From Niabella ginsenosidivorans (lineage in GTDB: Bacteria > Bacteroidota > Bacteroidia > Chitinophagales > Chitinophagaceae): 64,000 nucleotides of DNA. Made by a program: the position numbers and the translations under genes. Below the pieces are notes generated by a model. It saw nothing but the letters and a program-made list of their open reading frames with translations. It ran no database searches and was not told where the DNA came from. Shown piece by piece: positions 1 through 64,000 of the stretch; position 1 is the first letter of the stretch, and the number at the start of each line of letters is the position of its first letter. The stretch lies in contig NZ_CP015772.1 of the NCBI RefSeq assembly GCF_001654455.1, positions 310,001 through 374,000 of the forward strand. The letters are read 5' to 3'.

Positions 1-1
1 A

Positions 2-289
2 GAAATGTACCCATTTAGTGAGTTGGTTGGGCATGAGGTTAACACCCTAATCTTTCCTAACTTAGCATCCGGTAATATTGCCTATAACATTCTGCTGGAA
101 ATTGGTTCCACAGATGCAGTGGGCCCCATAGTGATGGGTTTGAAAAAACCGGTACACCTGCTGCAACTGGGCAGCACTGTAAGTGGCATTGTAAATATGG
201 CAATGATAGCGGTCACAGAAGCACAGCTAAAGTCAAAAGAACAGGAACCCGGTACTAAAGGCGGGAAAGGGTTTTTGAGGAAAAAATAA
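2..289 (+). CDS. maeB: NADP-dependent malic enzyme, C-terminal end (partial)
   Basis: The reading frame is already open at the left edge and ends at a TAA, so only the last 95 residues are seen. The fragment matches the end of the phosphotransacetylase-like domain of long (about 750 residue) MaeB malic enzymes, including YPFSELVGHEVN, PNLASGNIAYN and GLKKPVHLLQLG. MaeB converts malate and NADP to pyruvate, CO2 and NADPH in the cytoplasm; the C-terminal domain is regulatory rather than catalytic. A stand-alone phosphate acetyltransferase would end similarly, so the N-terminal malic domain must be confirmed upstream. The tail after the domain is Lys/Gly rich. The internal ATG at 5 is not a start. 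Confidence 0.8.
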   Translation, partial: EMYPFSELVGHEVNTLIFPNLASGNIAYNILLEIGSTDAVGPIVMGLKKPVHLLQLGSTVSGIVNMAMIAVTEAQLKSKEQEPGTKGGKGFLRKK

Positions 290-316
290 CGGATCGACTC
301 AATAAAAATTAATCAG

Positions 317-1054
317 TTGAGAATATTAAAAGAGTTCGGGGAGTTTATTAAAATGGCCGGCGGCATGTTTCGCAAGCCGGAAAGTGTTAAAATGTACTGG
401 AAGCAGTTTATGATCCAGTGCAATGATATCGGCATTGGCTCGCTGGGCATTATTTGTATTATATCTGTTTTTATCGGAGCGGTGTCTACCCTGCAAACAG
501 CTTACCAGCTGGTTTCTCCCATTATCCCTAAATCGACCATTGCCCAGGTTGTACGGGATACGGTTATTCTTGAATTTGCACCTACTTTAAGCTGTATTGT
601 CCTTTGTGGCGTGGTGGGCAGTAAAATAGCCAGTGAGCTGGGCAATATGCGGGTAAGTGAGCAGATTGATGCGCTGGAGATCATGGGCATTAATACCAAG
701 GGGTACCTGATCCTGCCTAAAATTCTGGCCGGCCTTATTACGATTCCTTTACTGATTATGCTGGCAATGATCCTGGGTATCTGGGGCGGACGCCTGGCGG
801 GCACGGCAGCGGGCATTATTGACCCTGCAATTTTTGATTCCGGTCTTGTAATGGGCTTTAAGGCCTACAACGTTTATTTTGCGCTTATTAAAAGTATTGT
901 ATTTGCATTTATCATTACTGCCATTCCGGCTTTTTATGGCTATAATGTAAAAGGTGGTGCCCTGGAAATTGGTCACAGCAGCACAAGGGCCGTAGTTGTT
1001 TCCTGCGTATTATTATTACTGGCAGATTATGTGCTTTCTGCTTTGCTTTTGTAA
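317..1054 (+). CDS. mlaE: MlaE-family ABC transporter permease
   Basis: This 245-residue membrane protein belongs to the MlaE/YrbE permease family, which moves phospholipids between inner and outer membrane. Seen: the family core with IGIGSLGIICIISVF and GAVSTLQTAYQL near residues 37-60, the EFAP motif near 90, and the conserved ASELGNMRVSEQIDALEIMG block near 105-125, followed by hydrophobic segments to the C terminus. The frame opens at a TTG at 317. The first ATG is codon 13 (353), but the preceding FGEFIK is typical of the family N terminus, so TTG is preferred. The MlaF-type ATPase follows after 26 bases, surely one transcription unit. No MCE (MlaD) gene is adjacent. Confidence 0.87.
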   Translation: MRILKEFGEFIKMAGGMFRKPESVKMYWKQFMIQCNDIGIGSLGIICIISVFIGAVSTLQTAYQLVSPIIPKSTIAQVVRDTVILEFAPTLSCIVLCGVVGSKIASELGNMRVSEQIDALEIMGINTKGYLILPKILAGLITIPLLIMLAMILGIWGGRLAGTAAGIIDPAIFDSGLVMGFKAYNVYFALIKSIVFAFIITAIPAFYGYNVKGGALEIGHSSTRAVVVSCVLLLLADYVLSALLL

Positions 1055-1080
1055 CCCACTCACCCGATAATTTCATAAGT

Positions 1081-1992
1081 ATGATTGAACTGAAAGATCT
1101 GAAGAAGAGTTTTGATGAGAAGCCGGTCTTAAAGGGGGTAAGCGTTGTAATGGATGATGGAAAATGCAACCTCATTATTGGCAGCAGCGGAAGCGGCAAA
1201 ACGGTTTTAATGAAATGCATGGTGGGGTTATTTAAACCCACATCGGGGAATGTATTATATGATGGTGCAGATTTTGTAAACCTCAGCGATAAAGAACAAA
1301 AAACGATCCGGGAAAAAATAGGAATGCTTTTCCAGGGCGGAGCGTTGTTTGACAGCCAGACAGTTGAACAGAATGTGATGTTCCCTATGGATATGTTTAC
1401 CAATGAAAAGTATTCAAAAAAAAGAGAACGGGTAAAACAGGTGCTGGACCGTGTTCAGCTAAAGGAAGAAGCCTACAAAAAATTTCCGTCAGAAATAAGT
1501 GGGGGCATGCAGAAGCGGGTGGCGCTGGCACGTGCCATTGTGCTGAACCCCAAATATCTTTTTTGTGATGAGCCCAACTCCGGACTGGATCCGCAAACTT
1601 CCCTTGTGATCGATAAACTGATTCATGAAATCACAAAAGAGTATGATATGACAACGATCGTCAATACCCATGACATGAACAGCGTAATGGAAATAGGAGA
1701 TCATATTATTTATATGCACCAGGGTGAAAAAGAATGGGAAGGCAATAATAAAGAGATTATTTTTAGTAAGAATGAAAAGCTGAACGAGTTCATTTTTGCG
1801 TCAGAATTTTTAAGGGATGCAAAAAATATGCGCACGATCCAGGAAACCGGAGAAATTCCCAAAGAAGTGGAAGCCGGCATCAAAGATGCAATAGAGGAAA
1901 AGCTGAATGTTGATCTTGACGGGGACGGGCATATTGGCGACCCGGGAAAAGCAGATGAGCCGTCTGAGAAAAAAGCCCCTCCAAAAAAATAA
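1081..1992 (+). CDS. mlaF: MlaF-family ABC transporter ATP-binding protein with EF-hand-like tail
   Basis: This is the cytoplasmic ATPase partner of the upstream permease. Seen: Walker A GSSGSGKT near residue 38, Q-loop LFQGG near 88, the ABC signature SGGMQKRVALARAI near 140, Walker B YLFCDEPNSGLD near 158, and switch His in VNTHDM near 198. At 303 residues it is some 50 longer than MlaF of proteobacteria. The extra C terminus carries VDLDGDGHIGD (about 277-287), which has the spacing of an EF-hand or dockerin calcium loop, then a Lys/Pro/Glu-rich tail. Function of the tail is unknown. Lipid trafficking to the outer membrane is inferred from family membership. Confidence 0.87.
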   Translation: MIELKDLKKSFDEKPVLKGVSVVMDDGKCNLIIGSSGSGKTVLMKCMVGLFKPTSGNVLYDGADFVNLSDKEQKTIREKIGMLFQGGALFDSQTVEQNVMFPMDMFTNEKYSKKRERVKQVLDRVQLKEEAYKKFPSEISGGMQKRVALARAIVLNPKYLFCDEPNSGLDPQTSLVIDKLIHEITKEYDMTTIVNTHDMNSVMEIGDHIIYMHQGEKEWEGNNKEIIFSKNEKLNEFIFASEFLRDAKNMRTIQETGEIPKEVEAGIKDAIEEKLNVDLDGDGHIGDPGKADEPSEKKAPPKK

Positions 1993-2070
1993 AGAAAACA
2001 GCCTTACTTCCGGCCGGTCCTGTAAGCAATCCAATAAAAACATTAAGTTCTAAATATCAAATCGAAAAGT

Positions 2071-2078
2071 TACATTTG
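2071..2078 (+). promoter_or_regulatory. Putative sucD promoter -7 box
   Basis: TACATTTG fits the Bacteroidota -7 consensus TAnnTTTG and lies 31 bases before the sucD ATG. I see no clear TTTG -33 box about 20 bases upstream, only TTC near 2048. Confidence 0.5.
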
Positions 2079-2109
2079 CAACATTCAAAATAAAAATAAT
2101 AAGCAACTT

Positions 2110-2985
2110 ATGGCAGTTTTAGTTAATAAGGATTCTAAAGTATTGGTGCAGGGGTTTACAGGTACGGAAGGTACGTTCCATGCTACGCAAATGATAGAAT
2201 ACGGGACAAACGTTGTGGGTGGTGTAACACCTGGTAAAGGTGGCAGCACGCATCTGGAACGCCCTGTATTTAATACTGTTGCGGAGTGTGTCAATGCCAC
2301 CGGGGCTAATGTAAGCATCATCTTTGTACCGCCGGCCTTTGCGGCGGATGCTATTATGGAGGCCGCGGACGCAGGCATTGCGTTGGTTGTGTGCATTACA
2401 GAAGGGATCCCTGTTCAGGATATGGTGGCGGTAAAAAACTTTCTGCAATCGACTGCCACAAGGCTGATCGGCCCCAACTGTCCGGGTGTGATCACTGCGG
2501 GAGAATGTAAAGTAGGGATTATGCCGGGATTTGTTTTTAAGCAAGGCCGTGTAGGTATTGTTTCCAAATCCGGAACGCTTACTTATGAAGCTGCCGACCA
2601 GGTTGCCAAAGCAGGACTGGGCATCAGCACGGCTATCGGTATTGGCGGAGACCCGATCATTGGTACTACTACCCGGGAAGCCGTTGAACTATTTATGCAG
2701 GATGATGAAACAGATGCCATTGTAATGATTGGTGAAATTGGTGGTGGAATGGAAGCCGAAGCTGCCCGATGGATAAAAGAAAATGGCAATAAAAAGCCGG
2801 TTGTTGGTTTTATTGCCGGGCAAACAGCTCCTCCCGGCCGCCGGATGGGACATGCAGGCGCCATTGTGGGGGGTGCGGATGATACCGCTGCTGCAAAAAT
2901 GAAGATCATGGGTGAGTGCGGCATACATGTGGTAAGCAGCCCGGCAGATATTGGTAAAACGATGGCTGAAGTAATAAAGAAATAA
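2110..2985 (+). CDS. sucD: Succinyl-CoA synthetase alpha subunit
   Basis: This 291-residue protein is full length for SucD, the CoA-binding and histidine-phosphorylated subunit of the TCA-cycle enzyme that converts succinyl-CoA to succinate with formation of ATP or GTP. Seen: the Rossmann CoA-binding start with [12 protein letters not shown] near 15-26, GGVTPGKGG near 38, LIGPNCPG near 118, and the active histidine in GHAGAIVGG near 245. The beta subunit gene sucC is not in this window, so the pair is split, as is common in Bacteroidota. It has its own -7 box and a terminator and is probably monocistronic. Confidence 0.95.
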
Positions 2986-3010
2986 CAACAAAAAAAATCA
3001 GCTGATCATG

Positions 3011-3037
3011 ATGCCCCACTTAAAAGGGGCATTTTTT
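3011..3037 (+). terminator. Rho-independent terminator after sucD
   Basis: A seven-base-pair stem (ATGCCCC with GGGGCAT) with an eight-base loop is followed by a run of T, starting 25 bases after the sucD stop. Confidence 0.85.
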
Positions 3038-3194
3038 AATAGCAAGTATATTCCGAAATTATTCTAAATTTGACTGCTCTTCTTAACCAGACAATTGCCG
3101 TAGCGTGTATATTAAGGAAAATATAAATACTGTTTGGAGCAACACCTTAATGGCTGCTGCTTATCTGAAAACCGGTAGTATTATTTGTAGTGAA

Positions 3195-3210
3195 TTTGAA
3201 AACGTTCAAA
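3195..3210. promoter_or_regulatory. Inverted repeat before the response regulator
   Basis: TTTGAA and TTCAAA are perfect inverted arms separated by AACG, 13 bases before the ATG at 3224. It could be an operator or an mRNA hairpin covering the start; nothing decides between these. Confidence 0.3.
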
Positions 3211-3223
3211 TTGCCTTCTATTC

Positions 3224-3619
3224 ATGAAAACAGGAAAGGAAATATTTATTGTAGATGATGATTCGATTCACCGGCTTTTAATGAGCAAACTTTTTGCACG
3301 GCAAAATAAAGGATATAAGCTGGATTTCTTTGAGAATGGCCAGAAAGCCATGGATGTATTGGAAACGGCCATTGCAGACAATCCTTCCGGGATACCGGAT
3401 ATTATTTTACTCGATATCGAAATGCCGGTTATGAATGGCTGGCAGTTTATGAATAAATACCGGTTGCTGCCGCCGGAAATTAAAGACCGGATCAGTGTTT
3501 ACATGGTCAGCTCTTCTTTTTCTGATGAGGACCAGGAACGCGTAAAGTCTTATCCTGAAATTGTGGACTACATCGTTAAGCCGCTCCGTATTGAAAAAAT
3601 AATTGAGCTGATGAATTAG
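3224..3619 (+). CDS. Single-domain response regulator
   Basis: The 131 residues form one CheY-like receiver domain with no output domain. Seen: acidic pocket VDDDS near 10-14, phosphoacceptor Asp in LLDIEMP near 66, the Ser/Thr switch in MVSSS near 100, and the conserved Lys in IVKPL near 122. Such proteins relay phosphate or bind partners in the cytoplasm. No histidine kinase lies nearby, so the partner is unknown. It has its own start after a gap of over 200 bases that begins with the sucD terminator, and is probably monocistronic. Confidence 0.88.
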   Translation: MKTGKEIFIVDDDSIHRLLMSKLFARQNKGYKLDFFENGQKAMDVLETAIADNPSGIPDIILLDIEMPVMNGWQFMNKYRLLPPEIKDRISVYMVSSSFSDEDQERVKSYPEIVDYIVKPLRIEKIIELMN

Positions 3620-3663
3620 TTCCCCCTTTACAGTCCTGTTTACTTACCAAACTGCTGCCCACG

Positions 3664-3690
3664 TAGTTTATAAACTATGAACTACCTTTA
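3664..3690 (+). promoter_or_regulatory. Palindrome and -7 box before the FAD/FeS dehydrogenase
   Basis: A perfect 14-base palindrome, TAGTTTATAAACTA (3664-3677), lies immediately before TACCTTTA (3683-3690), which matches TAnnTTTG except for its last base. The palindrome sits where an operator would overlap the promoter spacer; the gene starts at 3713. Confidence 0.4.
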
Positions 3691-3712
3691 GCAGATCGTT
3701 TATTGTGTTATT

Positions 3713-6637
3713 ATGGATCTTGAACAGTTGGAACCGTTCTTCAGCGGGGAATTGTATTATAGTAATGAGTATGCGCATAAAGCGCAGAAGATCGTTTATG
3801 CCACAGACGCCTCTGTTTACCAGGAACAGCCCCTGGCGGTTGCTGTGCCAAAAAATAAAAAGGATCTGCTGGCATTGATCCGGTTTGCCAATGACCACAG
3901 GGTAACCCTGATTCCCCGCGCCGCAGGCACTTCCCTTGCCGGCCAGGTAGTAGGCAACGGTATTGTGGTAGACACTTCAAAGTATTTTAAAAGAATAATT
4001 GAAGTAAATACCAATGAACGATGGGTGCGCCTGGAACCCGGTATTATCCGGGATGACCTGAATGCGTTTTTAAAACCCTATAGTTTATTTTTTGCACCGG
4101 AAACCTCTACTGCCAGCCGTGCCATGATCGGGGGGATGATTGGTAATAACTCTTGCGGGCTGCATTCCATAGTATGGGGCGACACCAGAAAGCATTTGCT
4201 GGAAGCCACCGTGCTGCTGAGCAATGGTGAAGAAGTGGTGCTGAAGCACTATACTGCAGAAGCCGTTCGCAAAAAAGCAATACAGGATAATCTGGAAGGG
4301 CGTATTTATAGCCAACTGATGAATTTGCTGAATGACGAAGCTAATAAAACGGTCATTCGCAATGATTATCCCAAACGGTCCTTAACCCGCCGCAATACCG
4401 GTTATGCACTGGATGCCCTGCAGGATGAGCTGGAACAGGGTAAAGACGGATTGAACCTTTGTCACCTGTTAGCAGGTTCAGAGGGCACCCTGGCTTTTGT
4501 TACAGAAGCGAAGCTGAATTTGCTGCCGTTACCCCCGGCAAAAGATGCGCTGGTTTGCATCCATTGTACCTCCATTATAGAATCCCTGCACGCTAATAAT
4601 GTTGCACTGCGGCATTTACCAATGGCGTCAGAACTGGTTGATAAATACATTATGGACTTTACCAAAGGGCATCCGGTTTATGATCATAACCGGTTTTTTA
4701 TAGAAGGGGAGCCGGAAGCCCTGCTGATGGTGGAGTTTATGGAAGATACTGACGAAGCGTTGGATGGAAAAACCAACCGGCTGATCGGGGACTTAAAAAA
4801 ACAGGGACTGGGCTATGCTTATCCGGTTATTAAAGGGACTAAAACCAAACTGGCCTGGGATATCCGTAAGGCGGGGCTGGGGCTGATCCGGAATATGCCG
4901 GGTGACACACAACCGGTGAATCTGATTGAGGATTGTGCCGTATCGCCGGAAGATTTACCGGCTTATATTGCAGATCTACAGCAGTTGCTGGCGGGGTACG
5001 GCCTAACGGCTTCTTATTATGCGCATGCCGGAGCGGGCGAATTGCATGTAGAGCCCATGATCAATCTGAAAACAGAAGAAGGAAAAGAAACGTTCAGGAA
5101 TGTATTGAGAGATACCGTTACGCTGGTGAAGAAATATAACGGATCCCTCAGTGGTGAGCACGGCGACGGGCGTTTGCGCGGGGAATTTATTGCTGCTGCC
5201 ATGGGGGAGAAGGTGTACAGCTTACTGAAGCAGGTAAAGGCTGTTTTTGACCCGGATAATATTTTCAATGCAGGCAAAATTGTAGATACGCCTAAAATGA
5301 ATGAGCAGCTGCGTTATAATCCCGGCCACCGGCAAAAGAAAATAGTAACAATTTTTGATTATACCCGCCAGGAAAATATCCTGCGCCTGGCGGAGAAATG
5401 TTCCGGTTCGGGCGATTGCCGTAAATCGCATATAACCGGTGGCACCATGTGCCCGTCGTATATGGCCACCTTGCAGGAAAAAGATACCACGCGTGCCCGG
5501 GCCAATGTGCTCCGGCAGTTTTTGACAAACGCATCAGGAGAGAATCCGTTCAATCACCCGGAAATAAAAGAGGTAATGGATCTTTGCCTGAGCTGCAAGG
5601 CCTGTAAGTCGGAATGTCCGTCCGGAGTGGATATCGCCAAACTGAAAGCAGAATTTTTACAGCACTACTATGATGCCAATGGGGTGCCGTTCCGCTCCCG
5701 GCTGATTGCCGGTTTCACCAGATCGCAACAGGTTGGTATAAAGATGCCGGCAGTGTATAATGCTTTTGTGGGTAACCGGTTTACATCGGGAGTCATTAAA
5801 AAGATAGCAGGGTTTGCGCCAAAACGTTCCCTGCCTTTTGTAGGAAGAACCACGCTCCGGAAATGGTTTCAGAAATATACAGAGCAACAGGCACAGCAGT
5901 TTGACCGTATGGTATACCTGTTTTGCGATGAATTTACCAATTACAATGATGTGGAGATCGGTCAAACGGCCATACGGCTTTTAAACGCATTGGGCTATGG
6001 GGTTATGATTCCCGAGCATGAAGAAAGCGGCCGTACCTGGCTGTCAAAAGGGCTGGTGCGCAAGGCACAGGAAATTATCAGTGGTAATGTACAACAACTT
6101 TCAGGGCGGGTAACCCGGGAGTGCCCATTAATTGGTATTGAGCCCAGTGCGCTGCTCACTTTCCGGGATGAGGCGCCGGACCTGGTGCCTGCTCATTTAA
6201 AAGATGCTGCCCGGCAATTGGCTGCAAACAGTCTTTTAATTGAAGAGTTCCTGGCTGATGAATATGAAAAAGGTGCCATAAAGGAAGAGCAGTTCACCCG
6301 GGAAAAACGGACCGTGAAACTGCACGGGCATTGTTACCAGAAATCATTTGGTATTGTACCGTCTGTACTAAAAGTGCTGGGCATTCCTGTAAATTATTAT
6401 GTGGAAGCCATCCCCTCCGGCTGCTGTGGCATGGCCGGTTCTTTCGGCTATGAGAAAGAACATTATGAGGTATCTATGAAAGTAGGAGAGCTGGTGCTTC
6501 TGCCGGCTGTAAGAGGTGCTGCTCCGGAAACCATTATTGCTGCATCAGGAACCAGTTGCCGCCACCAGATAAAGGACGGAACCGGGCGAAAAAGCCTGCA
6601 CCCGGTGGAAGTGCTGTGGGAAGCGTTGAAACAATAG
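3713..6637 (+). CDS. FAD-linked and FeS D-2-hydroxyacid dehydrogenase (YdiJ-like)
   Basis: This 974-residue fusion oxidises a D-2-hydroxyacid such as D-lactate or D-2-hydroxyglutarate and passes electrons on through iron-sulfur clusters. Seen in order: a PCMH-type FAD-binding domain (about 45-270; RAAGTSLAGQVVG, GSEGTLAFVTEA), the FAD-oxidase C-terminal domain (about 280-530; SGEHGDGRLRGEF near 480), a cysteine group CSGSGDC near 562, the ferredoxin-like CLSCKACKSECP near 624, and two CCG-type segments with GHCYQKSFG near 872 and SGCCGMAGSFG near 902. Length and order fit the YdiJ/Dld-II group. The exact substrate cannot be read from sequence. It appears monocistronic. Confidence 0.85.
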   Translation: MDLEQLEPFFSGELYYSNEYAHKAQKIVYATDASVYQEQPLAVAVPKNKKDLLALIRFANDHRVTLIPRAAGTSLAGQVVGNGIVVDTSKYFKRIIEVNTNERWVRLEPGIIRDDLNAFLKPYSLFFAPETSTASRAMIGGMIGNNSCGLHSIVWGDTRKHLLEATVLLSNGEEVVLKHYTAEAVRKKAIQDNLEGRIYSQLMNLLNDEANKTVIRNDYPKRSLTRRNTGYALDALQDELEQGKDGLNLCHLLAGSEGTLAFVTEAKLNLLPLPPAKDALVCIHCTSIIESLHANNVALRHLPMASELVDKYIMDFTKGHPVYDHNRFFIEGEPEALLMVEFMEDTDEALDGKTNRLIGDLKKQGLGYAYPVIKGTKTKLAWDIRKAGLGLIRNMPGDTQPVNLIEDCAVSPEDLPAYIADLQQLLAGYGLTASYYAHAGAGELHVEPMINLKTEEGKETFRNVLRDTVTLVKKYNGSLSGEHGDGRLRGEFIAAAMGEKVYSLLKQVKAVFDPDNIFNAGKIVDTPKMNEQLRYNPGHRQKKIVTIFDYTRQENILRLAEKCSGSGDCRKSHITGGTMCPSYMATLQEKDTTRARANVLRQFLTNASGENPFNHPEIKEVMDLCLSCKACKSECPSGVDIAKLKAEFLQHYYDANGVPFRSRLIAGFTRSQQVGIKMPAVYNAFVGNRFTSGVIKKIAGFAPKRSLPFVGRTTLRKWFQKYTEQQAQQFDRMVYLFCDEFTNYNDVEIGQTAIRLLNALGYGVMIPEHEESGRTWLSKGLVRKAQEIISGNVQQLSGRVTRECPLIGIEPSALLTFRDEAPDLVPAHLKDAARQLAANSLLIEEFLADEYEKGAIKEEQFTREKRTVKLHGHCYQKSFGIVPSVLKVLGIPVNYYVEAIPSGCCGMAGSFGYEKEHYEVSMKVGELVLLPAVRGAAPETIIAASGTSCRHQIKDGTGRKSLHPVEVLWEALKQ

Positions 6638-6761
6638 CTACAACAGGTTTTACGGAGTATGTTTTTTAAAAATACGCTCAATTCATAAACATCATTGCTA
6701 ATCATTTGAAGCGCTCCTGCTTCAAATAGATACCCTATCTTTCCGTAAATAATTTAAAAGC

Positions 6762-7538
6762 TTGAATTTCCCGGTCTACCTGCATATCGGTACGCATAAG
6801 ATCCTGTTACATATGGTAACGGAGATTGCTGCTTTTTTTATAGCGTTTAGATATTATCTCTATCTACGCAGAAAAAAGGGCGATGCTATCTCCGGCCTGC
6901 ACCGGCTGTATATTTTACTGGGTGCCACACTGGGCGCCTTGCTGGGGTCGCGCCTTCTGGGCGGGCTGGAAGACCCCATAGCCTTACAACGCAGCACTTC
7001 CCCGCTGCTATACCTGTATGCCAACAAAACCATTGTGGGTGGCTTTTTGGGTGGACTGGCCGGGGTAGAACTGGCTAAAAAAGCAGTAGGTGAAAAACAA
7101 CGAAGTGGCGACCTGTATGTTTATCCAATTCTTCTTGGGCTGGTCATTGGCCGTATTGGTTGTTTTAGTATGGGCGTGTATGAGGAAACCTATGGACTAC
7201 CTACTACCGCATTTACCGGCATGGATCTGGGTGATGGGCTGATGCGCCACCCGGTGGCACTCTATGAGATCGGTTTCCTGGTGGTGTTATGGTGGCTGAT
7301 CCGGTGGGCGTCTCGCCGCTACCCACTGGATAACGGGGCCCTGTTTAAGCTTTTTATGGTCGGGTACCTTGTATTCCGTTTTTTGCTGGACTTTATAAAA
7401 CCGCACTATACCTGGGCTATCGGGTTATCATCCATTCAGGTAGCTTGTTTGCTGGGATTATTGTATTATATTCGGTTTATTATTCATCCTAAAAAATTGC
7501 TGACTACTGATGCCGGTACGCCCCTACACATACTATGA
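6762..7538 (+). CDS. Lgt-like (prolipoprotein diacylglyceryl transferase family) membrane protein, diverged
   Basis: A polytopic membrane protein of 258 residues with the Lgt-family fold: an early hydrophobic helix, GATLGALLGSRLLGG near 52-66, the central GRIGCFSMGVYEE block near 130, and RHPVALYEIGF near 160. True Lgt moves diacylglycerol from phosphatidylglycerol to the lipobox Cys. Here the central block keeps the Arg of GRIG, but the Asn residues of the usual GRIGNFxNGE motif are replaced by Cys and Met, so this is probably a paralogue with another lipid or peptide substrate. The frame opens at TTG 6762; the first ATG is 6813. The stop overlaps the next gene by 29 bases, which implies translational coupling with the radical SAM enzyme. 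Confidence 0.72.
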   Translation: MNFPVYLHIGTHKILLHMVTEIAAFFIAFRYYLYLRRKKGDAISGLHRLYILLGATLGALLGSRLLGGLEDPIALQRSTSPLLYLYANKTIVGGFLGGLAGVELAKKAVGEKQRSGDLYVYPILLGLVIGRIGCFSMGVYEETYGLPTTAFTGMDLGDGLMRHPVALYEIGFLVVLWWLIRWASRRYPLDNGALFKLFMVGYLVFRFLLDFIKPHYTWAIGLSSIQVACLLGLLYYIRFIIHPKKLLTTDAGTPLHIL

Positions 7539-8916
7539 TTTTACCATAAGCCTTTGCAGCACCTGTTTAAAAAGAGTGGATGCCAAGATCGTTTTTGAAA
7601 ATGACAGGGTCTATATGCTCAAGAACTGCAGGGAGCATGGGTTTGAAAAAGTGCTGATTGCTACAGATATACCCTATTACAAAAATATCCGCAACTATAA
7701 TAAGCCTTCTGAAACGCCGCTCCGCTTCAACACGGAAACACACTATGGCTGCCCGTATGACTGCGGCCTCTGTACAGATCATGAACAGCACAGTTGCCTG
7801 ACGGTGGTGGAAATAACGGATCGCTGTAATCTTACCTGTCCTACCTGCTATGCTATGAGCAGCCCGCATTATGGCCGGCACAGAACAGTAGAAGAAGTAA
7901 ACCGCATGCTGGATATTGTTGTGGCTAATGAGGGACAGCCGGATGTGGTGCAGATCAGTGGCGGAGAGCCTACGGTGCATCCTGATTTTTTTGAGATACT
8001 GAATATTGCCAAATCAAAGCCCATTAAGCATTTAATGGTCAATACCAACGGGGTCCGCATTGCCAAGGATAAGGAGTTTGTAAAACGGCTGGCGGGTTAT
8101 ATGCCGGACTTTGAAATTTACCTGCAATTTGATTCTTTTAAACCGGAGGCGCTGATCAACCTGCGGGGGAAAGACCTGCTGGGAGTGCGCATGAAGGCAC
8201 TGGAGCATTTGAATGCCCTGAATTTATCCACTACCCTGGTGGTGACCCTGCAACAAGGCGTGAACGATGATGAAATAGGTGCCATTATTGACTATGCACT
8301 GCAACAGCCCTGTGTGCGGGGCGTTACCTTTCAGCCGGTGCAGGTAGCGGGGCGGACAGAGCATTTTGACCCGGCGGTGAACCGGATCACGATGACCGAT
8401 GTGCGGCAAAAGATACTGGAGCAGACAACGGTCTTTAATGCCAACGACCTGATCCCCGTACCCTGTAACCCGGATGCCTTGGTAATGGGCTATGCATTAA
8501 AGCTGAATAACCAGGTGTTCCCGTTAACGCGTTATATAGACCCGGCACAGCTGCTGGATAATTCCAGGAACACGATCATCTATGAGCAGGACGATGCGTT
8601 AAAGGAAAAAATGATCAATATATTCAGCACCGGTATTTCGGTAGATCGCGTAGAGGAGAACATGAACCAGTTGTTGTGCTGCCTGCCGCAGATACAGGCA
8701 CCAGGGCTTACCTATAATAATTTATTCCGCATCATTATTATGCGGTTTATTGATGCCTATGATTTTGATGTGCGGGCAATTAAAAAAAGCTGTGTGCATA
8801 TTGTGCATAAAGACGGCCGCCTGATTCCTTTTGAAACCATGAACCTGTTTTACAGGGATGAGAAGGAACAATATGTAAAGCAATTGCAGAATAGTATTGA
8901 AGAAACGCTGGTCTGA
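7510..8916 (+). CDS. Radical SAM enzyme resembling tetraether-lipid synthase (Tes) family
   Basis: The 468-residue protein has the SAM-cluster motif CNLTCPTC (CX3CX2C, about 106-113) and SGGEPT near 153, so it makes a 5'-deoxyadenosyl radical. The N-terminal 100 residues hold more cysteines: LCSTC near 15-19, NCREHG near 39, then GCPYDCGLC and HSC near 80-97. This layout recalls archaeal Tes and MJ0619-like enzymes, which carry extra metal sites and couple or modify lipid chains. A lipid-related job is inference, supported by translational overlap with a diverged Lgt-like membrane protein. No substrate is proven. The ATG at 7510 lies within the preceding gene. Confidence 0.75.
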   Translation: MPVRPYTYYDFTISLCSTCLKRVDAKIVFENDRVYMLKNCREHGFEKVLIATDIPYYKNIRNYNKPSETPLRFNTETHYGCPYDCGLCTDHEQHSCLTVVEITDRCNLTCPTCYAMSSPHYGRHRTVEEVNRMLDIVVANEGQPDVVQISGGEPTVHPDFFEILNIAKSKPIKHLMVNTNGVRIAKDKEFVKRLAGYMPDFEIYLQFDSFKPEALINLRGKDLLGVRMKALEHLNALNLSTTLVVTLQQGVNDDEIGAIIDYALQQPCVRGVTFQPVQVAGRTEHFDPAVNRITMTDVRQKILEQTTVFNANDLIPVPCNPDALVMGYALKLNNQVFPLTRYIDPAQLLDNSRNTIIYEQDDALKEKMINIFSTGISVDRVEENMNQLLCCLPQIQAPGLTYNNLFRIIIMRFIDAYDFDVRAIKKSCVHIVHKDGRLIPFETMNLFYRDEKEQYVKQLQNSIEETLV

Positions 8917-8968
8917 GGAAGTGCAACGCAGCGGCGTCGTTAATGATCAAAAATGAAAAATTACTGGT

Positions 8969-9178
8969 ATGAATGATGGTTTTTTGTTGTTCCTGCTGTT
9001 TGGGATCCCCGCCCTTTGTGCCGTTATAATGCTTGTGGGCATTGTAATGCTGTTTAGTAAAGATGAACGGGTAAGGAAAACCGGAACAAGGCTTTTGCTG
9101 ATCGGTTTTATTGTGGCGGTTGTTACCGTAGTGATCGGCTTTTCTATTTGCACCGGGGCTTTTGGCGGATTTCATTAA
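8969..9178 (+). CDS. Small two-helix membrane protein
   Basis: I do not recognise this 69-residue protein. It has two hydrophobic helices (about 4-29 and 42-62) joined by a short charged loop, SKDERVRKTGTR. It starts 52 bases after the radical SAM gene on the same strand, and could be a membrane partner of that module or simply a neighbour. The ATG at 8969 is the only reasonable start. Confidence 0.55.
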   Translation: MNDGFLLFLLFGIPALCAVIMLVGIVMLFSKDERVRKTGTRLLLIGFIVAVVTVVIGFSICTGAFGGFH

Positions 9179-9363
9179 TCGTAGTTACAAGTGGTTGGAA
9201 CCTGCTCTTTATTGCTGCTTCATATTCCGCAGCAGAAGTGTGCAACGCAACAAAGATGCTGTGAAAACTATAGCCGGGCGCATAAAACCTCTTAATAGTA
9301 AACATCGGTTTTGTGCAATAAGGCAACCTGAAGAAGTGGCTGGCACATTAAGTACAACCCCTG

Positions 9364-10272
9364 TTAGAATTGCTCATTTGTCAACTCCATATTGGCCATC
9401 GCACCGGCAAAATTTCCTGCTGAAACCGCATTGGCCACAGAGCGCATGGGCGATGTGTTATCGCCGCAGGCAAAAATGCCTTCAACAGTTGTTTTTTGAA
9501 AACTGTCTGTTTTAATGTAACCCTGTTCTGTCAGCTCACAACCTAACGAAACGGGAATATCCGAATGCTGGGTAAACGGAATAACAGCATACACCGCAGT
9601 GAAGTGCATCCTGCTGCCATCGTCAAAGACCACATTTTTAAGATGACCGTTTCCGTGCTCAATTCCGGTGACCGGTGTTTCTATGATCCTGATAGAATGC
9701 TTATGCAGTTTAGTCCTTTGGGCTTCAGTGAAACCGGCTTTGCCCGAAGTTAAAATGGTAATATCATTGCTGAGGTTATTGACGAGGGATGCAATATGAA
9801 AGGCCCGGTCGCCGTTTGCCAGAATGCCTGTTGGCTGACCGCGGAATTCATAGCCGTGGCAGTAGGGGCAATGGATTACGGAAATGCCCCAGCAGGCAGC
9901 AAACCCTTTTATACCGGGCATCAGATCTTTGATACCCGTTGCAAAAATGAGCTTCTTTGCGTGGAAGATGACGCCTGACCCGGTAGTGATCGCAAAGCCA
10001 TTCTCCGTTTTTGTTCCACTAACAGCAAGATCATTATGGAGTTTTACAGTGTCATAGTTCAATACCTGTGCCCTGGCTTTTTCCGCTATTACCTCAGGGG
10101 GTGCTCCATCCTGCGTAATGAAATTGTGCGAATGGGGTGTTTGCCTGTTGCAGGGTAACCCGCTGTCAATGATCAGCACATTGCGAAGCGAACGGCCCAA
10201 AGCCATTGCCGCAGAAAGCCCTGCATAGCTTCCGCCGATGATGATCACGTCAAAATGCTTACTCTCTGGCAT
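9364..10272 (-). CDS. Thioredoxin-reductase-like FAD/NAD(P)H oxidoreductase
   Basis: The 302-residue flavoprotein has a dinucleotide fold at the N terminus (VIIIGGSYAGLSAAMALGRS), a redox pair in HCPYCHGYEF near 135, and the C-terminal FAD-contact segment GIFACGDN near 268. This is the TrxB-related group with CPYCHG, which often acts on substrates other than thioredoxin, so the physiological disulfide is unknown. The NADPH-domain arginine motif of classical TrxB is not evident. It is transcribed divergently from the MerC-like gene across a 159-base spacer that contains a palindromic operator. Confidence 0.85.
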   Translation of the reverse strand: MPESKHFDVIIIGGSYAGLSAAMALGRSLRNVLIIDSGLPCNRQTPHSHNFITQDGAPPEVIAEKARAQVLNYDTVKLHNDLAVSGTKTENGFAITTGSGVIFHAKKLIFATGIKDLMPGIKGFAACWGISVIHCPYCHGYEFRGQPTGILANGDRAFHIASLVNNLSNDITILTSGKAGFTEAQRTKLHKHSIRIIETPVTGIEHGNGHLKNVVFDDGSRMHFTAVYAVIPFTQHSDIPVSLGCELTEQGYIKTDSFQKTTVEGIFACGDNTSPMRSVANAVSAGNFAGAMANMELTNEQF

Positions 10273-10384
10273 AAAATAATTTTTTTAAAGGATAGATAAC
10301 CCGGAAGGTACTGTTAAAACAGGTTTGCCCGGCGCTGCTGAGCGCCCCAGATCATCAATCAGCAAAATTAAGTGGATTTTTATA

Positions 10385-10416
10385 TTTGCAACTATGTTGC
10401 AGATATTTTATTTTTG
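10385..10416 (+). promoter_or_regulatory. MerC-gene promoter with overlapping palindromic operator
   Basis: TTTG (10385-10388), a 20-base spacer and TATTTTTG (10409-10416) form a near-perfect Bacteroidota promoter ending 15 bases before the ATG. The perfect palindrome TGCAACTATGTTGCA (10387-10401) overlaps the -33 box and enters the spacer. A second possible -7 box, TATATTTG, lies at 10381-10388. A metal-responsive repressor of the Fur/Zur type is a reasonable guess from the downstream genes, not a demonstrated fact. Confidence 0.6.
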
Positions 10417-10431
10417 CATAAATGAATCACT

Positions 10432-10839
10432 ATGCAGTACAAGCGCTTAAAAATAAATTACGACCAGTTGGGCATTTTTACTTCTATTGCCTGTGCCATC
10501 CATTGCACCCTTTTACCCTTGCTGATCAGCAGCCTGCCTTTTCTGGGTATTGATATACTGGAAAATAAAGCCATAGAATGGGGCATGATCCTCCTGGCCC
10601 TGGTCTTTGGCTTCGTATCGCTTTATCATGGCTATTTGCATCACCATGGCAGCTATAAGCCGCTTGTTTTATTTGGCTGCGGTTTCCTGTTCCTGATCCT
10701 GAACCAGGTTTGGGAAGAGGCTTTTGTGTATCTCTTTATTCCCCTGTCGGCCCTCTTTATTATCAGTGCGCATCTACTGAATATTTATTATTGCCGCAAC
10801 TGCACCCGTAAGAAGTCCGGAAAAACTAAAGAAAGCTGA
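10432..10839 (+). CDS. MerC-domain membrane protein
   Basis: The 135-residue protein has the MerC-like start with the paired cysteines SIACAIHC (residues 17-24), then LPLLISSLPFLG and further helices, including a His-rich turn YLHHHGSYK near 66-74, and a C-terminal YYCRNCTRKK. MerC proteins sit in the inner membrane and pass metal ions, classically Hg(II). In Bacteroidota, homologues are common beside metal-regulated genes, so zinc or another soft metal is a better guess than mercury here, since no merR or merA is seen. It lies under a palindrome-controlled promoter. Confidence 0.75.
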   Translation: MQYKRLKINYDQLGIFTSIACAIHCTLLPLLISSLPFLGIDILENKAIEWGMILLALVFGFVSLYHGYLHHHGSYKPLVLFGCGFLFLILNQVWEEAFVYLFIPLSALFIISAHLLNIYYCRNCTRKKSGKTKES

Positions 10840-10976
10840 GTGTTATTTATGATGCTTTTATTGCAGAAATTGCTCCTGCAGGTCTTTTTTTCTTCTGATG
10901 TTGCCATCAGCCAGATATGTTGGTGCCGGTTCTTAAGAGGCCGGCCGGATAACCTGGTTTATAAAGCGGTAAAAAT

Positions 10977-11336
10977 ATGCGGAAAACTGTAGCATCCATT
11001 TTCCTGGTTTTGTATGTGGCCCTGTTTGTCAGCAATGCCCTGTTTACACATGGGCATGTTACGGCAGACGGGCGGTTTATCCTGCATGTGCATCCTTATA
11101 ATATTGCCTGGGAAAAGACAGGAAAAAAACACCGGCATTCTCCCTCCCAAATGGAAATGCTGAATGCGGTGCACTATTGTACCTATACCCATCCTTCAGT
11201 ATATCTGCTGCCACTCTTTAGTCCTGCATGCACAGGGATCTTGCCCGTGCCGGAAAATATGGGCAGGCCCCACCTGTCTTATGTAAGAGCAGCAGCAGTC
11301 CGCGGCCCTCCGTTAGCAGCTATTGCTTTTTCCTGA
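10977..11336 (+). CDS. His-rich exported small protein
   Basis: An unrecognised protein of 119 residues. The first 22 residues form a signal peptide or anchor (KTVASIFLVLYVALFVSNAL). The next part is full of histidines in metal-binding spacing: THGHV, LHVHPYN, KKHRHSPS, NAVHYCTYTHP. It could bind zinc or copper in the periplasm, which suits its position between a MerC-like protein and a TonB receptor. A 137-base gap separates it from the MerC gene; the same transcript is possible. Confidence 0.55.
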   Translation: MRKTVASIFLVLYVALFVSNALFTHGHVTADGRFILHVHPYNIAWEKTGKKHRHSPSQMEMLNAVHYCTYTHPSVYLLPLFSPACTGILPVPENMGRPHLSYVRAAAVRGPPLAAIAFS

Positions 11337-11563
11337 ACGGGGCTTACACACTTTCGCTTTCACTGCTAATGGCAGGAGGTGCCGTATTCATTTGTTTACA
11401 GGTGCGTTTTGCGTCCCGGGCATTGAGCGACGGCGTAAGACCGGCGTTTGATAACAGATCAGAGAATGCCAGGTCCACAGTCTGCCCTCAATATCCATGT
11501 GGTACCCGGCCGGGAAAAAAGGATTTTTATCGTTATCCTGAGTTTCCGTTTATAAAAACAAAA

Positions 11564-11700
11564 TCATCCGAAAGTTCGGATGAGGCAATGACAATTATTC
11601 TTACGGGTCACCCTGAAGATGTCCCGGACTTATTCCGGGATCTGTTTTTGTTTCAGGGTCCAAATTAAGCAGATGCTGAAACAATTCCGAACTATCGGAA
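11564..11700. repeat. Cluster of palindromic REP-like elements in an 800-base gap
   Basis: Three dyads lie close together: TCATCCGAA and TTCGGATGA with a two-base spacer (11564-11583); a nested pair with outer arms ACCCTGAA/TTCAGGGT (11610-11617, 11652-11659) and inner arms TCCCGGA/TCCGGGA (11622-11640); and TTCCGA/TCGGAA (11685-11700). Such elements recur in Bacteroidota intergenic DNA. The gap 11337-12130 otherwise shows only weak fragments such as TTCAGCATGACA near 11855, and no credible gene. Confidence 0.6.
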
Positions 11701-12081
11701 CGGCATGACAAAAAGAAAGATTGATTTTCAAAACAATAACACACCTGTCATTGGCAGCATAACGTAGTGAAGCAGAAGGGACTCACAATCTGTAGAGATG
11801 TTTCCTTATTCTTAAGTGTGTATCCACCTGTTCGTTTCGTTCTTGCTCCGTCAAGTTCAGCATGACAGCACTTTCTGTTATTCCGATGAACTCAAAAAAT
11901 GCTTTTTGTTCCCGCTCTGCAGAGCGATAAAGCCGGCATTGATTGTCAATAAGGCAAACGATAAAATTCATAAATACTATAACCCTGCAGCATTCCGGTT
12001 AATCAATTCCGGTCTGTTTGCTGACAGGCATTTTCGATCCGGGAAGCCCGGTAATGTGTAAATCGGGTACTAAAAAAACAT

Positions 12082-12112
12082 TTTGTTAGGTTAATCTAAC
12101 TTTTTATATTCG
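12082..12112 (+). promoter_or_regulatory. TonB-receptor promoter with DtxR-like operator
   Basis: TTTG (12082-12085), 19 bases and TATATTCG (12105-12112, one mismatch to TAnnTTTG) form a promoter 18 bases before the ATG. Between the boxes lies GTTAGGTTAATCTAAC (12085-12100), an imperfect palindrome that resembles the TTAGGTTA half-sites of DtxR/MntR-family boxes. Repression by an iron- or manganese-loaded DtxR-family regulator is inferred. Confidence 0.6.
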
Positions 12113-12130
12113 TTAAATCAAATAGATAAT

Positions 12131-14671
12131 ATGCCATTCAAAATAACAGGTCTGAAAATCATTTTTTTTATCATCGGCTGTTTTACAGGAATTGCTGCAA
12201 TAGCCCAGACCGGGCTGCTTAAGGGCTTTGTACAGGATGTAAATGGAAAAGCCGTAAGTGCCGCTACCATTGCGATTCCCAAGCTGAACATCGGCACTAC
12301 AACAGACAGTACCGGCAGTTATCAGCTAAAGGGCATTGCTGCAGGTAACTGGCAGTTGAGAGTAAGCGCTGTTGGTTTCGATCCCTATACTGCCCAGATC
12401 AGGATTACGGATCAGTCTTCCAAAACCCAGCATATAACATTAAAAAATTCCGGTGCGTCCATGGACGAAGTGGTCATTACCGGAACGCTGAAAGCCGTAC
12501 GAAAATCTGAAAGCCCCGTACCCGTTACCATTATTTCTGCCAGATTGTTCCAGAAAAATCCTACTTCTAATGTGCTGGATGCACTGTATATGGTTAACGG
12601 CATTAACCCCCAGGTGAACTGTAATATGTGCAATACCTCGGACATTGGCATTAACGGCATGCCCGGGCCTTATTCTATGGTGCTGATCGATGGTATGCCG
12701 ATTGTGAGCTCCCTCTCTGCGGTATATGGTTTCAGCGGTATTCCCAATAGTGTTATTGATCGTGTAGAAGTGGTAAAAGGCCCGGCGTCCTCCTTATATG
12801 GCTCTGAAGCCATTGGTGGCGTCATCAACATTATTACCAAAAAAGCAACTACAGCGCCTAAATTCTTTTTGGATTATAATGCTTCCACCTGGGGAGAGCT
12901 GACCGGAAACACCGGCTTCAGCGCCCGGTTAAGTGATAAGGTTGCTACGCTATTCAATGTGGATGGCTATTATTTTAATACCCCGCACGATCAGGATCAT
13001 GACGGGTTTATGGACAAAACCCTTCAGCAACGATTGTCCTTCTTCAATAAATGGGATATCAAACAAAAGTTTGGTAAGGCCGCCAGTTTGTCTTTACGGT
13101 ATTATAATGAAGACCGGCACGGCGGGGAAACGGGCTGGGATCAATCGGACAGAGGGTTTGTGGATTTCCATGAATATGATAACGACGCCGGTTCTCCGGG
13201 TTACAATGCCGATTATGTGTTGCCCAACGGGCATACGATCTACAATGAAAAATATGCAAAGGGGTTCCGCATTCCCCGGTTTGATAAGCAGACAGACAGG
13301 CAGCAATGGCTGGATGCAGTAAAGCTGGCCAACCCCGCTGCAGCGCTGGCAGATAATATGAAATATCAGGAATCTATCTATACCAGCCGGTTTGAAGCGG
13401 TGGGAAAATATGAGCTCCCTATAAAGGAAAATATTACCATCCAGGGCTCTTATAACCGGCATGATCAGAATTCCGCATATGGCACAGAGCTTTTTATGGC
13501 GCATCAGCAAACCTTATTTGGCCAGGCATTCTGGGATAAAAAGCGGGGCGATCATAACTTTTTACTGGGGGGGTCTTACCGGTACATCTGGTTCAAAGAC
13601 AATACCATTGCTTCTGATAATGGTGCAGACCCTTTTGTGACGCAGATGCCCGGTTTCTTTATACAGGATCTGTGGACGCTGAATCCTAAAACCAGCTTGC
13701 TGCTGGGCTACCGGTTTGACTATGATTTTACCCGTTCCGCTTCCGGCGACCATGAGAACCCGGTGCATTCTCCCCGCATTGCGTTGAAATATGCACCTGA
13801 CGAAAAAAATACCCTGCGGGCCAGCATCGGTACCGGTTACAGGGTGGTCAATATCTTCAGCGAAGATCACAGGGCACTGAGCGGACAATACGAAGCACTG
13901 TTCGGCGAAACGTTAAAACCCGAAAAATCGATCAGCGGTACGCTGGATTATGAAGGCAGGGTTGCTACGGAAGGCATCGGCCTTACTTACGATGTAAGCG
14001 CCTACTATACCCATTTCTTTAATAAGATCTATCCTGTAAGAAATGACGTGAGCAGGACCCTTACTTACTATAATGTAGATGGAAAAGAGCATGCCCGCAA
14101 TATTGGCGCATCGCTGGATATTGCATTGAATTTCCGTTTTCCCTTCCGGCTTACGGCAGGTGTTTCCTATAACCAGGCAGAGTTATTTGAGTTTGAAAGG
14201 GATGATAACGGTAACCAGCTAAGCAATAAGATCGTAAGATCGCCATTTGAGTTTTCTCCCAAATGGTCGGGCGTATTCAGTGCCGCGTATGATCTTATTC
14301 CGCAGCTCACCTGGGATGTAACGGGGGAATGGCGCGGACCTATGTTGCTGCCTACGCAGGGAACAATGGAAACCTACGACGGTAATGGTCATATAACAGG
14401 AACCATAACCGATCCGCGACCCCCTTATTCCCCCTGGTTCTGTAAGCTGCACAGCCAGTTAACGTATAAGCTTACTGCCGGCTTACAATTGTATGCCGGT
14501 GTAAAAAACATATTCAATTACATTCCAAAGCACCTGCTGGTAAATACGGCAGACCCTTTTAATGACCGGTCGGGCCCTGATCAGTATGGCGGGCTGCAAT
14601 TTGATACGGAGTATAACTACACGCCACAGCAGGGCCGCACAGGTTACCTGGGTGTACGTTTTAATCTTTAA
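12131..14671 (+). CDS. TonB-dependent outer-membrane receptor (metal type)
   Basis: The 846-residue receptor has a signal peptide ending near IAAIAQ, a CarboxypepD_reg-like domain (about 30-110; GKAVSAATIAIP), a plug domain (about 120-240) and a beta barrel ending in aromatic LGVRFNL. In the plug, VNCNMCNTSDIGINGM holds a CxxC next to the conserved GINGM turn, a feature I associate with Bacteroidota receptors for metals or metal complexes. The receptor imports its ligand using TonB-ExbBD energy. A DtxR-like box in its promoter supports metal regulation. The thioredoxin-fold gene follows after seven bases. Confidence 0.85.
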   Translation: MPFKITGLKIIFFIIGCFTGIAAIAQTGLLKGFVQDVNGKAVSAATIAIPKLNIGTTTDSTGSYQLKGIAAGNWQLRVSAVGFDPYTAQIRITDQSSKTQHITLKNSGASMDEVVITGTLKAVRKSESPVPVTIISARLFQKNPTSNVLDALYMVNGINPQVNCNMCNTSDIGINGMPGPYSMVLIDGMPIVSSLSAVYGFSGIPNSVIDRVEVVKGPASSLYGSEAIGGVINIITKKATTAPKFFLDYNASTWGELTGNTGFSARLSDKVATLFNVDGYYFNTPHDQDHDGFMDKTLQQRLSFFNKWDIKQKFGKAASLSLRYYNEDRHGGETGWDQSDRGFVDFHEYDNDAGSPGYNADYVLPNGHTIYNEKYAKGFRIPRFDKQTDRQQWLDAVKLANPAAALADNMKYQESIYTSRFEAVGKYELPIKENITIQGSYNRHDQNSAYGTELFMAHQQTLFGQAFWDKKRGDHNFLLGGSYRYIWFKDNTIASDNGADPFVTQMPGFFIQDLWTLNPKTSLLLGYRFDYDFTRSASGDHENPVHSPRIALKYAPDEKNTLRASIGTGYRVVNIFSEDHRALSGQYEALFGETLKPEKSISGTLDYEGRVATEGIGLTYDVSAYYTHFFNKIYPVRNDVSRTLTYYNVDGKEHARNIGASLDIALNFRFPFRLTAGVSYNQAELFEFERDDNGNQLSNKIVRSPFEFSPKWSGVFSAAYDLIPQLTWDVTGEWRGPMLLPTQGTMETYDGNGHITGTITDPRPPYSPWFCKLHSQLTYKLTAGLQLYAGVKNIFNYIPKHLLVNTADPFNDRSGPDQYGGLQFDTEYNYTPQQGRTGYLGVRFNL

Positions 14672-14678
14672 TATCATT

Positions 14679-15221
14679 ATGCATTGTATACAGAGAACAG
14701 CCAATAAGAGGACCGTTCCGGTAAAAGGTGCTTCGCTTTGCGTTTTAGGGCGTTGTGCTGGGGCCTTGTTGCTCCTGTGCTTTTGGGCTCATACAGCAGG
14801 CGCGCAAATGAGCTTTGCGGAACTGGATTGGCAGATGACAAAAGAAAAAAAATACGTGGTGGTTTACATCCGCTCAAAACACTGCACCTATTGCCTCATG
14901 CAGGAGGCACAACTCCGTAAGAACAGCCATTTAAAGCTGCGGCTGGAGCGCGACTTTTATTTTGTAGAGGGAAAAGCGGAAGAGGATTCTGTGATTGTTT
15001 TCGATCATACAGCATATGGGAACCCCGATCCTCAAAATCCCCGCCAGGTAAATGATTTTGTAACTGTTTACGGGAAAGATAAAGAGGGGATGGTGGGGTA
15101 TCCGTTGTGGCTTTATTTCGATAAAAATTATCGCCTGTTGTTACGTTTTTACGGGCTGATGCCTCCTGAAAATATTTTAAAGATACTGGACAGAATTTCA
15201 GCAGTAAGCGGTGAACAATAA
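14679..15221 (+). CDS. Secreted thioredoxin-fold protein
   Basis: Starting at the ATG seven bases after the receptor stop gives 180 residues with a signal sequence ending AHTAGAQM near 44. KYVVVYIRSKHCTYC (about 58-72) is the beta strand and CxxC redox motif of the thioredoxin fold, and GYPLWLYF near 147 supplies the usual cis-proline region. It likely acts in the periplasm on disulfides or bound metal. Tight coupling to the TonB receptor suggests it helps release or reduce the imported ligand. The frame stays open upstream inside the receptor gene, but that part is shadow. Confidence 0.65.
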   Translation: MHCIQRTANKRTVPVKGASLCVLGRCAGALLLLCFWAHTAGAQMSFAELDWQMTKEKKYVVVYIRSKHCTYCLMQEAQLRKNSHLKLRLERDFYFVEGKAEEDSVIVFDHTAYGNPDPQNPRQVNDFVTVYGKDKEGMVGYPLWLYFDKNYRLLLRFYGLMPPENILKILDRISAVSGEQ

Positions 15222-15604
15222 GCCGGCATCGGGATTACTTTTAACCAGGTAATACATTTTTAACGGGAAGGAATTGCATGCTTCGGCCCCGGTTGGGTAC
15301 ATGCTATTTTCCGGTTCCGTTCTGTCAGCTTTTTTATTCCCTCCATTTATTTTTAGTCTTTTGATTAAAGCTAAACGGGCTGATGGCATTCAAAGTTCTA
15401 TAGAGATTCTTTAACTGCGGAATGGTTCCTTAAATCGGGCCGCCGGCCTTTAGGATCTGAAGAGTGCGGCAGGAATTGCACGAATAATGAAGAAGCGTAG
15501 CCTGGGCGGGCGTACCTACACATACTGCCTTTTGTAAAAGAGGCTATGGTCTCCCGGTTTTGCCCCTGGGTATTTTCTGGAATAGTATTGCTATCTTTAT
15601 CTGT
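15222..15604. other. Intergenic gap without recognisable gene
   Basis: I see no coding frame, tRNA or strong hairpin in these 383 bases. TATCTTTA near 15591 is a weak match to a -7 box for the hydrolase gene. Confidence 0.4.
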
Positions 15605-16513
15605 ATGGCATATCTTAACAAATATGGGTTGCTGTTGCTGCTGTTTGCGGGGCTCTTACCGGTAAACACCTGGTCACAGGTAAAGATTGAATGGATTTCT
15701 CCTGCTGCAACAGCAGATAATATCCGGGAAGTGCATGGCCCGCACGTTGCGATGTACAACCCGTCTGCTCACTCCCGGCACCGGCTGCTTTTTATGATAG
15801 AAGGAACAGGTGCCAGTGCAGCAAGCTGCAGGGTTTTTGACAGTTGCTTTGCTGAAATGGGGTATCATGTGGTCAGCATTGATTACCCGAATAATGTAAT
15901 TACCACTACCTGCAGCGGTAGTACAGACAGCAGCTGTTTTGACGGGTACCGGCAGGAGATTGTTTTTGGCACACCTGCCAGTTCGCTGGTAGACGTGGAT
16001 GCTGCCAATAGTATTGTCAGCCGCTTTACAAAGCTGCTGCGCTATTTGTCTGCGCACGACAAGGCCGGTGGGTGGGATGCATTTTTGCAGGGCGCAGCCC
16101 CGCGCTGGGACCATATCATTGTGGCTGGCCATTCACAGGGAGCCGGCCATGCCGCCTATCTGGGTAAAGCCTTTCAACTGGCGGGCGTATTAATGCTTTC
16201 CGGCCCGCAGGATTACCTGAGAACTTTTCAAACGCCTGCCCCCTGGCAGTTTCGTAAGGGATTAACACCAGCTGCGCGGCAGTATGCGTTCCTGCATGTG
16301 AAAGACCCCTTCAATTATCAGTTTCAGGTTGCAGATGTAGCTGCCGTTACGGGACTGAGCCCGGCAGACACTACTATGGTACAGCCCGGGATACCTGTGC
16401 ATTCGGACCGGCACATTTTTGTTAATACCTGGGGAACCAAAGACTATCATGGCTCTACTGTAAACCCTGCGTTTGTACAGGTATGGCAATATATAATGGA
16501 TCGGCTGCAGTAA
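15605..16513 (+). CDS. Secreted alpha/beta hydrolase-fold protein
   Basis: The frame opens at 15560, but the ATG at 15605 yields a proper signal peptide (YGLLLLLFAGLLPVNTWSQ), giving 302 residues. Seen: the oxyanion-side strand RLLFMIEGTG near 60, the nucleophile elbow IIVAGHSQGAGHAAYLG near 175, and a late His in HSDRHIF and DYHGST near 265-285 as candidate catalytic base. Paired cysteines near 77-115 suit an exported protein. It is a serine hydrolase of unknown substrate; esterase or lipase-like activity is a guess. It stands alone between two gaps. Confidence 0.65.
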   Translation: MAYLNKYGLLLLLFAGLLPVNTWSQVKIEWISPAATADNIREVHGPHVAMYNPSAHSRHRLLFMIEGTGASAASCRVFDSCFAEMGYHVVSIDYPNNVITTTCSGSTDSSCFDGYRQEIVFGTPASSLVDVDAANSIVSRFTKLLRYLSAHDKAGGWDAFLQGAAPRWDHIIVAGHSQGAGHAAYLGKAFQLAGVLMLSGPQDYLRTFQTPAPWQFRKGLTPAARQYAFLHVKDPFNYQFQVADVAAVTGLSPADTTMVQPGIPVHSDRHIFVNTWGTKDYHGSTVNPAFVQVWQYIMDRLQ

Positions 16514-16827
16514 GATATCTTTATACGATCAGCGTTCTTTTCGGGAGGGCTGGCCTTCTGCGGAGATTACAAAGTATTACTCTTTGTTTTTCCCGAAGTG
16601 TCAGACTTTTTTGTAAGCCTGGTTAATTTTAATGTATCTTTCTCGCACTTCACCTGTCATTGGGCGATAGCATTCATTTCTGCTAAACTAAAATATGGCG
16701 GTTCTTTATTTGTGTGATTTTTAAAAAACGATGGAAAATTTTATCCTTTCTTTTCTGATCAGATTGCTCTTCAATGATACCGCCATAATTTAATGACTAA
16801 AATAAATGCCCTCCAATAAAAGCTGAA

Positions 16828-17180
16828 GTTCCGGAACGTTAATAAATGCTGAGTGTTTTCCGCAGTCGTTCCAAATACTTATTTTCCGCAGTTCCGGAAC
16901 GCAGATAACGCAGAAAAATAGAGCTGTCAGCGCATTCTGCGTACTGCAGGCTTTCAACGAAAATGTATACCAGATAAATTCCCCGCGGACTTTCGTAGAC
17001 GATGCAGAAAAATAGAACCATCAGCGTATTCTGCAGGCATATTTTAACGAAATTGTTGCCAGGCCGGCAGTTTAAGGATTCCCACAGATTCGCAGAGGGG
17101 CGCAAAAGAAGATCAGCGCATTCCGCGGGTTCTGTGGATATGAGATCCGTATTGTGCCTCCAATTCCAAAGTTTCGGAAC
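16828..17180. repeat. Degenerate intergenic repeat block
   Basis: A 31-base unit starting GCAGAAAAATAGA and ending ATTCTGC occurs at 16910-16940 and 17004-17034 with about 26 of 31 matches; a related piece (GATCAGCGCATTCCGC) is at 17111-17126. A flanking motif GTT[C/T]CGGAAC is at 16828, 16891 and 17171, twice followed by GTT.AATA. CCACAGA (17082-17088) and TCTGTGG (17131-17137) form long-range arms. The block fills the gap 16514-17368, which otherwise lacks genes. Confidence 0.55.
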
Positions 17181-17311
17181 GTTGAATAGTGCGGATTTTT
17201 CTTTACACCCGCTGCGGGAAATTTTTTGGTGTGGTTAGGATTTCATCATTGTATTAGTCATTCTTCAGATTATTTTCCCGATTTCGTAAATGATGAGGAT
17301 TGGTATGCTTT

Positions 17312-17319
17312 TACTTTTG
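17312..17319 (+). promoter_or_regulatory. Promoter -7 box of the siderophore-type receptor
   Basis: TACTTTTG matches TAnnTTTG and lies 49 bases before the ATG at 17369. Because it would fall inside the coding region if translation began at the TTG at 17300, it argues for the ATG start. Confidence 0.5.
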
Positions 17320-17368
17320 CACTCCCTTAACAAAAGAGCAGGGATTTTTTTACCAAAAGAAAAGTGCA

Positions 17369-19768
17369 ATGTTGAAACAACCAATTATTCGATTTGCTAT
17401 TTTAATACTTTGTACTGTGCTGCTTTCAGGAGCGCTGACCGGGCCTGTTTTTGCCCAGGCAAAACGGTCGGGTGTTATTGAAGGCAGGGTGCTGAGCTCC
17501 GACCATCAGCCGGAAGAGAATGTCATTGTAGTGCTCTCTCCTTCTGAAAGACAGGCCAGTACGGATGATAATGGTCATTTTGAATTCAGGAACCTTCCTT
17601 ACGGGCCTTATACCATCTCTGTTAAATCCCTTGGAGTAACGGCTGAGCCCGTTTCTGTAGAGCTGGATGCCGCTAAAGTATCGGCCGGTACTATCCAGTT
17701 AAAGGAAAACGCCAGCACATTAGACCGGGTAATTGTATCCTCCTCTTACCGGCACGTTAATAAGAACAGCACCCAGGTAGCCAGAATGCCGCTTACTTAT
17801 ACGGAGAATCCGCAGAACTATGCGGTCATTCCAAAGGAAGTACTCCAGAACCAGTTGGTTACAACCACGGAACAGGCGTTGATCAACATTCCGGGCGCCA
17901 GCAACCTGTCTATTGTAGGGGGCAGCGGCGGTTCGTCGCTTACCTTCATGTCCCGTGGCTTCGCCAGCGGTTCCGTTATGTACAGGAATGGCGTATCTGC
18001 AGGATATGTTGCCCTTACAGACCTGTTCAACGTAGAACGGATCGAAGCCATTAAAGGGCCTTCAGCCACTTTGTTTGGTGGTAATGAAGCTGCTTCCTAT
18101 GGTGGCGTGTACAACCTTATTACCAAACAACCGCTGGAAGTAAGGCGCGGCGAAGTTTCCTTCACCACCGGCAGTTACGAGCTGGCAAGGGCCACGGTGG
18201 ATTATAATACACCGTTGAACGAAGACAAAACAGCTTTGCTTCGTTTCAATGGCATGTACGATAACAGGAACACGTTTCAGCAGCTCGCACAGAATAATGT
18301 GGGCTTTGCGCCGTCCCTTTTAATAAAGGCAACAGACCGGCTTACCTTGCATTTTGATGCCTATTACTACAAAAGTGTCCGTCCCATTGTGCTCTTCGGG
18401 TTTGGCGCACCTCCCGGCGGCACTACGGAAGCCAGCACCTATGCCGGCAATTTTAAAGATCTGGGTTTAGATCCGTCCAACTCTTATGTTAACCCGGATT
18501 TCAACAGTAAACAACAAACATGGGCAGTAACCGGAAGAGCAGATTACCAGCTTTCCGATCAATGGCTCTCTCAAACCAATTTTTCTGTGGCCAGAAGCAA
18601 TAATGAAACACATTACATTAACCTGGTCGCTAATAAGAAATCGGCTACAGACACTGCTATTATTACCCGGAATATTCTTGAAATGCCTTTCAGTCAGCTG
18701 TACACCCAGCAGTTCCAGCAGAACTTCATTGGCGACTTTAAGATCGGCTCACTACGCAACCGGTTACTGGTAGGCCTTGATTATTTCAGAACAAATGTAG
18801 GCCAGGCCAGGGGTACTGTTGTTTACGACAAAATCTATGCTACCGCTACAGAAGCGGAGAAATTGATAAAAAAAGCACGGGTTGACAGTATCGGCGCCAA
18901 TATAGCTTATAGCGCCAGCCGAAGCATCGCCAACAGCTACGGCGCCTATGTATCTGAAGTGCTCAACGTTACTGACCGGTTGTTACTGATGGCAAGCCTG
19001 CGCATCAACCGGTTTGTGGATGCAAGCAGTGATTACATGCAAACCTCCTATTCGCCCAAGCTCGGTCTTTCTTACGAAATTATTAAGAACACGCTTTCTG
19101 TATATGGCAACTACAACAATGGTTACCGGAATAACAGCAGTTTAGACTCATTAGGCAATCTGCTCAAACCTACTTATGCCAACCAACTGGAAGGCGGGGT
19201 GAAATTTGACGCCTTCCACCATCGTTTAACAGGTACCGTAAGCTACTATGATATCAGGGTTAAAAACATGCCGATGCAGATTCCAAACACCACCTATTAT
19301 GCACAGGATAACAAACAAAGGAGCCGTGGTGTGGACGTGGATGTACTGGCCAACCCTGTTCCGGGCCTGAACATCGTTATGGGCTATGGCTACAATAATA
19401 TCCGTTATACCGAATTTACTGCAATAGTGAATAAGGTACCTGCTGTTCTCGATGGCAACAGGGTGGAGGGCGCACCACACCATGCCGGCAATATCTGGGC
19501 CAACTATGGCTTTACTTCCGGTTCGCTGAAAGGATTTGGTTTTGGTGTGGGCGGCAACGGACAGAGCAGCTCCTTCACCAATAATGTCAATACAATTACT
19601 TTGGACGGTTTCGCCGTTTTTGGGGCAAGCATATTCTATGATGCGCCCAAATTCAGGCTGACGGCCAAGATAGACAATATTGCCAACAAAAAATATTACA
19701 CGTATAGTTCCTGGTTGTTACCGGGGCCAACAAGGATGCTGGCGTTCAATGCCACGTACCGGTTCTGA
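17369..19768 (+). CDS. TonB-dependent siderophore receptor
   Basis: From the ATG at 17369 the protein is 799 residues with signal peptide ending GPVFAQ, a CarboxypepD_reg domain (about 35-115), a plug (about 135-260; ITTEQALINIPGAS-like region, RIEAIKGPSATLFGG near 215) and a barrel ending in FNATYRF. The plug and barrel text (YNLITKQP, SRGVDVD, IDNIANKKYYTYSSWLLPGPTR) is characteristic of ferric-siderophore receptors. A PepSY iron-reductase-type protein follows, which fits iron uptake. The ORF could open at TTG 17300, but that removes the signal peptide from the N terminus. Confidence 0.87.
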   Translation: MLKQPIIRFAILILCTVLLSGALTGPVFAQAKRSGVIEGRVLSSDHQPEENVIVVLSPSERQASTDDNGHFEFRNLPYGPYTISVKSLGVTAEPVSVELDAAKVSAGTIQLKENASTLDRVIVSSSYRHVNKNSTQVARMPLTYTENPQNYAVIPKEVLQNQLVTTTEQALINIPGASNLSIVGGSGGSSLTFMSRGFASGSVMYRNGVSAGYVALTDLFNVERIEAIKGPSATLFGGNEAASYGGVYNLITKQPLEVRRGEVSFTTGSYELARATVDYNTPLNEDKTALLRFNGMYDNRNTFQQLAQNNVGFAPSLLIKATDRLTLHFDAYYYKSVRPIVLFGFGAPPGGTTEASTYAGNFKDLGLDPSNSYVNPDFNSKQQTWAVTGRADYQLSDQWLSQTNFSVARSNNETHYINLVANKKSATDTAIITRNILEMPFSQLYTQQFQQNFIGDFKIGSLRNRLLVGLDYFRTNVGQARGTVVYDKIYATATEAEKLIKKARVDSIGANIAYSASRSIANSYGAYVSEVLNVTDRLLLMASLRINRFVDASSDYMQTSYSPKLGLSYEIIKNTLSVYGNYNNGYRNNSSLDSLGNLLKPTYANQLEGGVKFDAFHHRLTGTVSYYDIRVKNMPMQIPNTTYYAQDNKQRSRGVDVDVLANPVPGLNIVMGYGYNNIRYTEFTAIVNKVPAVLDGNRVEGAPHHAGNIWANYGFTSGSLKGFGFGVGGNGQSSSFTNNVNTITLDGFAVFGASIFYDAPKFRLTAKIDNIANKKYYTYSSWLLPGPTRMLAFNATYRF

Positions 19769-19788
19769 TTTTTTGTATAAGCGCGCAG

Positions 19789-19819
19789 GCACAACCTGAT
19801 TATTGTTGGGTTGTGCTTT
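19789..19819 (+). terminator. Hairpin between the receptor and PepSY genes
   Basis: GCACAACC and GGTTGTGC form an eight-base-pair stem, followed by a short T-containing stretch but no clean T run. It may partly terminate or stabilise the receptor transcript. Confidence 0.45.
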
Positions 19820-19838
19820 GCCTTTTAACTGATTTAAT

Positions 19839-21014
19839 ATGAATAAAGGAAAGTCTAAGAAGTCTATATTTAGCCGTGTGAATGCCTGGCTGCATTTGTG
19901 GACAGGAATTTTTGCCGGCATCATATTAGTATTTGTTGCCCTGACGGGCACCCTGGTCGTGTACGGGGATGAGGTCATTGAATGGTCCGCCGGAAAAGCC
20001 CGTTATGTAGAACAGGTCAGGCCTGAACGGCTGCCGGTGGAAACCCTTATGGCCAATGTTACCAAAGCCTATCCACGGGTGAAACTTTCGGAAGTAACTG
20101 TATACAAGAACCCCGGAAGAACAGTACGCTTCAGGACCTTTGCCCCCGGAAAAGGCCTGGGATTTGCTTATGCAGACCCTTATACTGGTAAGGTATTGAA
20201 ATATGACCGTACTGCCAATTTCTTCTATGTTATGGCGCACCTGCATGCCGCCCTCTTATGGCACGGCCCCGGTGGGTGGATCGTGGATATTGCTACTGTT
20301 ATTTTCCTTATTGAACTGATCTCAGGCATCATACTCTGGTGGCCCCGGAAATGGAATAAGTACACGCGCGATGCCAGCTTCAAGATCAAATGGAAAGCCC
20401 GATTCAAACGGGTCAATTACGATCTGCATAATGTGCTCGGCTTTTATTCGTCCATCCTGGCTCTTATATTAACCATTACCGGCCTAATCATTGCATTTCA
20501 CCCGCTGGCAGCATCCACGGTAAAGATTTTTGGAGGCGATCCGGATACAAAATGGCAGAAAACGATGCCTAAGAACGATGCTACCCGGTCTGCCTTTGCT
20601 ATTAATAAGGTTCTTGAGCAGGAATTTACCCGTCATCCACGGCAAAAAATGGGGCAGATATGGTTGTACAACCTTGATTCCTCCGGTTTTTACATGGTAA
20701 CCACGGCTAGCAAGCTCGGGCTGAAAAGTGCGGAAAATGCACAGCTTGCCTTTATTGATAAATACACCGGCAAAGACCTTCCGGTTCCTCCTAAAAGCCT
20801 GAAAGGAGAGTATATTGAAAATACCGTTTGGCAGCTGCATATGGGCACCTGGATGGGACAGGCCGGTAAACTGTTCACTTTCCTCTGTGGGCTTATTTGT
20901 ACATCGCTGCCCATTACCGGCTTCCTGATCTGGTGGAACAGGGGCAAAAAAAAGAAAAGGAAAACCGTAAGAACGGTCGTTACAGAAAAAAAAGAGCTTC
21001 TTGTTACACGCTGA
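19839..21014 (+). CDS. PepSY-associated membrane protein (iron-reductase type)
   Basis: The 391-residue protein starts with a short basic segment and helix AGIILVFVALTGTLVVYGDEV, has PepSY-like periplasmic parts (about 60-120 and 245-330), central helices (about 140-165 with ELISGIILWWPRK and 190-230) and a last helix near 350 with SLPITGFLIWWNRGKKKK. Conserved histidines in HLHAALLWHGP may bind haem. Proteins of this family next to siderophore receptors are thought to reduce ferric siderophores at the inner membrane. It ends in a Lys/Arg-rich cytoplasmic tail. Confidence 0.8.
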   Translation: MNKGKSKKSIFSRVNAWLHLWTGIFAGIILVFVALTGTLVVYGDEVIEWSAGKARYVEQVRPERLPVETLMANVTKAYPRVKLSEVTVYKNPGRTVRFRTFAPGKGLGFAYADPYTGKVLKYDRTANFFYVMAHLHAALLWHGPGGWIVDIATVIFLIELISGIILWWPRKWNKYTRDASFKIKWKARFKRVNYDLHNVLGFYSSILALILTITGLIIAFHPLAASTVKIFGGDPDTKWQKTMPKNDATRSAFAINKVLEQEFTRHPRQKMGQIWLYNLDSSGFYMVTTASKLGLKSAENAQLAFIDKYTGKDLPVPPKSLKGEYIENTVWQLHMGTWMGQAGKLFTFLCGLICTSLPITGFLIWWNRGKKKKRKTVRTVVTEKKELLVTR

Positions 21015-21376
21015 ATAAAGTTACTTACTGCTGCATTAAATCGCCATTTACCGCCAGTACATACCGTTCAGAAAAAACGCCGTGCATTCCGTATTGATTA
21101 TGGATCTCCCTGTCTGCCTGCCGAAACGTGGATCGGGCAAACGCTTTGCTACACCCGTCTGTACCACCCGGCAGGCTTTAGCTGATATGAGTTTTTTTAT
21201 TTTGAGACCATCGCTCCTTCATTTTACATTTTATTTCCGTAACAGCAACCAGATGGGGGAGTTGGATAACCAAATGTTATGGAAGATAAAAAGGTATCAT
21301 TTCCCCGGGTTGTGCTTTTTCACGAAGTTCGCAATATGCAGCGGGTATCCGGGAAGAAGCGGGGCATTTGTATTAT

Positions 21377-21577
21377 ATGGCTGCTGTTGTATTATGCATT
21401 ATACTGTTGTTATTATCCGTGCCGGTATATTTTCTTATGAGCAAAAACAAGCAGGGCATTAAAGTGCTCCGTACATATAATGGTGGTTACTGTAATGAAA
21501 TGGTCACTGATGAACTTCAATTTCTTCTTTTGATGAACGGTGTTACCGGCACCCATGTGGTGGAAGTGCATTTATAA
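21377..21577 (+). CDS. Possible small single-helix membrane protein
   Basis: A 66-residue frame beginning MAAVVLCIILLLLSVPVYF encodes one hydrophobic helix, then a polar tail with a Cys and a His. It resembles no family I know. It lies in the otherwise empty gap 21015-21733; another overlapping frame there (21082-21462) looks random. This may be a real small protein or chance. Confidence 0.3.
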   Translation: MAAVVLCIILLLLSVPVYFLMSKNKQGIKVLRTYNGGYCNEMVTDELQFLLLMNGVTGTHVVEVHL

Positions 21578-21733
21578 TGCAGCTCATTCGGCTCCGGCTG
21601 TTTCCGCATGGCCCGGTTGCACAGTCGGGGATATTGAAACCGGATCCCAGGTAATAAATGGCGCACCCTGTAATTATTGCTGCCTGAAGGCATAACAGGC
21701 AAAGATGAATTTTTAATAAGCGATGCTGCTCTT

Positions 21734-22534
21734 ATGATGTTATTAGGTTTTTTTCTCTGGTTGCTGATTGGTCTTCTTCTGGGGCTGATGGGGGCTGGCG
21801 GCAGTATTATAACGGTACCTGTTTTAGTATATTTTTTTCACATTGATGCTTCCACTGCAGCATTATATTCCCTGTTCATTGTTGGCACAACAAGCCTGCT
21901 GGGCGCATTTTCCTATTTAAAGCAGGGATTGGTGAGCAGGAAAGTAACAGTAGATTTTGGGTTGCCTTCAATTATCGCTGTTGTGATCACCAGAATGTTT
22001 ATAGAACCGATGTTTCCGGAAACCTTTTTTTATGTAAGAGGGGTGGCATTTACAAAAGAGGCTTTTCTGATGTGCCTGCTTTCCGGTACAATGTTCGTTG
22101 CTTCGTATTATATAATCTGTTCTAAAAGAGGCCGTCGCAAAAAAGGAGTGCCTGTTACTGATGATTATTTTATGCTGGTGAGCCGCGGCATAGTTGTGGG
22201 CATCTTATGCGGGTTAGTGGGCGTTGGGGGCGGGTTCCTTATTATTCCTGCGCTTCTCCTGTTCAGTAAACTTGATATAAAGAGAGCGATTGGTACCTCT
22301 TTAACGATCATTGCCCTGCAATCGACGGCTGGCTTTTTAAGCGGCTGGAGATCGTACAGTATCAACTGGGCCTTTATCCTGCAGATTTCCGTAATTACCA
22401 TGTCAGGGGTATTCATTGGCTCGGTACTGTCTAAAAAAGTGGATGGCAGAAAACTAAAAACAGGTTTCGGGTGGCTTGTAGCAATTGCCGCCTTTTATAT
22501 TATTGTGCATGAGGCCGTATTAAAGATCCTGTGA
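21734..22534 (+). CDS. TauE/SafE-family sulfite/organosulfonate exporter
   Basis: The frame opens at 21677 but tandem ATGs at 21734 and 21737 start the expected first helix. Seen: LIGLLLGLMGAGGSIITVP near 10-28 and the repeat LCGLVGVGGGFLIIPALLL near 155-175, the duplicated Gly-rich motif of the TauE/SafE family, with about eight helices in all. Family members export sulfite or related anions and are often found beside sulfonate-degrading genes. Here it converges on an operon with an SsuD-type monooxygenase that would release sulfite, which gives the assignment real context. Confidence 0.83.
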   Translation: MMLLGFFLWLLIGLLLGLMGAGGSIITVPVLVYFFHIDASTAALYSLFIVGTTSLLGAFSYLKQGLVSRKVTVDFGLPSIIAVVITRMFIEPMFPETFFYVRGVAFTKEAFLMCLLSGTMFVASYYIICSKRGRRKKGVPVTDDYFMLVSRGIVVGILCGLVGVGGGFLIIPALLLFSKLDIKRAIGTSLTIIALQSTAGFLSGWRSYSINWAFILQISVITMSGVFIGSVLSKKVDGRKLKTGFGWLVAIAAFYIIVHEAVLKIL

Positions 22535-22595
22535 ATGCGGCTGCGCTTTTCTGCTTTTAGAGGAGCTGTCATTGAATTAAAAGCTATGAAAGACC

Positions 22596-23120
22596 TCAGA
22601 ATTTCACCAGCCGCTGGATCTGATCGATGATGAGCCTATGGATGAATTCATCTGTTACAATGCCTTCAACAAAGTTTTTTTTCATCAGCGGGATACGGAT
22701 CTTTTGTGGCAATACATACATTCCCAGATAATTGAATATATCTGTAATATGGCTCAGGCCTAACGCGTTTCCTGATACGCCATCGGAGATGCCCACCAGG
22801 GCGCATTTCTTATTGTGCAGTGCGTTAGGGTAGCTAAGTCCGTCTATAAAGGCTTTGAATACACCGGGAACGGAGTTGTTGTATTCAGGTAAAACAAATA
22901 CGTATTTTTCAGCCTGCTCAATTTCATGGCGGATCTCGTTGAATTTCTGATTTTTCCCGATATTATGATAAAGCGCCGATACAATAAAGTCTTCCGGCAG
23001 ATCAGCAAGATCAAGGATCCGGCCGGGAACATGTATCATGTCTAACTGGTTTTTATAGAACTCGGCTACTTTCCGGGATTTCGAATGCAAGCGATTGGTT
23101 CCTACTACAATGGTGATCAT
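22596..23120 (-). CDS. NADPH-dependent FMN reductase
   Basis: The 174 residues have a flavodoxin-like fold: the FMN-phosphate loop VVGTNRLHSKSRKVAEF near 5-21, the conserved LPEYNNSVPGVFKAFIDGL near 76-94, and GNALGLSHI near 115. Such enzymes make free reduced FMN for two-component monooxygenases, as SsuE does for SsuD. It is the last gene of the minus-strand operon headed by the SsuD-like enzyme, 21 bases or more after the symporter gene, so supplying FMNH2 to that enzyme is its likely job. Confidence 0.85.
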   Translation of the reverse strand: MITIVVGTNRLHSKSRKVAEFYKNQLDMIHVPGRILDLADLPEDFIVSALYHNIGKNQKFNEIRHEIEQAEKYVFVLPEYNNSVPGVFKAFIDGLSYPNALHNKKCALVGISDGVSGNALGLSHITDIFNYLGMYVLPQKIRIPLMKKNFVEGIVTDEFIHRLIIDQIQRLVKF

Positions 23121-23151
23121 GCTTAATAAATGGTTTTCACGTAAACAGATT

Positions 23152-24942
23152 TTAAGCGAAAAAATACAAAATCCAAATCAGCGCTCCTGTTAGTATTCCG
23201 GCATAAAAAATATCGGATTGATAAAAACGATAACCGGATTCTTCTTTCCGCATATACCAGAGAAACAACCCAAATGTAAGCAAAGCAGCCGGATACGCGG
23301 CTACCTGTGGTGTAATGATACGGAACAGCACCAGCGCCAGGATCGGAGCATGAATAACGACCGCTCTTACTATTGCTTTTCCGGTTCCTGAAAATGAAAC
23401 CGACAGTTCGTTGGTTGCTACAACACCCCGTGTACGGTTAAAGTAATTACTTAACACTACCAGCAGGATGGATCCTACAAAAAAGATCATAAATACACGG
23501 TGCAGAAAGTTGAAATGAGTACCAAAGAGGTTGGCTACAGTTGCAAAGTTTGCAAGGAAATGATTATACAGTATGTCCAGCCCCCATCCGATAAGCGGTG
23601 AAGCGATCAGCACTGTTAAGGCGGCAATGGGATGTGTTTTGCGCCAGAGAATTCCCCAGAAGAAAACCACCACCAGCCCGGGTTTGATATAAGAAGCCTG
23701 ATTGGCAAGGATGAGGAAAAAGTTTTCAGAAGAATTAGGATCAAATGTAACATATGCAAGCGCAGTAGCAATTGCGCACATTACTATGATCCCTAACTGC
23801 CCGAATCTTACCGTACGCCGGTCAGACGCATGCTTGTTGATATAATTGCGGTAAATATCATATGCAAGCATGGTGGATACCGAATTCATCATCGAATATA
23901 TGGCGGAGAAGATCGCGCAGATAAGCCCGGCCAGGATCAATCCACTCAGTCCAAAGCCCACCGGCACAACCGTTTTTAACAGCGTGATAAATGTGTCGTC
24001 CGGCAATACCACGTTTTTACCAAAGCGGGAGTTGAACAGATAGAAGGCAGCTGTTCCTGCCGCAATGGAAAAAAAAGGAATGAGAAATTTAAGCATTCCT
24101 GCAACGATAGATCCTAACTTGGCATCGCGCTCGGTTTCGGCTGCCAGCACCCGCTGCACCTGGTACTGATTCGTGGTCCAGTAAAAAAAATGGAGGATGA
24201 CCAGTCCTGTAAAAACACCGGTCCATGGCAGGTCGGGATGATTTGCCGGCAGGTAAAGGTGCATTTTGTTTGCATGGGCATGATCCAGCCTGAGGAGCCC
24301 GGTAAATCCACCAATTTCAGGCTGCATAAATGTAAGGGTGCCAATAACCAGTACCGCTAATACCATGATCACGGTTAAAATATTATCTGCAATCACAACG
24401 GATGACATGCCGCCAAAAACGGTAAAGACAATCGTTACTATGGCAATGACCAGTATACCCTGTATATAGGTAGGCTCCAGCGCGGTGCCTTCAAAGAGGA
24501 TCCCGAGCGTACGGCTGCCAATGTAAAAGCCGGCGATCAGCTGGATCATGATAAAGGCCAGCATCAGGATCGTATATGCCAGGCGGGAGCCCCGGTTGAA
24601 CCGGTTTTCCAGAAACTGTGATAACGTAAAAAAATTACCTTTCCGGTACACGGGAATGAACACATAGACCAGTATAAGGATTGCTGCTACTGCCAGAAAC
24701 TCATAATGACTTTGGGCAAATCCAATAGAATAGCCTACCCCCATCATTCCTATGATCTGCTGGGCGTGAATGTTGGTGCCGAAAATGGACCCGGCTACCG
24801 AGTACCATTTTAATGACCTTCCGGCCATAAAATATTCTTCAGAATTCTTTTTCCGGAAACTCGAATACATACTGGCGATGACAAAAGAAAGCAAAAGAAG
24901 CGCAACAACAACGAGGTCTATAGTACTTAGGCTCCGGATCAT
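23152..24942 (-). CDS. Sodium/solute symporter (SSS family)
   Basis: The ATG at 24942 gives about 596 residues with 13 or more helices and the SSS hallmarks: AGRSLKWYSVAGSIFGTNIHAQQIIGM near 40-66 (split for reading: AGRSLKWY, then SIFGTNIHAQ), LGSIVAGMLKFLIPF, and LAGLICAIFSAIYSMMNSVS near 345. SSS proteins couple sodium entry to uptake of sugars, amino acids or anions. Being placed between an SDR and an FMN reductase in the SsuD-type operon, it probably imports the sulfonate or sugar used by that pathway. Substrate cannot be read directly. Confidence 0.87.
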   Translation of the reverse strand: MIRSLSTIDLVVVALLLLSFVIASMYSSFRKKNSEEYFMAGRSLKWYSVAGSIFGTNIHAQQIIGMMGVGYSIGFAQSHYEFLAVAAILILVYVFIPVYRKGNFFTLSQFLENRFNRGSRLAYTILMLAFIMIQLIAGFYIGSRTLGILFEGTALEPTYIQGILVIAIVTIVFTVFGGMSSVVIADNILTVIMVLAVLVIGTLTFMQPEIGGFTGLLRLDHAHANKMHLYLPANHPDLPWTGVFTGLVILHFFYWTTNQYQVQRVLAAETERDAKLGSIVAGMLKFLIPFFSIAAGTAAFYLFNSRFGKNVVLPDDTFITLLKTVVPVGFGLSGLILAGLICAIFSAIYSMMNSVSTMLAYDIYRNYINKHASDRRTVRFGQLGIIVMCAIATALAYVTFDPNSSENFFLILANQASYIKPGLVVVFFWGILWRKTHPIAALTVLIASPLIGWGLDILYNHFLANFATVANLFGTHFNFLHRVFMIFFVGSILLVVLSNYFNRTRGVVATNELSVSFSGTGKAIVRAVVIHAPILALVLFRIITPQVAAYPAALLTFGLFLWYMRKEESGYRFYQSDIFYAGILTGALIWILYFFA

Positions 24943-24951
24943 ACACAATTT

Positions 24952-25665
24952 CTAATATTCTTGCGAAAGCGGGTGAATCATCAGCTCGTCAATAACCACA
25001 TGTGCCGGCTGCCCCATCACAAAGCGGATGCCGGCAGACATGTTTTCATCAGTAAGCCATTCTTTTTTTTCAGGGGCATGCGGATCAGGATGGAAATCCG
25101 TATCAACTAAACCGGAATAAACCACGGAGACTTTGATGCCGTCCCGGCGCACCTCTTTACGCAGTGCCGCGGAGAACGCATCCTGCGCAAATTTAGAGGA
25201 ACAGTATAATGCCCCGCCGTCGAAGACGCGTTTGGCTACGTCAGACGCAATATTGATGATATGACCTGCACCCGCCTTTTTCATTGGACCCATTGCTGCT
25301 TTGCAGAACAGGAAGGTACCTTTTACGTTGGTGTCATACAGGTCGGACCAGGCTTGTTCACTGTACCCTTCGGTAGGGCCAAAAATTCCGTAACCGGCAT
25401 TGTTGACCAGATAGTCGATCCGGCCGAATGTCTCAATCATTTTGGAAACAGCCTCGTTTGCCAGTTGCTCATCAGCAACGCTTCCGGTAAAGGTGAGCAC
25501 CTTTACTCCATATTCTTCTGCCGCGTTTTTTACCTGTTCAAGCGTTTCTTTGTTACGGGCAACCAGCCCCAGGTGCGCCCCTTCAGCTGCCAGATCCAGC
25601 GCCAGCCTTTTTCCTATTCCCCGGGATGCACCGGTAATCAATACGGTCCTCTGCTTAAAACTCAT
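24952..25665 (-). CDS. Short-chain dehydrogenase/reductase
   Basis: The ATG at 25665 gives 237 residues; a TTG six codons earlier is also open. Seen: cofactor loop TGASRGIG near 11, NNAGYGIFG near 87, catalytic Ser in INIASDVA and YCSSK (Tyr-x-x-x-Lys) near 152-156. It is an NAD(P)-dependent SDR. In the operon it lies 25 bases after the SsuD-like gene and nine before the symporter. Oxygenolytic desulfonation makes an aldehyde, and an SDR reducing that aldehyde (for instance 6-oxoglucose to glucose) would fit. This role is inference. Confidence 0.85.
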   Translation of the reverse strand: MSFKQRTVLITGASRGIGKRLALDLAAEGAHLGLVARNKETLEQVKNAAEEYGVKVLTFTGSVADEQLANEAVSKMIETFGRIDYLVNNAGYGIFGPTEGYSEQAWSDLYDTNVKGTFLFCKAAMGPMKKAGAGHIINIASDVAKRVFDGGALYCSSKFAQDAFSAALRKEVRRDGIKVSVVYSGLVDTDFHPDPHAPEKKEWLTDENMSAGIRFVMGQPAHVVIDELMIHPLSQEY

Positions 25666-25690
25666 AGAAAATGATCCTTTCAATTTATAA

Positions 25691-26863
25691 TTAATAAACT
25701 TTTAATTCGCCTGTTGTTAACGGCGTTACAGGTGTTGCAGAAGGAGTGCGCCCCTGTTCCACAGACAACTTTATGGTCGGTAGCTGCGGCAATACCAGCC
25801 TTCCGAAAAATTCACACTCTTCAATAAGCGGGTACCCGGAAAGTATAAATGCCCGGATGCCCATGTCCATATACCGGTTTAATTTTTCAATGATCTGATC
25901 CGGGGTACCCACCAGTGCAGCTCCACACCCGGAGCGTGCACGCCCGATACCTGTCCACAGCATGGGCTCTATGAAGTCGTCAGGATCTGCATTCTTACGC
26001 AGTTCATCCTGCCGGAGCACGCCCGCCGAGTGAGAGTCCTGTGCGCGGTGTTTTAGTTTCTGTCCCATTTCCGCATCAAACTTCGACATCAGCGTTTTTG
26101 TATATTGACGGGCTTCTTCTTCCGTTTCGCGAACGATTACATGAATACGTAAACCAAAATCAATTTTCCGGTCATATGCAGCAGCACGCCCGCTCATCTC
26201 CTGCATCGTTGCATAGATCTGCTCTTCGGGTTCCGGCCACATCAGAAAAACATCGCAGTGTCTGGCACAAACGTCCTTGGAACCCGGAGAAATACCTCCG
26301 AAATACAACAACGGCCCCCCGTTTTGCTGGTAGGGTTTTACGGGGTCTGCAGGCATTTTGTAGCGGTAAATTTCTCCTTCAAAATCTATTTCGTCTTTTG
26401 TCCAGGCTTGTTTCAGGATCTCTATGACCTCCTCACAACGCCTGTACCGCAATTCCGGAGATTCCCGCAGACCCGGAAGATCTGAATTGATGATATTAAT
26501 GGTAAGACGCCCTTCCAGCATATGGTCAAGCGTTGATATATGCCGGGCCAGCATGGGAGGATGTATCTCACCCGTACGGATGGCGGCCAGCATATTGATA
26601 TTTTTTACCTGGGGCGCCATGGCTCCGGCAAACGGAAGCACTTCCTGTCCGGTGATATACGAAGTCGGGAGCAGAATATTTTTAAAGCCCATCCGGTCTG
26701 CAGTTTTAATGATGTCGGCACAGTGGGCATAATTGCTGCGTCTTTTGGGGTCAACGGTACCAAGGAAAGCAGTATCTCCGCCGCAAAGATCATCGAACCA
26801 GGCGATTTCACAGGCTCTTTTTTCTGTTCGGATGGGTACGGATTGAAAAGATTGCGTTGACAT
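25691..26863 (-). CDS. SsuD-type FMNH2-dependent sulfonate monooxygenase
   Basis: The 390-residue TIM-barrel flavin monooxygenase (LLM class) aligns well with SsuD: LYFGGISPGSKDVCARHCD, then GLRIHVIVRET near 235 (the Arg and His of the SsuD active site), GIGRARSGCGAALVG near 305 (the loop Arg) and FILSGYPLIEE near 335 (the Tyr). SsuD enzymes cleave the C-S bond of a sulfonate with O2 and FMNH2, giving aldehyde and sulfite. The Cys near residue 54 of E. coli SsuD is not matched. It heads the operon SsuD-SDR-SSS-FMN reductase. Alkanesulfonate or sulfoquinovose are both possible substrates. Confidence 0.85.
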   Translation of the reverse strand: MSTQSFQSVPIRTEKRACEIAWFDDLCGGDTAFLGTVDPKRRSNYAHCADIIKTADRMGFKNILLPTSYITGQEVLPFAGAMAPQVKNINMLAAIRTGEIHPPMLARHISTLDHMLEGRLTINIINSDLPGLRESPELRYRRCEEVIEILKQAWTKDEIDFEGEIYRYKMPADPVKPYQQNGGPLLYFGGISPGSKDVCARHCDVFLMWPEPEEQIYATMQEMSGRAAAYDRKIDFGLRIHVIVRETEEEARQYTKTLMSKFDAEMGQKLKHRAQDSHSAGVLRQDELRKNADPDDFIEPMLWTGIGRARSGCGAALVGTPDQIIEKLNRYMDMGIRAFILSGYPLIEECEFFGRLVLPQLPTIKLSVEQGRTPSATPVTPLTTGELKVY

Positions 26864-27083
26864 TGATTAAAGATTTACAATTAGTGAATAATTTTAAAAT
26901 AGATCTTCCGGGCTATCAGGCAAAGCAGGCTGTATGCATTTCTATAAACGGATAACCTGTTAACGGATACTGCTGTCATGTCTGCAGTATAGTCTGTTTG
27001 AATTGAAAAAGCACTCTTTTCCCGAAAGTTTCCTGTATGGCACTGATCGTTCATTGTTATATATCGGCAATATTGCTGCTGAA

Positions 27084-27091
27084 CAAATATA
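27084..27091 (-). promoter_or_regulatory. -7 box for the SsuD-type operon
   Basis: Read on the minus strand it is TATATTTG, an exact TAnnTTTG match, with TTTC about 19 bases upstream in place of TTTG. It lies some 220 bases before the SsuD-like start. Confidence 0.5.
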
Positions 27092-27365
27092 AAGCCTTTG
27101 GGTATATTTAGAAAATGAGTATTCATAATGAGTAATTACTATTGGTTATGGTTTCATGGACAGATTTTCACTCATGGTTTGTCTGATCGCTTTTTACAGA
27201 CAGATTGTTTGGTGAATATGTAGGTGAAAATTATGGATGCCATGTTACCGCAAACATGAAAATATCTTTTTCCGGCTGCTGCGCAGATCATATAAGGTAA
27301 ATGAAAATCTGTTTTAATGACTTGTTGTACGCCGGTAAAGATAATAATTTTTATTATCCTACTTT

Positions 27366-27397
27366 TTTGGTAGACTATTAATTTCTTCTTATACTTG
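27366..27397 (+). promoter_or_regulatory. Promoter of the Cys leader and SusCD operon
   Basis: TTTG (27366-27369), a 20-base spacer and TATACTTG (27390-27397, one mismatch to TAnnTTTG) lie 17 bases before the leader ATG. Spacing is ideal for the Bacteroidota primary sigma factor. Confidence 0.6.
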
Positions 27398-27414
27398 CAC
27401 TCTCAAATTTTAAT

Positions 27415-27510
27415 ATGAACATGAGCCGATCCAATTACCCCGCTATGCTTTTTTCATACAATTGTATGCAGCCTTTGTCTTTGCGATGTTGCTGCTGTTG
27501 TGGATCATAA
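27415..27510 (+). CDS. Cysteine-run leader peptide (candidate attenuator)
   Basis: A 31-codon ORF with ATG starts at codons 1 and 3. Codons 25-29 are TGT TGC TGC TGT TGT, five consecutive cysteines, just before Gly-Ser-stop; another Cys is at codon 17. It lies directly behind a good promoter and 36 bases before a hairpin with a T run. This is the layout of a ribosome-stalling attenuator that senses charged tRNA-Cys, i.e. cysteine or sulfur supply. The downstream genes begin with a SusC receptor. Function is inferred; five clustered Cys codons by chance are unlikely. Confidence 0.7.
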   Translation: MNMSRSNYPAMLFSYNCMQPLSLRCCCCCGS

Positions 27511-27545
27511 ATATGATTTTTTCAAACTGAACCCTGTAAGCTTCT

Positions 27546-27588
27546 CTAACGGTAAACCTGCTCCTGGCTTATTTCCCGGTAGTTTTTT
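27546..27588 (+). terminator. Attenuator terminator before the SusC gene
   Basis: CTAACGGTAAA (27546-27556) and TTTCCCGGTAG (27572-27582) pair at nine of eleven positions and are followed by six T. A second perfect hairpin, AGGCATT/AATGCCT, lies at 27594-27613. Placement between the Cys leader and SusC suggests regulated termination. Confidence 0.5.
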
Positions 27589-27774
27589 AAGTGAGGCATT
27601 TCTGGTAATGCCTGCAAGAGGAATATCCGCATGATAATAAAAAAAGGTAATCAGGTATAAGAATAATTAATTTGACTTTTTGATGAATTAGTCCTTTCTT
27701 CGGTAAGAGAACCGGTTTAAAACTACTGTTCAATTTTTTTCTTTCGATTGCTAAATTATTATAGAGCCTATATT

Positions 27775-30700
27775 ATGAGACAACTGTTACAGCCCCGGAA
27801 GTGGTATCTTTTGGTATTGCAAATCTTATTCCTGTTGGGGAGCGCCTTTGCACAAAAGGAAATAGAAGTAAGCGGCATCGTTACAAACGGACGCAATGAG
27901 CCTATTACCGGCGTGTCGGTATCGGTCGCTGGTAAAAATGCACTTACCGCCACCAACCAGGAAGGCAGGTACACGATAGCTGTTTCTGCAAAAGCCACTT
28001 TGGTTTTTTCCTCCGTTGGCTACAGGTCAGAGGAAATTGCAGTAGATGGCAAAAAAACCATCAATGTAGTCCTTGTTGAGGATCTGGCTTCACTGGGCGA
28101 GGTCGTTGTAATCGGGTACGGTGCCCAGAAGCGGGTGAACGTAGTGGGCGCGGTTGCTTCCGTTAGCGGAGCCAAGCTGGAATCCATTCCGGCTGCTGAT
28201 GTAACAAACGCCATTGCCGGGCGGTTGCCGGGAGTAACCGTAAGACAGCCTACGGGGGAACCTGGTCAGAATGCTGCCGATATCCGGGTGCGGGGGCGTA
28301 CCACATTGGGTACGGGCACGGGGCCCCTGGTGGTGATTGACGGGGTGCCCGGCCGCTCGCTGAGCGAAATAGATCCTGTGGACATCAGCAGCATTTCAGT
28401 TCTGAAAGATGCCTCTTCCGCAATTTATGGAACCCAGGCTGCAAATGGTGTTATCCTGGTTACTACAAAAAAAGGAAAAGCCGGCACCAAGCCCAGGCTG
28501 AACTATCAGTTCTATCAGGGTTTTATGAAGCCGACAATATTGCCTAAAGTACTGAATGCAGGCGACTATGCCACGATGCTGAGCGAATACCAGGATTATG
28601 AAGGGCGGCCGCGTACTTTTTCCGATGAAGACATTGCACTGTATTACAGTGGCAGGGATCCCTGGGAACACCCGAATACCAACTGGATGAATGACCTTAT
28701 TGCCGATTGGACCACAACAAGCAAGCACAATCTTTCAATCAGCGGAGGAGGAGCCAATGGCATGACCTATTATCTTTCATTGGGGTATAAGAATGAAGAG
28801 GCTATCTATAAACAGGAGTCTACACGATACCGGGAATATAGTGTAAGAGCCAAGCTGGATGTGCCCATCACCGATTGGCTCAAAGGTAGTGTGAATTATG
28901 CGGGATATATTCCCAGCCGGCTGTACCCGACCAAATCTGCAGCAGATATTTACGGGCAGTCTACCCGGCTGCTTCCCACCCAATGGTCGTTCTGGCCAAC
29001 AGGGCAACCGGGCCCGGATATCGAATATGGAGATAATCCTGTTGTAACCTCAACGCTTCAGGGTGGCTATAATGATAAAAAGCAGTATAAAAGCGAAATG
29101 GCTTTTAACCTGACCATTACCCCACCAATGATCAAAGGACTTACTTTAAATGGTATGTTCTCCTATGACCTGTACAACACTTACCAGAAAATATTCCGGA
29201 CCCCATGGACACTGTATTTCCCGGATTGGGGCTCTGCTCAACGGGATGCGGATGGTTTTATCACCAGTATGGATCTGGTTCCTACACTGCGCGGTTACAG
29301 CGCGCCGGAACTGCAGGAAAACTATGCCCGCAGTATCCGCCAGCTGGGTAATGTAAACTTTACCTATGCCCGGGAATTCGGTGCGCACTCCGTTTCCCTC
29401 TTCGGCGCTTACGAGCAATTGAAGGAGAGCTCTAATGATCTTGGTGCATTCAGGAAATATTATATTTCCGACATTGTGCAAACCATCAATGCCGGTTCAA
29501 ATACAGATAAGGACAACTCAGGCTCTATGAGCATCTATGCCCGCGAATCATGGATCGGCCGGTTAAATTACAGCTACCTCAGCAAGTACCTGGTAGAACT
29601 GCTTTTTCGCCGGGATGGTTCATTGAAATTTCCGCCGCAGAGCCGGTGGGGAAATTTTCCTGCGGTGTTGTTAGGCTGGCAGGCGTCTGAAGAGCCTTTC
29701 TGGAAAGAACACCTGGGGTTCTTCAGCTACTTTAAGTTACGTGCCACTTACGGTAAAATGGGCATGGATCCGGGTGATGCATTTCAATATATGAATAAGT
29801 ATACCCTTAATACCGGCGTGGCCATGGGCAGCGGAAAGGATGTTGAAACAGTAGTACGGCAGGCCGGGGTAGCCAATCCTTTTATCACCTGGGAAAAACA
29901 AACAACCTATAACGTCGGCTTCGATTCTTATATCCTTAAAGACAAATTTCATTTGAATACCGAGTTCTTCTATAATAAACGTTCGGACATCCTTGCGCCC
30001 AGGAACGCATCAGTGCCTGACTATACCGGGTTGCAGCTGCCGGACGAGAACATAGCGGCAGTTGATAACAAGGGGTTTGAAGTGGATCTCGGTTACCACC
30101 AGCAGCTGAGCAAAAATTTCAGAATCGATGTAGCGGGTAATGTAAGCTGGAGCCATAACAGGGTACTTTTTACTGATGAACCTGCACGTACAGTGCCCTG
30201 GCAGGTGCGTACAGGTCATTCTTACGGTGCTGTTCTTTTGTACCGGGCAATTGGCATTTTTGCCGACCAGGCTGCGGTGGATGCATACCCGCACTGGAAA
30301 GGCGCAAAACCGGGTGATGTGATCTTTGAAGATGTAAACGGCGATGGCCAGATCACCAGCGATGACCAGATTTTGCTGGACAGGGCCGATGCTCCGGAAT
30401 TGTTGATGGGGCTATCAATTGACCTGCGGTATAAGAACTGGTCATTGTCATTACTGGCCCAGGGGCAGGGCAGCTACTACCGGCAAAATTATGCAGACGA
30501 CCGCCGGGGGGAAGCAGGCAACTATTTCCAGTGGAACTTTGATAATCGCTGGACCCCTGAGAACACGCATACAAATATCGCCCGGGCGTATAACAGGGCA
30601 GACCAGTACTGGGGCTTTGGTGTGAATAACAGTACTTATTGGTATGATAATATGGCATATATCCGAATGAAGAATGCTGTATTGAATTATGAGCTTCCAA

Positions 30701-30867
30701 AACGGCTTTTCGGGAAATCGGGGATTTCGAATGCAAGCGTGTTTTTCTCGGGCAACAACCTGTTCCTGATCTATGCCGCCCAAAAGAAATTCGATCCGGA
30801 AATAGGCGCTCCCCTGAGCTATCCGGCCGTTAAAACACTGGCTATCGGCGCAAAAATAACTTTTTAA
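27775..30867 (+). CDS. SusC/RagA-family TonB-dependent receptor
   Basis: The ATG at 27775 gives 1030 residues with a signal peptide ending LLGSAFAQ (27), a CarboxypepD_reg domain (about 30-105), the SusC signature EVVVIGYGAQKR (109-120), a plug with ITVRGR-like RVRGRTTLG and VLKDASSAIYGTQAANGVILV near 205-225, and a long barrel ending in IGAKITF. With SusD it forms an outer-membrane import pair for oligomers. A TTG at 27748 opens the frame earlier but is less likely. It heads the operon running to 36664 and is preceded by the candidate cysteine attenuator, so a sulfur-containing ligand is suggested. Confidence 0.9.
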   Translation: MRQLLQPRKWYLLVLQILFLLGSAFAQKEIEVSGIVTNGRNEPITGVSVSVAGKNALTATNQEGRYTIAVSAKATLVFSSVGYRSEEIAVDGKKTINVVLVEDLASLGEVVVIGYGAQKRVNVVGAVASVSGAKLESIPAADVTNAIAGRLPGVTVRQPTGEPGQNAADIRVRGRTTLGTGTGPLVVIDGVPGRSLSEIDPVDISSISVLKDASSAIYGTQAANGVILVTTKKGKAGTKPRLNYQFYQGFMKPTILPKVLNAGDYATMLSEYQDYEGRPRTFSDEDIALYYSGRDPWEHPNTNWMNDLIADWTTTSKHNLSISGGGANGMTYYLSLGYKNEEAIYKQESTRYREYSVRAKLDVPITDWLKGSVNYAGYIPSRLYPTKSAADIYGQSTRLLPTQWSFWPTGQPGPDIEYGDNPVVTSTLQGGYNDKKQYKSEMAFNLTITPPMIKGLTLNGMFSYDLYNTYQKIFRTPWTLYFPDWGSAQRDADGFITSMDLVPTLRGYSAPELQENYARSIRQLGNVNFTYAREFGAHSVSLFGAYEQLKESSNDLGAFRKYYISDIVQTINAGSNTDKDNSGSMSIYARESWIGRLNYSYLSKYLVELLFRRDGSLKFPPQSRWGNFPAVLLGWQASEEPFWKEHLGFFSYFKLRATYGKMGMDPGDAFQYMNKYTLNTGVAMGSGKDVETVVRQAGVANPFITWEKQTTYNVGFDSYILKDKFHLNTEFFYNKRSDILAPRNASVPDYTGLQLPDENIAAVDNKGFEVDLGYHQQLSKNFRIDVAGNVSWSHNRVLFTDEPARTVPWQVRTGHSYGAVLLYRAIGIFADQAAVDAYPHWKGAKPGDVIFEDVNGDGQITSDDQILLDRADAPELLMGLSIDLRYKNWSLSLLAQGQGSYYRQNYADDRRGEAGNYFQWNFDNRWTPENTHTNIARAYNRADQYWGFGVNNSTYWYDNMAYIRMKNAVLNYELPKRLFGKSGISNASVFFSGNNLFLIYAAQKKFDPEIGAPLSYPAVKTLAIGAKITF

Positions 30868-30888
30868 CGATATTGAAATTCTAAGACA

Positions 30889-32775
30889 ATGAAAAGAACG
30901 AAACGCTTTTTAGCCGCTTTAATGCTACTATTACTGGTAGTAACATCCTGCCAGAAGGTACTGGATCAAAAAGCAGTTGATTCCTTTAATGAAGAATCGG
31001 TTTTTCAGGACCTGAACCTGGTACAGGCTTATCTGGGTAATTGCTATGATATGATGGACGGGTCAACGGGAACTACCCCAACTGACCCTGCCTTGAGTCT
31101 GAATAAGGATCTGCTTGCTTCGGCAACGGATGAGATGCTGAATATGCAGCGCCCCAACAATGCGGTAAATCTGAAGGGAACCCTAAGCCCCGATAACTTT
31201 GGCAATTTTGGTAATTCAGAGTGGCAGTTCCTGCGCTGGGGGCCCCTGTATACAAACGTTAAGAATGTTAACGTGCTGCTGGCTAACATAGATAAAGTAC
31301 CCGTTACTACGGATGCGGATAAAGCCAGGCTGGAGCGGATGAGGGGTGAGGCCTATTTCATCCGGGCCTATGTATACACGTATTTAATGCGCGTGTTCGG
31401 CGGCCTTATACTGATCGATAAGCCTTTTGACCTGAATGACGATTTTTTATCCTATAAGCGGTCGGGCCTTGATGAAACGGTAGCATTCATTCTTGCAGAT
31501 CTGGATAAAGCTATTGAGATATTACCTGAAAAACAGGACATCGAACAGGGGCGTGCCACTAAAGGAGCTGCGGCCGCATTGAAATCAAAGCTGCTCAGCT
31601 GGAGCGCCGGTAAGCTGGTGAATGGAGGATATGAGCCATCGAACCCGCTTGTTTCTTTCCAGCTGGGTACCCGGGAAGAACGACTGCAGGCTGCCAAGAA
31701 AATGGCCCGGGAGATCATGGATGGAAAATATGGCCATTATGCCCTTACCGGCGAAACAAGTGACCCGCCTGCAAATATGACGGAAGAACAGGTGATGGCA
31801 TACGCGGATAATTTTGCAGGTATTTTTTTGCAGAAAGGAGCATGGAACGACGAAGTGATGTTTGGTATCCAGTTGAAGAACGCAGTAGGCAACCAGAAGG
31901 ATATGAACAAGAGCTGGGGGCCTAACGGGTATCATAATTTTGGCCAGAATGAGCCTACCGAACCGTTTGTACGGTTATTTGAAATGAAGAACGGAACCCC
32001 TTTTGTCTGGAGCAGGTACAATCCCGGAAACGAAACGGTACGCGACTTTACGGCGGCGGAGCTGGCAGCCGATCCGGAAAGAAACCCCTATGTGGGGCGC
32101 GAACCGCGTTTTTATGCATCCATCCTGTTTGATGGGGCAAAATGGCAGAAACGCCCCGATGACCTGGCTGCAATGGACCCGGAAGGGCGTATTCAGGCAG
32201 GGACCTACGTGGCCGCCAATGGCGCGCTTACGGCTGGTATTGATACCCGGCAGGCTGCAACTGAATCATGGAATGGTACAAAAACCGGCTATTATATGAG
32301 GAAGTACCTGGATCCGGATCTGGAAGGACAGTATTTTAATAATGATAACGCCTGGATTGAATTCAGGTACGCAGAGGTTGTGCTGGATTTTGCTGAAGCC
32401 TGTATTGAACTGGGTGATATACAGGAAGGGCTTGATGCGCTGAACATGATCCGCAACCGTGCCGGCCTGCCGGACAGAGTGACCTCCGATCAGGCACAGG
32501 CAAGGGAATGGTACCGGAAAGAGCGCCAGCTGGAATTTTTTGGAGAAGGGGACCGCTGGTATATGATGCGGAAATGGATGATTGCCCCGGATGTGGTAAA
32601 GGATGTGCACCAGATGCTGATTACGCATTATTATGACGGAAGGACAAAATGGGAATACGATACAAAAACAGTCGTAGACCAGCGGCAGTGGGAAGATTTC
32701 TGTTATTGGCTGCCCATTCCGAGAACGGAGATCAACAAGGCTCCCCAGATTGATCAGAATCCGGGATATAAGTGA
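30889..32775 (+). CDS. SusD/RagB-family outer-membrane lipoprotein
   Basis: This 628-residue lipoprotein has a lipobox LLLVVTSC with Cys at 21, then the SusD start VLDQKAVDSFNEESVFQD and typical helical repeats (EAYFIRAYVYTYLMRVFGG near 145-163; LNMIRNRAGLPD and RKERQLEFFGEGDRWYMMRK near the end). It sits on the cell surface as the lid of the SusC receptor and binds ligand. It starts 21 bases after susC. Ligand identity is not visible in sequence. Confidence 0.92.
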   Translation: MKRTKRFLAALMLLLLVVTSCQKVLDQKAVDSFNEESVFQDLNLVQAYLGNCYDMMDGSTGTTPTDPALSLNKDLLASATDEMLNMQRPNNAVNLKGTLSPDNFGNFGNSEWQFLRWGPLYTNVKNVNVLLANIDKVPVTTDADKARLERMRGEAYFIRAYVYTYLMRVFGGLILIDKPFDLNDDFLSYKRSGLDETVAFILADLDKAIEILPEKQDIEQGRATKGAAAALKSKLLSWSAGKLVNGGYEPSNPLVSFQLGTREERLQAAKKMAREIMDGKYGHYALTGETSDPPANMTEEQVMAYADNFAGIFLQKGAWNDEVMFGIQLKNAVGNQKDMNKSWGPNGYHNFGQNEPTEPFVRLFEMKNGTPFVWSRYNPGNETVRDFTAAELAADPERNPYVGREPRFYASILFDGAKWQKRPDDLAAMDPEGRIQAGTYVAANGALTAGIDTRQAATESWNGTKTGYYMRKYLDPDLEGQYFNNDNAWIEFRYAEVVLDFAEACIELGDIQEGLDALNMIRNRAGLPDRVTSDQAQAREWYRKERQLEFFGEGDRWYMMRKWMIAPDVVKDVHQMLITHYYDGRTKWEYDTKTVVDQRQWEDFCYWLPIPRTEINKAPQIDQNPGYK

Positions 32776-32807
32776 TCGGATTTTATTTAACCTGATATGT
32801 TTTAACA

Positions 32808-33995
32808 ATGAAAACAAATAACAGCTTTTCACGCAGAAGATTTATAGGGCAGAGCCTTGCCGGAGTTGCCGGGGCCGGGCTTGTTAACCTGTACGGTAAT
32901 CCGCTGTTTGCGCAGGCGCCTCAACCAGGTAAGCAGGATAAAGTTTACAGGATCGGGATCATTGGCTGCGGAAACAGAAGCAAAGCCACTATCGGTTCTA
33001 TCAATTCAGTACCGGAAATTGAGATCAGTGCGCTTTGTGATATAGTGCCGCACAAAATGGCGCAGCGGGCAGCGCTCATTAAAGACGGTCCCAGGCCGCG
33101 GTTCTTTACGGACTACCAAAAAATGCTGAAAGAAGCTGATCTGGATGCGGTGGCAGTTGTAACACCTCCGGGCCTGCACAGGGAACATGCCATTGCGGCT
33201 ATGGAAGCGGGAAAACATGTGTTTTGTGAAAAGCCCATGGCGCTGACCGTTGCTGATTGCAACGCGATGCTTAAAGTGGTTGAAAAGACGGGTAAAGCGC
33301 TTCAGATCGGAACCCAGCGCAGGCATGCAGCGGATTATAAATTACTGGTTGAAACGATCCGGACGTTGCCGGTTGGAGCTATCATTTATTCCGATCTGAA
33401 TGATTACCGGGGCGACTGGCGGGTGCCGGCAGCAGATGAGTATCCTCCCGGAGTAGGTTACTGGAGGCTGAACCAGGCACAAAGCGGAGGTGCTGTTTTT
33501 GAAATGGGGGCACATATCATTGACGTAAATAACTGGATCATGAACAGTGAGCCGGTAACGGTTTCCAGTATTCAGGGCGTCAACAATCCATTGCTTCGCA
33601 AGCGCGACTCCATGGATCACGGCGGCGTCATTGTGCGGTATGCAAATAATGCGCTGATGAATTATGGCAGTGTAGTGTATAATTACGGGCCTGCTGCCCC
33701 GGATACATTTTTCGGTACCAAAGCTACCATTCAGTTTGGAGGAGGCCAGCTTTCCGTAAATTACGGCCATCCCCCCGGGGCAGCGCTGCCAGACGGGCTT
33801 CCGGCTTCCTTTAAGAAGCCGCTTCCGAAAGGTGGGGGCGAAGTGGCACAGATGAAGTATTTTGCAGAGGTGCTTGCAGGAAAAAAAATGCCCTACCCGG
33901 ATGGTATCATTGGCAGGCAAACAGTTCAGATCTGTGAGGGATCGGTTCGCGCATCACAGGAGCACAGAGCAATTAATATTAAGGAATTAGGATAA
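32808..33995 (+). CDS. Exported Gfo/Idh/MocA-family oxidoreductase
   Basis: The 395 residues begin with a twin-arginine-type signal (SRRRFIGQSLAGVAGAGLVN). The Rossmann loop GIIGCGNRSKA lies near 50, and HVFCEKPMAL near 135 is the EKP signature of the family. Members oxidise sugars at C3 or act as NAD-dependent glycosidases (for instance GH109) with tightly bound NAD, which suits an exported enzyme. In this operon, next to two DUF1080 proteins, a role in keto-glycoside formation or cleavage is likely. Precise reaction is not decided by sequence. Confidence 0.82.
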   Translation: MKTNNSFSRRRFIGQSLAGVAGAGLVNLYGNPLFAQAPQPGKQDKVYRIGIIGCGNRSKATIGSINSVPEIEISALCDIVPHKMAQRAALIKDGPRPRFFTDYQKMLKEADLDAVAVVTPPGLHREHAIAAMEAGKHVFCEKPMALTVADCNAMLKVVEKTGKALQIGTQRRHAADYKLLVETIRTLPVGAIIYSDLNDYRGDWRVPAADEYPPGVGYWRLNQAQSGGAVFEMGAHIIDVNNWIMNSEPVTVSSIQGVNNPLLRKRDSMDHGGVIVRYANNALMNYGSVVYNYGPAAPDTFFGTKATIQFGGGQLSVNYGHPPGAALPDGLPASFKKPLPKGGGEVAQMKYFAEVLAGKKMPYPDGIIGRQTVQICEGSVRASQEHRAINIKELG

Positions 33996-34027
33996 AGAAG
34001 CACGAATACATAAATTAAAAACATTGC

Positions 34028-34870
34028 ATGGCACAACAGAAGCTTTCCAGAAGAAATTTTTTAAGATATTCAGCACCCGCATTATTGGCTTCACCGGTTG
34101 TTTTCCCAAAATGGGCAACCGGTATGTTGCATGAAAAAGGGTTTGTGAATCTGTTTGATGGAAAATCCCTCAAAGGGTGGCACACAAATTATGAAAAGAT
34201 CGGTCATGGAACAGGCGGTCACTGGCAGGTAGAAAAAGGCGTGCTAACCGGCGAACAGGACCCGCCCGGCTCCGGCAACGGTGGAATTCTGATGACCGAC
34301 AAGCTGTATGGTGATTTTGAATTGCGGTTGGATTTAAAGCCTGACTGGGGAATAGATAGCGGTGTATTTCTTCGTACGAATAATAAGGGAGAATGTTTCC
34401 AGGTCTATGTCGACTATCACGATGGAGGACAGATCGGGTATATTTCTACAGAAAGGGAAGGGCAGCCCCGGATGATCAACCGGCCCTTTTTCATTAACGG
34501 GATACACGATGCACTGGGAAACCTGACTGGTTTTGAAACAAAACCCGATCCGCGCGACATTGCATGGAAACCGGATTATTTAAAGTATCATTGTACGCCG
34601 GAAGAATGGAAGAAAGCCTGGAAGATCGGGAAATGGAACAACCTGCGGATCCGTTGTGTTGGAAAATATCCATTGATTACCACCTGGATCAACGGCACCA
34701 GGATCTGTGAGTTTGACGGAGCCACTTCTCCAAACCCGTTAAATAAAAAAGAGGAATTGCTGGAAGCGTTTGGAAGAAAAGGAGCCATTGCGCTGCAGGT
34801 GCATGGAGGGAACGTATGGCGTAAGGGTGCCAAATGCCGTTGGAAAAATATTCAAATAAAGGAACTGTAA
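34028..34870 (+). CDS. DUF1080 3-keto-glycoside hydrolase/lyase, exported
   Basis: The 280-residue protein has a Tat-like signal (KLSRRNFLRYSAPALLASP) and a DUF1080 domain, a concanavalin-like fold: GFVNLFDGKSLKGWHTNYE near 35-53, HWQVEKGVLTGEQDPPGSG near 63, GDFELRLDLKPDWGIDSGVFLR near 95 (start GDFELRLDL), and WKNIQIKEL at the end. Members cleave 3-keto-glycosides made by a C3 dehydrogenase. It starts 32 bases after the oxidoreductase gene and is followed after three bases by a second DUF1080 gene. Confidence 0.85.
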   Translation: MAQQKLSRRNFLRYSAPALLASPVVFPKWATGMLHEKGFVNLFDGKSLKGWHTNYEKIGHGTGGHWQVEKGVLTGEQDPPGSGNGGILMTDKLYGDFELRLDLKPDWGIDSGVFLRTNNKGECFQVYVDYHDGGQIGYISTEREGQPRMINRPFFINGIHDALGNLTGFETKPDPRDIAWKPDYLKYHCTPEEWKKAWKIGKWNNLRIRCVGKYPLITTWINGTRICEFDGATSPNPLNKKEELLEAFGRKGAIALQVHGGNVWRKGAKCRWKNIQIKEL

Positions 34871-34873
34871 CAT

Positions 34874-35704
34874 ATGCGTATTCTGTTAATTATTGGCGCT
34901 GTTTGTTATGCGTCATTGTCTGTTAAAGCCCAAAAAAATATAACGAAAGATTCAGTTCGGATCACTCCTGAAATGACGGAACGTTGGGAGCCGAAACCTG
35001 TTGTAGTAACACCGGGAACCATAACTCCCGATGGAAGGATAACCCCTCCTTCAGATGCGATTGTTTTATTTGATGGTTCAGGACTGTCTGAATGGGAGGG
35101 TGCGCCGGATTCAAAAGTGCTTGTAAAAGGCAAAGATCTGTCCAAGTTTGTTCCATCAGCAGGGAAGGATGCCGTCTGGACGGTGTCGGGCGGTGTGCTG
35201 ACCGTGAACAAGGCTGCCGGGGATATTCAAACAAAACGGACATTTGGAGATTTTCAGTTACACATTGAATGGCGGATACCTGAAGGGATTCATGGCGAAG
35301 GCCAGATGCGGGGGAACAGCGGTATTTTCCTGCAGGATATTTATGAATTGCAGATACTGGATTCCTATAAAAATGAGACCTATGTGAATGGTCAGGCCGG
35401 TAGCATCTACAAACAAACAGCGCCCGTCGTAAATGCAATGCGGAAGCCGGGGGAATGGAATGTCTATGACATCATTTATACAGCTCCTACTTTTAAAAAA
35501 GATGGCACCTACCGTACAAAACCGGTTGTAACGGTATTACAGAACGGGATACTCATTCAAAATAGCACCGTGATCATGGGAACTACGCCGTTCATCGGGC
35601 TTCCCCAGGTAGTTCCGCATCAGGAGGGCCCCATCAGGCTGCAGGCACATGGTGATAAAAGTGAACCGGTGAGCTTTCGGAATATCTGGATCCGGGAACT
35701 TTAA
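34874..35704 (+). CDS. DUF1080 3-keto-glycoside hydrolase/lyase, exported
   Basis: The second family member in the operon, 276 residues, with signal peptide ending SLSVKAQ. The DUF1080 core shows DAIVLFDGSGLSEWEG near 62-77, FGDFQLHIEWRIPEG near 123, RGNSGIFLQDIYELQILDS near 145-163 and SFRNIWIREL at the end. It is clearly more similar to the protein at 38824 than to its direct neighbour, so the three genes represent two subtypes. Catalysis probably cleaves oxidised glycosides in the periplasm. Confidence 0.85.
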   Translation: MRILLIIGAVCYASLSVKAQKNITKDSVRITPEMTERWEPKPVVVTPGTITPDGRITPPSDAIVLFDGSGLSEWEGAPDSKVLVKGKDLSKFVPSAGKDAVWTVSGGVLTVNKAAGDIQTKRTFGDFQLHIEWRIPEGIHGEGQMRGNSGIFLQDIYELQILDSYKNETYVNGQAGSIYKQTAPVVNAMRKPGEWNVYDIIYTAPTFKKDGTYRTKPVVTVLQNGILIQNSTVIMGTTPFIGLPQVVPHQEGPIRLQAHGDKSEPVSFRNIWIREL

Positions 35705-35719
35705 TGAATCTAATAATTC

Positions 35720-36664
35720 ATGGAACGTAGAAATTTTATAAAAAAGGCTGCCGCTGCCGGTGGCACAGCTATGCTGGGCTTGGGAGCCACCTCCCGTGCC
35801 GCTTCTTTTATGAAGGAAATGACAGGGGATAAAAAAAGCATTTCCAACAGGGCGAAATTCAGGTTGAAATACGCGCCCGGCCTTACCCTGTTTTCAGCGT
35901 ATGCCGGGAAAGATCCTGTTGATAATATGAAGTTCATTGCTGATCAGGGATTCCGGGCGGTATTTGAACTGGGCATGGTTAATCTTCCTGCTGCTACACA
36001 GGAAAAGATAGCGAATGCTGCTGCACGATTAGGATTGGAAATGGCAGAATTCTCATTAAAGATAGACTTTAGCGGCAGCACCTTTGTATTACAGGATCCG
36101 GAGATAAAAGAAATGCTGAGGAAGAAAGTTATGGCAGGTATAGAAGTGCAGAAACGCACCGGCATCAATAAGGCGTTGGTTGTATTGGGCCGTTATGATC
36201 AAAAGCTTCATTGGGATTACCAGACTGCGAATGTGATTGATAACTTACGGATGTGTTGTGAGCTGGCAGAAAAACCGGGGCTCACCTTTGTAATAGAACC
36301 ACTGAATCATACTAATCATCCCGGGTTGTTCCTTACGCGCCTGCCGCAGGCAAAAATGATATGCATAGCCGTTGGCCACCCAAACTGCAGGATCGTGGAT
36401 GATATGTATCACCAGCAGATCACAGAGGGGAATATCATTCCGCATATGGATAACTGCTGGGACTATATCGGCTCATTCCATATTGGTGACAATCCTGGCC
36501 GTAACGAGCCTGCTTCCGGGGAAATGAATTATAGGAATATCTTCAGGCATATTTATGAGAAGGGATACAAGGGCACCCTCTGTTGTGAACATGGAAAAAG
36601 CAAACCCGGAAAAGAAGGAGCGCTTGCTGTGATACAGGCATATCGTGAAGCGGATTCATTTTAA
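35720..36664 (+). CDS. Sugar isomerase/epimerase-like TIM-barrel protein, exported
   Basis: The 314 residues start with MERRNFIKKAAAAGGTAMLG, a Tat-type signal, then a hydroxypyruvate-isomerase-like TIM barrel. Metal ligands of the family are visible: FVIEPLNH near 195 (Glu), RIVDDMYHQQ near 234 (Asp, His), and LCCEHGKSKPG near 290 (Glu, His). It probably isomerises or epimerises a ketosugar produced by the operon. It is the last gene of the SusCD operon, 15 bases after the DUF1080 gene. Confidence 0.8.
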   Translation: MERRNFIKKAAAAGGTAMLGLGATSRAASFMKEMTGDKKSISNRAKFRLKYAPGLTLFSAYAGKDPVDNMKFIADQGFRAVFELGMVNLPAATQEKIANAAARLGLEMAEFSLKIDFSGSTFVLQDPEIKEMLRKKVMAGIEVQKRTGINKALVVLGRYDQKLHWDYQTANVIDNLRMCCELAEKPGLTFVIEPLNHTNHPGLFLTRLPQAKMICIAVGHPNCRIVDDMYHQQITEGNIIPHMDNCWDYIGSFHIGDNPGRNEPASGEMNYRNIFRHIYEKGYKGTLCCEHGKSKPGKEGALAVIQAYREADSF

Positions 36665-36727
36665 CAGGCCGGGCACAGGAACATTGGGAAGGAATGATGC
36701 CCTTTAAAACCCCGATCCTGCCATTTA

Positions 36728-37681
36728 TTACAACCATACGATCACCAATAACGATGCGATCGTTATCAACATCCACAGTGCCACCGCCTGAATTAACACC
36801 TTTCCACCCACTACCTGTTTCACTGTTCCTACCGAAACGCCCGAGCCGATCATAAACAGGCTCACCACCATCATTTGTTTTGCAATAGCGTACAGATCTT
36901 TAAACAGCTTTTGTTCGGCAGGCATAAGGCTGAATAAGCAGGAGGCAAGAATAAACCCAATAATGAACAAAGGGAATTTTAATGTGCCCCTGTTTTTAGA
37001 AGAGCCGATCACTAAAACAGCCAGCACGGGAATGATCCATAAGATCCGGAGCATTTTTGATATGGAAGCTACTTTCAATGCTTCATCTCCGTAATGTGCA
37101 CTGGCGCCTACTACAGAGCTGGTATCATGTATAGCAATGGCAACCCAATGTCCGAATTGTACCTGCGACAATCCGAGCCAGTGCCCGAATGCCGGAAAGA
37201 TAAACAGGGCCAGGGCATTCAGCAGGAATACAGTACCTGTAGCAACAGAGAGCTGGTCAGAATTTGCCTTTACGGTTGAGCCCACTGCTGCAATAGCGCT
37301 TCCGCCGCAGATTGCCGTGCCAACGGAAATTAATAATGCAATGGTTTTATCAATTTTTAAGAGTGCGCCCAGCAGGATGCCGATAGCCAAAGCGCCTAAC
37401 ACAAATCCTGCAGTAACACCAATGTTCTCCCTGCCTGCATGAACCAGCACATGAATATCTATACCAAAACCAAATCCGATTACAGATGCTTTCAGTAAAA
37501 TACCGCTCCATTTATTCATAAGGTTTTTAAAAGGGGCGCCCATCAATACGGAAGCCAGTAATCCCAACAGCAATGCGCAGGAGGCTGACACAAACGGAAA
37601 ACAACAGGTAAGCAGTAACAGTATATAGAGCAGCTGTGGATACCGGCTGTTATTTTGGAAGCGGTAAATTTTACCTTTCAT
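36728..37681 (-). CDS. YeiH-family putative sulfite/sulfate exporter
   Basis: The ATG at 37681 gives 317 residues with about ten helices and the family text NKWSGILLKASVIGFGFG near 60, GSAIAAVG near 130 (ICGGSAIAAVGSTVKANS) and AIHDTSSVVGAS near 190. The YeiH family is annotated as a sulfate or sulfite exporter and in enterobacteria is paired with the LysR regulator YeiE. The same pairing occurs here: a LysR gene ends 58 bases upstream on the same strand. Export of sulfite from sulfonate degradation would fit. TCTATTTG just upstream may be a weak promoter of its own. Confidence 0.82.
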   Translation of the reverse strand: MKGKIYRFQNNSRYPQLLYILLLLTCCFPFVSASCALLLGLLASVLMGAPFKNLMNKWSGILLKASVIGFGFGIDIHVLVHAGRENIGVTAGFVLGALAIGILLGALLKIDKTIALLISVGTAICGGSAIAAVGSTVKANSDQLSVATGTVFLLNALALFIFPAFGHWLGLSQVQFGHWVAIAIHDTSSVVGASAHYGDEALKVASISKMLRILWIIPVLAVLVIGSSKNRGTLKFPLFIIGFILASCLFSLMPAEQKLFKDLYAIAKQMMVVSLFMIGSGVSVGTVKQVVGGKVLIQAVALWMLITIASLLVIVWL

Positions 37682-37739
37682 ACGTTGTGAAGGTAAAATG
37701 TTTCCGTCTTGCAAATAGATGAGTATTACTTATCTGCGA

Positions 37740-38636
37740 TCACCTTTCTTTATAATGTTGCCGGGTATACCGCATAAACATTGTCGAGAATTTGTCCGGC
37801 TGCCCATGCAGATAAATAAAGGAGAAATGCCGCATGATCCGGAAGCCCCGGATGTGGATTATTTTCAGTTCCCCATATTGTATTTCCTTGTGTATGGCAT
37901 GCATTGAAATAAACGCTACCGAGTGCGAGTTTTCGAGAAAGGATTTTATACTTTCAGTACCTCCCAAATGCATAATAACAGGTAGATCGGCAAGGCTGAT
38001 ATTTCTTTCCTGGAGCGCTATCTCGATCACTTCAAGAGTGCCGGATCCCCGCTCTCTTAACACCATAGGCATTTTTTTCAGTTCATCCAGCTCAATGGTA
38101 TCTTCTTTGGCATACCTGCTCTTTGCATGCGTAACCAGCACCAGTTCATCAGATGTTAATTCAGCGTACTTCAGCCCCGTATGATGTCTTTTTCCTTCTA
38201 CAATGCCAAGGCTGATGCTTTTTGACAGAACGGCGTTTTCAATTGCTTCCGTATTGCCGCTCATTAGATTGAGCCTGATCTCCGGAAACTTTTTCTGGAA
38301 GCCGCCTAATACCGGGGATATCAGGTATTGGGCAATAGTGGTGCTGGCCCCAACCGTAAAAGAACCGGCAGGTTTTGCCTTTAATACGCTGAGTTCAAAA
38401 TTGAATTCTTTGTATAACTGAAAGATCTCATTGGTATACCGGAACAGGAGCTCTCCTTCCTGGGTCATAACAACAGAATTACTGACGCGTTCAAAAAGCC
38501 GGGTCTCCAGTAATTCTTCCAGGTTCTTGACCTGTTTGGTAACTGCCGGCTGGGTAATAAGCAATTCTGCTGCTGCCTTTGTGAAACTTTTGTTACGCGC
38601 TACCGAATGAAATACCTTTAATCTAAAATCTTCCAT
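37740..38636 (-). CDS. LysR-family transcriptional regulator
   Basis: The ATG at 38636 gives 298 residues. The N-terminal winged helix shows FHSVARNKSFTKAAAELLITQ and QPAVTKQVKNLEELLETRLF, and the periplasmic-binding-like effector domain fills about 90-298 (FTVGASTTIAQYL, LRERGSGTLEVIE). It groups by eye with CysB/CbbR/YeiE-like regulators. It is divergent from the DUF1080-GMC operon and co-directional with the YeiH exporter, so it likely controls one or both. Sulfite or a sulfur metabolite as effector is a guess from the neighbours. Confidence 0.85.
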   Translation of the reverse strand: MEDFRLKVFHSVARNKSFTKAAAELLITQPAVTKQVKNLEELLETRLFERVSNSVVMTQEGELLFRYTNEIFQLYKEFNFELSVLKAKPAGSFTVGASTTIAQYLISPVLGGFQKKFPEIRLNLMSGNTEAIENAVLSKSISLGIVEGKRHHTGLKYAELTSDELVLVTHAKSRYAKEDTIELDELKKMPMVLRERGSGTLEVIEIALQERNISLADLPVIMHLGGTESIKSFLENSHSVAFISMHAIHKEIQYGELKIIHIRGFRIMRHFSFIYLHGQPDKFSTMFMRYTRQHYKER

Positions 38637-38823
38637 AATGTCGAATTTGCAGTTGTTCAAGAATGATCAGGAAAATAATGAAAGATAGCAAGTATTTTTT
38701 TAAACGTATTGTAAGCTTGTGATAATTCAGATGAATTGTATGGCAGCAGCGCTATGAACTTTCGTAATCACTCATAAGGATAAATAATTAGGATATTACC
38801 ATTATAGTTGATATTTTTAGAGC
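38637..38823. promoter_or_regulatory. LysR/DUF1080 divergent control region
   Basis: The 187-base spacer contains the dyad AATTC-AGAT-GAATT (38724-38737), whose ATTC/GAAT arms and spacing fit a LysR-type T-N11-A site. TATTTTTA (38812-38819) is a weak -7 match only five bases before the ATG of the plus gene, which would give a leaderless message. Confidence 0.4.
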
Positions 38824-39510
38824 ATGACGATGAAGCCGGAAGAAACAGAAGTCTGGGAACCTGTTCCTGTTATTGTAAAACCAGGTAGCGGTTGGGATCC
38901 TCCAGGTGACGCTGTTATTTTGTTTGACGGAAAAGACATGTCTGAATGGGATATTCCGGAAAATACCAGGTGGGTTGTAAAAGACGGTATGGTTACAATT
39001 GCTGCTTCCCATGCCCGGCAGGTTCAGCCGGTATGGATTTTTTCCAGGAAGATGTTTGGAGATATTCAGCTGCACGTAGAATGGTGTTCGCCGGAAAAAA
39101 TTAAAGGAGAAGGACAGCGCCGGGGTAACAGCGGTATCTTTCTGCCGGGGCGGTATGAGATTCAGGTGTTGGATAGTTATCAGAATCCTACTTATGTAAA
39201 CGGCCAGTGCGCAAGCATCTATAAGCAATACTCCCCGTTGGTCAATGCCTGCCGCAGGCCGGGAGCATGGCAGACATATGATATTATTTTCAGGGCACCG
39301 AGGTTTTTCCGTAATGGCCGCCTAAAGTCTGCAGCCCGCGTTACGGTGATCCATAATGGCGTTTTGGTACAAAACCATGTAAAGATAAAAGGAGCTACCA
39401 CGTTTATAGGCAACCCTGAATATGTTGCCCATCCTGTAAAGCAGCCCCTCGGTTTACAGGACCATGGTAATGCGGTAAGTTTCCGGAATATTTGGTTAAG
39501 AGAGCTTTGA
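38824..39510 (+). CDS. DUF1080 3-keto-glycoside hydrolase/lyase, no signal peptide
   Basis: At 228 residues this DUF1080 protein lacks any signal sequence and begins directly with MTMKPEETEVWEPVPVIV, so it appears cytoplasmic, unlike its two exported relatives. Core motifs: DAVILFDGKDMSEWD near 30, FGDIQLHVEWCSPE near 78, RGNSGIFLPGRYEIQVLDS near 100, SFRNIWLREL at the end. It heads the operon with the GMC dehydrogenase. It closely resembles the protein at 34874. A missed upstream start is not evident, since the preceding bases contain stop codons in frame near the ATG. Confidence 0.83.
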   Translation: MTMKPEETEVWEPVPVIVKPGSGWDPPGDAVILFDGKDMSEWDIPENTRWVVKDGMVTIAASHARQVQPVWIFSRKMFGDIQLHVEWCSPEKIKGEGQRRGNSGIFLPGRYEIQVLDSYQNPTYVNGQCASIYKQYSPLVNACRRPGAWQTYDIIFRAPRFFRNGRLKSAARVTVIHNGVLVQNHVKIKGATTFIGNPEYVAHPVKQPLGLQDHGNAVSFRNIWLREL

Positions 39511-39553
39511 GTTATTATCTCTGTTTATTTTATAGTTATTAAATTATTTTGTT

Positions 39554-41236
39554 ATGGCTGAAAATGTGTACGATGCCATCGTAGTCGGATCGGGTATCTC
39601 AGGCGGCTGGGCTGCCAAAGAACTAACGGAGAAAGGTTTAAAAACGTTGTTATTGGAACGTGGCCGGAATGTTGAGCACATAAAGGATTACGTTGATGCC
39701 GGCAAAGCGCCCTGGGAATTTCCGCACCGGGGGCAAACCACCCGGCAAATGAAAGAAGATTATCCCGTGCTTGTCCGGCATTATGGAACTGTTGAGCAGC
39801 GGGGGCTGGATTTCTGGGTGAAGGAAAAAGAAAGCCCCTTTGTAGAGGTTGCACCATTTGACTGGATCCGGGGGTATCATGTAGGCGGGCGCTCATTAAT
39901 GTGGGGGCGCCAGAGTTATCGCTGGAGCGATTTGGATTTTGAAGCCAATGCAAAAGACGGGATTGCGGTTGACTGGCCCATCCGGTATAAGGATATAGCG
40001 CCGTGGTACGACTATGTAGAACGCTTTATTGGTGTGAGCGGTGCTGCAGATGGAATACCGGAGTTGCCTGACGGCCAGTTTATGCCGCCGATGGCAATGA
40101 ATTGTGTTGAAAAGGATGCAGCAGTCAGGATTCAAAAACATTACGGCGGCAAACGGCATATGATCATTGGCCGCACTGCCAATATTACCAGGCAGTTGCC
40201 GGGCCGGTCGCCCTGCCAGTATCAGAGTAAATGCGGCCTTGGATGTTTTTACGGAGCGTACTTCAGCACGCAGTCATCTACTCTTCCCGCAGCAGTAAAA
40301 ACAGGTAATTTAACACTGAGGCCCTGGTCTATTGTAACCAGGGTATTATATGACAAAGATACGAAACGGGCTACGGGGGTAGAAGTGCTGGATGCCGAAA
40401 CCAATAAAACATATGAGTTCAAAGCAAAAATCATCTTTTTAAATGCATCTACCTTAAATACAGCCTGGGTATTGATGAACTCGGCAACAGATATATGGCC
40501 GGATGGATTGGGCAGCAGTTCCGGCGAACTGGGGCATAACATTATGGACCATCATTTCCGGGTTGGTGCAAACGGAGAGGTTGATGGGTACGAAGATAAA
40601 TATTACTATGGCCGCAGGCCTAATGGCATTTACATACCCCGTTTCCGCAATCTGAACGGAGAAAAAAGGGATTACATCCGTGGGTTTGGCTACCAGGGAG
40701 GAGCCGGCCGGAAAGGCTGGGGCCGGAATATTGCAGAGTTCAGGATAGGCGCTGCATTTAAGGATGCATTAACAGAGGCCGGAGGGTGGACTATGGGCAT
40801 CAGCGCCTGGGGCGAGATCCTGCCCTATCATGAAAACAGGGCTTATCTGAATAAAGAAACCAAAGATAAGTGGGGGTTGCCAGTTTTGTCCCTGGATGCG
40901 TCCATTAAGGAAAATGAGAAGAAAATGCGGGTCGATATGATGGAAGATGCCAAAGAGATGCTTGAAATTGCCGGTGTAAAAAATGTAAAAACCTTTGACG
41001 GCAATTATTTAATGGGAGGCTCCATACATGAAATGGGTACAGCGCGGATGGGGCGCGATCCCGGGACCTCCGTATTGAATGCACACAACCAGGTATGGGA
41101 CGCATTAAATGTTTTTGTAACTGATGGCGCCTGTATGACGTCTTCTGCCTGCCAGAACCCATCCCTTACGTATATGGCATTAACAGCACGGGCTGTTGAT
41201 TATGCCGTATCTGAACTGAAAAAACAAAATCTTTAA
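39554..41236 (+). CDS. GMC-family glycoside/pyranose 3-dehydrogenase, catalytic subunit
   Basis: The 560-residue FAD enzyme shows the dinucleotide motif AIVVGSGISGGWAAKEL near 9-25, GRSLMWGRQSYRW near 113, NASTLNTAW near 295, and the C-terminal GMC box with HEMGTARMGRDP near 490 and NPSLTYMALTARAVDYA near 535. A gluconate-2-dehydrogenase subunit 3 gene follows, as in the membrane-linked complexes that oxidise glycosides at C3. The product would feed DUF1080 cleavage. No signal peptide is seen; it may be exported in complex with its Tat-type partner. Confidence 0.87.
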   Translation: MAENVYDAIVVGSGISGGWAAKELTEKGLKTLLLERGRNVEHIKDYVDAGKAPWEFPHRGQTTRQMKEDYPVLVRHYGTVEQRGLDFWVKEKESPFVEVAPFDWIRGYHVGGRSLMWGRQSYRWSDLDFEANAKDGIAVDWPIRYKDIAPWYDYVERFIGVSGAADGIPELPDGQFMPPMAMNCVEKDAAVRIQKHYGGKRHMIIGRTANITRQLPGRSPCQYQSKCGLGCFYGAYFSTQSSTLPAAVKTGNLTLRPWSIVTRVLYDKDTKRATGVEVLDAETNKTYEFKAKIIFLNASTLNTAWVLMNSATDIWPDGLGSSSGELGHNIMDHHFRVGANGEVDGYEDKYYYGRRPNGIYIPRFRNLNGEKRDYIRGFGYQGGAGRKGWGRNIAEFRIGAAFKDALTEAGGWTMGISAWGEILPYHENRAYLNKETKDKWGLPVLSLDASIKENEKKMRVDMMEDAKEMLEIAGVKNVKTFDGNYLMGGSIHEMGTARMGRDPGTSVLNAHNQVWDALNVFVTDGACMTSSACQNPSLTYMALTARAVDYAVSELKKQNL

Positions 41237-41269
41237 TGCCTGTTTTCAGGTTCGTAATATTATTTTACT

Positions 41270-41830
41270 ATGGATAGAAAAGAAGCCGTTCACAGAATAG
41301 CGCTCCTCCTGGGGGGAACCGTTGTAGGAGCAGAGTTATTGTCCTCCTGCGTATCAGATGTGAAAAAAGGCCACAAACTGGCCGGCCAGGAACATATATC
41401 GCTGCTGGATGAAATAGGAGATACCATTATACCATCTACCAGCTCACCCGGGGCCAAAGCCGCAGGCATAGGCGGTTTTATGCTGCTGATGGTGCAGGAC
41501 TGTTATAAGCCAGCTGATCAAAAGGTTTTTTATGAGGGCATTGAAGCAATTAATAAGGCAAGCAACCAGAAATACAATAAGGTTTTTTTACAGCTTGATG
41601 CCGGGCAGCGCGAAGCGTTGTTGTTAGCAATTGATAAGGAGCAGGAAGATTATATGAAAAAGAGGGATAAAAAAGATCCGGCGCATTACTTCCGGATGAT
41701 GAAGGAGCTGACCTTACTGGGGTTTTTTACTTCTGAAGTGGGCGCCACCAAGGCATTGCGCTATGTGGCCGTGCCGGGAAGATATGAAGAGATCCCCTAT
41801 AAAAAGGGGGATAAGGCCTGGGCTACCTGA
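41270..41830 (+). CDS. Gluconate 2-dehydrogenase subunit 3 family protein
   Basis: The 186-residue small subunit begins MDRKEAVHRIALLLGGTVVG with a hydrophobic stretch and a Cys in SSCVSD that could be a lipidation site. The domain holds LLDEIGDTIIPSTSSPGAKAAG near 45-66 and FTSEVGATKALRYVAVPGRYEE near 150 (read GATKALRY and PGRYEE). In such dehydrogenases this subunit anchors or exports the GMC subunit and passes electrons on. It lies 33 bases after the GMC gene. Confidence 0.85.
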   Translation: MDRKEAVHRIALLLGGTVVGAELLSSCVSDVKKGHKLAGQEHISLLDEIGDTIIPSTSSPGAKAAGIGGFMLLMVQDCYKPADQKVFYEGIEAINKASNQKYNKVFLQLDAGQREALLLAIDKEQEDYMKKRDKKDPAHYFRMMKELTLLGFFTSEVGATKALRYVAVPGRYEEIPYKKGDKAWAT

Positions 41831-41885
41831 GCCGGAATTTAGCAAACAGACCGGTTGGCAATATAAAAAGCAACTACAACAGCAG

Positions 41886-43052
41886 ATGAACAGAAAACTC
41901 AGAATGGGAATGATTGGTGGCGGCAGAAATGCTTTTATAGGGGCTGTTCACCGTGTTGCAGCAAATATGGACGGATTAATTGAAGTGGTTTGCGGGGCGT
42001 TAAGCACTGATCCGGAAAATGCGCTGCATAGCGGCCGCTCGCTTTTTTTACCCGAAGAGCGTATTTACCTGACATATGAAGAAATGCTTCGGAAGGAACG
42101 TCAGCTTCCGGCAGATCAGCGTATGGATTTTGTAACCATTGTAACGCCCAACTTTGCACATTTTGAACCCGCAATGATGGCACTTGAAAATGGCTTTCAC
42201 GTGGTGAGCGAAAAACCGCTTACCCTTACGCTGGAAGAAGCACTGCAGTTGCAGCGTAAAATACAGAAGACGGGTTTGCGGCTGATGCTTACACATACCT
42301 ATTCCGGATACCCGATGGTAAAAGAAGCCCGCAGTATGGTAAGAGCCGGAAAACTCGGGGAAATCAGAAAAGTAATTGTTGAATATCCGCAAGGCTGGCT
42401 AAGCAGGTTAGTATATAAAGGCGGAAACCCACAGGCAGCATGGAGAGCCGATCCGGAACGTTCAGGCAAAAGTGGCTGTATGGCCGACATCGGCACACAT
42501 GCCGCACACTTAGCCGAGTATGTTACCGGTTTAAGGATCACCGAATTGTGTGCTCAGTTAAGCGTGATGACTACCGGCAATTCTTTGGATGATGACGGGA
42601 ATGTGCTGCTGAAATTCAATAATGGGGCCACGGGGGTGCTATTAGCTTCCCAGGTAGCTACAGGGGAAGAGAATGCGCTGAAGATCAGGGTGTACGGTCA
42701 AAAAGGGGGTATAGAATGGTTTCAGCAGGAGCCCAACTCATTGTTGGTAAAATGGGCGGATAGCTTTATGCAGACGGTACGTGCCGGTACCCGGTATACC
42801 GGTCTTCTGTCTGAAGATGCATTGCATAATTGCAGAACGCCCGGAGGCCACCCGGAAGGATATTTGGAGGCCTTTGCCAATTTGTACCGGAATTTTGCAG
42901 GAATGCTTTCCGCCGAAATGGATGGCCGCAATCCCTCTGATCAGATGCTGGATTTTCCATCGATCAGCGACGGGGTCCGTGGAATGGCTTTTATCGAATG
43001 CGTGCTCGCCAGCAATGCCTCTGATGAAAAGTGGACGAAGTTTACCTGTTAG
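41886..43052 (+). CDS. Gfo/Idh/MocA-family oxidoreductase, cytoplasmic
   Basis: The frame opens at 41763 inside the preceding gene, but the ATG at 41886 starts with the NAD loop (MNRKLRMGMIGGGRNAFIGA), giving 388 residues. HVVSEKPLTLT near 100 is the EKP motif, and MADIGTHAAHLAEYVTG near 200 supplies the usual Asp/His pair. Without a signal peptide it should act in the cytoplasm on a sugar or keto-sugar. It completes the DUF1080-GMC-subunit 3 operon. Reducing a 3-keto-sugar back to the sugar is a plausible role. Confidence 0.82.
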   Translation: MNRKLRMGMIGGGRNAFIGAVHRVAANMDGLIEVVCGALSTDPENALHSGRSLFLPEERIYLTYEEMLRKERQLPADQRMDFVTIVTPNFAHFEPAMMALENGFHVVSEKPLTLTLEEALQLQRKIQKTGLRLMLTHTYSGYPMVKEARSMVRAGKLGEIRKVIVEYPQGWLSRLVYKGGNPQAAWRADPERSGKSGCMADIGTHAAHLAEYVTGLRITELCAQLSVMTTGNSLDDDGNVLLKFNNGATGVLLASQVATGEENALKIRVYGQKGGIEWFQQEPNSLLVKWADSFMQTVRAGTRYTGLLSEDALHNCRTPGGHPEGYLEAFANLYRNFAGMLSAEMDGRNPSDQMLDFPSISDGVRGMAFIECVLASNASDEKWTKFTC

Positions 43053-43323
43053 GGCTGCTTCTTTTTTACCTGCCTTAAAAGCCGGAACTTACCAGGAGCT
43101 ACCTGGTCTGCTATGCGCAGCAAAGTGATAAGACAGCGCAAAAAAACTTATGAGAAAAGACAACCCGCTAACCGGGAGAATCCGATAAAAACCGGAAGCG
43201 ATCAAAATTCCCGATTTGAAATAGGTCAGGCGCCGCGAGTATTTTTCCCTGGAAGGCCAAAAGAATCCGGGTACCCGACAGCCTGCTTTTTCAGCAGGAG
43301 TAGAGCATCCTGATCACCCATTT

Positions 43324-43342
43324 GGGCGAAGCTTCGCCCTTT
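43324..43342. terminator. Perfect palindrome, possible terminator, in the gap before the sigma factor
   Basis: GGGCGAAGCTTCGCCC is a perfect 16-base palindrome followed by TTT. A smaller hairpin, CCTGCT/AGCAGG, lies near 43291-43307. The gap 43053-43452 otherwise has no gene I can support. Confidence 0.45.
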
Positions 43343-43452
43343 AATGCATAAACTGTAAATATCAGGGGCTTTTTCGGTTTTGTAGCCTGCAAAATGAGGG
43401 GATATATTTAATTCTCTTATTTTTACGAACGGATTCGTTATTTTTTGTATAA

Positions 43453-44052
43453 ATGGCTATTGATGATCAATATACAGACAGCACCTTATTTAAGCGTGTT
43501 TCGGAAAGTGATGAACAGGCTTTTAATCTGATCTTTGACCGTTACTGGCCACAGGTGTATGGCACTACCCTGCATTTGACCAAAAAAACAGAAGAGGCCA
43601 GGGACCTGTCCCAGGATATTTTTATTAAGCTATGGGAAAACCGCAGCCGGCTAAAAGATATTGTCAACCCCTCCTCTTATTTATATACAATTTCCCGAAA
43701 CCTGGTCATCGACCATCTTCGCAAAAATGTTTTTGATCCTTCTAATACTGATTTTTTACTGAACTATTTTCAATCGGCGGCTTCCACGCCGCAGGAAATG
43801 GCGGAGTACAGGGAACTGCACAATCTGCTGAATAATGCAGTAGAGGCGCTTCCGGGGAAGATAAAAGAAGTTTTTATTCTTAGCCGCTATAAAGGGCTTA
43901 CTCACGAACAGATTGCGGCAGCGCTTGGCATTTCTGTAGTTTCATCAAAAACGTATATTGTAAGGGCGCTGCAGCTAATCCGGAAATTTATGCTCAGCCA
44001 TGCTGATACGCATTTAATATGGATGGCATTTGTCCTTTTGCTTCAGCGTTAA
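43453..44052 (+). CDS. ECF RNA polymerase sigma factor (FecI-like)
   Basis: The 199 residues show region 2 (FNLIFDRYWPQVYGTTLHLTKK, RDLSQDIFIKLWENR near 50-65, YLYTISRNLVIDHLRK near 75) and region 4 (LPGKIKEVFILSRYKGLTHEQIAAALGIS near 135-163; read LPGKIKEVF and HEQIAAALGIS). It is followed by a FecR anti-sigma factor and an STN-domain SusC, the standard cell-surface signalling triad. It should direct transcription of the SusCD-peptidase operon in response to ligand at the receptor. Confidence 0.9.
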   Translation: MAIDDQYTDSTLFKRVSESDEQAFNLIFDRYWPQVYGTTLHLTKKTEEARDLSQDIFIKLWENRSRLKDIVNPSSYLYTISRNLVIDHLRKNVFDPSNTDFLLNYFQSAASTPQEMAEYRELHNLLNNAVEALPGKIKEVFILSRYKGLTHEQIAAALGISVVSSKTYIVRALQLIRKFMLSHADTHLIWMAFVLLLQR

Positions 44053-44108
44053 AAAAAAATATTTTTTTGTCTTACCTCTTCTTTGTTTTACGTCATTATA
44101 TATGACGT

Positions 44109-45305
44109 ATGATCAATTCAAACTTGGAAGAACTGCTGCAGAAATTTGCAACGGGTAAAATAAATCCGGCAGAGCTGGCAGAATTGCAGCGCCTGATGAT
44201 GGACGATGCTGCTATGGATGTGCTGGACGCTTTTTTGCAAAAAGCATATCAGGACCCGTCTTTGGCAGTAAAGAATGATTTTGACAAGCAGCAGGCATTC
44301 AAAACAATCGGGCGTCGTTTAAGATCGTCTTCAAAAAGGGGTGTAAGACCTTCCTTTATAAGAAAGCGTATGATTTATGCCGCGTTAGGTACAGCAGCAA
44401 TGCTCCTGTTAGGCTGGATCGTGTTGTATTTCTTTTTGCAGCCCCAACCGGTACAAAGCAATAAAGAAGCGGTTGCGGTTTCCGGAGATATTTATGCGCC
44501 GCAAGCCAACCGGGCAACCGTTACTATGTCAGACGGCACAGTAATGTACCTGGACAGCGCCGGTAACGGGCAGCTGGCCACACAGGCAGCTACCCGGCTT
44601 ATAAAATTAGCAAATGGCGTCATCGCCTATGAAATGTCCGGGCAAAAAGCACCATCCACGGCCCCTGTTTATAATACGATCAACAACCCGAGGGGCAGCA
44701 GGGTCATCAATATTATATTAAGTGATGGATCAAAAATATGGCTGAATGCAGGCAGCTCCATTACCTACCCGGTAGTATTTGCAGATAGCGAAAGGCAGGT
44801 GCAGCTTAAAGGAGAAGGGTATTTTGAAGTAGCAAAAAATGAGCATAAAAAATTTATTGTAACATCTGCTAATACCATTACAGAGGTATTAGGTACCCAC
44901 TTTAACATAAATGCTTATGAAGATGAACGGGCTATAAAAATAACGCTTTTAGAAGGCCGTGTAGCAATAGGCGTGCCCGGTGTTTCAGGCAAAACAGCGC
45001 TGACGCCCGGTATGCAGGCCCGGGTGGTAAATAACACACTGCGTACGCTGAGAAACGTGGATGTAAGATCGGAAACCGCCTGGAAGGACGGCTATTTCTC
45101 TTTTCATAATGCTGATATGAAAGAGGTGCTGCGCCAGTTAGCCCGTTGGTACGATTTAACGGTGGAGTACAGAGGCGTTATCCCCGACAGGGAATTTGAG
45201 GGAGAAATGCAACAGGACCTGATGCTGTCGCAGGCTTTGAAAATACTGGAAAAAAATAAAGTCAATTTTAAAACAGAAGGGAAAAAAATTATCATTATGC
45301 CATAA
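44109..45305 (+). CDS. FecR-family anti-sigma factor
   Basis: The 398-residue inner-membrane protein has a cytoplasmic N-terminal part that would bind the sigma factor, one helix near 88-112 (MIYAALGTAAMLLLGWIVLYF, read in two parts: MIYAALGTAA, LGWIVLYF), the FecR domain (about 195-290; PRGSRVINIILSDGSKIWLN, EGYFEVAKNEHKKF), and a C-terminal DUF4974-type domain (about 320-398; LARWYDLTVEY). It starts 56 bases after the sigma gene and relays the signal from the STN domain of the receptor. Confidence 0.9.
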   Translation: MINSNLEELLQKFATGKINPAELAELQRLMMDDAAMDVLDAFLQKAYQDPSLAVKNDFDKQQAFKTIGRRLRSSSKRGVRPSFIRKRMIYAALGTAAMLLLGWIVLYFFLQPQPVQSNKEAVAVSGDIYAPQANRATVTMSDGTVMYLDSAGNGQLATQAATRLIKLANGVIAYEMSGQKAPSTAPVYNTINNPRGSRVINIILSDGSKIWLNAGSSITYPVVFADSERQVQLKGEGYFEVAKNEHKKFIVTSANTITEVLGTHFNINAYEDERAIKITLLEGRVAIGVPGVSGKTALTPGMQARVVNNTLRTLRNVDVRSETAWKDGYFSFHNADMKEVLRQLARWYDLTVEYRGVIPDREFEGEMQQDLMLSQALKILEKNKVNFKTEGKKIIIMP

Positions 45306-45474
45306 GACAGAACTGAAAAACCGCCGGCGGTTAATTAAAGAACATACGACTATCAAAAGGTGCTGATCCTGATATATTCCGAGTGATCAGAACAGGGCAG
45401 TATCTGTTTTCTTTTGATCATCCTGAGTGAAATAAGATCAGGTAAATTATTCTTTTCATCAAAACACTGCAATT

Positions 45475-48400
45475 ATGCAATCACATTTTTGTAAACTTAA
45501 ATTATTACAGCGAACGAATCTTGCTATGAAACTGACAGCATGCATGCTTACAGTTCTTTTTTTTCAGGCCTCAGCAACCGGCAGGGCCCAAAATATTACC
45601 ATTACCGGAACTGACCTGCCGGTGAAAAAGGTATTCTCATTAATTAAAGACCAGACAGGGTACGTATTTTTTTATGATGCGGGGTTATTAAAAAGATCGC
45701 ATACGGTAACGCTTAGACTGGCCAATGCGCCTATCAATGTTGTAATGGAGGATGTATGCAAAACCCAGCCCTTTACATGGGTGCTTGAGAACAAAACGAT
45801 CACCCTGGTAGAACGGCCGTTGGCTGCACCTGCACGCGGTAAGGAACCGCTAAAACCATTGCCTGCTACAGCCTGGCCGGTAAAAGGAACGGTAAAAGAT
45901 GCGGAAGGAAATCCGCTTCACGGCGTTTCGGTTACCGTAAAAGGCAGCAACAGGGGCGTTTCAACCAACAGCGCAGGTGAGTTTTCGTTGGAGGTGATTT
46001 CGGAAAACAGCGAGCTGGTCTTCTCTATGGTGGGCTATACATCTCAAACAGTAGCGGTAAAAGGACGCAGTATTATTAATATTACCCTTACGCTTAACGA
46101 GAATAAGGCAGACGAAGTGGTGGTGGTAGCGTATGGTACAGCAAAAAAAGGCGCATATACCGGGGCCGCCGCCCAGATTAATGCAGATAAATTTGATGAG
46201 CGCCCGCTTACCAATGTTACCAGCGCCCTTTTGGGCGAAGTGTCTGGTGTGCAGGTGGGTACCGCAAACGGACAACCGGGCTCTGAGCCTAATATTTATA
46301 TCAGGGGCATTGGTACCATTTCATCAAGTGTTAGTTCCGCTCCGCTTATCGTTTTGAACGGCATGCCTTATGATAATCCCATTAATACCATCAACCCAAA
46401 CGATATTGAAAGTTTAACTGTGCTGAAAGATGCCTCTTCAGCTGCATTATATGGCGCACGGGCTGCCAATGGTGTTATCCTTATCCAAACGAAAGGAGGG
46501 AAGATGAACCGCCAGGTGGTTAATTTTAAACTGAACCAGGGATTTACAGCACCCCAGACAAATGATTATAAAAAAATGGATGTGGCCGATTATCTTTTAG
46601 TAAACTGGGAAAGCACCCGCAATTTGCTGATCAAAAACGGGATGCAACCCGATGAGGCCGCTCAGTCAGCAGCAAAGAATCTTATTACCAATAATCTGAA
46701 GTATAATCCGTTCAATGTTCCGGATGACCAGGTTGTGGACGCCAACGGGAAATTAAACCCAAACGCGCAATTTATGTGGGGCGATGATATGGATTGGATG
46801 GACGCTATTCAGCAAACAGGAATGCGCACCGATGCAGCTGTAAGTGTTGGCGGTGGCAACAATAAATCGGATTATTACCTTTCTGCCGGTTATTTGTCTG
46901 AAAAAGGGTATGTTATTGGTTCCGAATTTGACCGGTATACAATAAACGGGAATATCAATTCCCGGATCACTTCCTTTTTAAAGATCGGAGGAACTGTTAA
47001 TGGTACTTTAAGCAAAATGAAAGGGCAGCAGAATGAAAGTTCAGGCAATAACAGCAACCCCTTTCGTTTTGTACGGTATATAGGGCCGATCTATCCCATT
47101 CATGTTCATGATCCTGTTACAAAAGATTATGTGCTGAACTCCAATGGAGAGCGTGTTTATGATTTTGGAACGGGCTACCCCATTTCAAGTACGTTAAATG
47201 CACCTTCCCGCGATTATGTGGGTGGTTCTAACCCTGCGCTTGAATTACAGAATATTTACGATGGATATAAACGGAATTTGCTGAACGCCAAAGTATATTC
47301 GGAATTTCAGGTTATGGAAGGGCTTAAGTTTACAATGAACGGGGCAGTAAGCGCTGATGCCCGTTTAAATTCCTCGGCTTCGGTAGTATATCCTGAAAAG
47401 CAAAACAGCGGCAGCGTTACCAAGTCCAATTCCTTTACCACTACCTGGACCTTTAATCAACTGCTTTCCTATACTAAAAAAATGGGGAAGCATCATATTG
47501 ATGTATTGGTGGGGCATGAAAGCTATGATTACGAATATAATTATTTACTGGCTCAAATGTCTGACCAGAAGTTCATCGATGATAATTACGAGCTTCCCAA
47601 TTATTCAGTACCGGGAGATGAAGATTCCAGGACCGATAAATATCGTACAGAAGGATACCTTTCCAGGGTGAACTATGATTTTAACAACCGGTATTTTCTT
47701 TCAGCGTCCATTCGCCGTGACGGCACATCCCGGTTTTATAAAGATTACCGGTGGGGCACATTTTATTCAATAGGTGCGGGGTGGCGCCTGGACCAGGAGC
47801 CTTTTATAAAGGATTTAGCGTTTATTGACCTGTTGAAACTGCGGGCCTCATACGGCGGAGTGGGCAATGATGATATTGGTACTTATTATGCCTGGCAGGC
47901 TTCTTATGAGCCGGCTACCAATGGCCTGGAGCCGGGGTATATCCGGGAACGGGTATTGAACAGCCAGTCTTTGCAATGGGAAGTGTCACACAGCAGCGAT
48001 TTTGCGCTTGAGTTTGGAATGTTTAGAAACCGTTTATCCGGTTCTGTTGAATTTTTTAACCGCCAGTCGAGCAATCTTTTATTCAGAGTTCCGCAAGCCC
48101 CGGATGCAGGGCTTACCTACGCCTACCAAAATGCCGGCAGCATGTATAACCGCGGGGTGGAGCTTACCATTAACGGACAGCCTGTAAAGATCAAGGATTT
48201 TACATGGAGCCTGGGCTTTAATACGACTTATCTGAAAAATAAAATAACAGAATTGCCCATTGACCCCTATAATGAAAATGTATTCAGGATAGAAAAGGGG
48301 CATTCCCGTTATGAATTTTATCTGAGGCAATGGGCAGGAGTTGACCCTGCTACCGGCAGCAGCATTTATGTTCCCGAAGCGGAAGTGCTCAATGCCTACT

Positions 48401-49017
48401 TGAATGAACCGGATCCTGCTAAGCGGTCTGCATCTATTGTAAACGTAAACGGAAAATATTATACAACAAAGGTAGCCGAAGCGCTTTACGACTGGTCCGG
48501 GGTTTCTATGCCTGCTTTTTCGGGCGGTATCAATACCGGTTTTTCATGGAAGGGCTTAACGCTGACCCTTTTGTTTAACTATCAGTTAGGGGGCAAGATG
48601 TATGATATAGGCTACAGTAATTTAATGACCGGCCCGTCTGGCTCAGCGCTCATTGGCTCTACAAGGCATGTAGATATTTTAAACCGCTGGCAAAAACCGG
48701 GAGACATTACGAATGTGCCCCGCCTGGAAGACTTTTCAGACCCTGATCTGAATGCGGCTACTTCTACCCGGTGGTTAATAAGTTCTGATATGTTAGAGCT
48801 GGCCAATATTACACTGGGCTATGATATACCAAAAAGGATCCTTGATAGATACAAAGCGCAGGGCCTTAAAATCTATGCCTCTGCCGACAATGCGTTCCTG
48901 GCTACAAAACGCCAGGGGGTATATCCCCGCCGGAATATTTTTTCAGGCTATAGCAGCAATGTTGATGTATACCTGCCGTCAAGGGTATTTACATTAGGAT
49001 TAAATCTAACTTTTTAA
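45475..49017 (+). CDS. SusC-family TonB receptor with STN signalling domain
   Basis: At 1180 residues this receptor has a signal peptide ending SATGRAQ, an STN (secretin/TonB N-terminal) domain near 40-115 (PVKKVFSLIKDQTGYVFFYD), a CarboxypepD_reg domain (about 140-210), the SusC box EVVVVAYGTAKKG near 220, plug, and a barrel ending in LGLNLTF. The STN domain marks it as the surface sensor of the upstream FecR/sigma pair. It pairs with the SusD protein that starts 12 bases later. Confidence 0.92.
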   Translation: MQSHFCKLKLLQRTNLAMKLTACMLTVLFFQASATGRAQNITITGTDLPVKKVFSLIKDQTGYVFFYDAGLLKRSHTVTLRLANAPINVVMEDVCKTQPFTWVLENKTITLVERPLAAPARGKEPLKPLPATAWPVKGTVKDAEGNPLHGVSVTVKGSNRGVSTNSAGEFSLEVISENSELVFSMVGYTSQTVAVKGRSIINITLTLNENKADEVVVVAYGTAKKGAYTGAAAQINADKFDERPLTNVTSALLGEVSGVQVGTANGQPGSEPNIYIRGIGTISSSVSSAPLIVLNGMPYDNPINTINPNDIESLTVLKDASSAALYGARAANGVILIQTKGGKMNRQVVNFKLNQGFTAPQTNDYKKMDVADYLLVNWESTRNLLIKNGMQPDEAAQSAAKNLITNNLKYNPFNVPDDQVVDANGKLNPNAQFMWGDDMDWMDAIQQTGMRTDAAVSVGGGNNKSDYYLSAGYLSEKGYVIGSEFDRYTINGNINSRITSFLKIGGTVNGTLSKMKGQQNESSGNNSNPFRFVRYIGPIYPIHVHDPVTKDYVLNSNGERVYDFGTGYPISSTLNAPSRDYVGGSNPALELQNIYDGYKRNLLNAKVYSEFQVMEGLKFTMNGAVSADARLNSSASVVYPEKQNSGSVTKSNSFTTTWTFNQLLSYTKKMGKHHIDVLVGHESYDYEYNYLLAQMSDQKFIDDNYELPNYSVPGDEDSRTDKYRTEGYLSRVNYDFNNRYFLSASIRRDGTSRFYKDYRWGTFYSIGAGWRLDQEPFIKDLAFIDLLKLRASYGGVGNDDIGTYYAWQASYEPATNGLEPGYIRERVLNSQSLQWEVSHSSDFALEFGMFRNRLSGSVEFFNRQSSNLLFRVPQAPDAGLTYAYQNAGSMYNRGVELTINGQPVKIKDFTWSLGFNTTYLKNKITELPIDPYNENVFRIEKGHSRYEFYLRQWAGVDPATGSSIYVPEAEVLNAYLNEPDPAKRSASIVNVNGKYYTTKVAEALYDWSGVSMPAFSGGINTGFSWKGLTLTLLFNYQLGGKMYDIGYSNLMTGPSGSALIGSTRHVDILNRWQKPGDITNVPRLEDFSDPDLNAATSTRWLISSDMLELANITLGYDIPKRILDRYKAQGLKIYASADNAFLATKRQGVYPRRNIFSGYSSNVDVYLPSRVFTLGLNLTF

Positions 49018-49029
49018 ATTATTTGGAAA

Positions 49030-50643
49030 ATGAATAACGGATACAGGTTCTTACTTATAATAGCTTTGGCAGGCATTGTTTCAGGAGGTTGCAAAAAGAA
49101 TTTCCTCGAAACAAAATCAACAGAGAAAGTAGATGAAGAGGTGATCTTTAGGGATACAAAAACAGCCCTGGCAGCTGTAAATGGTTTGCATAAGCTTATG
49201 TGGACGGCTGATCTGTCCACCACCGCTTTTTATGGCGGGTATGATATGCTGATGATCTGGTACGAGGTAATGGGGGAAGATTTAGTATATACGTACTCGA
49301 ATGCACAGTTTCAAACGCAGGCACAGTGGGCAACACATCGTAAACCTACCGTTGGTAGTGTGGAACATTTCTACCGTTTATTGCAATACTTTGTGACCAA
49401 TGCCAATATGATCATTAACCGTGTAGATGATCTTGAAGGTCCGCAAAGCGAGAAAGACAATATCAAGGGACAGGCGCTGTTTTACAGGGCCTTTGGCTAT
49501 TTTACAATGGTACAGATGTATGGAGAGCGGTACCGCCCCGGAGGTAATAACACACAGTTGGGCATCGTATTACGCAACGATAATTCTACGGAGCCCAGGG
49601 CAAGGGCAACGGTTGAAGAAGTGTACCAGCAAATTAACAATGATTTGGACGCGGCCATTCAGGCGCTGGAGGCCACTTCTGTTGAACGGCCTAATAAATC
49701 GCACATCAATGTACACGTAGCGCGTGGCCTGAAGGCACGTGTATTGCTGACACAGGGAAAGTGGCTGGAGGCTGCACAAATGGCTAAACTTGTCGTAGAA
49801 CAATCCGGTGCACAGTTACAGGCCGATACCTATACTACTGTTAATAACCGGTTTAGTGATCAGGCCAATACCGAATGGCTGTGGGGCTCCAAGCCCTTAC
49901 TGGCGCAGGGAAAGCAGTTGACCCATTTTCATGGGTACATGTCCAATGAAAACGTGAGTTACAATCAGAATACGCCACGTGCCATTTATAATTTACTGTA
50001 TAACCGTATTTCCGGTACGGATGTACGGAAATCAATATGGTTTCCTATGGCCGTTGTTCCTTCTGTAACACCGCGCCCGCTGGTGCCGCCTTCCACCAAT
50101 TCAAAATATGCCAATTATATGGCGAATAAGTTTATTGTTACGGATCCGCAAACAATAGGGGAAAGGGACATTCCTTTTATGCGGCTTCCTGAAATGATGC
50201 TGGTTGAGGCCGAAGGGTATGCCCGTGCGGGTGGTCATGATGCAGAAGCGGCTGATGCTTTATACCCCCTGGCACACCAGCGCGATCCCGATTACCAGCG
50301 GTCTGTGAATTCCGGCGAAAACCTGATTGATGAAATCATGTTCCAGCGCAGGGTTGAATTGTGGGGAGAAGGGTTCCGGTTTTTAGATTTAAAAAGGCTG
50401 AATATGCCGCTGGACAGGGGGGCTGCTCCCCGCCCCGGTTATAACCAGGGCAATTGGTCAAACAGTATGACATCCATGCCGGTGAATGTTGATCCCCTGG
50501 CTTCCAATTTTAATATGTATGGTAATGGTACCGTAATAGGTGAGGCCAACCGTTACCGTGCAGCCGATAGTAATGACTGGCAATGGGTTTTGCCCGAAAG
50601 TGAAATACAGCTGAACCCGCTTTGTGTGCAAAACCCTTTGTAA
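49030..50643 (+). CDS. SusD/RagB-family outer-membrane lipoprotein
   Basis: The 537-residue lipoprotein has a lipobox AGIVSGGC with Cys at 21, then KKNFLETKSTEKVDEEVIFRD. SusD features include QALFYRAFGYFTMVQMYGE near 155-173 and MFQRRVELWGEGFRFLDLKR near 435-455. It is the surface ligand-binding partner of the STN-SusC. A peptidase gene follows, so the ligand is more likely a peptide than a glycan, by inference. Confidence 0.9.
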   Translation: MNNGYRFLLIIALAGIVSGGCKKNFLETKSTEKVDEEVIFRDTKTALAAVNGLHKLMWTADLSTTAFYGGYDMLMIWYEVMGEDLVYTYSNAQFQTQAQWATHRKPTVGSVEHFYRLLQYFVTNANMIINRVDDLEGPQSEKDNIKGQALFYRAFGYFTMVQMYGERYRPGGNNTQLGIVLRNDNSTEPRARATVEEVYQQINNDLDAAIQALEATSVERPNKSHINVHVARGLKARVLLTQGKWLEAAQMAKLVVEQSGAQLQADTYTTVNNRFSDQANTEWLWGSKPLLAQGKQLTHFHGYMSNENVSYNQNTPRAIYNLLYNRISGTDVRKSIWFPMAVVPSVTPRPLVPPSTNSKYANYMANKFIVTDPQTIGERDIPFMRLPEMMLVEAEGYARAGGHDAEAADALYPLAHQRDPDYQRSVNSGENLIDEIMFQRRVELWGEGFRFLDLKRLNMPLDRGAAPRPGYNQGNWSNSMTSMPVNVDPLASNFNMYGNGTVIGEANRYRAADSNDWQWVLPESEIQLNPLCVQNPL

Positions 50644-50712
50644 AGGCACGCAGGAGTCAGAACGGACTGTTATTTGAATAAAGGCTTTTTTTTTGGATTA
50701 TTTAAATCGTTT

Positions 50713-53439
50713 ATGGTGAAAAGAAAAATTATCGGATCTTTTCTTTTGCTGACTGTTTTTGTGCTGAATACCGTTGCGCAAAAGATCACGTCGCCCAAAG
50801 AGTTTTTTGGTTTTAATATAGGGGATAATTACCGTTTGGCTAATTATAGCCAAACGGAAAAATACTTTCAGCTGGTTACCAAACAGTCAGAGAGGGCGTT
50901 GATTACAGAGATTGGTAAAACAGAAGAGGGGAGAACGCAATATATGATGATTGTTTCTTCACCGGAGAATTTGAAACATCTGGAAGCATACCGGCAGATT
51001 TCACAAAAGCTGGCAAGGGCAGAGATAAGTGCTTCGGAAGCGGCAGCGCTGGCGCAAAAGGGGAAGGCGGTAGTGTGGATAGATGGCGGGCTGCATGCTA
51101 CGGAAACAGTGGGTTCGCAGCAATTGATCCAGCTGTATTATGAGCTGCTGACGCGCAATGACGCGGAGATGAAGCATATTCTGGATCATGTGATCATCCT
51201 TTTGTCGGAGGTAAACCCCGACGGGCAGGAGCTGGTAGCCAACTGGTATATGCAGGAAAAGGATTCCTCCAAAAGAAATATGCTGATTCCGCGGGTGTAT
51301 AATAAATACATTGGTCATGATAATAACCGCGATTTCTATATGATGAACATGAAGGAAACGCAAAATATTACACGTCAGCATTACCTGGAATGGATGCCGC
51401 AGATCATTTATAACCATCATCAATCCGGTCCTGCAGGATCTGTGATTGCAGGCCCGCCGTATCGTGCGCCGTTCAATTATGATTATGACCCGTTGCTGAT
51501 GACCCAGATAGACGGGGTGGCGGCCTCAATGATCAACCGGTTAAACGTGGAAAACAAACCCGGGTATACCCGGCTGGAAGGCTCTTCATTCAACGGATGG
51601 TGGGATGGAGGTTTGCGCACTGCGCCTTATTACCATAACATGATCGGCCTGTTAACTGAAATTATTGGTAATCCTACGCCTTCTGCTATTCCCCTGGTGC
51701 CGAAACGCCTTTTGCCGGACAATGCTACTCCCTTTCCTGTAATGCCCCAGGCCTGGACCTTTCAAAAGTCGATTGATTATTCCATGTCGTTAAATTACGG
51801 GGTATTGGATTATGCCGCGCGGATGAAGGATAAACTGCTGTATAACATTTACCAGATGGGCCGGAACTCCATAAAAAAAGGATCTGAAGATACCTGGACG
51901 GTACAGTCGTATAAAATTGATACGTTGCTGGCAGCCTATGAACGGGATAGGAAATCAGGAAGAGCTAAAGACAATGTATCGGGCTGGGGTGAGCGGAGTT
52001 TGCCGGTCAGCTACTTTGATCAGTATATAAAAGCAAAGGAATTGAGAGACCCGCGGGGGTATATTATTCCTGCAGACCAGCCAGATTTTCCTACAGCCGT
52101 CCGGTTCATAAATGCCTTGTTGCAATCAGGGCTTAAGGTATTTCGCTCAACCGGTGCATTCAGCGTAGCAGGAAAATCCTACCCTGAAGGATCTTATATT
52201 GTTAAAACGAACCAGGCATTCCGGCCGCATGTGCTGGACATGTTTGAGCCGCAGAATTACCCCAATGATTTTCAATACCCCGGCGGTCCTCCCATCCGGC
52301 CTTATGATGTAACGGGGTGGACGTTGGCTTTTCAAATGGGCATACAGTTTGACCGTATTATGGAAGATTTTTCAGGTCCGTTTGAACAGGTACCTTATGG
52401 CAACCTGCAAACACCTCCGGCCTTGGCAATTCCTGCCGCTAGAGACGGCTTCCTGCTGAGCGCAGCTGTAAATAATTCGTTCATCCTGGTCAATGATCTT
52501 TTAAAAGCAGGAGTTGATGTATTTCGTGTAAAAGATGCCATACAGGGATTACCCGCCGGGTCCTTTTATATTCCGGCGAAAGGGTTTGCTGTATTGAAGA
52601 CCGGTAATACTGCTTTAGGTGTTCCCATAATGGCAGCTTCCGCTGTTCCCGGCAATAAGGAAAAAATAAACAAAGCCCGTATAGCCTTATTTGATTATTA
52701 TGGCGGCTCTATACCTTCTGGCTGGACGCGCTGGCTGCTGGAGCAATTTCACTATTCCTTTACGGTGATCTACCCGCAGGATATTGATGCAGGAAACCTG
52801 AAAGACAAATACGATGTCATACTCTTTATGAATGACGGGCTGCCTGCTGCGGATACAACGGCTGCAACCCGGCGCAGAACGGGCCCAAAGCCGGATCGGG
52901 TGCCGCAGGAATACCAGAAAATGCTGGGTAGTTTTACGCTGGAGAAATCGCTTCCGCAGGTAAAGGCGTTTTTAGAAGGTGGGGGTAAGGTTATTACAAC
53001 CGGTAATAATACAGCCCTTGCCTATCATTTAAAGCTGCCTGTAACCAATGCCCTGGTAAAAACCAATAAGGAAGGAAAAACAGTGCCCTTGAAAGGTGAT
53101 GAATACTATATACCTACCAGTATACTGGAAGTCAATATCAATACAGGATCCCCGGCAAATTACGGGTTGCCGTCCACAACTGATATTGTATTTAACAACA
53201 GCCCCGTTTTTAAATTACCGGCTCCTTCTGACCGTATTGAGGTCTTGGCTTCTTTTGATAGTAACAGGGACGCGCTGAGAAGCGGCTGGGCCTGGGGGCA
53301 GTCTTATTTAAAAGGAGGCATTGCTGCGTTTAAAGCAACAGTGAATAAAGGTGTATTTTATGCTTTTGGGCCTGAAATTACTTTTAGGGGACAGGCGCAC
53401 GGCACTTTCAAAATGTTATTTAACGAGCTGTATCAATAA
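50713..53439 (+). CDS. M14-family zinc carboxypeptidase, exported
   Basis: The ATG at 50713 gives 908 residues with a signal peptide (KIIGSFLLLTVFVLNTVAQ). The M14 metal site is seen in WIDGGLHATETVGSQQ (HxxE) near 120 and a later His in the YNHHQSGPAGS region near 235; NPDGQE near 170 is a family-typical turn. The large C-terminal part (about 600-900) resembles the ThuA/GATase1-like extension seen in Bacteroidota M14 proteins. It cleaves C-terminal residues in the periplasm. The open TTG at 50674 is less likely as start. Confidence 0.83.
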   Translation: MVKRKIIGSFLLLTVFVLNTVAQKITSPKEFFGFNIGDNYRLANYSQTEKYFQLVTKQSERALITEIGKTEEGRTQYMMIVSSPENLKHLEAYRQISQKLARAEISASEAAALAQKGKAVVWIDGGLHATETVGSQQLIQLYYELLTRNDAEMKHILDHVIILLSEVNPDGQELVANWYMQEKDSSKRNMLIPRVYNKYIGHDNNRDFYMMNMKETQNITRQHYLEWMPQIIYNHHQSGPAGSVIAGPPYRAPFNYDYDPLLMTQIDGVAASMINRLNVENKPGYTRLEGSSFNGWWDGGLRTAPYYHNMIGLLTEIIGNPTPSAIPLVPKRLLPDNATPFPVMPQAWTFQKSIDYSMSLNYGVLDYAARMKDKLLYNIYQMGRNSIKKGSEDTWTVQSYKIDTLLAAYERDRKSGRAKDNVSGWGERSLPVSYFDQYIKAKELRDPRGYIIPADQPDFPTAVRFINALLQSGLKVFRSTGAFSVAGKSYPEGSYIVKTNQAFRPHVLDMFEPQNYPNDFQYPGGPPIRPYDVTGWTLAFQMGIQFDRIMEDFSGPFEQVPYGNLQTPPALAIPAARDGFLLSAAVNNSFILVNDLLKAGVDVFRVKDAIQGLPAGSFYIPAKGFAVLKTGNTALGVPIMAASAVPGNKEKINKARIALFDYYGGSIPSGWTRWLLEQFHYSFTVIYPQDIDAGNLKDKYDVILFMNDGLPAADTTAATRRRTGPKPDRVPQEYQKMLGSFTLEKSLPQVKAFLEGGGKVITTGNNTALAYHLKLPVTNALVKTNKEGKTVPLKGDEYYIPTSILEVNINTGSPANYGLPSTTDIVFNNSPVFKLPAPSDRIEVLASFDSNRDALRSGWAWGQSYLKGGIAAFKATVNKGVFYAFGPEITFRGQAHGTFKMLFNELYQ

Positions 53440-53783
53440 CCATTACCGAAGCTACCCTCCAGGCGGGTGCTCCTGGCCGTGCCCGATATGCTGCGTATCT
53501 GGGATTCCTGCTCTGCCTGCTGACCTTGTCTGCCTTTGGCAACAAAGCTGGTTGCTATATGCCCTTTGTTACAATATTTCCTGTTTTCATTAGTGACGTA
53601 AATAGCCTTTGCAGTTACTGTAATTATGTTTTCTTATTCTTTAAGAAGAAAGATGGGAGTTGTTGCAGTTAGCTTAAAAAAACAACGCGATGAAGAAACC
53701 ACCGGATAAGGTACCTGATCAGTTTAACAATTAAAGCTTTGATACGGCTATATATAAGGTGTATGTCAAAGGGAGCATTTTAG
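53440..53783. other. Intergenic gap before tRNA-Arg
   Basis: No credible gene is seen. A 13-codon frame near 53690 (MKKPPDKVPDQFNN) could be a relic of a longer protein. Confidence 0.35.
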
Positions 53784-53857
53784 TGACCCGGATTGGATTC
53801 GAACCAATGACCTACTGCTTAGAAGGCAGTTGCTCTATCCAGCTGAGCTACCGGGCC
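53784..53857 (-). tRNA. tRNA-Arg (anticodon UCU)
   Basis: The 74-base cloverleaf on the minus strand has a 7-bp acceptor stem (GGCCCGG with CCGGGTC, one G-U), D stem GCTC/GAGC, anticodon stem ACTGC/GCAGT around loop CTTCTAA (anticodon TCT), T stem ATTGG/CCAAT with loop TTCGAAT, and discriminator A. CCA is not encoded. Confidence 0.95.
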
Positions 53858-53877
53858 AATTATTTTATCATATTGTC

Positions 53878-53960
53878 ATTGATTATTGGCCGAATCAATG
53901 ATCTTCCGGTCTGAAGCGGAAGGCGCTGTCTTCCCGATAGTTATCGGGAGAGCTACCGGG
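53878..53960 (-). pseudogene. Degenerate tRNA-like relic with palindromic insert
   Basis: Read beside the intact tRNA, this stretch keeps a T-arm-like dyad, ATCAATGAT after CCGAA, an anticodon-arm-like dyad (CTTCCG/CGGAAG) and the exact 11-base GAGCTACCGGG at 53950-53960. The D-arm position holds the palindrome TCCCGATAGTTATCGGGA (53932-53949). It looks like a decayed copy interrupted by a small repeat, but similarity is partial. Confidence 0.4.
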
Positions 53961-53984
53961 TTAAACTATTTTCTCTATTTCAAT

Positions 53985-54008
53985 AACCTACTACTTAGAA
54001 GGCAGTTG
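53985..54008 (-). pseudogene. tRNA-Arg anticodon-arm fragment
   Basis: CCTACTACTTAGAAGGCAGT and the next bases match the anticodon arm of the intact tRNA-Arg at all but one or two of 24 positions, with no acceptor or T arm around it. It is a partial duplication. Confidence 0.7.
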
Positions 54009-54079
54009 GTCATGAAGAGCGCAAATATAGACCAAAAATCCCTGTTTTAAAAAAAACATCCCTTTTATTGCCTGAAAAA

Positions 54080-54111
54080 TTTGCTGATTTTGTTTTTGAA
54101 ATTTATATTTG
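54080..54111 (+). promoter_or_regulatory. trp operon promoter
   Basis: TTTG (54080-54083), a 20-base spacer and TATATTTG (54104-54111) match the Bacteroidota promoter exactly. The predicted start of transcription falls within a few bases of the leader ATG at 54118. Confidence 0.75.
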
Positions 54112-54117
54112 CCTTAA

Positions 54118-54174
54118 ATGAATTTTACAAAGAACAATATGTGGTGGCATAACAACACTGTAGGGGTGCTGTAA
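54118..54174 (+). CDS. trpL: trp leader peptide
   Basis: An 18-codon ORF (MNFTKNNMWWHNNTVGVL) with tandem Trp codons at 9 and 10, between a strong promoter and an intrinsic terminator before trpE. This is the layout of classical ribosome-mediated trp attenuation. AGGGGT at 54162-54167 can pair with ACCCC in the left arm of the terminator, offering an antiterminator when the ribosome stalls at the Trp codons. Transcription probably begins only a few bases before the ATG, so translation may be leaderless. Confidence 0.85.
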   Translation: MNFTKNNMWWHNNTVGVL

Positions 54175-54204
54175 TGCTATTGTCCGTATTGTAACAATAT
54201 ATTC

Positions 54205-54230
54205 AAACCCCGGTACATACCGGGGTTTTT
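54205..54230 (+). terminator. trp attenuator terminator
   Basis: AAACCCCGGTA and TACCGGGGTTT form a perfect inverted repeat around CA, followed by a T run. It ends 26 bases before the preferred trpE start. Confidence 0.88.
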
Positions 54231-54255
54231 GCTTGACTGAATGGTAATAAGAATA

Positions 54256-55674
54256 ATGAAAAAGATAAGAATCCAAACCGAAGTACAGTCCATGCTGGCG
54301 GATGTCTTTACGCCGGTGGGCATTTATCTGCGGCTGCGCGACCGTTTCCGCGACACCATATTGCTGGAAAGTGCAGATAATAATGCCACCAACAACAGCT
54401 GGTCCTTTATTGGTGTGAACGCCATTGCGGGCATAGAGATCATTTCCGGGGACACCATTGATCTGAAATTACCGGGGCAAACCGCCGAAAAAATCCAGCT
54501 TTCCGGAACGCAAAAGATCACAGAAGTGCTGACCGGATTTATGGAGCATTTTGAGATAGAAAAAAATGAAGAACGGGAGGCACGCTATGCACAGGGTTTA
54601 TATGGCTATACCACTTATGATGCTATCCAGTTTTTTGAAACTATTCCTAACAGCCGGTTTAAAAACAGCAGGGAAGATATCCCGCTGATGCGTTATCGCC
54701 TGTATCAGTACGTTATTGCGATCAATCATTTTAAAGATGCGATGTATATACTGGAGAACAGAATGGAGGGCCTTCCGAGCGATAAACCGGCACTGCTTTC
54801 ATTGATTATGGGAAAAGATGTTCCGGTATACCCCTTCCGGGCAGTAGGTGAAGAAAGCTCCAATATGACCGATGAGGAGCACAGGGCCATGGTGCGAAAA
54901 GGCATCGCCCATTGTCATCGCGGGGATGTGTTCCAGATCGTATTAAGCCGGAGATTCAGGCAAAAATTTACCGGTGATGAATTTAACGTATACCGGGCAT
55001 TACGGAATATTAACCCTTCTCCTTATTTGTTTTTCTTTGATTACGGTGATTATAAACTGATGGGCTCATCACCGGAATCTCAATTGATCATCAATCGCAG
55101 AAAGGCCACTATTCATCCTATAGCGGGCACTATTAAACGTACGGGCGATGATAAGACTGATGCAGAGCAAACCCGGCTGCTGGAAAATGATCCCAAGGAA
55201 AACGCAGAGCATGTAATGCTGGTAGATCTTGCAAGGAACGACCTGAGCCGGGGTTGCGGAGATGTACATGTAAGCCATTTTAAAGAGCCGCAGTATTACT
55301 CCCATGTAATCCACCTGGTAAGCGAGGTAAACGGAACCGTATACCCCGATACCAGCCCTTTTGATCTGTTTGGAAAAACATTCCCCGCCGGTACCCTGAG
55401 CGGAGCGCCAAAAATAAAAGCGATGGAGCTCATCAGCGCACTGGAACCTACGGCCCGCAGCTTCTATGGCGGTGCCATCGGGTTTATGGGTTTCGACGGA
55501 AGCTGCAACCAGGCCATTATGATCCGCAGCTTCCTGAGCCGCGGAAATACCTTAACAAGACAGGCCGGCGGAGGCATTGTAGCCGCCAGTAACCCGGAAG
55601 GAGAACTGCAGGAGGTCATTAACAAACTGGGAGCCTTAAAAAAGGCGATTACTGAAGCAGAAAAGATCGTTTAA
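54256..55674 (+). CDS. trpE: Anthranilate synthase component I
   Basis: The ATG at 54256 (MKKIRIQTEV) fits the family N terminus better than the ATG at 54241; it gives 472 residues. Seen: MGSSPESQL near 266, PIAGTIKRTGDD near 285, VMLVDLARNDL near 320 and AGTLSGAPKIKAMELI near 380, all chorismate-binding-domain motifs. With TrpG it converts chorismate and glutamine to anthranilate, the first step of tryptophan synthesis. It is controlled by the upstream attenuator and heads trpEGDCF. Confidence 0.95.
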   Translation: MKKIRIQTEVQSMLADVFTPVGIYLRLRDRFRDTILLESADNNATNNSWSFIGVNAIAGIEIISGDTIDLKLPGQTAEKIQLSGTQKITEVLTGFMEHFEIEKNEEREARYAQGLYGYTTYDAIQFFETIPNSRFKNSREDIPLMRYRLYQYVIAINHFKDAMYILENRMEGLPSDKPALLSLIMGKDVPVYPFRAVGEESSNMTDEEHRAMVRKGIAHCHRGDVFQIVLSRRFRQKFTGDEFNVYRALRNINPSPYLFFFDYGDYKLMGSSPESQLIINRRKATIHPIAGTIKRTGDDKTDAEQTRLLENDPKENAEHVMLVDLARNDLSRGCGDVHVSHFKEPQYYSHVIHLVSEVNGTVYPDTSPFDLFGKTFPAGTLSGAPKIKAMELISALEPTARSFYGGAIGFMGFDGSCNQAIMIRSFLSRGNTLTRQAGGGIVAASNPEGELQEVINKLGALKKAITEAEKIV

Positions 55675-55710
55675 CATTTTATGAACTCAACTGAAATCTG
55701 AAGCCTCAAA

Positions 55711-56280
55711 ATGAAACTACTCGTTTTTGATAATTATGATTCCTTCACTTATAACCTGGTGCATATGGTAGAGAAGATCCTGCACCAGAAAGTAGATGTG
55801 TTCCGGAATGACCAGATCCCGCTGGAAGCGGTCAAACAATATGATAAAATTATTTTATCACCAGGGCCGGGTCTGCCGGAAGAGTCGGGATTATTATTAC
55901 CACTGATAAAAGAATATGCAGCTTCCAAATCCATATTAGGCGTTTGTTTGGGGCAACAGGCAATCGGCGAAGTATTTGGCGGTACTTTGTATAACCTGCC
56001 AAAAGTGTATCATGGTATTGCTACCAACTGCACTGTCATTAAGCGTATGGGGCCCCTGTTTAATGGAATTCCGGATCATTTTGAGATAGGTCGTTACCAT
56101 TCCTGGGTGGTATCCCGAGAAAATTTTCCGGAAGAGCTGGAAATAACGGCTGTTGATGATAACGATATGATCATGGCATTGCAACATAAGCAATATGATG
56201 TACAGGGGGTACAGTTTCACCCGGAAAGCGTATTAACGCCGATGGGGGAAACGATTATCCGGAACTGGCTGAAGGATTAA
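55711..56280 (+). CDS. trpG: Anthranilate synthase component II (glutamine amidotransferase)
   Basis: The 189-residue class I amidotransferase has the FDNYDSFTYNLVH start, SPGPGLPEESG near 51, the nucleophile Cys in LGVCLGQQAIGE near 80, and the His/Glu pair in QFHPESVLTP near 172. It supplies ammonia to TrpE in the cytoplasm. A para-aminobenzoate role shared with folate synthesis is possible, but the trp context is clear. It starts 36 bases after trpE. Confidence 0.95.
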   Translation: MKLLVFDNYDSFTYNLVHMVEKILHQKVDVFRNDQIPLEAVKQYDKIILSPGPGLPEESGLLLPLIKEYAASKSILGVCLGQQAIGEVFGGTLYNLPKVYHGIATNCTVIKRMGPLFNGIPDHFEIGRYHSWVVSRENFPEELEITAVDDNDMIMALQHKQYDVQGVQFHPESVLTPMGETIIRNWLKD

Positions 56281-56500
56281 TTTGAAAACCCGGGAATTTG
56301 ATGATTTGATAATGGAATACGATTGATAGTTCATAGTCGATGGTCCATGGTTTTCCGCTCCTACGGAGCGGCCTGTTTGTAACAAACGAAAACAGAAATA
56401 GAGCCGCGTAGCAACGATAGATTAGTAATAACCGGGACGATGAAGTGTGCGACGCAAGATGGCTGCCATTTGCACAACTGCCGGTACAAAAATAAAATGA
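56281..56500. repeat. Palindromic repeat insert between trpG and trpD
   Basis: CCGCTCC-TAC-GGAGCGG (56355-56371) and GTTTGT-A-ACAAAC (56375-56387) are perfect hairpins in a 220-base gap inside the operon. The following AGAGCCGCGTAGCAACGATA text recalls a repeat class common in Bacteroidota intergenic DNA. No T run follows the hairpins. Confidence 0.55.
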
Positions 56501-57493
56501 ATGAAAAGAATATTATCGCTCTTATTTGAGCATAAAACGCTGGACAGGGCCACTGCAAAAGAAGTGCTGGTGAATATTGGCAAAGGGGTTTATAATGAGC
56601 ACGAGATCACTTCTTTTATGACCGTGTACCTGATGCGGAGCATCTCCCTGCAGGAGTTGCAGGGCTTCCAGGATGCTCTGCTGGAATTGTGTGTGCCCCT
56701 GGATTTTAATGGCATCGATACCATTGATATTGTTGGTACGGGCGGTGATGGGAAAAACACGTTTAATATTTCCACCCTCTCCTGTTTTGTTGTTGCAGGC
56801 ACAGGGCACAAGGTTACCAAACATGGTAATTATGGCGCATCTACGGTTAGCGGTGCTTCCAATGTGGTAGAGTCGATGGGCTACCGGTTTAAAAACAACA
56901 ACGCTGCATTAACGCGCGAGCTGGAAGCGGCAAACATCTGTTTTTTGCACGCTCCCCAGTTTCACCCGGCCTTAAAGAACGTAGGCCCTATCCGTAAGAA
57001 CCTGGGTATGCGTACCTTTTTTAATATGCTCGGCCCATTGGTAAATCCTGCATTCCCGTCGTTCAGCATTATAGGTGTATATAATTTGGAAATGGCGCGT
57101 TTGTATAATTATTTAATGCAGCAGCAATCAAAACATTTTGCCATTGTGCACGGGCTGGACGGGTATGACGAAATTTCATTGACCGGCGATTCAAAAGTGA
57201 TCACCGCAACAGGAGAACAGGTCTTATCAGCAATGGAACTGGGCGGCAGGGAAGTAAAGCCGGAGTCGATCAGAGGAGGCACTACCGTGGAAGAGGCTGC
57301 AAAAATATTTTCGGCTATTATCCGGGGCAAAGGAACGCCCGAACAGGAAGCGGTGGTACTGGCTAATTCGGCTATTGCATTACAGGTTACAGGCGTATAT
57401 CCCAATTATGCGGATGCATTTGAGGCGGCAAAGGAAAGCCTCCGGTCGGGCAGGGCATATGAGTGCCTGCAAAAATTAATTGCGTTGCAGTAG
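56501..57493 (+). CDS. trpD: Anthranilate phosphoribosyltransferase
   Basis: The 330 residues match stand-alone TrpD, which transfers phosphoribose from PRPP to anthranilate. Seen: DIVGTGGDGKNTFNIST near 76-92 (PRPP loop), KHGNYGASTVSGASNVVE near 106-123, and NLGMRTFFNMLGPLVNPA near 162-179. It follows the repeat-filled 220-base gap after trpG and is separated from trpC by 47 bases rich in CAGTAATC-like microrepeats. Confidence 0.95.
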   Translation: MKRILSLLFEHKTLDRATAKEVLVNIGKGVYNEHEITSFMTVYLMRSISLQELQGFQDALLELCVPLDFNGIDTIDIVGTGGDGKNTFNISTLSCFVVAGTGHKVTKHGNYGASTVSGASNVVESMGYRFKNNNAALTRELEAANICFLHAPQFHPALKNVGPIRKNLGMRTFFNMLGPLVNPAFPSFSIIGVYNLEMARLYNYLMQQQSKHFAIVHGLDGYDEISLTGDSKVITATGEQVLSAMELGGREVKPESIRGGTTVEEAAKIFSAIIRGKGTPEQEAVVLANSAIALQVTGVYPNYADAFEAAKESLRSGRAYECLQKLIALQ

Positions 57494-57540
57494 AGTGATC
57501 AGATATCAGTAGTCAGTAATCAGTAATCTCAAATAAGACC

Positions 57541-58344
57541 ATGAACATTCTTGATACTATAATTGAACATAAAAGAACAGAGGTAGCAGAACGGAAAGCC
57601 CATACATCTGTTAAACAATTAGAAAGTACTCCTGCGTTCCAGCTGCCGGTATATTCACTGGCCGCATCGCTGCAACAACCGGGCAGTACGGGCATCATTG
57701 CAGAGTTTAAAAGAAGGTCTCCTTCTAAGGGATTTATTAATAAAGATGCAGATGTGGCTGCCATTACCGGAGCTTATGCCCGATGCGGGGCAGCGGCTAT
57801 ATCAGTCTTAACGGATGCTCAGTTCTTTGGCGGCTCATTGGCAGATCTGGAAACAGCAAGAAGAAATGCACTGCCCGTTTTGCGTAAGGATTTTATCATT
57901 GATGAGTACCAGATCGCAGAGGCAAAATCGGTCGGTGCGGATATCATTCTGCTGATCGCCGCCTGTCTGTCGCCTGCGGAGGTGGAGCGCTTAGCTGGTT
58001 TTGCAAATTCCCTGGGACTGGAAACCATACTGGAGCTGCATGCAGAGGAAGAGCTGGGGCATATTTGTGCGGCAACAAAAATTGTTGGCATTAATAACCG
58101 CGATTTGAAAACCTTTAAAGTGGATATAGAGCGCAGTCTGAAAATGGCGGAAAAAATTCCCGGCGACAGGATAAAGATCGCGGAGAGCGGGATTGACAAG
58201 ATCGAAGATATTCTGTTGTTCCGGGAAAACGGTTTTAAAGGATTCCTGATAGGAGAATATTTTATGAAACAGGAGAACCCGCCCCGGGCTTTTGAAAATT
58301 TTGTAACCACATTAAGAGCAGGCTATGAACAAAACCCTGGTTAA
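57541..58344 (+). CDS. trpC: Indole-3-glycerol-phosphate synthase
   Basis: The 267-residue TIM barrel closes the indole ring from carboxyphenylaminodeoxyribulose phosphate. Seen: IIAEFKRRSPSKG near 50-62 (catalytic Glu and Lys), VLTDAQFFGGS near 90, LPVLRKDFIIDEYQI near 108 (Lys), ILLIAACL near 137, and IVGINNRDLKTF near 180. It overlaps trpF by 20 bases, so the two are translationally coupled as separate proteins. Confidence 0.95.
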   Translation: MNILDTIIEHKRTEVAERKAHTSVKQLESTPAFQLPVYSLAASLQQPGSTGIIAEFKRRSPSKGFINKDADVAAITGAYARCGAAAISVLTDAQFFGGSLADLETARRNALPVLRKDFIIDEYQIAEAKSVGADIILLIAACLSPAEVERLAGFANSLGLETILELHAEEELGHICAATKIVGINNRDLKTFKVDIERSLKMAEKIPGDRIKIAESGIDKIEDILLFRENGFKGFLIGEYFMKQENPPRAFENFVTTLRAGYEQNPG

Positions 58345-58960
58345 GGTTTGCGGCATCACGGAGCTGGCACAGGCGGAACAGCTGCGCAACCTGGGCGTTG
58401 ACTATGCCGGGTTTATTTTCTATGCCCCTTCTCCAAGATACATGGTCGGCAAGATTGAGCCGGCAGCCTTAAGAAGGCTTAAAGGAATACAAAAAGTGGG
58501 CGTATTTGTAAATGCGGCAGCGAATGAAATAGAAGAGGCCGTTGAGGCATACGGACTGGATGCCGTTCAGCTGCACGGGGAAGAAACACCCGCACAGGCC
58601 GGTTCATTAAATGCCCGTATACAAGTAATAAAAGCATTTCGGATTTCAGGTGATGAAGAGGTAAAGACCCTGACCGGCCCTTATGCTGCGGCTGTCACTG
58701 CGTTCCTGTTTGATACAAAGGCAAAGGCCTATGGTGGAACCGGTCAGCAGTTTGACTGGTCAGTATTAAAAACGGCGCAATTCAGCAGGCCCTTTTTCTT
58801 AAGCGGTGGCATTGGCCCGGATGATGTGGCTGCAGTAAAAGCTTTCCTGACTGAAAACAAGGTATATGCATTAGATGTGAACAGTAAATTTGAAACGGCC
58901 CAGGGAATTAAAGATCTGGCACTTATTCAACAATTTCTTAATGGCCTGAAAGGGCTGTAA
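58325..58960 (+). CDS. trpF: Phosphoribosylanthranilate isomerase
   Basis: The 211-residue TIM barrel carries the catalytic Cys in KVCGITE near 8-13, GFIFYAPSPRYM near 29-40, VQLHGEE near 80 and the late Asp in LDVNSKFE near 180. It catalyses the Amadori step between TrpD and TrpC. It is the last trp gene present; trpB and trpA do not follow, an acetyltransferase does. Confidence 0.95.
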   Translation: MNKTLVKVCGITELAQAEQLRNLGVDYAGFIFYAPSPRYMVGKIEPAALRRLKGIQKVGVFVNAAANEIEEAVEAYGLDAVQLHGEETPAQAGSLNARIQVIKAFRISGDEEVKTLTGPYAAAVTAFLFDTKAKAYGGTGQQFDWSVLKTAQFSRPFFLSGGIGPDDVAAVKAFLTENKVYALDVNSKFETAQGIKDLALIQQFLNGLKGL

Positions 58961-59022
58961 AGTCTTAAAAAGCCCGCTTGCTGCCTTTTAAAACGGACAG
59001 TGTTAGCGATCAATACATCTTT

Positions 59023-59499
59023 ATGCAAAATAGCATTCTGAGAACAGCAGCTAAAAAAGACCTGCCTGCCATATTGCAGTTACAAAAGCTGTGTTACCTG
59101 TCTGAAGCAGCCATTTATAATGATGATACCATTGAGCCCCTTACTCAAACAATAGAAGATCTGTACAGGAGTTTTGATAACGGTGAATTATTCCTTATTG
59201 CCGTATGCAATGATCAGATTACAGGATCTGTAAGAGGCGTTGTTAAAAAAAGTACCGGGCATATCAATAAATTAATTGTTGCTCCGTCCTTTCAGAATAA
59301 GGGCATTGGCAAACAGTTGATGACAGCCATAGAAACGCAGCTTGCGCCGGTAAACCGGTATGAATTATTTACGGGTCACAAGAGTGAAAAGAATCTATAT
59401 TTATACCAAAAGCTGAATTATACCATTTATCAGACCCGGAAGATCCACGATGGATTGTCGCTGGTTTTTCTGGAAAAGCCTGGTAGTCCGTTGTGCTGA
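59023..59499 (+). CDS. GNAT-family N-acetyltransferase
   Basis: The ATG at 59023 gives 158 residues; an open TTG lies at 58978. The GNAT fold is visible: an N-terminal LRTAAKKDLPAILQLQKLCY, then HINKLIVAPSFQNKGIGKQL near 80-99 with the acetyl-CoA loop QNKGIGK, and NLYLYQKLNYTIYQ near 125. The acceptor is unknown. It lies 62 bases after trpF in the same direction and may be cotranscribed by position only. Confidence 0.8.
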   Translation: MQNSILRTAAKKDLPAILQLQKLCYLSEAAIYNDDTIEPLTQTIEDLYRSFDNGELFLIAVCNDQITGSVRGVVKKSTGHINKLIVAPSFQNKGIGKQLMTAIETQLAPVNRYELFTGHKSEKNLYLYQKLNYTIYQTRKIHDGLSLVFLEKPGSPLC

Positions 59500-59592
59500 T
59501 CTTTCTGCCGGTATAGAATACTCCTGTTCTGCAAGCCTTCTTTATCTCATCCCGGCAAGCCGGAACGATGCATCCAACTGATTAAAAAGGGC

Positions 59593-59600
59593 TATTTTTG
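59593..59600 (+). promoter_or_regulatory. Putative plsC promoter -7 box
   Basis: TATTTTTG matches TAnnTTTG and lies 21 bases before the acyltransferase ATG. I see no good -33 box. Confidence 0.4.
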
Positions 59601-59621
59601 AACCACTTTAATAAAGGCTGA

Positions 59622-60356
59622 ATGAATATTTTTAAAGAAATAGCAGGAAGAGTGTGTGCTGCGTGGGCTTTAATAACTTTTATCATCACTTTTATCCTTA
59701 TTCTGCCCTTTGCATTAATTTCCTACCTGTTTAAAGAACCTGCATCAACCGCTTATTTTACAAAAGTGTCAAAAATATGGATGCGGGTGTGGATGTTCCT
59801 TATCGGCTGCCCGTTGCGGATCTGCGGCACCGGTAATTTTGAAAAGGGGAAAAGCTATATTGTTACCTGCAATCATAATTCGTTACTGGACATTTCGCTC
59901 TCATCGGCTTTTATCCCCGGGCCTAATAAAACCATTGCCAAGAACAGTTTTGCCAAAATACCCGTTTTTGGCTGGTATTATTCAAAAGGCTCTGTACTGG
60001 TTGACCGTAAAAGTGAAAAAAGCCGTAAGCAGAGCATTGAAAAAATGAAAGCGGTTTTAAAGGCCGGTATGCATATGTGCATTTACCCGGAAGGAACGCG
60101 TAACCGCACCGGTGAATTATTAAAACCTTTCTATAACGGGGCGTTTAAGCTGGCGGCAGATACCGGACACGCCATTATTCCGGGGGTAATCATTGGCACC
60201 AAAACAGCCGTTCCGCTGAGTAAGCCTTTTTTTTTCCTGCCACGCAGACTGGAGATCCATTTTTTAGAACCTGTAGCAGTTGGTAATAAAACGGCTGGCG
60301 TATTGAAAGAAGAAGTATTTCACATCATGCAGGATTATCTCCTGCAGCATCAATAG
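59622..60356 (+). CDS. plsC: 1-acyl-sn-glycerol-3-phosphate acyltransferase
   Basis: The 244-residue membrane enzyme has a first helix near 12-35, the acyltransferase motif CNHNSLLD near 83-90 (HX4D form), SVLVDRKSEKSR near 123, and PEGTRNRTGEL near 152. It adds the second acyl chain to lysophosphatidate in phospholipid synthesis. Its last seven bases overlap the 3' end of the convergent lptD gene. Confidence 0.88.
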   Translation: MNIFKEIAGRVCAAWALITFIITFILILPFALISYLFKEPASTAYFTKVSKIWMRVWMFLIGCPLRICGTGNFEKGKSYIVTCNHNSLLDISLSSAFIPGPNKTIAKNSFAKIPVFGWYYSKGSVLVDRKSEKSRKQSIEKMKAVLKAGMHMCIYPEGTRNRTGELLKPFYNGAFKLAADTGHAIIPGVIIGTKTAVPLSKPFFFLPRRLEIHFLEPVAVGNKTAGVLKEEVFHIMQDYLLQHQ

Positions 60357-63163
60357 GATGTGCCGTTATAAAAAGAACGGTTGCGGTTGATCTTCAGATC
60401 CTGCAATAGTCCTGCCTTGGGGCTGATGGTGAAGTTAAAATAACGGTAAATACCTACCGGTGTTACGTTCACAGATAATTGCCAGCAGTGCAGGTCCCTG
60501 GAAATGGACATGCTGAATGTCTGGATCTTATTGGTATTAAAATCATAGTAGCCGTTTACGCTGAAGTTCCACTTTGGCGTTAAATTGAAGCTCCCGTTAA
60601 AGCTCGTACTGGAAGTAATACCGTTGTATTGTGCATTATAAGCCCCGGTAACCCTGCTGGGGCGGGTATAGGTTAAAGAGTAAGAAAGGTTAATGGACCA
60701 GGGGGTATTAAAATCAACAAATTCCGCCGGGTTCTGCTGCATATATTCTAATAGGCGCTGCTGGTCTGCCTGCAGCATCGGGTCATTCATCTGCTGGTTG
60801 ATCATTTCCTGCCGTTGTTTGGCCTTATTGGCATCCTTGGGCTTGCTCTGGAAGCTGGTGCTCATGGAAACACTGGCGCTGGTAAGCGTACCGATATTAA
60901 ATCTTCCACCCTGCCAGGCATAATTTTTTGTAGGAATACCGTTTGCGTCAAGCCGGTAAGGAGTAATGATCCCGTTGGCACTGAGGTTGATTTTATCAAA
61001 AAGATTGGTGCGGAAATACAGGTTAAAAGGGGAAAGCTTCATGGAGTCCGCAAACATATTATAGGAAGAAGTAAAGCCAAATCCATCGATCAGCCGGATT
61101 TTTTTAAACCCGTTCTCGTCTACTTTTGAGTCGGAATTACCATCAGTATCCGTGCTGTCCGAGCCCGATTGCTTTTTCCCCTTTTTAGCCCGCACCTTCA
61201 TTTCCAGGTTATTGTCAAGTCCAAAATTGATCCCCCCGAATTTTCGCGCTGTAAAAATGTCTACAGGACGGGAATACAACCCCGCCAGCTTATCATAATA
61301 AACATAAGAGGCCGTATCGCCCACACCGATCTTTACCCGTTGATAGTTGCCTTTATTCAGATCCGGTGTATAGCTTAGGGATACAGTAGGCCTTACAACG
61401 TGCCGGATAGCCACCAGGTTTTTATTTTTAAAATTATACTGGCCATACAGCGCGGTGTTAAAGCTGATGCCCATGCTCATCTGCTGTTTCAGGTTGATTC
61501 CTTTTACATTGTGGGCAATAACGGTATCCAGCGATTGTATCCATTCATAAGTTGCTTTTCTGTCAACCAGCTGTTGCGAATATGAAATAGAAGGCGCTAT
61601 CATTACCGCCCCACCCAGTATCGGGGGTAAGGAAAGGGTAATGGGAATACTTTGGTTGGCGTTCCACTGAAGGGTATCCAGCATTCTTCTGAGCGTGGAA
61701 CGGTGCAGGATTGTATCCGGCAGCTCGTAAAAAGCCACGGCATTCTGAAAACTTCCCTGGTAGCCGATTCCCAGTTGTTCATACCATTTTTTAACGCCCG
61801 CAGATTCCTTTTTCTGAAACGGATATACGGTATTTACCGTAAATGCCGCGTTGGGAAAATTGATGGTTACTAACCGTGCCGCGTTATTCTGATTATGGTT
61901 GGCGCTGACTGTAAAGCTAAAAGGCTTGTCCTGCCAGGTTTTGGAATAAGTAATGGAAGAACCTGCCGTATTATTATAGTTCATCAGGTTACTGTTAGGT
62001 ATATTTTCATTATACCTTGTAGAGCTGGCATTTACGTTTGCAGAAAAGCTTACGCCGGGTCTTGAGCGGGTATCTGATGAATGAGACCAGTTTACGGTAT
62101 ACGTATTGGTATGGTAATAATCCGGGTCTCCCGGAAAGTTCCGGCGGGTACTCTGCAGGCCAAAATTAAAGGAACCCTGATATTTATATCTTTTGCGGTA
62201 AGTGGGTTGTACGTTTACCGACCAGCTTCCGTAGGAATAAATATTTCCGTAAACCTGGGCATCCCAGTAGTCATTGATGACCTGGTAATAGCCCAGGCGG
62301 GACAGACCAAGGCCCATCTGGTCATTTCTTTCAAAAGAGGGGGATAAAATGCCGGAATGCCTTCCCTGGTACAAAGGAAAAATGCCAAAAGGCAGGTAAA
62401 TAGGTACCGGAACGGAATCAAATTCCGGCCGGATGGCCCCTGTAACCGCTAATTTTTTGTTAATGATTTTTGATCTCCGGGCTCTGAAGCCAAAATGCGG
62501 ATGATCCAGGTTGCAGGTTGTAAAAAAGGTGCCCAGTCCGTACATGGTGCGTGCGTCTACCTTTTTAACAATATCTGCGTGAACAAACATTTCGCCCTGC
62601 TGGGTAATGGTTCCCTTTGTAATACCCTGCTGGGTTTTAAAGTTATATTCCATGTGTTCGCTCTTGAACTCATTGTCGGCCTGTTTCATATCCGCATAGT
62701 CGCTTATTTCCCCGGTGCTGTCCCTGCCTGCGGCTGCGGAGATCATATGCTTATCCTGGTTAACGGAAATGCTGGGCGCTGTTAAGGTCATATCCTCATA
62801 TTCAGTTTTGGCTTTCCCGTAAAGATTCATGATTTTGGAATCCATAAAGCCTACAATGGAATCCTGTGCATAATATTTAACAGGCCCGCTGAGCGTGTCT
62901 TTTGATATTTTTAAAGTAAAAGTGTCTGTTGATACTTTTCGGCCGGTATCTGTTGACAAATTGGAAGAATCGGTTATCTTTAGCGTATCTTTTACGGGGA
63001 TTGTATCATTTATGGATTTTTGGGGAACGGTGTCTTTGAATAAATGAGGCAGGGAGCCACTAAAACCGGCATTAGTATTAGTGGCAAGATTTTTTTTAGC
63101 AGCTATCAATATCATAGCCGTTAGAAACAATACAACAAAATAAATTCTTTTAAATTTGCGCAT
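60350..63163 (-). CDS. lptD: LPS-assembly outer-membrane protein LptD (Bacteroidota type)
   Basis: The ATG at 63163 gives 937 residues; an ATG at 63202 is upstream of the promoter box. After the signal peptide (FKRIYFVVLFLTAMILIAAK) comes a Ser/Thr/Asp-rich linker, an OstA-like beta-jellyroll (about 85-215; GKAKTEYEDMTLTAPSISV, QGITKGTITQQGEMFVHAD), then a large barrel with PVPIYLPFGIFPLYQGRHSG near 255 and many aromatic strands. It inserts lipopolysaccharide into the outer leaflet with LptE. It is divergent from the amidase gene. Confidence 0.87.
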   Translation of the reverse strand: MRKFKRIYFVVLFLTAMILIAAKKNLATNTNAGFSGSLPHLFKDTVPQKSINDTIPVKDTLKITDSSNLSTDTGRKVSTDTFTLKISKDTLSGPVKYYAQDSIVGFMDSKIMNLYGKAKTEYEDMTLTAPSISVNQDKHMISAAAGRDSTGEISDYADMKQADNEFKSEHMEYNFKTQQGITKGTITQQGEMFVHADIVKKVDARTMYGLGTFFTTCNLDHPHFGFRARRSKIINKKLAVTGAIRPEFDSVPVPIYLPFGIFPLYQGRHSGILSPSFERNDQMGLGLSRLGYYQVINDYWDAQVYGNIYSYGSWSVNVQPTYRKRYKYQGSFNFGLQSTRRNFPGDPDYYHTNTYTVNWSHSSDTRSRPGVSFSANVNASSTRYNENIPNSNLMNYNNTAGSSITYSKTWQDKPFSFTVSANHNQNNAARLVTINFPNAAFTVNTVYPFQKKESAGVKKWYEQLGIGYQGSFQNAVAFYELPDTILHRSTLRRMLDTLQWNANQSIPITLSLPPILGGAVMIAPSISYSQQLVDRKATYEWIQSLDTVIAHNVKGINLKQQMSMGISFNTALYGQYNFKNKNLVAIRHVVRPTVSLSYTPDLNKGNYQRVKIGVGDTASYVYYDKLAGLYSRPVDIFTARKFGGINFGLDNNLEMKVRAKKGKKQSGSDSTDTDGNSDSKVDENGFKKIRLIDGFGFTSSYNMFADSMKLSPFNLYFRTNLFDKINLSANGIITPYRLDANGIPTKNYAWQGGRFNIGTLTSASVSMSTSFQSKPKDANKAKQRQEMINQQMNDPMLQADQQRLLEYMQQNPAEFVDFNTPWSINLSYSLTYTRPSRVTGAYNAQYNGITSSTSFNGSFNLTPKWNFSVNGYYDFNTNKIQTFSMSISRDLHCWQLSVNVTPVGIYRYFNFTISPKAGLLQDLKINRNRSFYNGTSY

Positions 63164-63184
63164 TAAGGTTTGCTCAAGTACGGG

Positions 63185-63192
63185 CAAATGTA
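63185..63192 (-). promoter_or_regulatory. lptD promoter -7 box
   Basis: On the minus strand it reads TACATTTG, an exact TAnnTTTG match 21 bases before the preferred ATG at 63163. It rules against the upstream ATG at 63202. Confidence 0.55.
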
Positions 63193-63277
63193 TAAATAAC
63201 ATAGTAAAGATTTTGTGAAGCTTGTAATTAAATTATGTATGGGCAATAATTACCGGCTTCTTCAGTTTAGATGAAAT

Positions 63278-64000
63278 ATGAAACAGATTTTACCCTCAGC
63301 TCTGGCGTTGTTTTTTTCGGTTGGCTTTTTATTAAATAGTTGGGCGCAGCAGGCCGCCAGATCAGGCGCTATAAAAACAATTATTGTTGATGCAGGTCAT
63401 GGCGGCCCTGATGTGGGTGCAGAAGGAACAAAAACGAATGAAGCCACCATTACCCTGCAGGTAGGCCGCAAACTGGCGGCAGCAATGCGCAATGAGTTAA
63501 AAGGCATTAACATTCTTGAAACAAGAACTACCGCCGCTTTACCGGGCGGCCTTAGCAATTCTGTAGCCGCCAACCGGTACAGGGCAGACTTTGCCAACCG
63601 GAACAACGGGGATCTGTTTATTTCGCTTCACTGTAATTCAGCAGGCAGAAGACCGGGAGGCTGGTATATAAAAAGGGTGATTGGGAGGAAAGCGCATACA
63701 AAAACCGTTACAGTAGGCAAAGGCAAAAAGAAAAAACACGTAAAAAAAACCTACTATACCAATATTTATGAAGACGTATGGGTGGAGAATAAAGCGCGGG
63801 GAACAGAAACCTATATATGGGCAGTAGGGAAAAATGAGCAGAAGGTCAATTCCATGAAGAACATGGAAGACAGCGATAGTTCTTATTACAATGAAGAAAC
63901 CGGAAACGGTGCAGAACAGCCGATGCCCGACAGCAATGACCCGGCGGAGCGGGTAAGAATGCTCATTTATGCCCAGAACTATTTCAGGAAAAGCTATTCC
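63278..64000 (+). CDS. N-acetylmuramoyl-L-alanine amidase, N-terminal part (partial)
   Basis: The frame opens at ATG 63278 and runs to the window edge without stop, 241 codons. A signal peptide (ALALFFSVGFLLNSWAQ) precedes an Amidase_3 domain: TIIVDAGHGGPDVGAEG near 34-50 (zinc His), ETRTTAALPGG near 86, and NGDLFISLHCNSAG near 110-123 (second His). It cleaves the amide bond between muramic acid and the stem peptide in the periplasm. A Lys-rich insert near 142-162 (TVGKGKKKKHVKK) is typical of Bacteroidota forms. The Glu ligand lies past the edge or near ARGTETYIW. Confidence 0.88.
   Translation, partial: MKQILPSALALFFSVGFLLNSWAQQAARSGAIKTIIVDAGHGGPDVGAEGTKTNEATITLQVGRKLAAAMRNELKGINILETRTTAALPGGLSNSVAANRYRADFANRNNGDLFISLHCNSAGRRPGGWYIKRVIGRKAHTKTVTVGKGKKKKHVKKTYYTNIYEDVWVENKARGTETYIWAVGKNEQKVNSMKNMEDSDSSYYNEETGNGAEQPMPDSNDPAERVRMLIYAQNYFRKSYS

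Follow-up and report, generated by a model that had tools for sequence, protein, structure and literature searches.

Does a 21-kb region of the Niabella ginsenosidivorans genome serve a single sulfonated glycoside? The region lies in a window of 64,000 nucleotides (the whole stretch of DNA analysed) and joins genes typical of sulfoquinovose desulfonation to genes typical of glycoside cleavage through 3-keto forms; a preliminary description had proposed that both chemistries act on one substrate. Sulfoquinovose turnover amounts to about 10 billion tonnes per year (PMC10755693). The sulfo-SMO pathway is assigned mainly to alpha- and betaproteobacteria in the accessible parts of reviews, and Actinomycetota and Spirochaetota were added in 2026.

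Gene content and family membership of the locus are established by Pfam profiles, all above curated cut-offs (Table 1), and every gene named in the preliminary description was recovered in its place at these cut-offs; the TIM-barrel protein, DUF1080c, and Gfo2 had not been listed separately there. The SMO-type genes bracket the SusCD/Gfo1/DUF1080 operon, with the genes for TauE, FMN reductase, symporter, SDR, and SMO on one side and the YeiH–LysR pair on the other.

Table 1. Genes of the locus, with their positions in the window.
Feature	Position	Strand	Evidence
TauE/SafE-family exporter, candidate sulfite exporter	21677..22534	+	PF01925 (E 7.7e-36)
NAD(P)H:FMN reductase, would provide FMNH2 to SMO	22596..23120	-	PF03358 (E 1.2e-25)
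SGLT-type sodium:sugar symporter (SSF), candidate sulfoquinovose importer	23152..24948	-	PF00474
SDR, candidate 6-dehydroglucose reductase in place of aldo/keto reductase	24952..25683	-	PF00106
SmoC-like flavin-dependent LLM monooxygenase (SMO), candidate sulfoquinovose monooxygenase	25691..26863	-	PDB scores, tree, residues
SusC-like TonB-dependent outer-membrane transporter	27748..30867	+	PF07715, PF13715
SusD-like surface lipoprotein	30889..32775	+	PF07980, PF14322
Gfo1, Gfo/Idh/MocA oxidoreductase 1, candidate exported glycoside 3-dehydrogenase	32808..33995	+	PF01408, twin-arginine-like leader
DUF1080a, 3-keto-glycoside hydrolase family	34028..34870	+	PF06439 (E 1.1e-31), twin-arginine-like leader
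DUF1080b, 3-keto-glycoside hydrolase family	34874..35704	+	PF06439 (E 3.2e-42), Sec-like leader
AP_endonuc_2 TIM-barrel protein, isomerase/epimerase-like	35720..36664	+	PF01261 (E 6.7e-26), twin-arginine leader (TIGR01409 over cut-off)
YeiH-family exporter	36728..37714	-	PF03601 (E 8.4e-47), TIGR00698 below cut-off
LysR regulator, paired with YeiH	37740..38660	-	PF03466, PF00126, YeiE model below cut-off
DUF1080c, divergent from LysR	38824..39510	+	PF06439 (E 1.2e-41), leader not seen
GMC oxidoreductase, candidate catalytic subunit of glycoside 3-dehydrogenase	39554..41236	+	PF05199, PF00732
Gluconate_2-dh3 (subunit 3) family, GMC partner	41270..41830	+	PF13618 (E 2.3e-38)
Gfo2, Gfo/Idh/MocA oxidoreductase 2	41763..43052 (longest frame; real start may be an internal Met, ~41886)	+	PF22725, PF01408

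The best PDB matches of SMO were 7olf (462 bits) and 7oh2 (452 bits), which we take to be SmoC-type sulfoquinovose monooxygenases, versus 200 bits for MsuD and 190 bits for SsuD, under half of the SmoC score. Over the aligned chain stretches, SMO is 54.4% and 52.9% identical to 7olf and 7oh2, versus 33.3% and 34.7% to SsuD and MsuD. With the NCBIfam SsuD equivalog model TIGR03565, it scored 250 bits, under half of the cut-off of 518; this shortfall and the PDB scores rule out SsuD proper. Like SsuD/SsuE and MsuD, the locus combines an FMN reductase with an LLM flavin monooxygenase carrying the Arg/His/Arg/Tyr set that had been reported for it (R239, H241, R310, and Y344). The comparisons support a SmoC-like, not an SsuD-like, monooxygenase. 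The earlier "SsuD-like" label is thereby withdrawn, and the sulfoquinovose half of that claim emerges stronger than proposed, with a SmoC-like enzyme, an SGLT-type symporter, and sulfite-disposal families.

The tree position of SMO is established: the window clade falls between the SmoC-type and the Novosphingobium GH31-linked clusters. A rhizobial SMO, 86% identical to 7oh2, is clustered with GH188, an aldo/keto reductase, a flavin reductase, and a YeiH-type exporter, and the Novosphingobium PP1Y SMO, which lies outside the window clade, is clustered with a YihQ-like GH31 (43%) and an aldo/keto reductase (37%). The window SMO is thus bracketed by the two. Sequence and tree thus point to a SmoC/SquD-type monooxygenase, with a difference at position 346, which is Leu in the window SMO and in all window-clade (18/18) and sister-clade (38/38) rows of the alignment, versus His in the SmoC, marine, Verrucomicrobiota, Novosphingobium, and SsuD rows.

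The shared Leu346 would fit an SMO that acts on another sulfonate, either a different 6-sulfo sugar or a non-sugar compound, the latter perhaps being the case in the sister clade with its amidohydrolase links, and the locus would then serve that compound. The neighbours in this sister clade are amidohydrolase and amino-acid-permease genes, many loci pairing SMO with Amidohydro_3 and an amino-acid permease; in Emticicia, SMO is paired with GH95; and sulfofucose is described as a natural sulfosugar in the available part of one source (PMC12421959). However, both R310 and Y344 are replaced by Phe in 24 of the 38 sister-clade rows (23 of these 24 adjoin an amidohydrolase), and both are kept in 18/18 window-clade rows, so the clearest divergence lies in the sister clade. 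The window-clade SMO is, moreover, partnered by a symporter of the SGLT type and, at some loci, by GH13 or GH95 genes. We consider a different sulfonate improbable.

The proposed partners of a sulfoquinovose monooxygenase were compared in the same manner. A flavin reductase is predicted in the cluster from PF03358, the SsuE/MsuE NCBIfam models matching far below cut-off; in 16 further loci of the window clade, the surroundings of SMO contained neither an FMN reductase homologue nor an aldo/keto reductase. The best PDB matches of the symporter were the sodium/glucose cotransporter 2xq2 (187 bits) and SGLT1 (165 bits), and an SSF gene lies near SMO in 11/16 window-clade loci. An oxidoreductase for 6-oxoglucose had been expected: the usual aldo/keto reductase (SmoB/SquF, PF00248) is missing among the locus proteins scanned, and an SDR with PDB matches to 2ehd and 2jah (clavaldehyde dehydrogenase) lies in its place, between SMO and the symporter. 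The SMO-SDR-SSF order recurs at one locus (L016) with an SDR of 58% identity, the only such SDR near SMO among the loci listed. Sulfite disposal could be provided by the predicted TauE and YeiH families; at another locus (L014), an SMO of 75% identity has YeiH (63% identical) and LysR (54% identical) genes nearby. The sulfo-SMO systems (sulfo-ASMO; SmoC/SquD) of Agrobacterium, Novosphingobium, and roseobacters likewise cluster a SmoC-like monooxygenase, flavin reductase, oxidoreductase, importer, and sulfite exporter. The present locus differs from them in that (i) an SDR stands for the aldo/keto reductase; (ii) an SGLT-type symporter and SusCD stand for ABC/TRAP transport; (iii) no GH31 or GH188 sulfoquinovosidase was found; and (iv) the host belongs to Bacteroidota.

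The glycosidase families near SMO loci elsewhere are GH31, GH188, GH13, and GH95. The GH31 or GH188 sulfoquinovosidase often present in such systems appears to be missing from the Niabella genome. A GH188 query search of the whole genome gave no match at 1e-8, although an empty result of this kind is uninformative unless a known-positive genome is included. The genome has four GH31 regions, which align poorly to YihQ and, in one alignment, are without counterparts of its sulfonate residues, in what we take to be the YihQ numbering; the Novosphingobium GH31 keeps R301, W304, and Y508. Neither Gfo protein is a GH188 enzyme by score: Gfo1, whose PDB neighbours are 3q2k, DgpA, and glucose-fructose oxidoreductase, reached just 45 bits with the GH188 entry 8zn9, and Gfo2 matched 3v5n (345 bits) and no GH188 entry at 1e-8, versus 514 and 367 bits for true GH188 proteins. 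The GH188 NAD+-dependent sulfoquinovosidase SqgA shares with the locus a Gfo/Idh/MocA-like fold, C3 oxidation, and occurrence with sulfo-SMO genes, but here oxidation and hydrolysis would be divided among several exported proteins.

The DUF1080, GMC, Gluconate_2-dh3, TIM-barrel epimerase-like, and Gfo genes are those of the 3-keto route (BT2157-type DUF1080 and LacABC-type or GMC-subunit 3 dehydrogenases), here joined to a C-S cleaving monooxygenase. Gfo1 scored far below the cut-offs of the NCBIfam models BT_2158 (72.8 bits; cut-off 750) and BT_2159 (43.6 bits; cut-off 650) and is a member of neither. DUF1080 hydrolases and nearby C3 dehydrogenase candidates are both present, and the GMC pair may perform the C3 oxidation. 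The 5.63-Mb genome has 13 PF06439 matches, 3 of which are within this 21 kb, versus about 0.05 expected by a hand calculation made after the fact. Gfo2 has a second copy in the genome (66% identical) and relatives in 15/16 genus mates, all of them SMO-less; as a paralogue of this gene, it was ruled out as evidence of joint acquisition. In one genus mate, the Gfo2-related gene adjoins a YkuD-family gene, which offers no functional hint.

We give even chances to the reading of the region as one sulfoquinovoside-utilisation locus, a Bacteroidota variant of sulfo-SMO in which 3-keto chemistry replaces the missing glycosidase. SusCD would take up a sulfoquinovoside, for example sulfoquinovosyl glycerol, which would be oxidised at C3 by Gfo1 and/or the GMC-subunit 3 dehydrogenase. 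The exported DUF1080 proteins would free the aglycone from the 3-keto glycoside. From the resulting 3-keto sugar, sulfoquinovose would be regenerated, by processing or reduction, through the TIM-barrel protein together with a Gfo enzyme, and would be imported via the SGLT-type symporter. The SmoC-like enzyme and FMN reductase would then cleave the C-S bond, yielding 6-dehydroglucose and sulfite; the SDR would convert the former to glucose, and TauE and/or YeiH would export the latter under the YeiE-like LysR regulator. Somewhat more tentatively, the exported multi-protein system (Gfo1 and/or GMC-subunit 3, DUF1080, and TIM-barrel) might constitute a third kind of sulfoquinovosidase, which would cleave sulfoquinovosides outside the cytoplasm and supply sulfoquinovose to a symporter of SGLT type and to a sulfolytic SMO. 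For this Bacteroidota arrangement, Verrucomicrobiota would offer a partial parallel in the order SMO-Gfo-Gfo-DUF1080. Because a close SmoC relative lies amid exported 3-keto enzymes, the bacterium may feed on sugars of plant sulfolipids in a way not yet described.

The expected co-occurrence of both halves across genomes was mostly contradicted. In the stretches examined round 80 SMO loci (53 of them at least 21 kb), DUF1080 was present at one locus and the GMC/subunit 3 pair at none; the DUF1080 profile, built from the three copies in the window and used with a 1e-4 limit, regained 7/8 other DUF1080 stretches of the own genome. No close Gfo1 relative was found in the 45 of 80 SMO-bearing genomes searched, the best being 34% identical, and DUF1080 was beside none of the Gfo1 homologues of 31–34% identity at five places inspected. 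Neighbours of the SMO loci were set by homology searches, some length-picked ORFs being shadow frames or without a Pfam match, and the survey of neighbours within 7 kb covered 78 of the 80 loci (L065 and L068 were left out, their SMO frame not having been picked).

These counts favour two neighbouring systems with two substrates, that is, a sulfo-SMO module for free sulfoquinovose beside an unrelated locus for a 3-keto glycoside such as a disaccharide or plant glucoside. A route for lactose and glucosides that combines DUF1080 with LacABC-type dehydrogenases is described in the accessible part of one source (PMC9007349), and with the DUF1080 matches of the genome grouped by hand into nine clusters, SMO would fall within about 7 kb of one by chance at about 2%, a small value from a hand calculation made after the fact. 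Against such an arrangement speak the SMO-type genes flanking the SusCD operon at either end, the LysR gene divergent from the DUF1080c-GMC operon, and the failure to find a known sulfoquinovosidase type in the genome. In addition, none of the 16 genus mates searched gave a match to SMO (at 1e-80) or to Gfo1 (at 1e-60). We regard two substrates as possible but rather unlikely.

The single-sulfoquinovoside reading, for the substrate and for both halves in one pathway, is plausible because of the interleaved genes, the lack of GH188 and YihQ-like GH31 matches in the genome, the joint absence of SMO and Gfo1 from the genus mates, and a Verrucomicrobiota contig (L076) on which SMO, Gfo, Gfo, and DUF1080 genes follow one another on one strand. 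The preliminary interpretation as a whole is partly supported, its link to the 3-keto half being weaker than the sulfonate half.

Base composition gave no mark of a recent transfer, with no GC contrast between the locus (46.8%) and its left (46.2%) and right (44.9%) flanks. The LysR/DUF1080c and SMO/SusC intergenic stretches have a few 16-mers alike at 2–3 mismatches, approximately the chance level by estimate, and no common regulatory motif was found. With this analysis, both Bacteroidota and Verrucomicrobiota gain candidate SMO clusters; sulfoquinovosidases of the two known types were not found in these loci. Named genes are now at hand for asking by what means sulfoquinovosides are opened in such bacteria. 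Should the 3-keto link prove true, DUF1080 beside SMO would be a marker of sulfolipid degradation. In the 7-kb survey, the Verrucomicrobiota locus L076 is among the 78 but outside the SMO cluster, because its SMO had been merged with a frame lying upstream.

Pfam matching found every gene family named in the preliminary description at its place in the locus, and the coordinates divide the genes by spacing into four transcription units (see the table), with the TauE gene standing alone on the left. The host genome is a single contig of 5.63 Mb. The sulfonate half of the locus comprises a flavin-dependent monooxygenase (SMO), an SDR, a sodium:sugar symporter (SSF), an FMN reductase, and exporters; the 3-keto half comprises the oxidoreductase Gfo1, DUF1080 proteins, and GMC with subunit 3. 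Translations judged by eye showed twin-arginine-like leaders on Gfo1, DUF1080a, and the TIM-barrel protein (TIM; this leader is above the NCBIfam cut-off) and a Sec-like leader on DUF1080b, from which the first 3-keto operon looks exported. No leader was seen by eye on SMO, SDR, FMN reductase, GMC, DUF1080c, or Gfo2.

Features of the window locus and of loci in other genomes (L-numbers, stretches around SMO relatives)
Feature	Sequence	Position	Strand	Unit or remark
SMO	window	25691-26863	minus	unit 1: SMO-SDR-SSF-FMN reductase; gaps 7, 3, 31 bases
SSF	window	23152-24948	minus	unit 1
Gfo1	window	32808-33995	plus	unit 2: SusC-SusD-Gfo1-DUF1080a-DUF1080b-TIM
DUF1080a	window	34028-34870	plus	unit 2
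DUF1080b	window	34874-35704	plus	unit 2
TIM	window	35720-36664	plus	unit 2
LysR-YeiH	window		minus	unit 3
DUF1080c	window	38824-39510	plus	unit 4: DUF1080c-GMC-subunit 3-Gfo2
Gfo2	window	41763-43052	plus	unit 4
Downstream set	window	43453-53439		
GH13 gene	L006	6361-8058		near SMO
GH13 gene	L008	6411-8111		near SMO
GH13 gene	L018	8164-9984		near SMO
GH13 gene	L058	6766-8412		near SMO
SMO-SSF, GH95 gene	L118	6489-12417		plasmid pEMTOL05

The desulfonation had been called SsuD-type; the sulfonate monooxygenase module stands, but the enzyme is SmoC-like. Its top matches among PDB chains were 7olf (462 bits) and 7oh2 (452 bits), followed by MsuD (7jv3, 200 bits) and SsuD (1nqk/1m41, 190 bits). Over the aligned chain stretches, SMO was 54.4% and 52.9% identical to 7olf and 7oh2, and 34.7% and 33.3% identical to MsuD and SsuD; at the 118 columns separating the SmoC pair from the SsuD/MsuD pair, it carries the SmoC residue at 59 and the SsuD residue at 17. 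We take 7olf to be the SmoC-type enzyme of Rhizobium oryzae and 7oh2 that of Agrobacterium, the PDB names themselves being silent on SmoC. This reading is supported by the gene context of the Rhizobium sp. SL42 homolog (86% identical to 7oh2), whose neighbors are a GH188 gene (514 bits to 8zn9 and 367 bits to 8qc3), an aldo/keto reductase, a flavin reductase, and a YeiH-type exporter; Ruegeria TM1040 shows the same gene set. The sequence evidence makes it very probable that the sulfonate half is a module of the sulfoquinovose monooxygenase type.

Removal by hand of 1 distant paralog and 22 near-duplicates from 104 collected SMO rows left 81 for a quick-search tree with SH-aLRT support values only. 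The SmoC rows group with marine Bacteroidota rows (SH-aLRT 95). Sister to these is a clade of 41 rows (99), in which the window clade (18 rows, 96) stands with 1 Pedobacter row and a clade often having amidohydrolase and amino-acid-permease neighbors (22 rows, 97). Outside this larger group lie the Novosphingobium PP1Y row, which has a YihQ-like GH31 gene (43% over 680 aa) and an aldo/keto reductase as neighbors, and the Verrucomicrobiota rows except L054, the first branch within the group. The places of the SmoC and PP1Y rows thus bracket the window SMO by clusters with known sulfoquinovosidase (SQase) types.

Residues R239, H241, R310, and Y344, matched to what we presume are the corresponding SsuD residue numbers, are retained in all 18 window-clade rows. 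In the sister set used for residue counts (38 rows, duplicates restored and the Pedobacter row included), 24 rows have Phe at both the R310 and Y344 positions, 23 of them with an amidohydrolase neighbor; the remaining 14 retain Arg and Tyr, none with such a neighbor. With these replacements, the substrate of the sister clade has probably changed. The SmoC, marine, Verrucomicrobiota, Novosphingobium, and SsuD rows have His at position 346, but every window-clade and sister row has Leu; Leu346 counts against the window SMO sharing identical substrate use with SmoC. Sister-clade loci (L028–L048 and related; Flavobacterium, Pedobacter, Runella, and others) have SusCD, Amidohydro_3, and amino-acid permease neighbors, some adding an SrpI-type encapsulin and a class-V aminotransferase.

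Bacterial and archaeal genomes yielded 129 SMO relatives, of which 80 were retained. Within 7 kb of SMO at 78 of these loci, we counted amino-acid permease (36), SSF (27), aldo/keto reductase (16), Mo-type sulfite dehydrogenase (15), YeiH (11), and FMN reductase (11). Many marine Flavobacteriaceae loci read aldo/keto reductase-SMO-SSF with FMN reductase, YeiH, LacI, and sulfite dehydrogenase, the aldo/keto reductase being 38–42% identical to the rhizobial one. Of the 16 other window-clade genome loci, 11 carry SSF, 5 sulfite dehydrogenase, and 1 YeiH; neither FMN reductase nor aldo/keto reductase lies near SMO in any of them. The window's SMO-SDR-SSF order recurs in L016, and L014 reads LysR-YeiH-sulfite dehydrogenase-hydrolase-SMO (LysR and YeiH 54% and 63% identical to the window genes). 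For the window symporter, the best match was 2xq2, a bacterial sodium/glucose cotransporter (187 bits). SMO genes also occur on plasmids, namely Emticicia oligotrophica pEMTOL05, where SMO-SSF precedes a GH95 gene, and two of Spirosoma oryzicola. A Verrucomicrobiota neighborhood with a ROK regulator, 1–2 Gfo/Idh/MocA genes, and in many cases an MFS transporter recurs (L061, L065, L067, L073, L076, L077, L081, L084, L136–L141, and L143, some being the same place reached twice); neither aldo/keto reductase nor known SQase types were found in these loci, and L077 runs on into sulfatases.

YihQ-like GH31 was found in 0 of the 80 SMO loci, and just two loci, both on proteobacterial plasmids, had a close GH188; weaker GH188 matches (26–29%) were other Gfo genes. 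The window's own genome gave no GH188 match at 1e-8, and in one alignment the sulfonate-contacting residues of YihQ, whose numbers we assumed, had no equivalent in its four GH31 regions. PDB matches rejected both Gfo1 and Gfo2 as GH188. Four of 78 loci, from Spirosoma, Fibrisoma, and a marine Flavobacterium, carry GH13 genes near SMO (mutual identity 51–87%), with phosphotrehalase (TreC) as the top NCBIfam model (L008 assigned by identity only). Because TreC enzymes recognize a charged group at C6, these genes may encode an unrecognized sulfoquinovosidase.

According to the available text of two papers, DUF1080 proteins are described or proposed 3-keto-glycoside hydrolases partnering C3 dehydrogenases (PMC9007349), and GH188 cleaves sulfoquinovosides via C3 oxidation within a single protein (PMC10755693). 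The window's genome has 13 DUF1080 domain matches in 11 frames, 3 of them in the locus. That both chemistries act on one sulfonated glycoside, as first proposed, is favored by the SMO-type genes on both flanks of the SusCD operon, by LysR-YeiH, the SMO companion in L014, running divergent from the DUF1080c-GMC operon, by the absence of both SMO and Gfo1 (no match at 1e-60) from all 16 genus mates, and by a Verrucomicrobiaceae contig (L076) with SMO-Gfo-Gfo-DUF1080 on one strand. Across the family, only 2 of 344 genomes have SMO, Niabella ginsenosidivorans itself being one of them; in 4 genus mates a PepSY gene comes after the left-flank TonB gene, this block being absent in the stretch read. 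However, co-occurrence in other genomes spoke mostly against the link: DUF1080 was found at a single one of the 80 SMO loci, L076, and GMC/subunit 3 at none (53 stretches are at least 21 kb, the rest shorter and mostly ended by contig ends). As a control, a DUF1080 profile made from the three window copies picked up 7 of the 8 remaining DUF1080 stretches in this genome at the 1e-4 limit used.

Gfo1 matched at 1e-40 in 3 of 45 SMO genomes (from 46 of the 80 loci; best 7e-45, 34% identity) and at 1e-60 in none of 394 other phylum genomes (at most 4 candidates scored per genome); 0 of 5 homologs (31–34% identity) has DUF1080 beside it. Gfo2 is a paralog of a gene found genus-wide. The two halves may thus have been joined within this lineage, and either a functional link or chance could account for it. 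The odds that the 3-keto half acts on the substrate of the sulfonate half are about even.

The sulfo-ASMO pathway is assigned exclusively to aerobes, mainly alpha- and betaproteobacteria, in the accessible portion of a 2026 review (PMC12890257), with much the same range in that of a 2022 review (PMC9594981); a 2026 survey, likewise in part, extends it to Actinomycetota and Spirochaetota (PMC13372026). No published description of SMO combined with 3-keto chemistry appeared in the titles and opening abstracts of the matches listed, which cover few subscription papers. Directly downstream of the locus, an ECF sigma/FecR/SusC/SusD set and, after it, a 921 aa protein bearing an M14 carboxypeptidase domain apparently form a separate import system.
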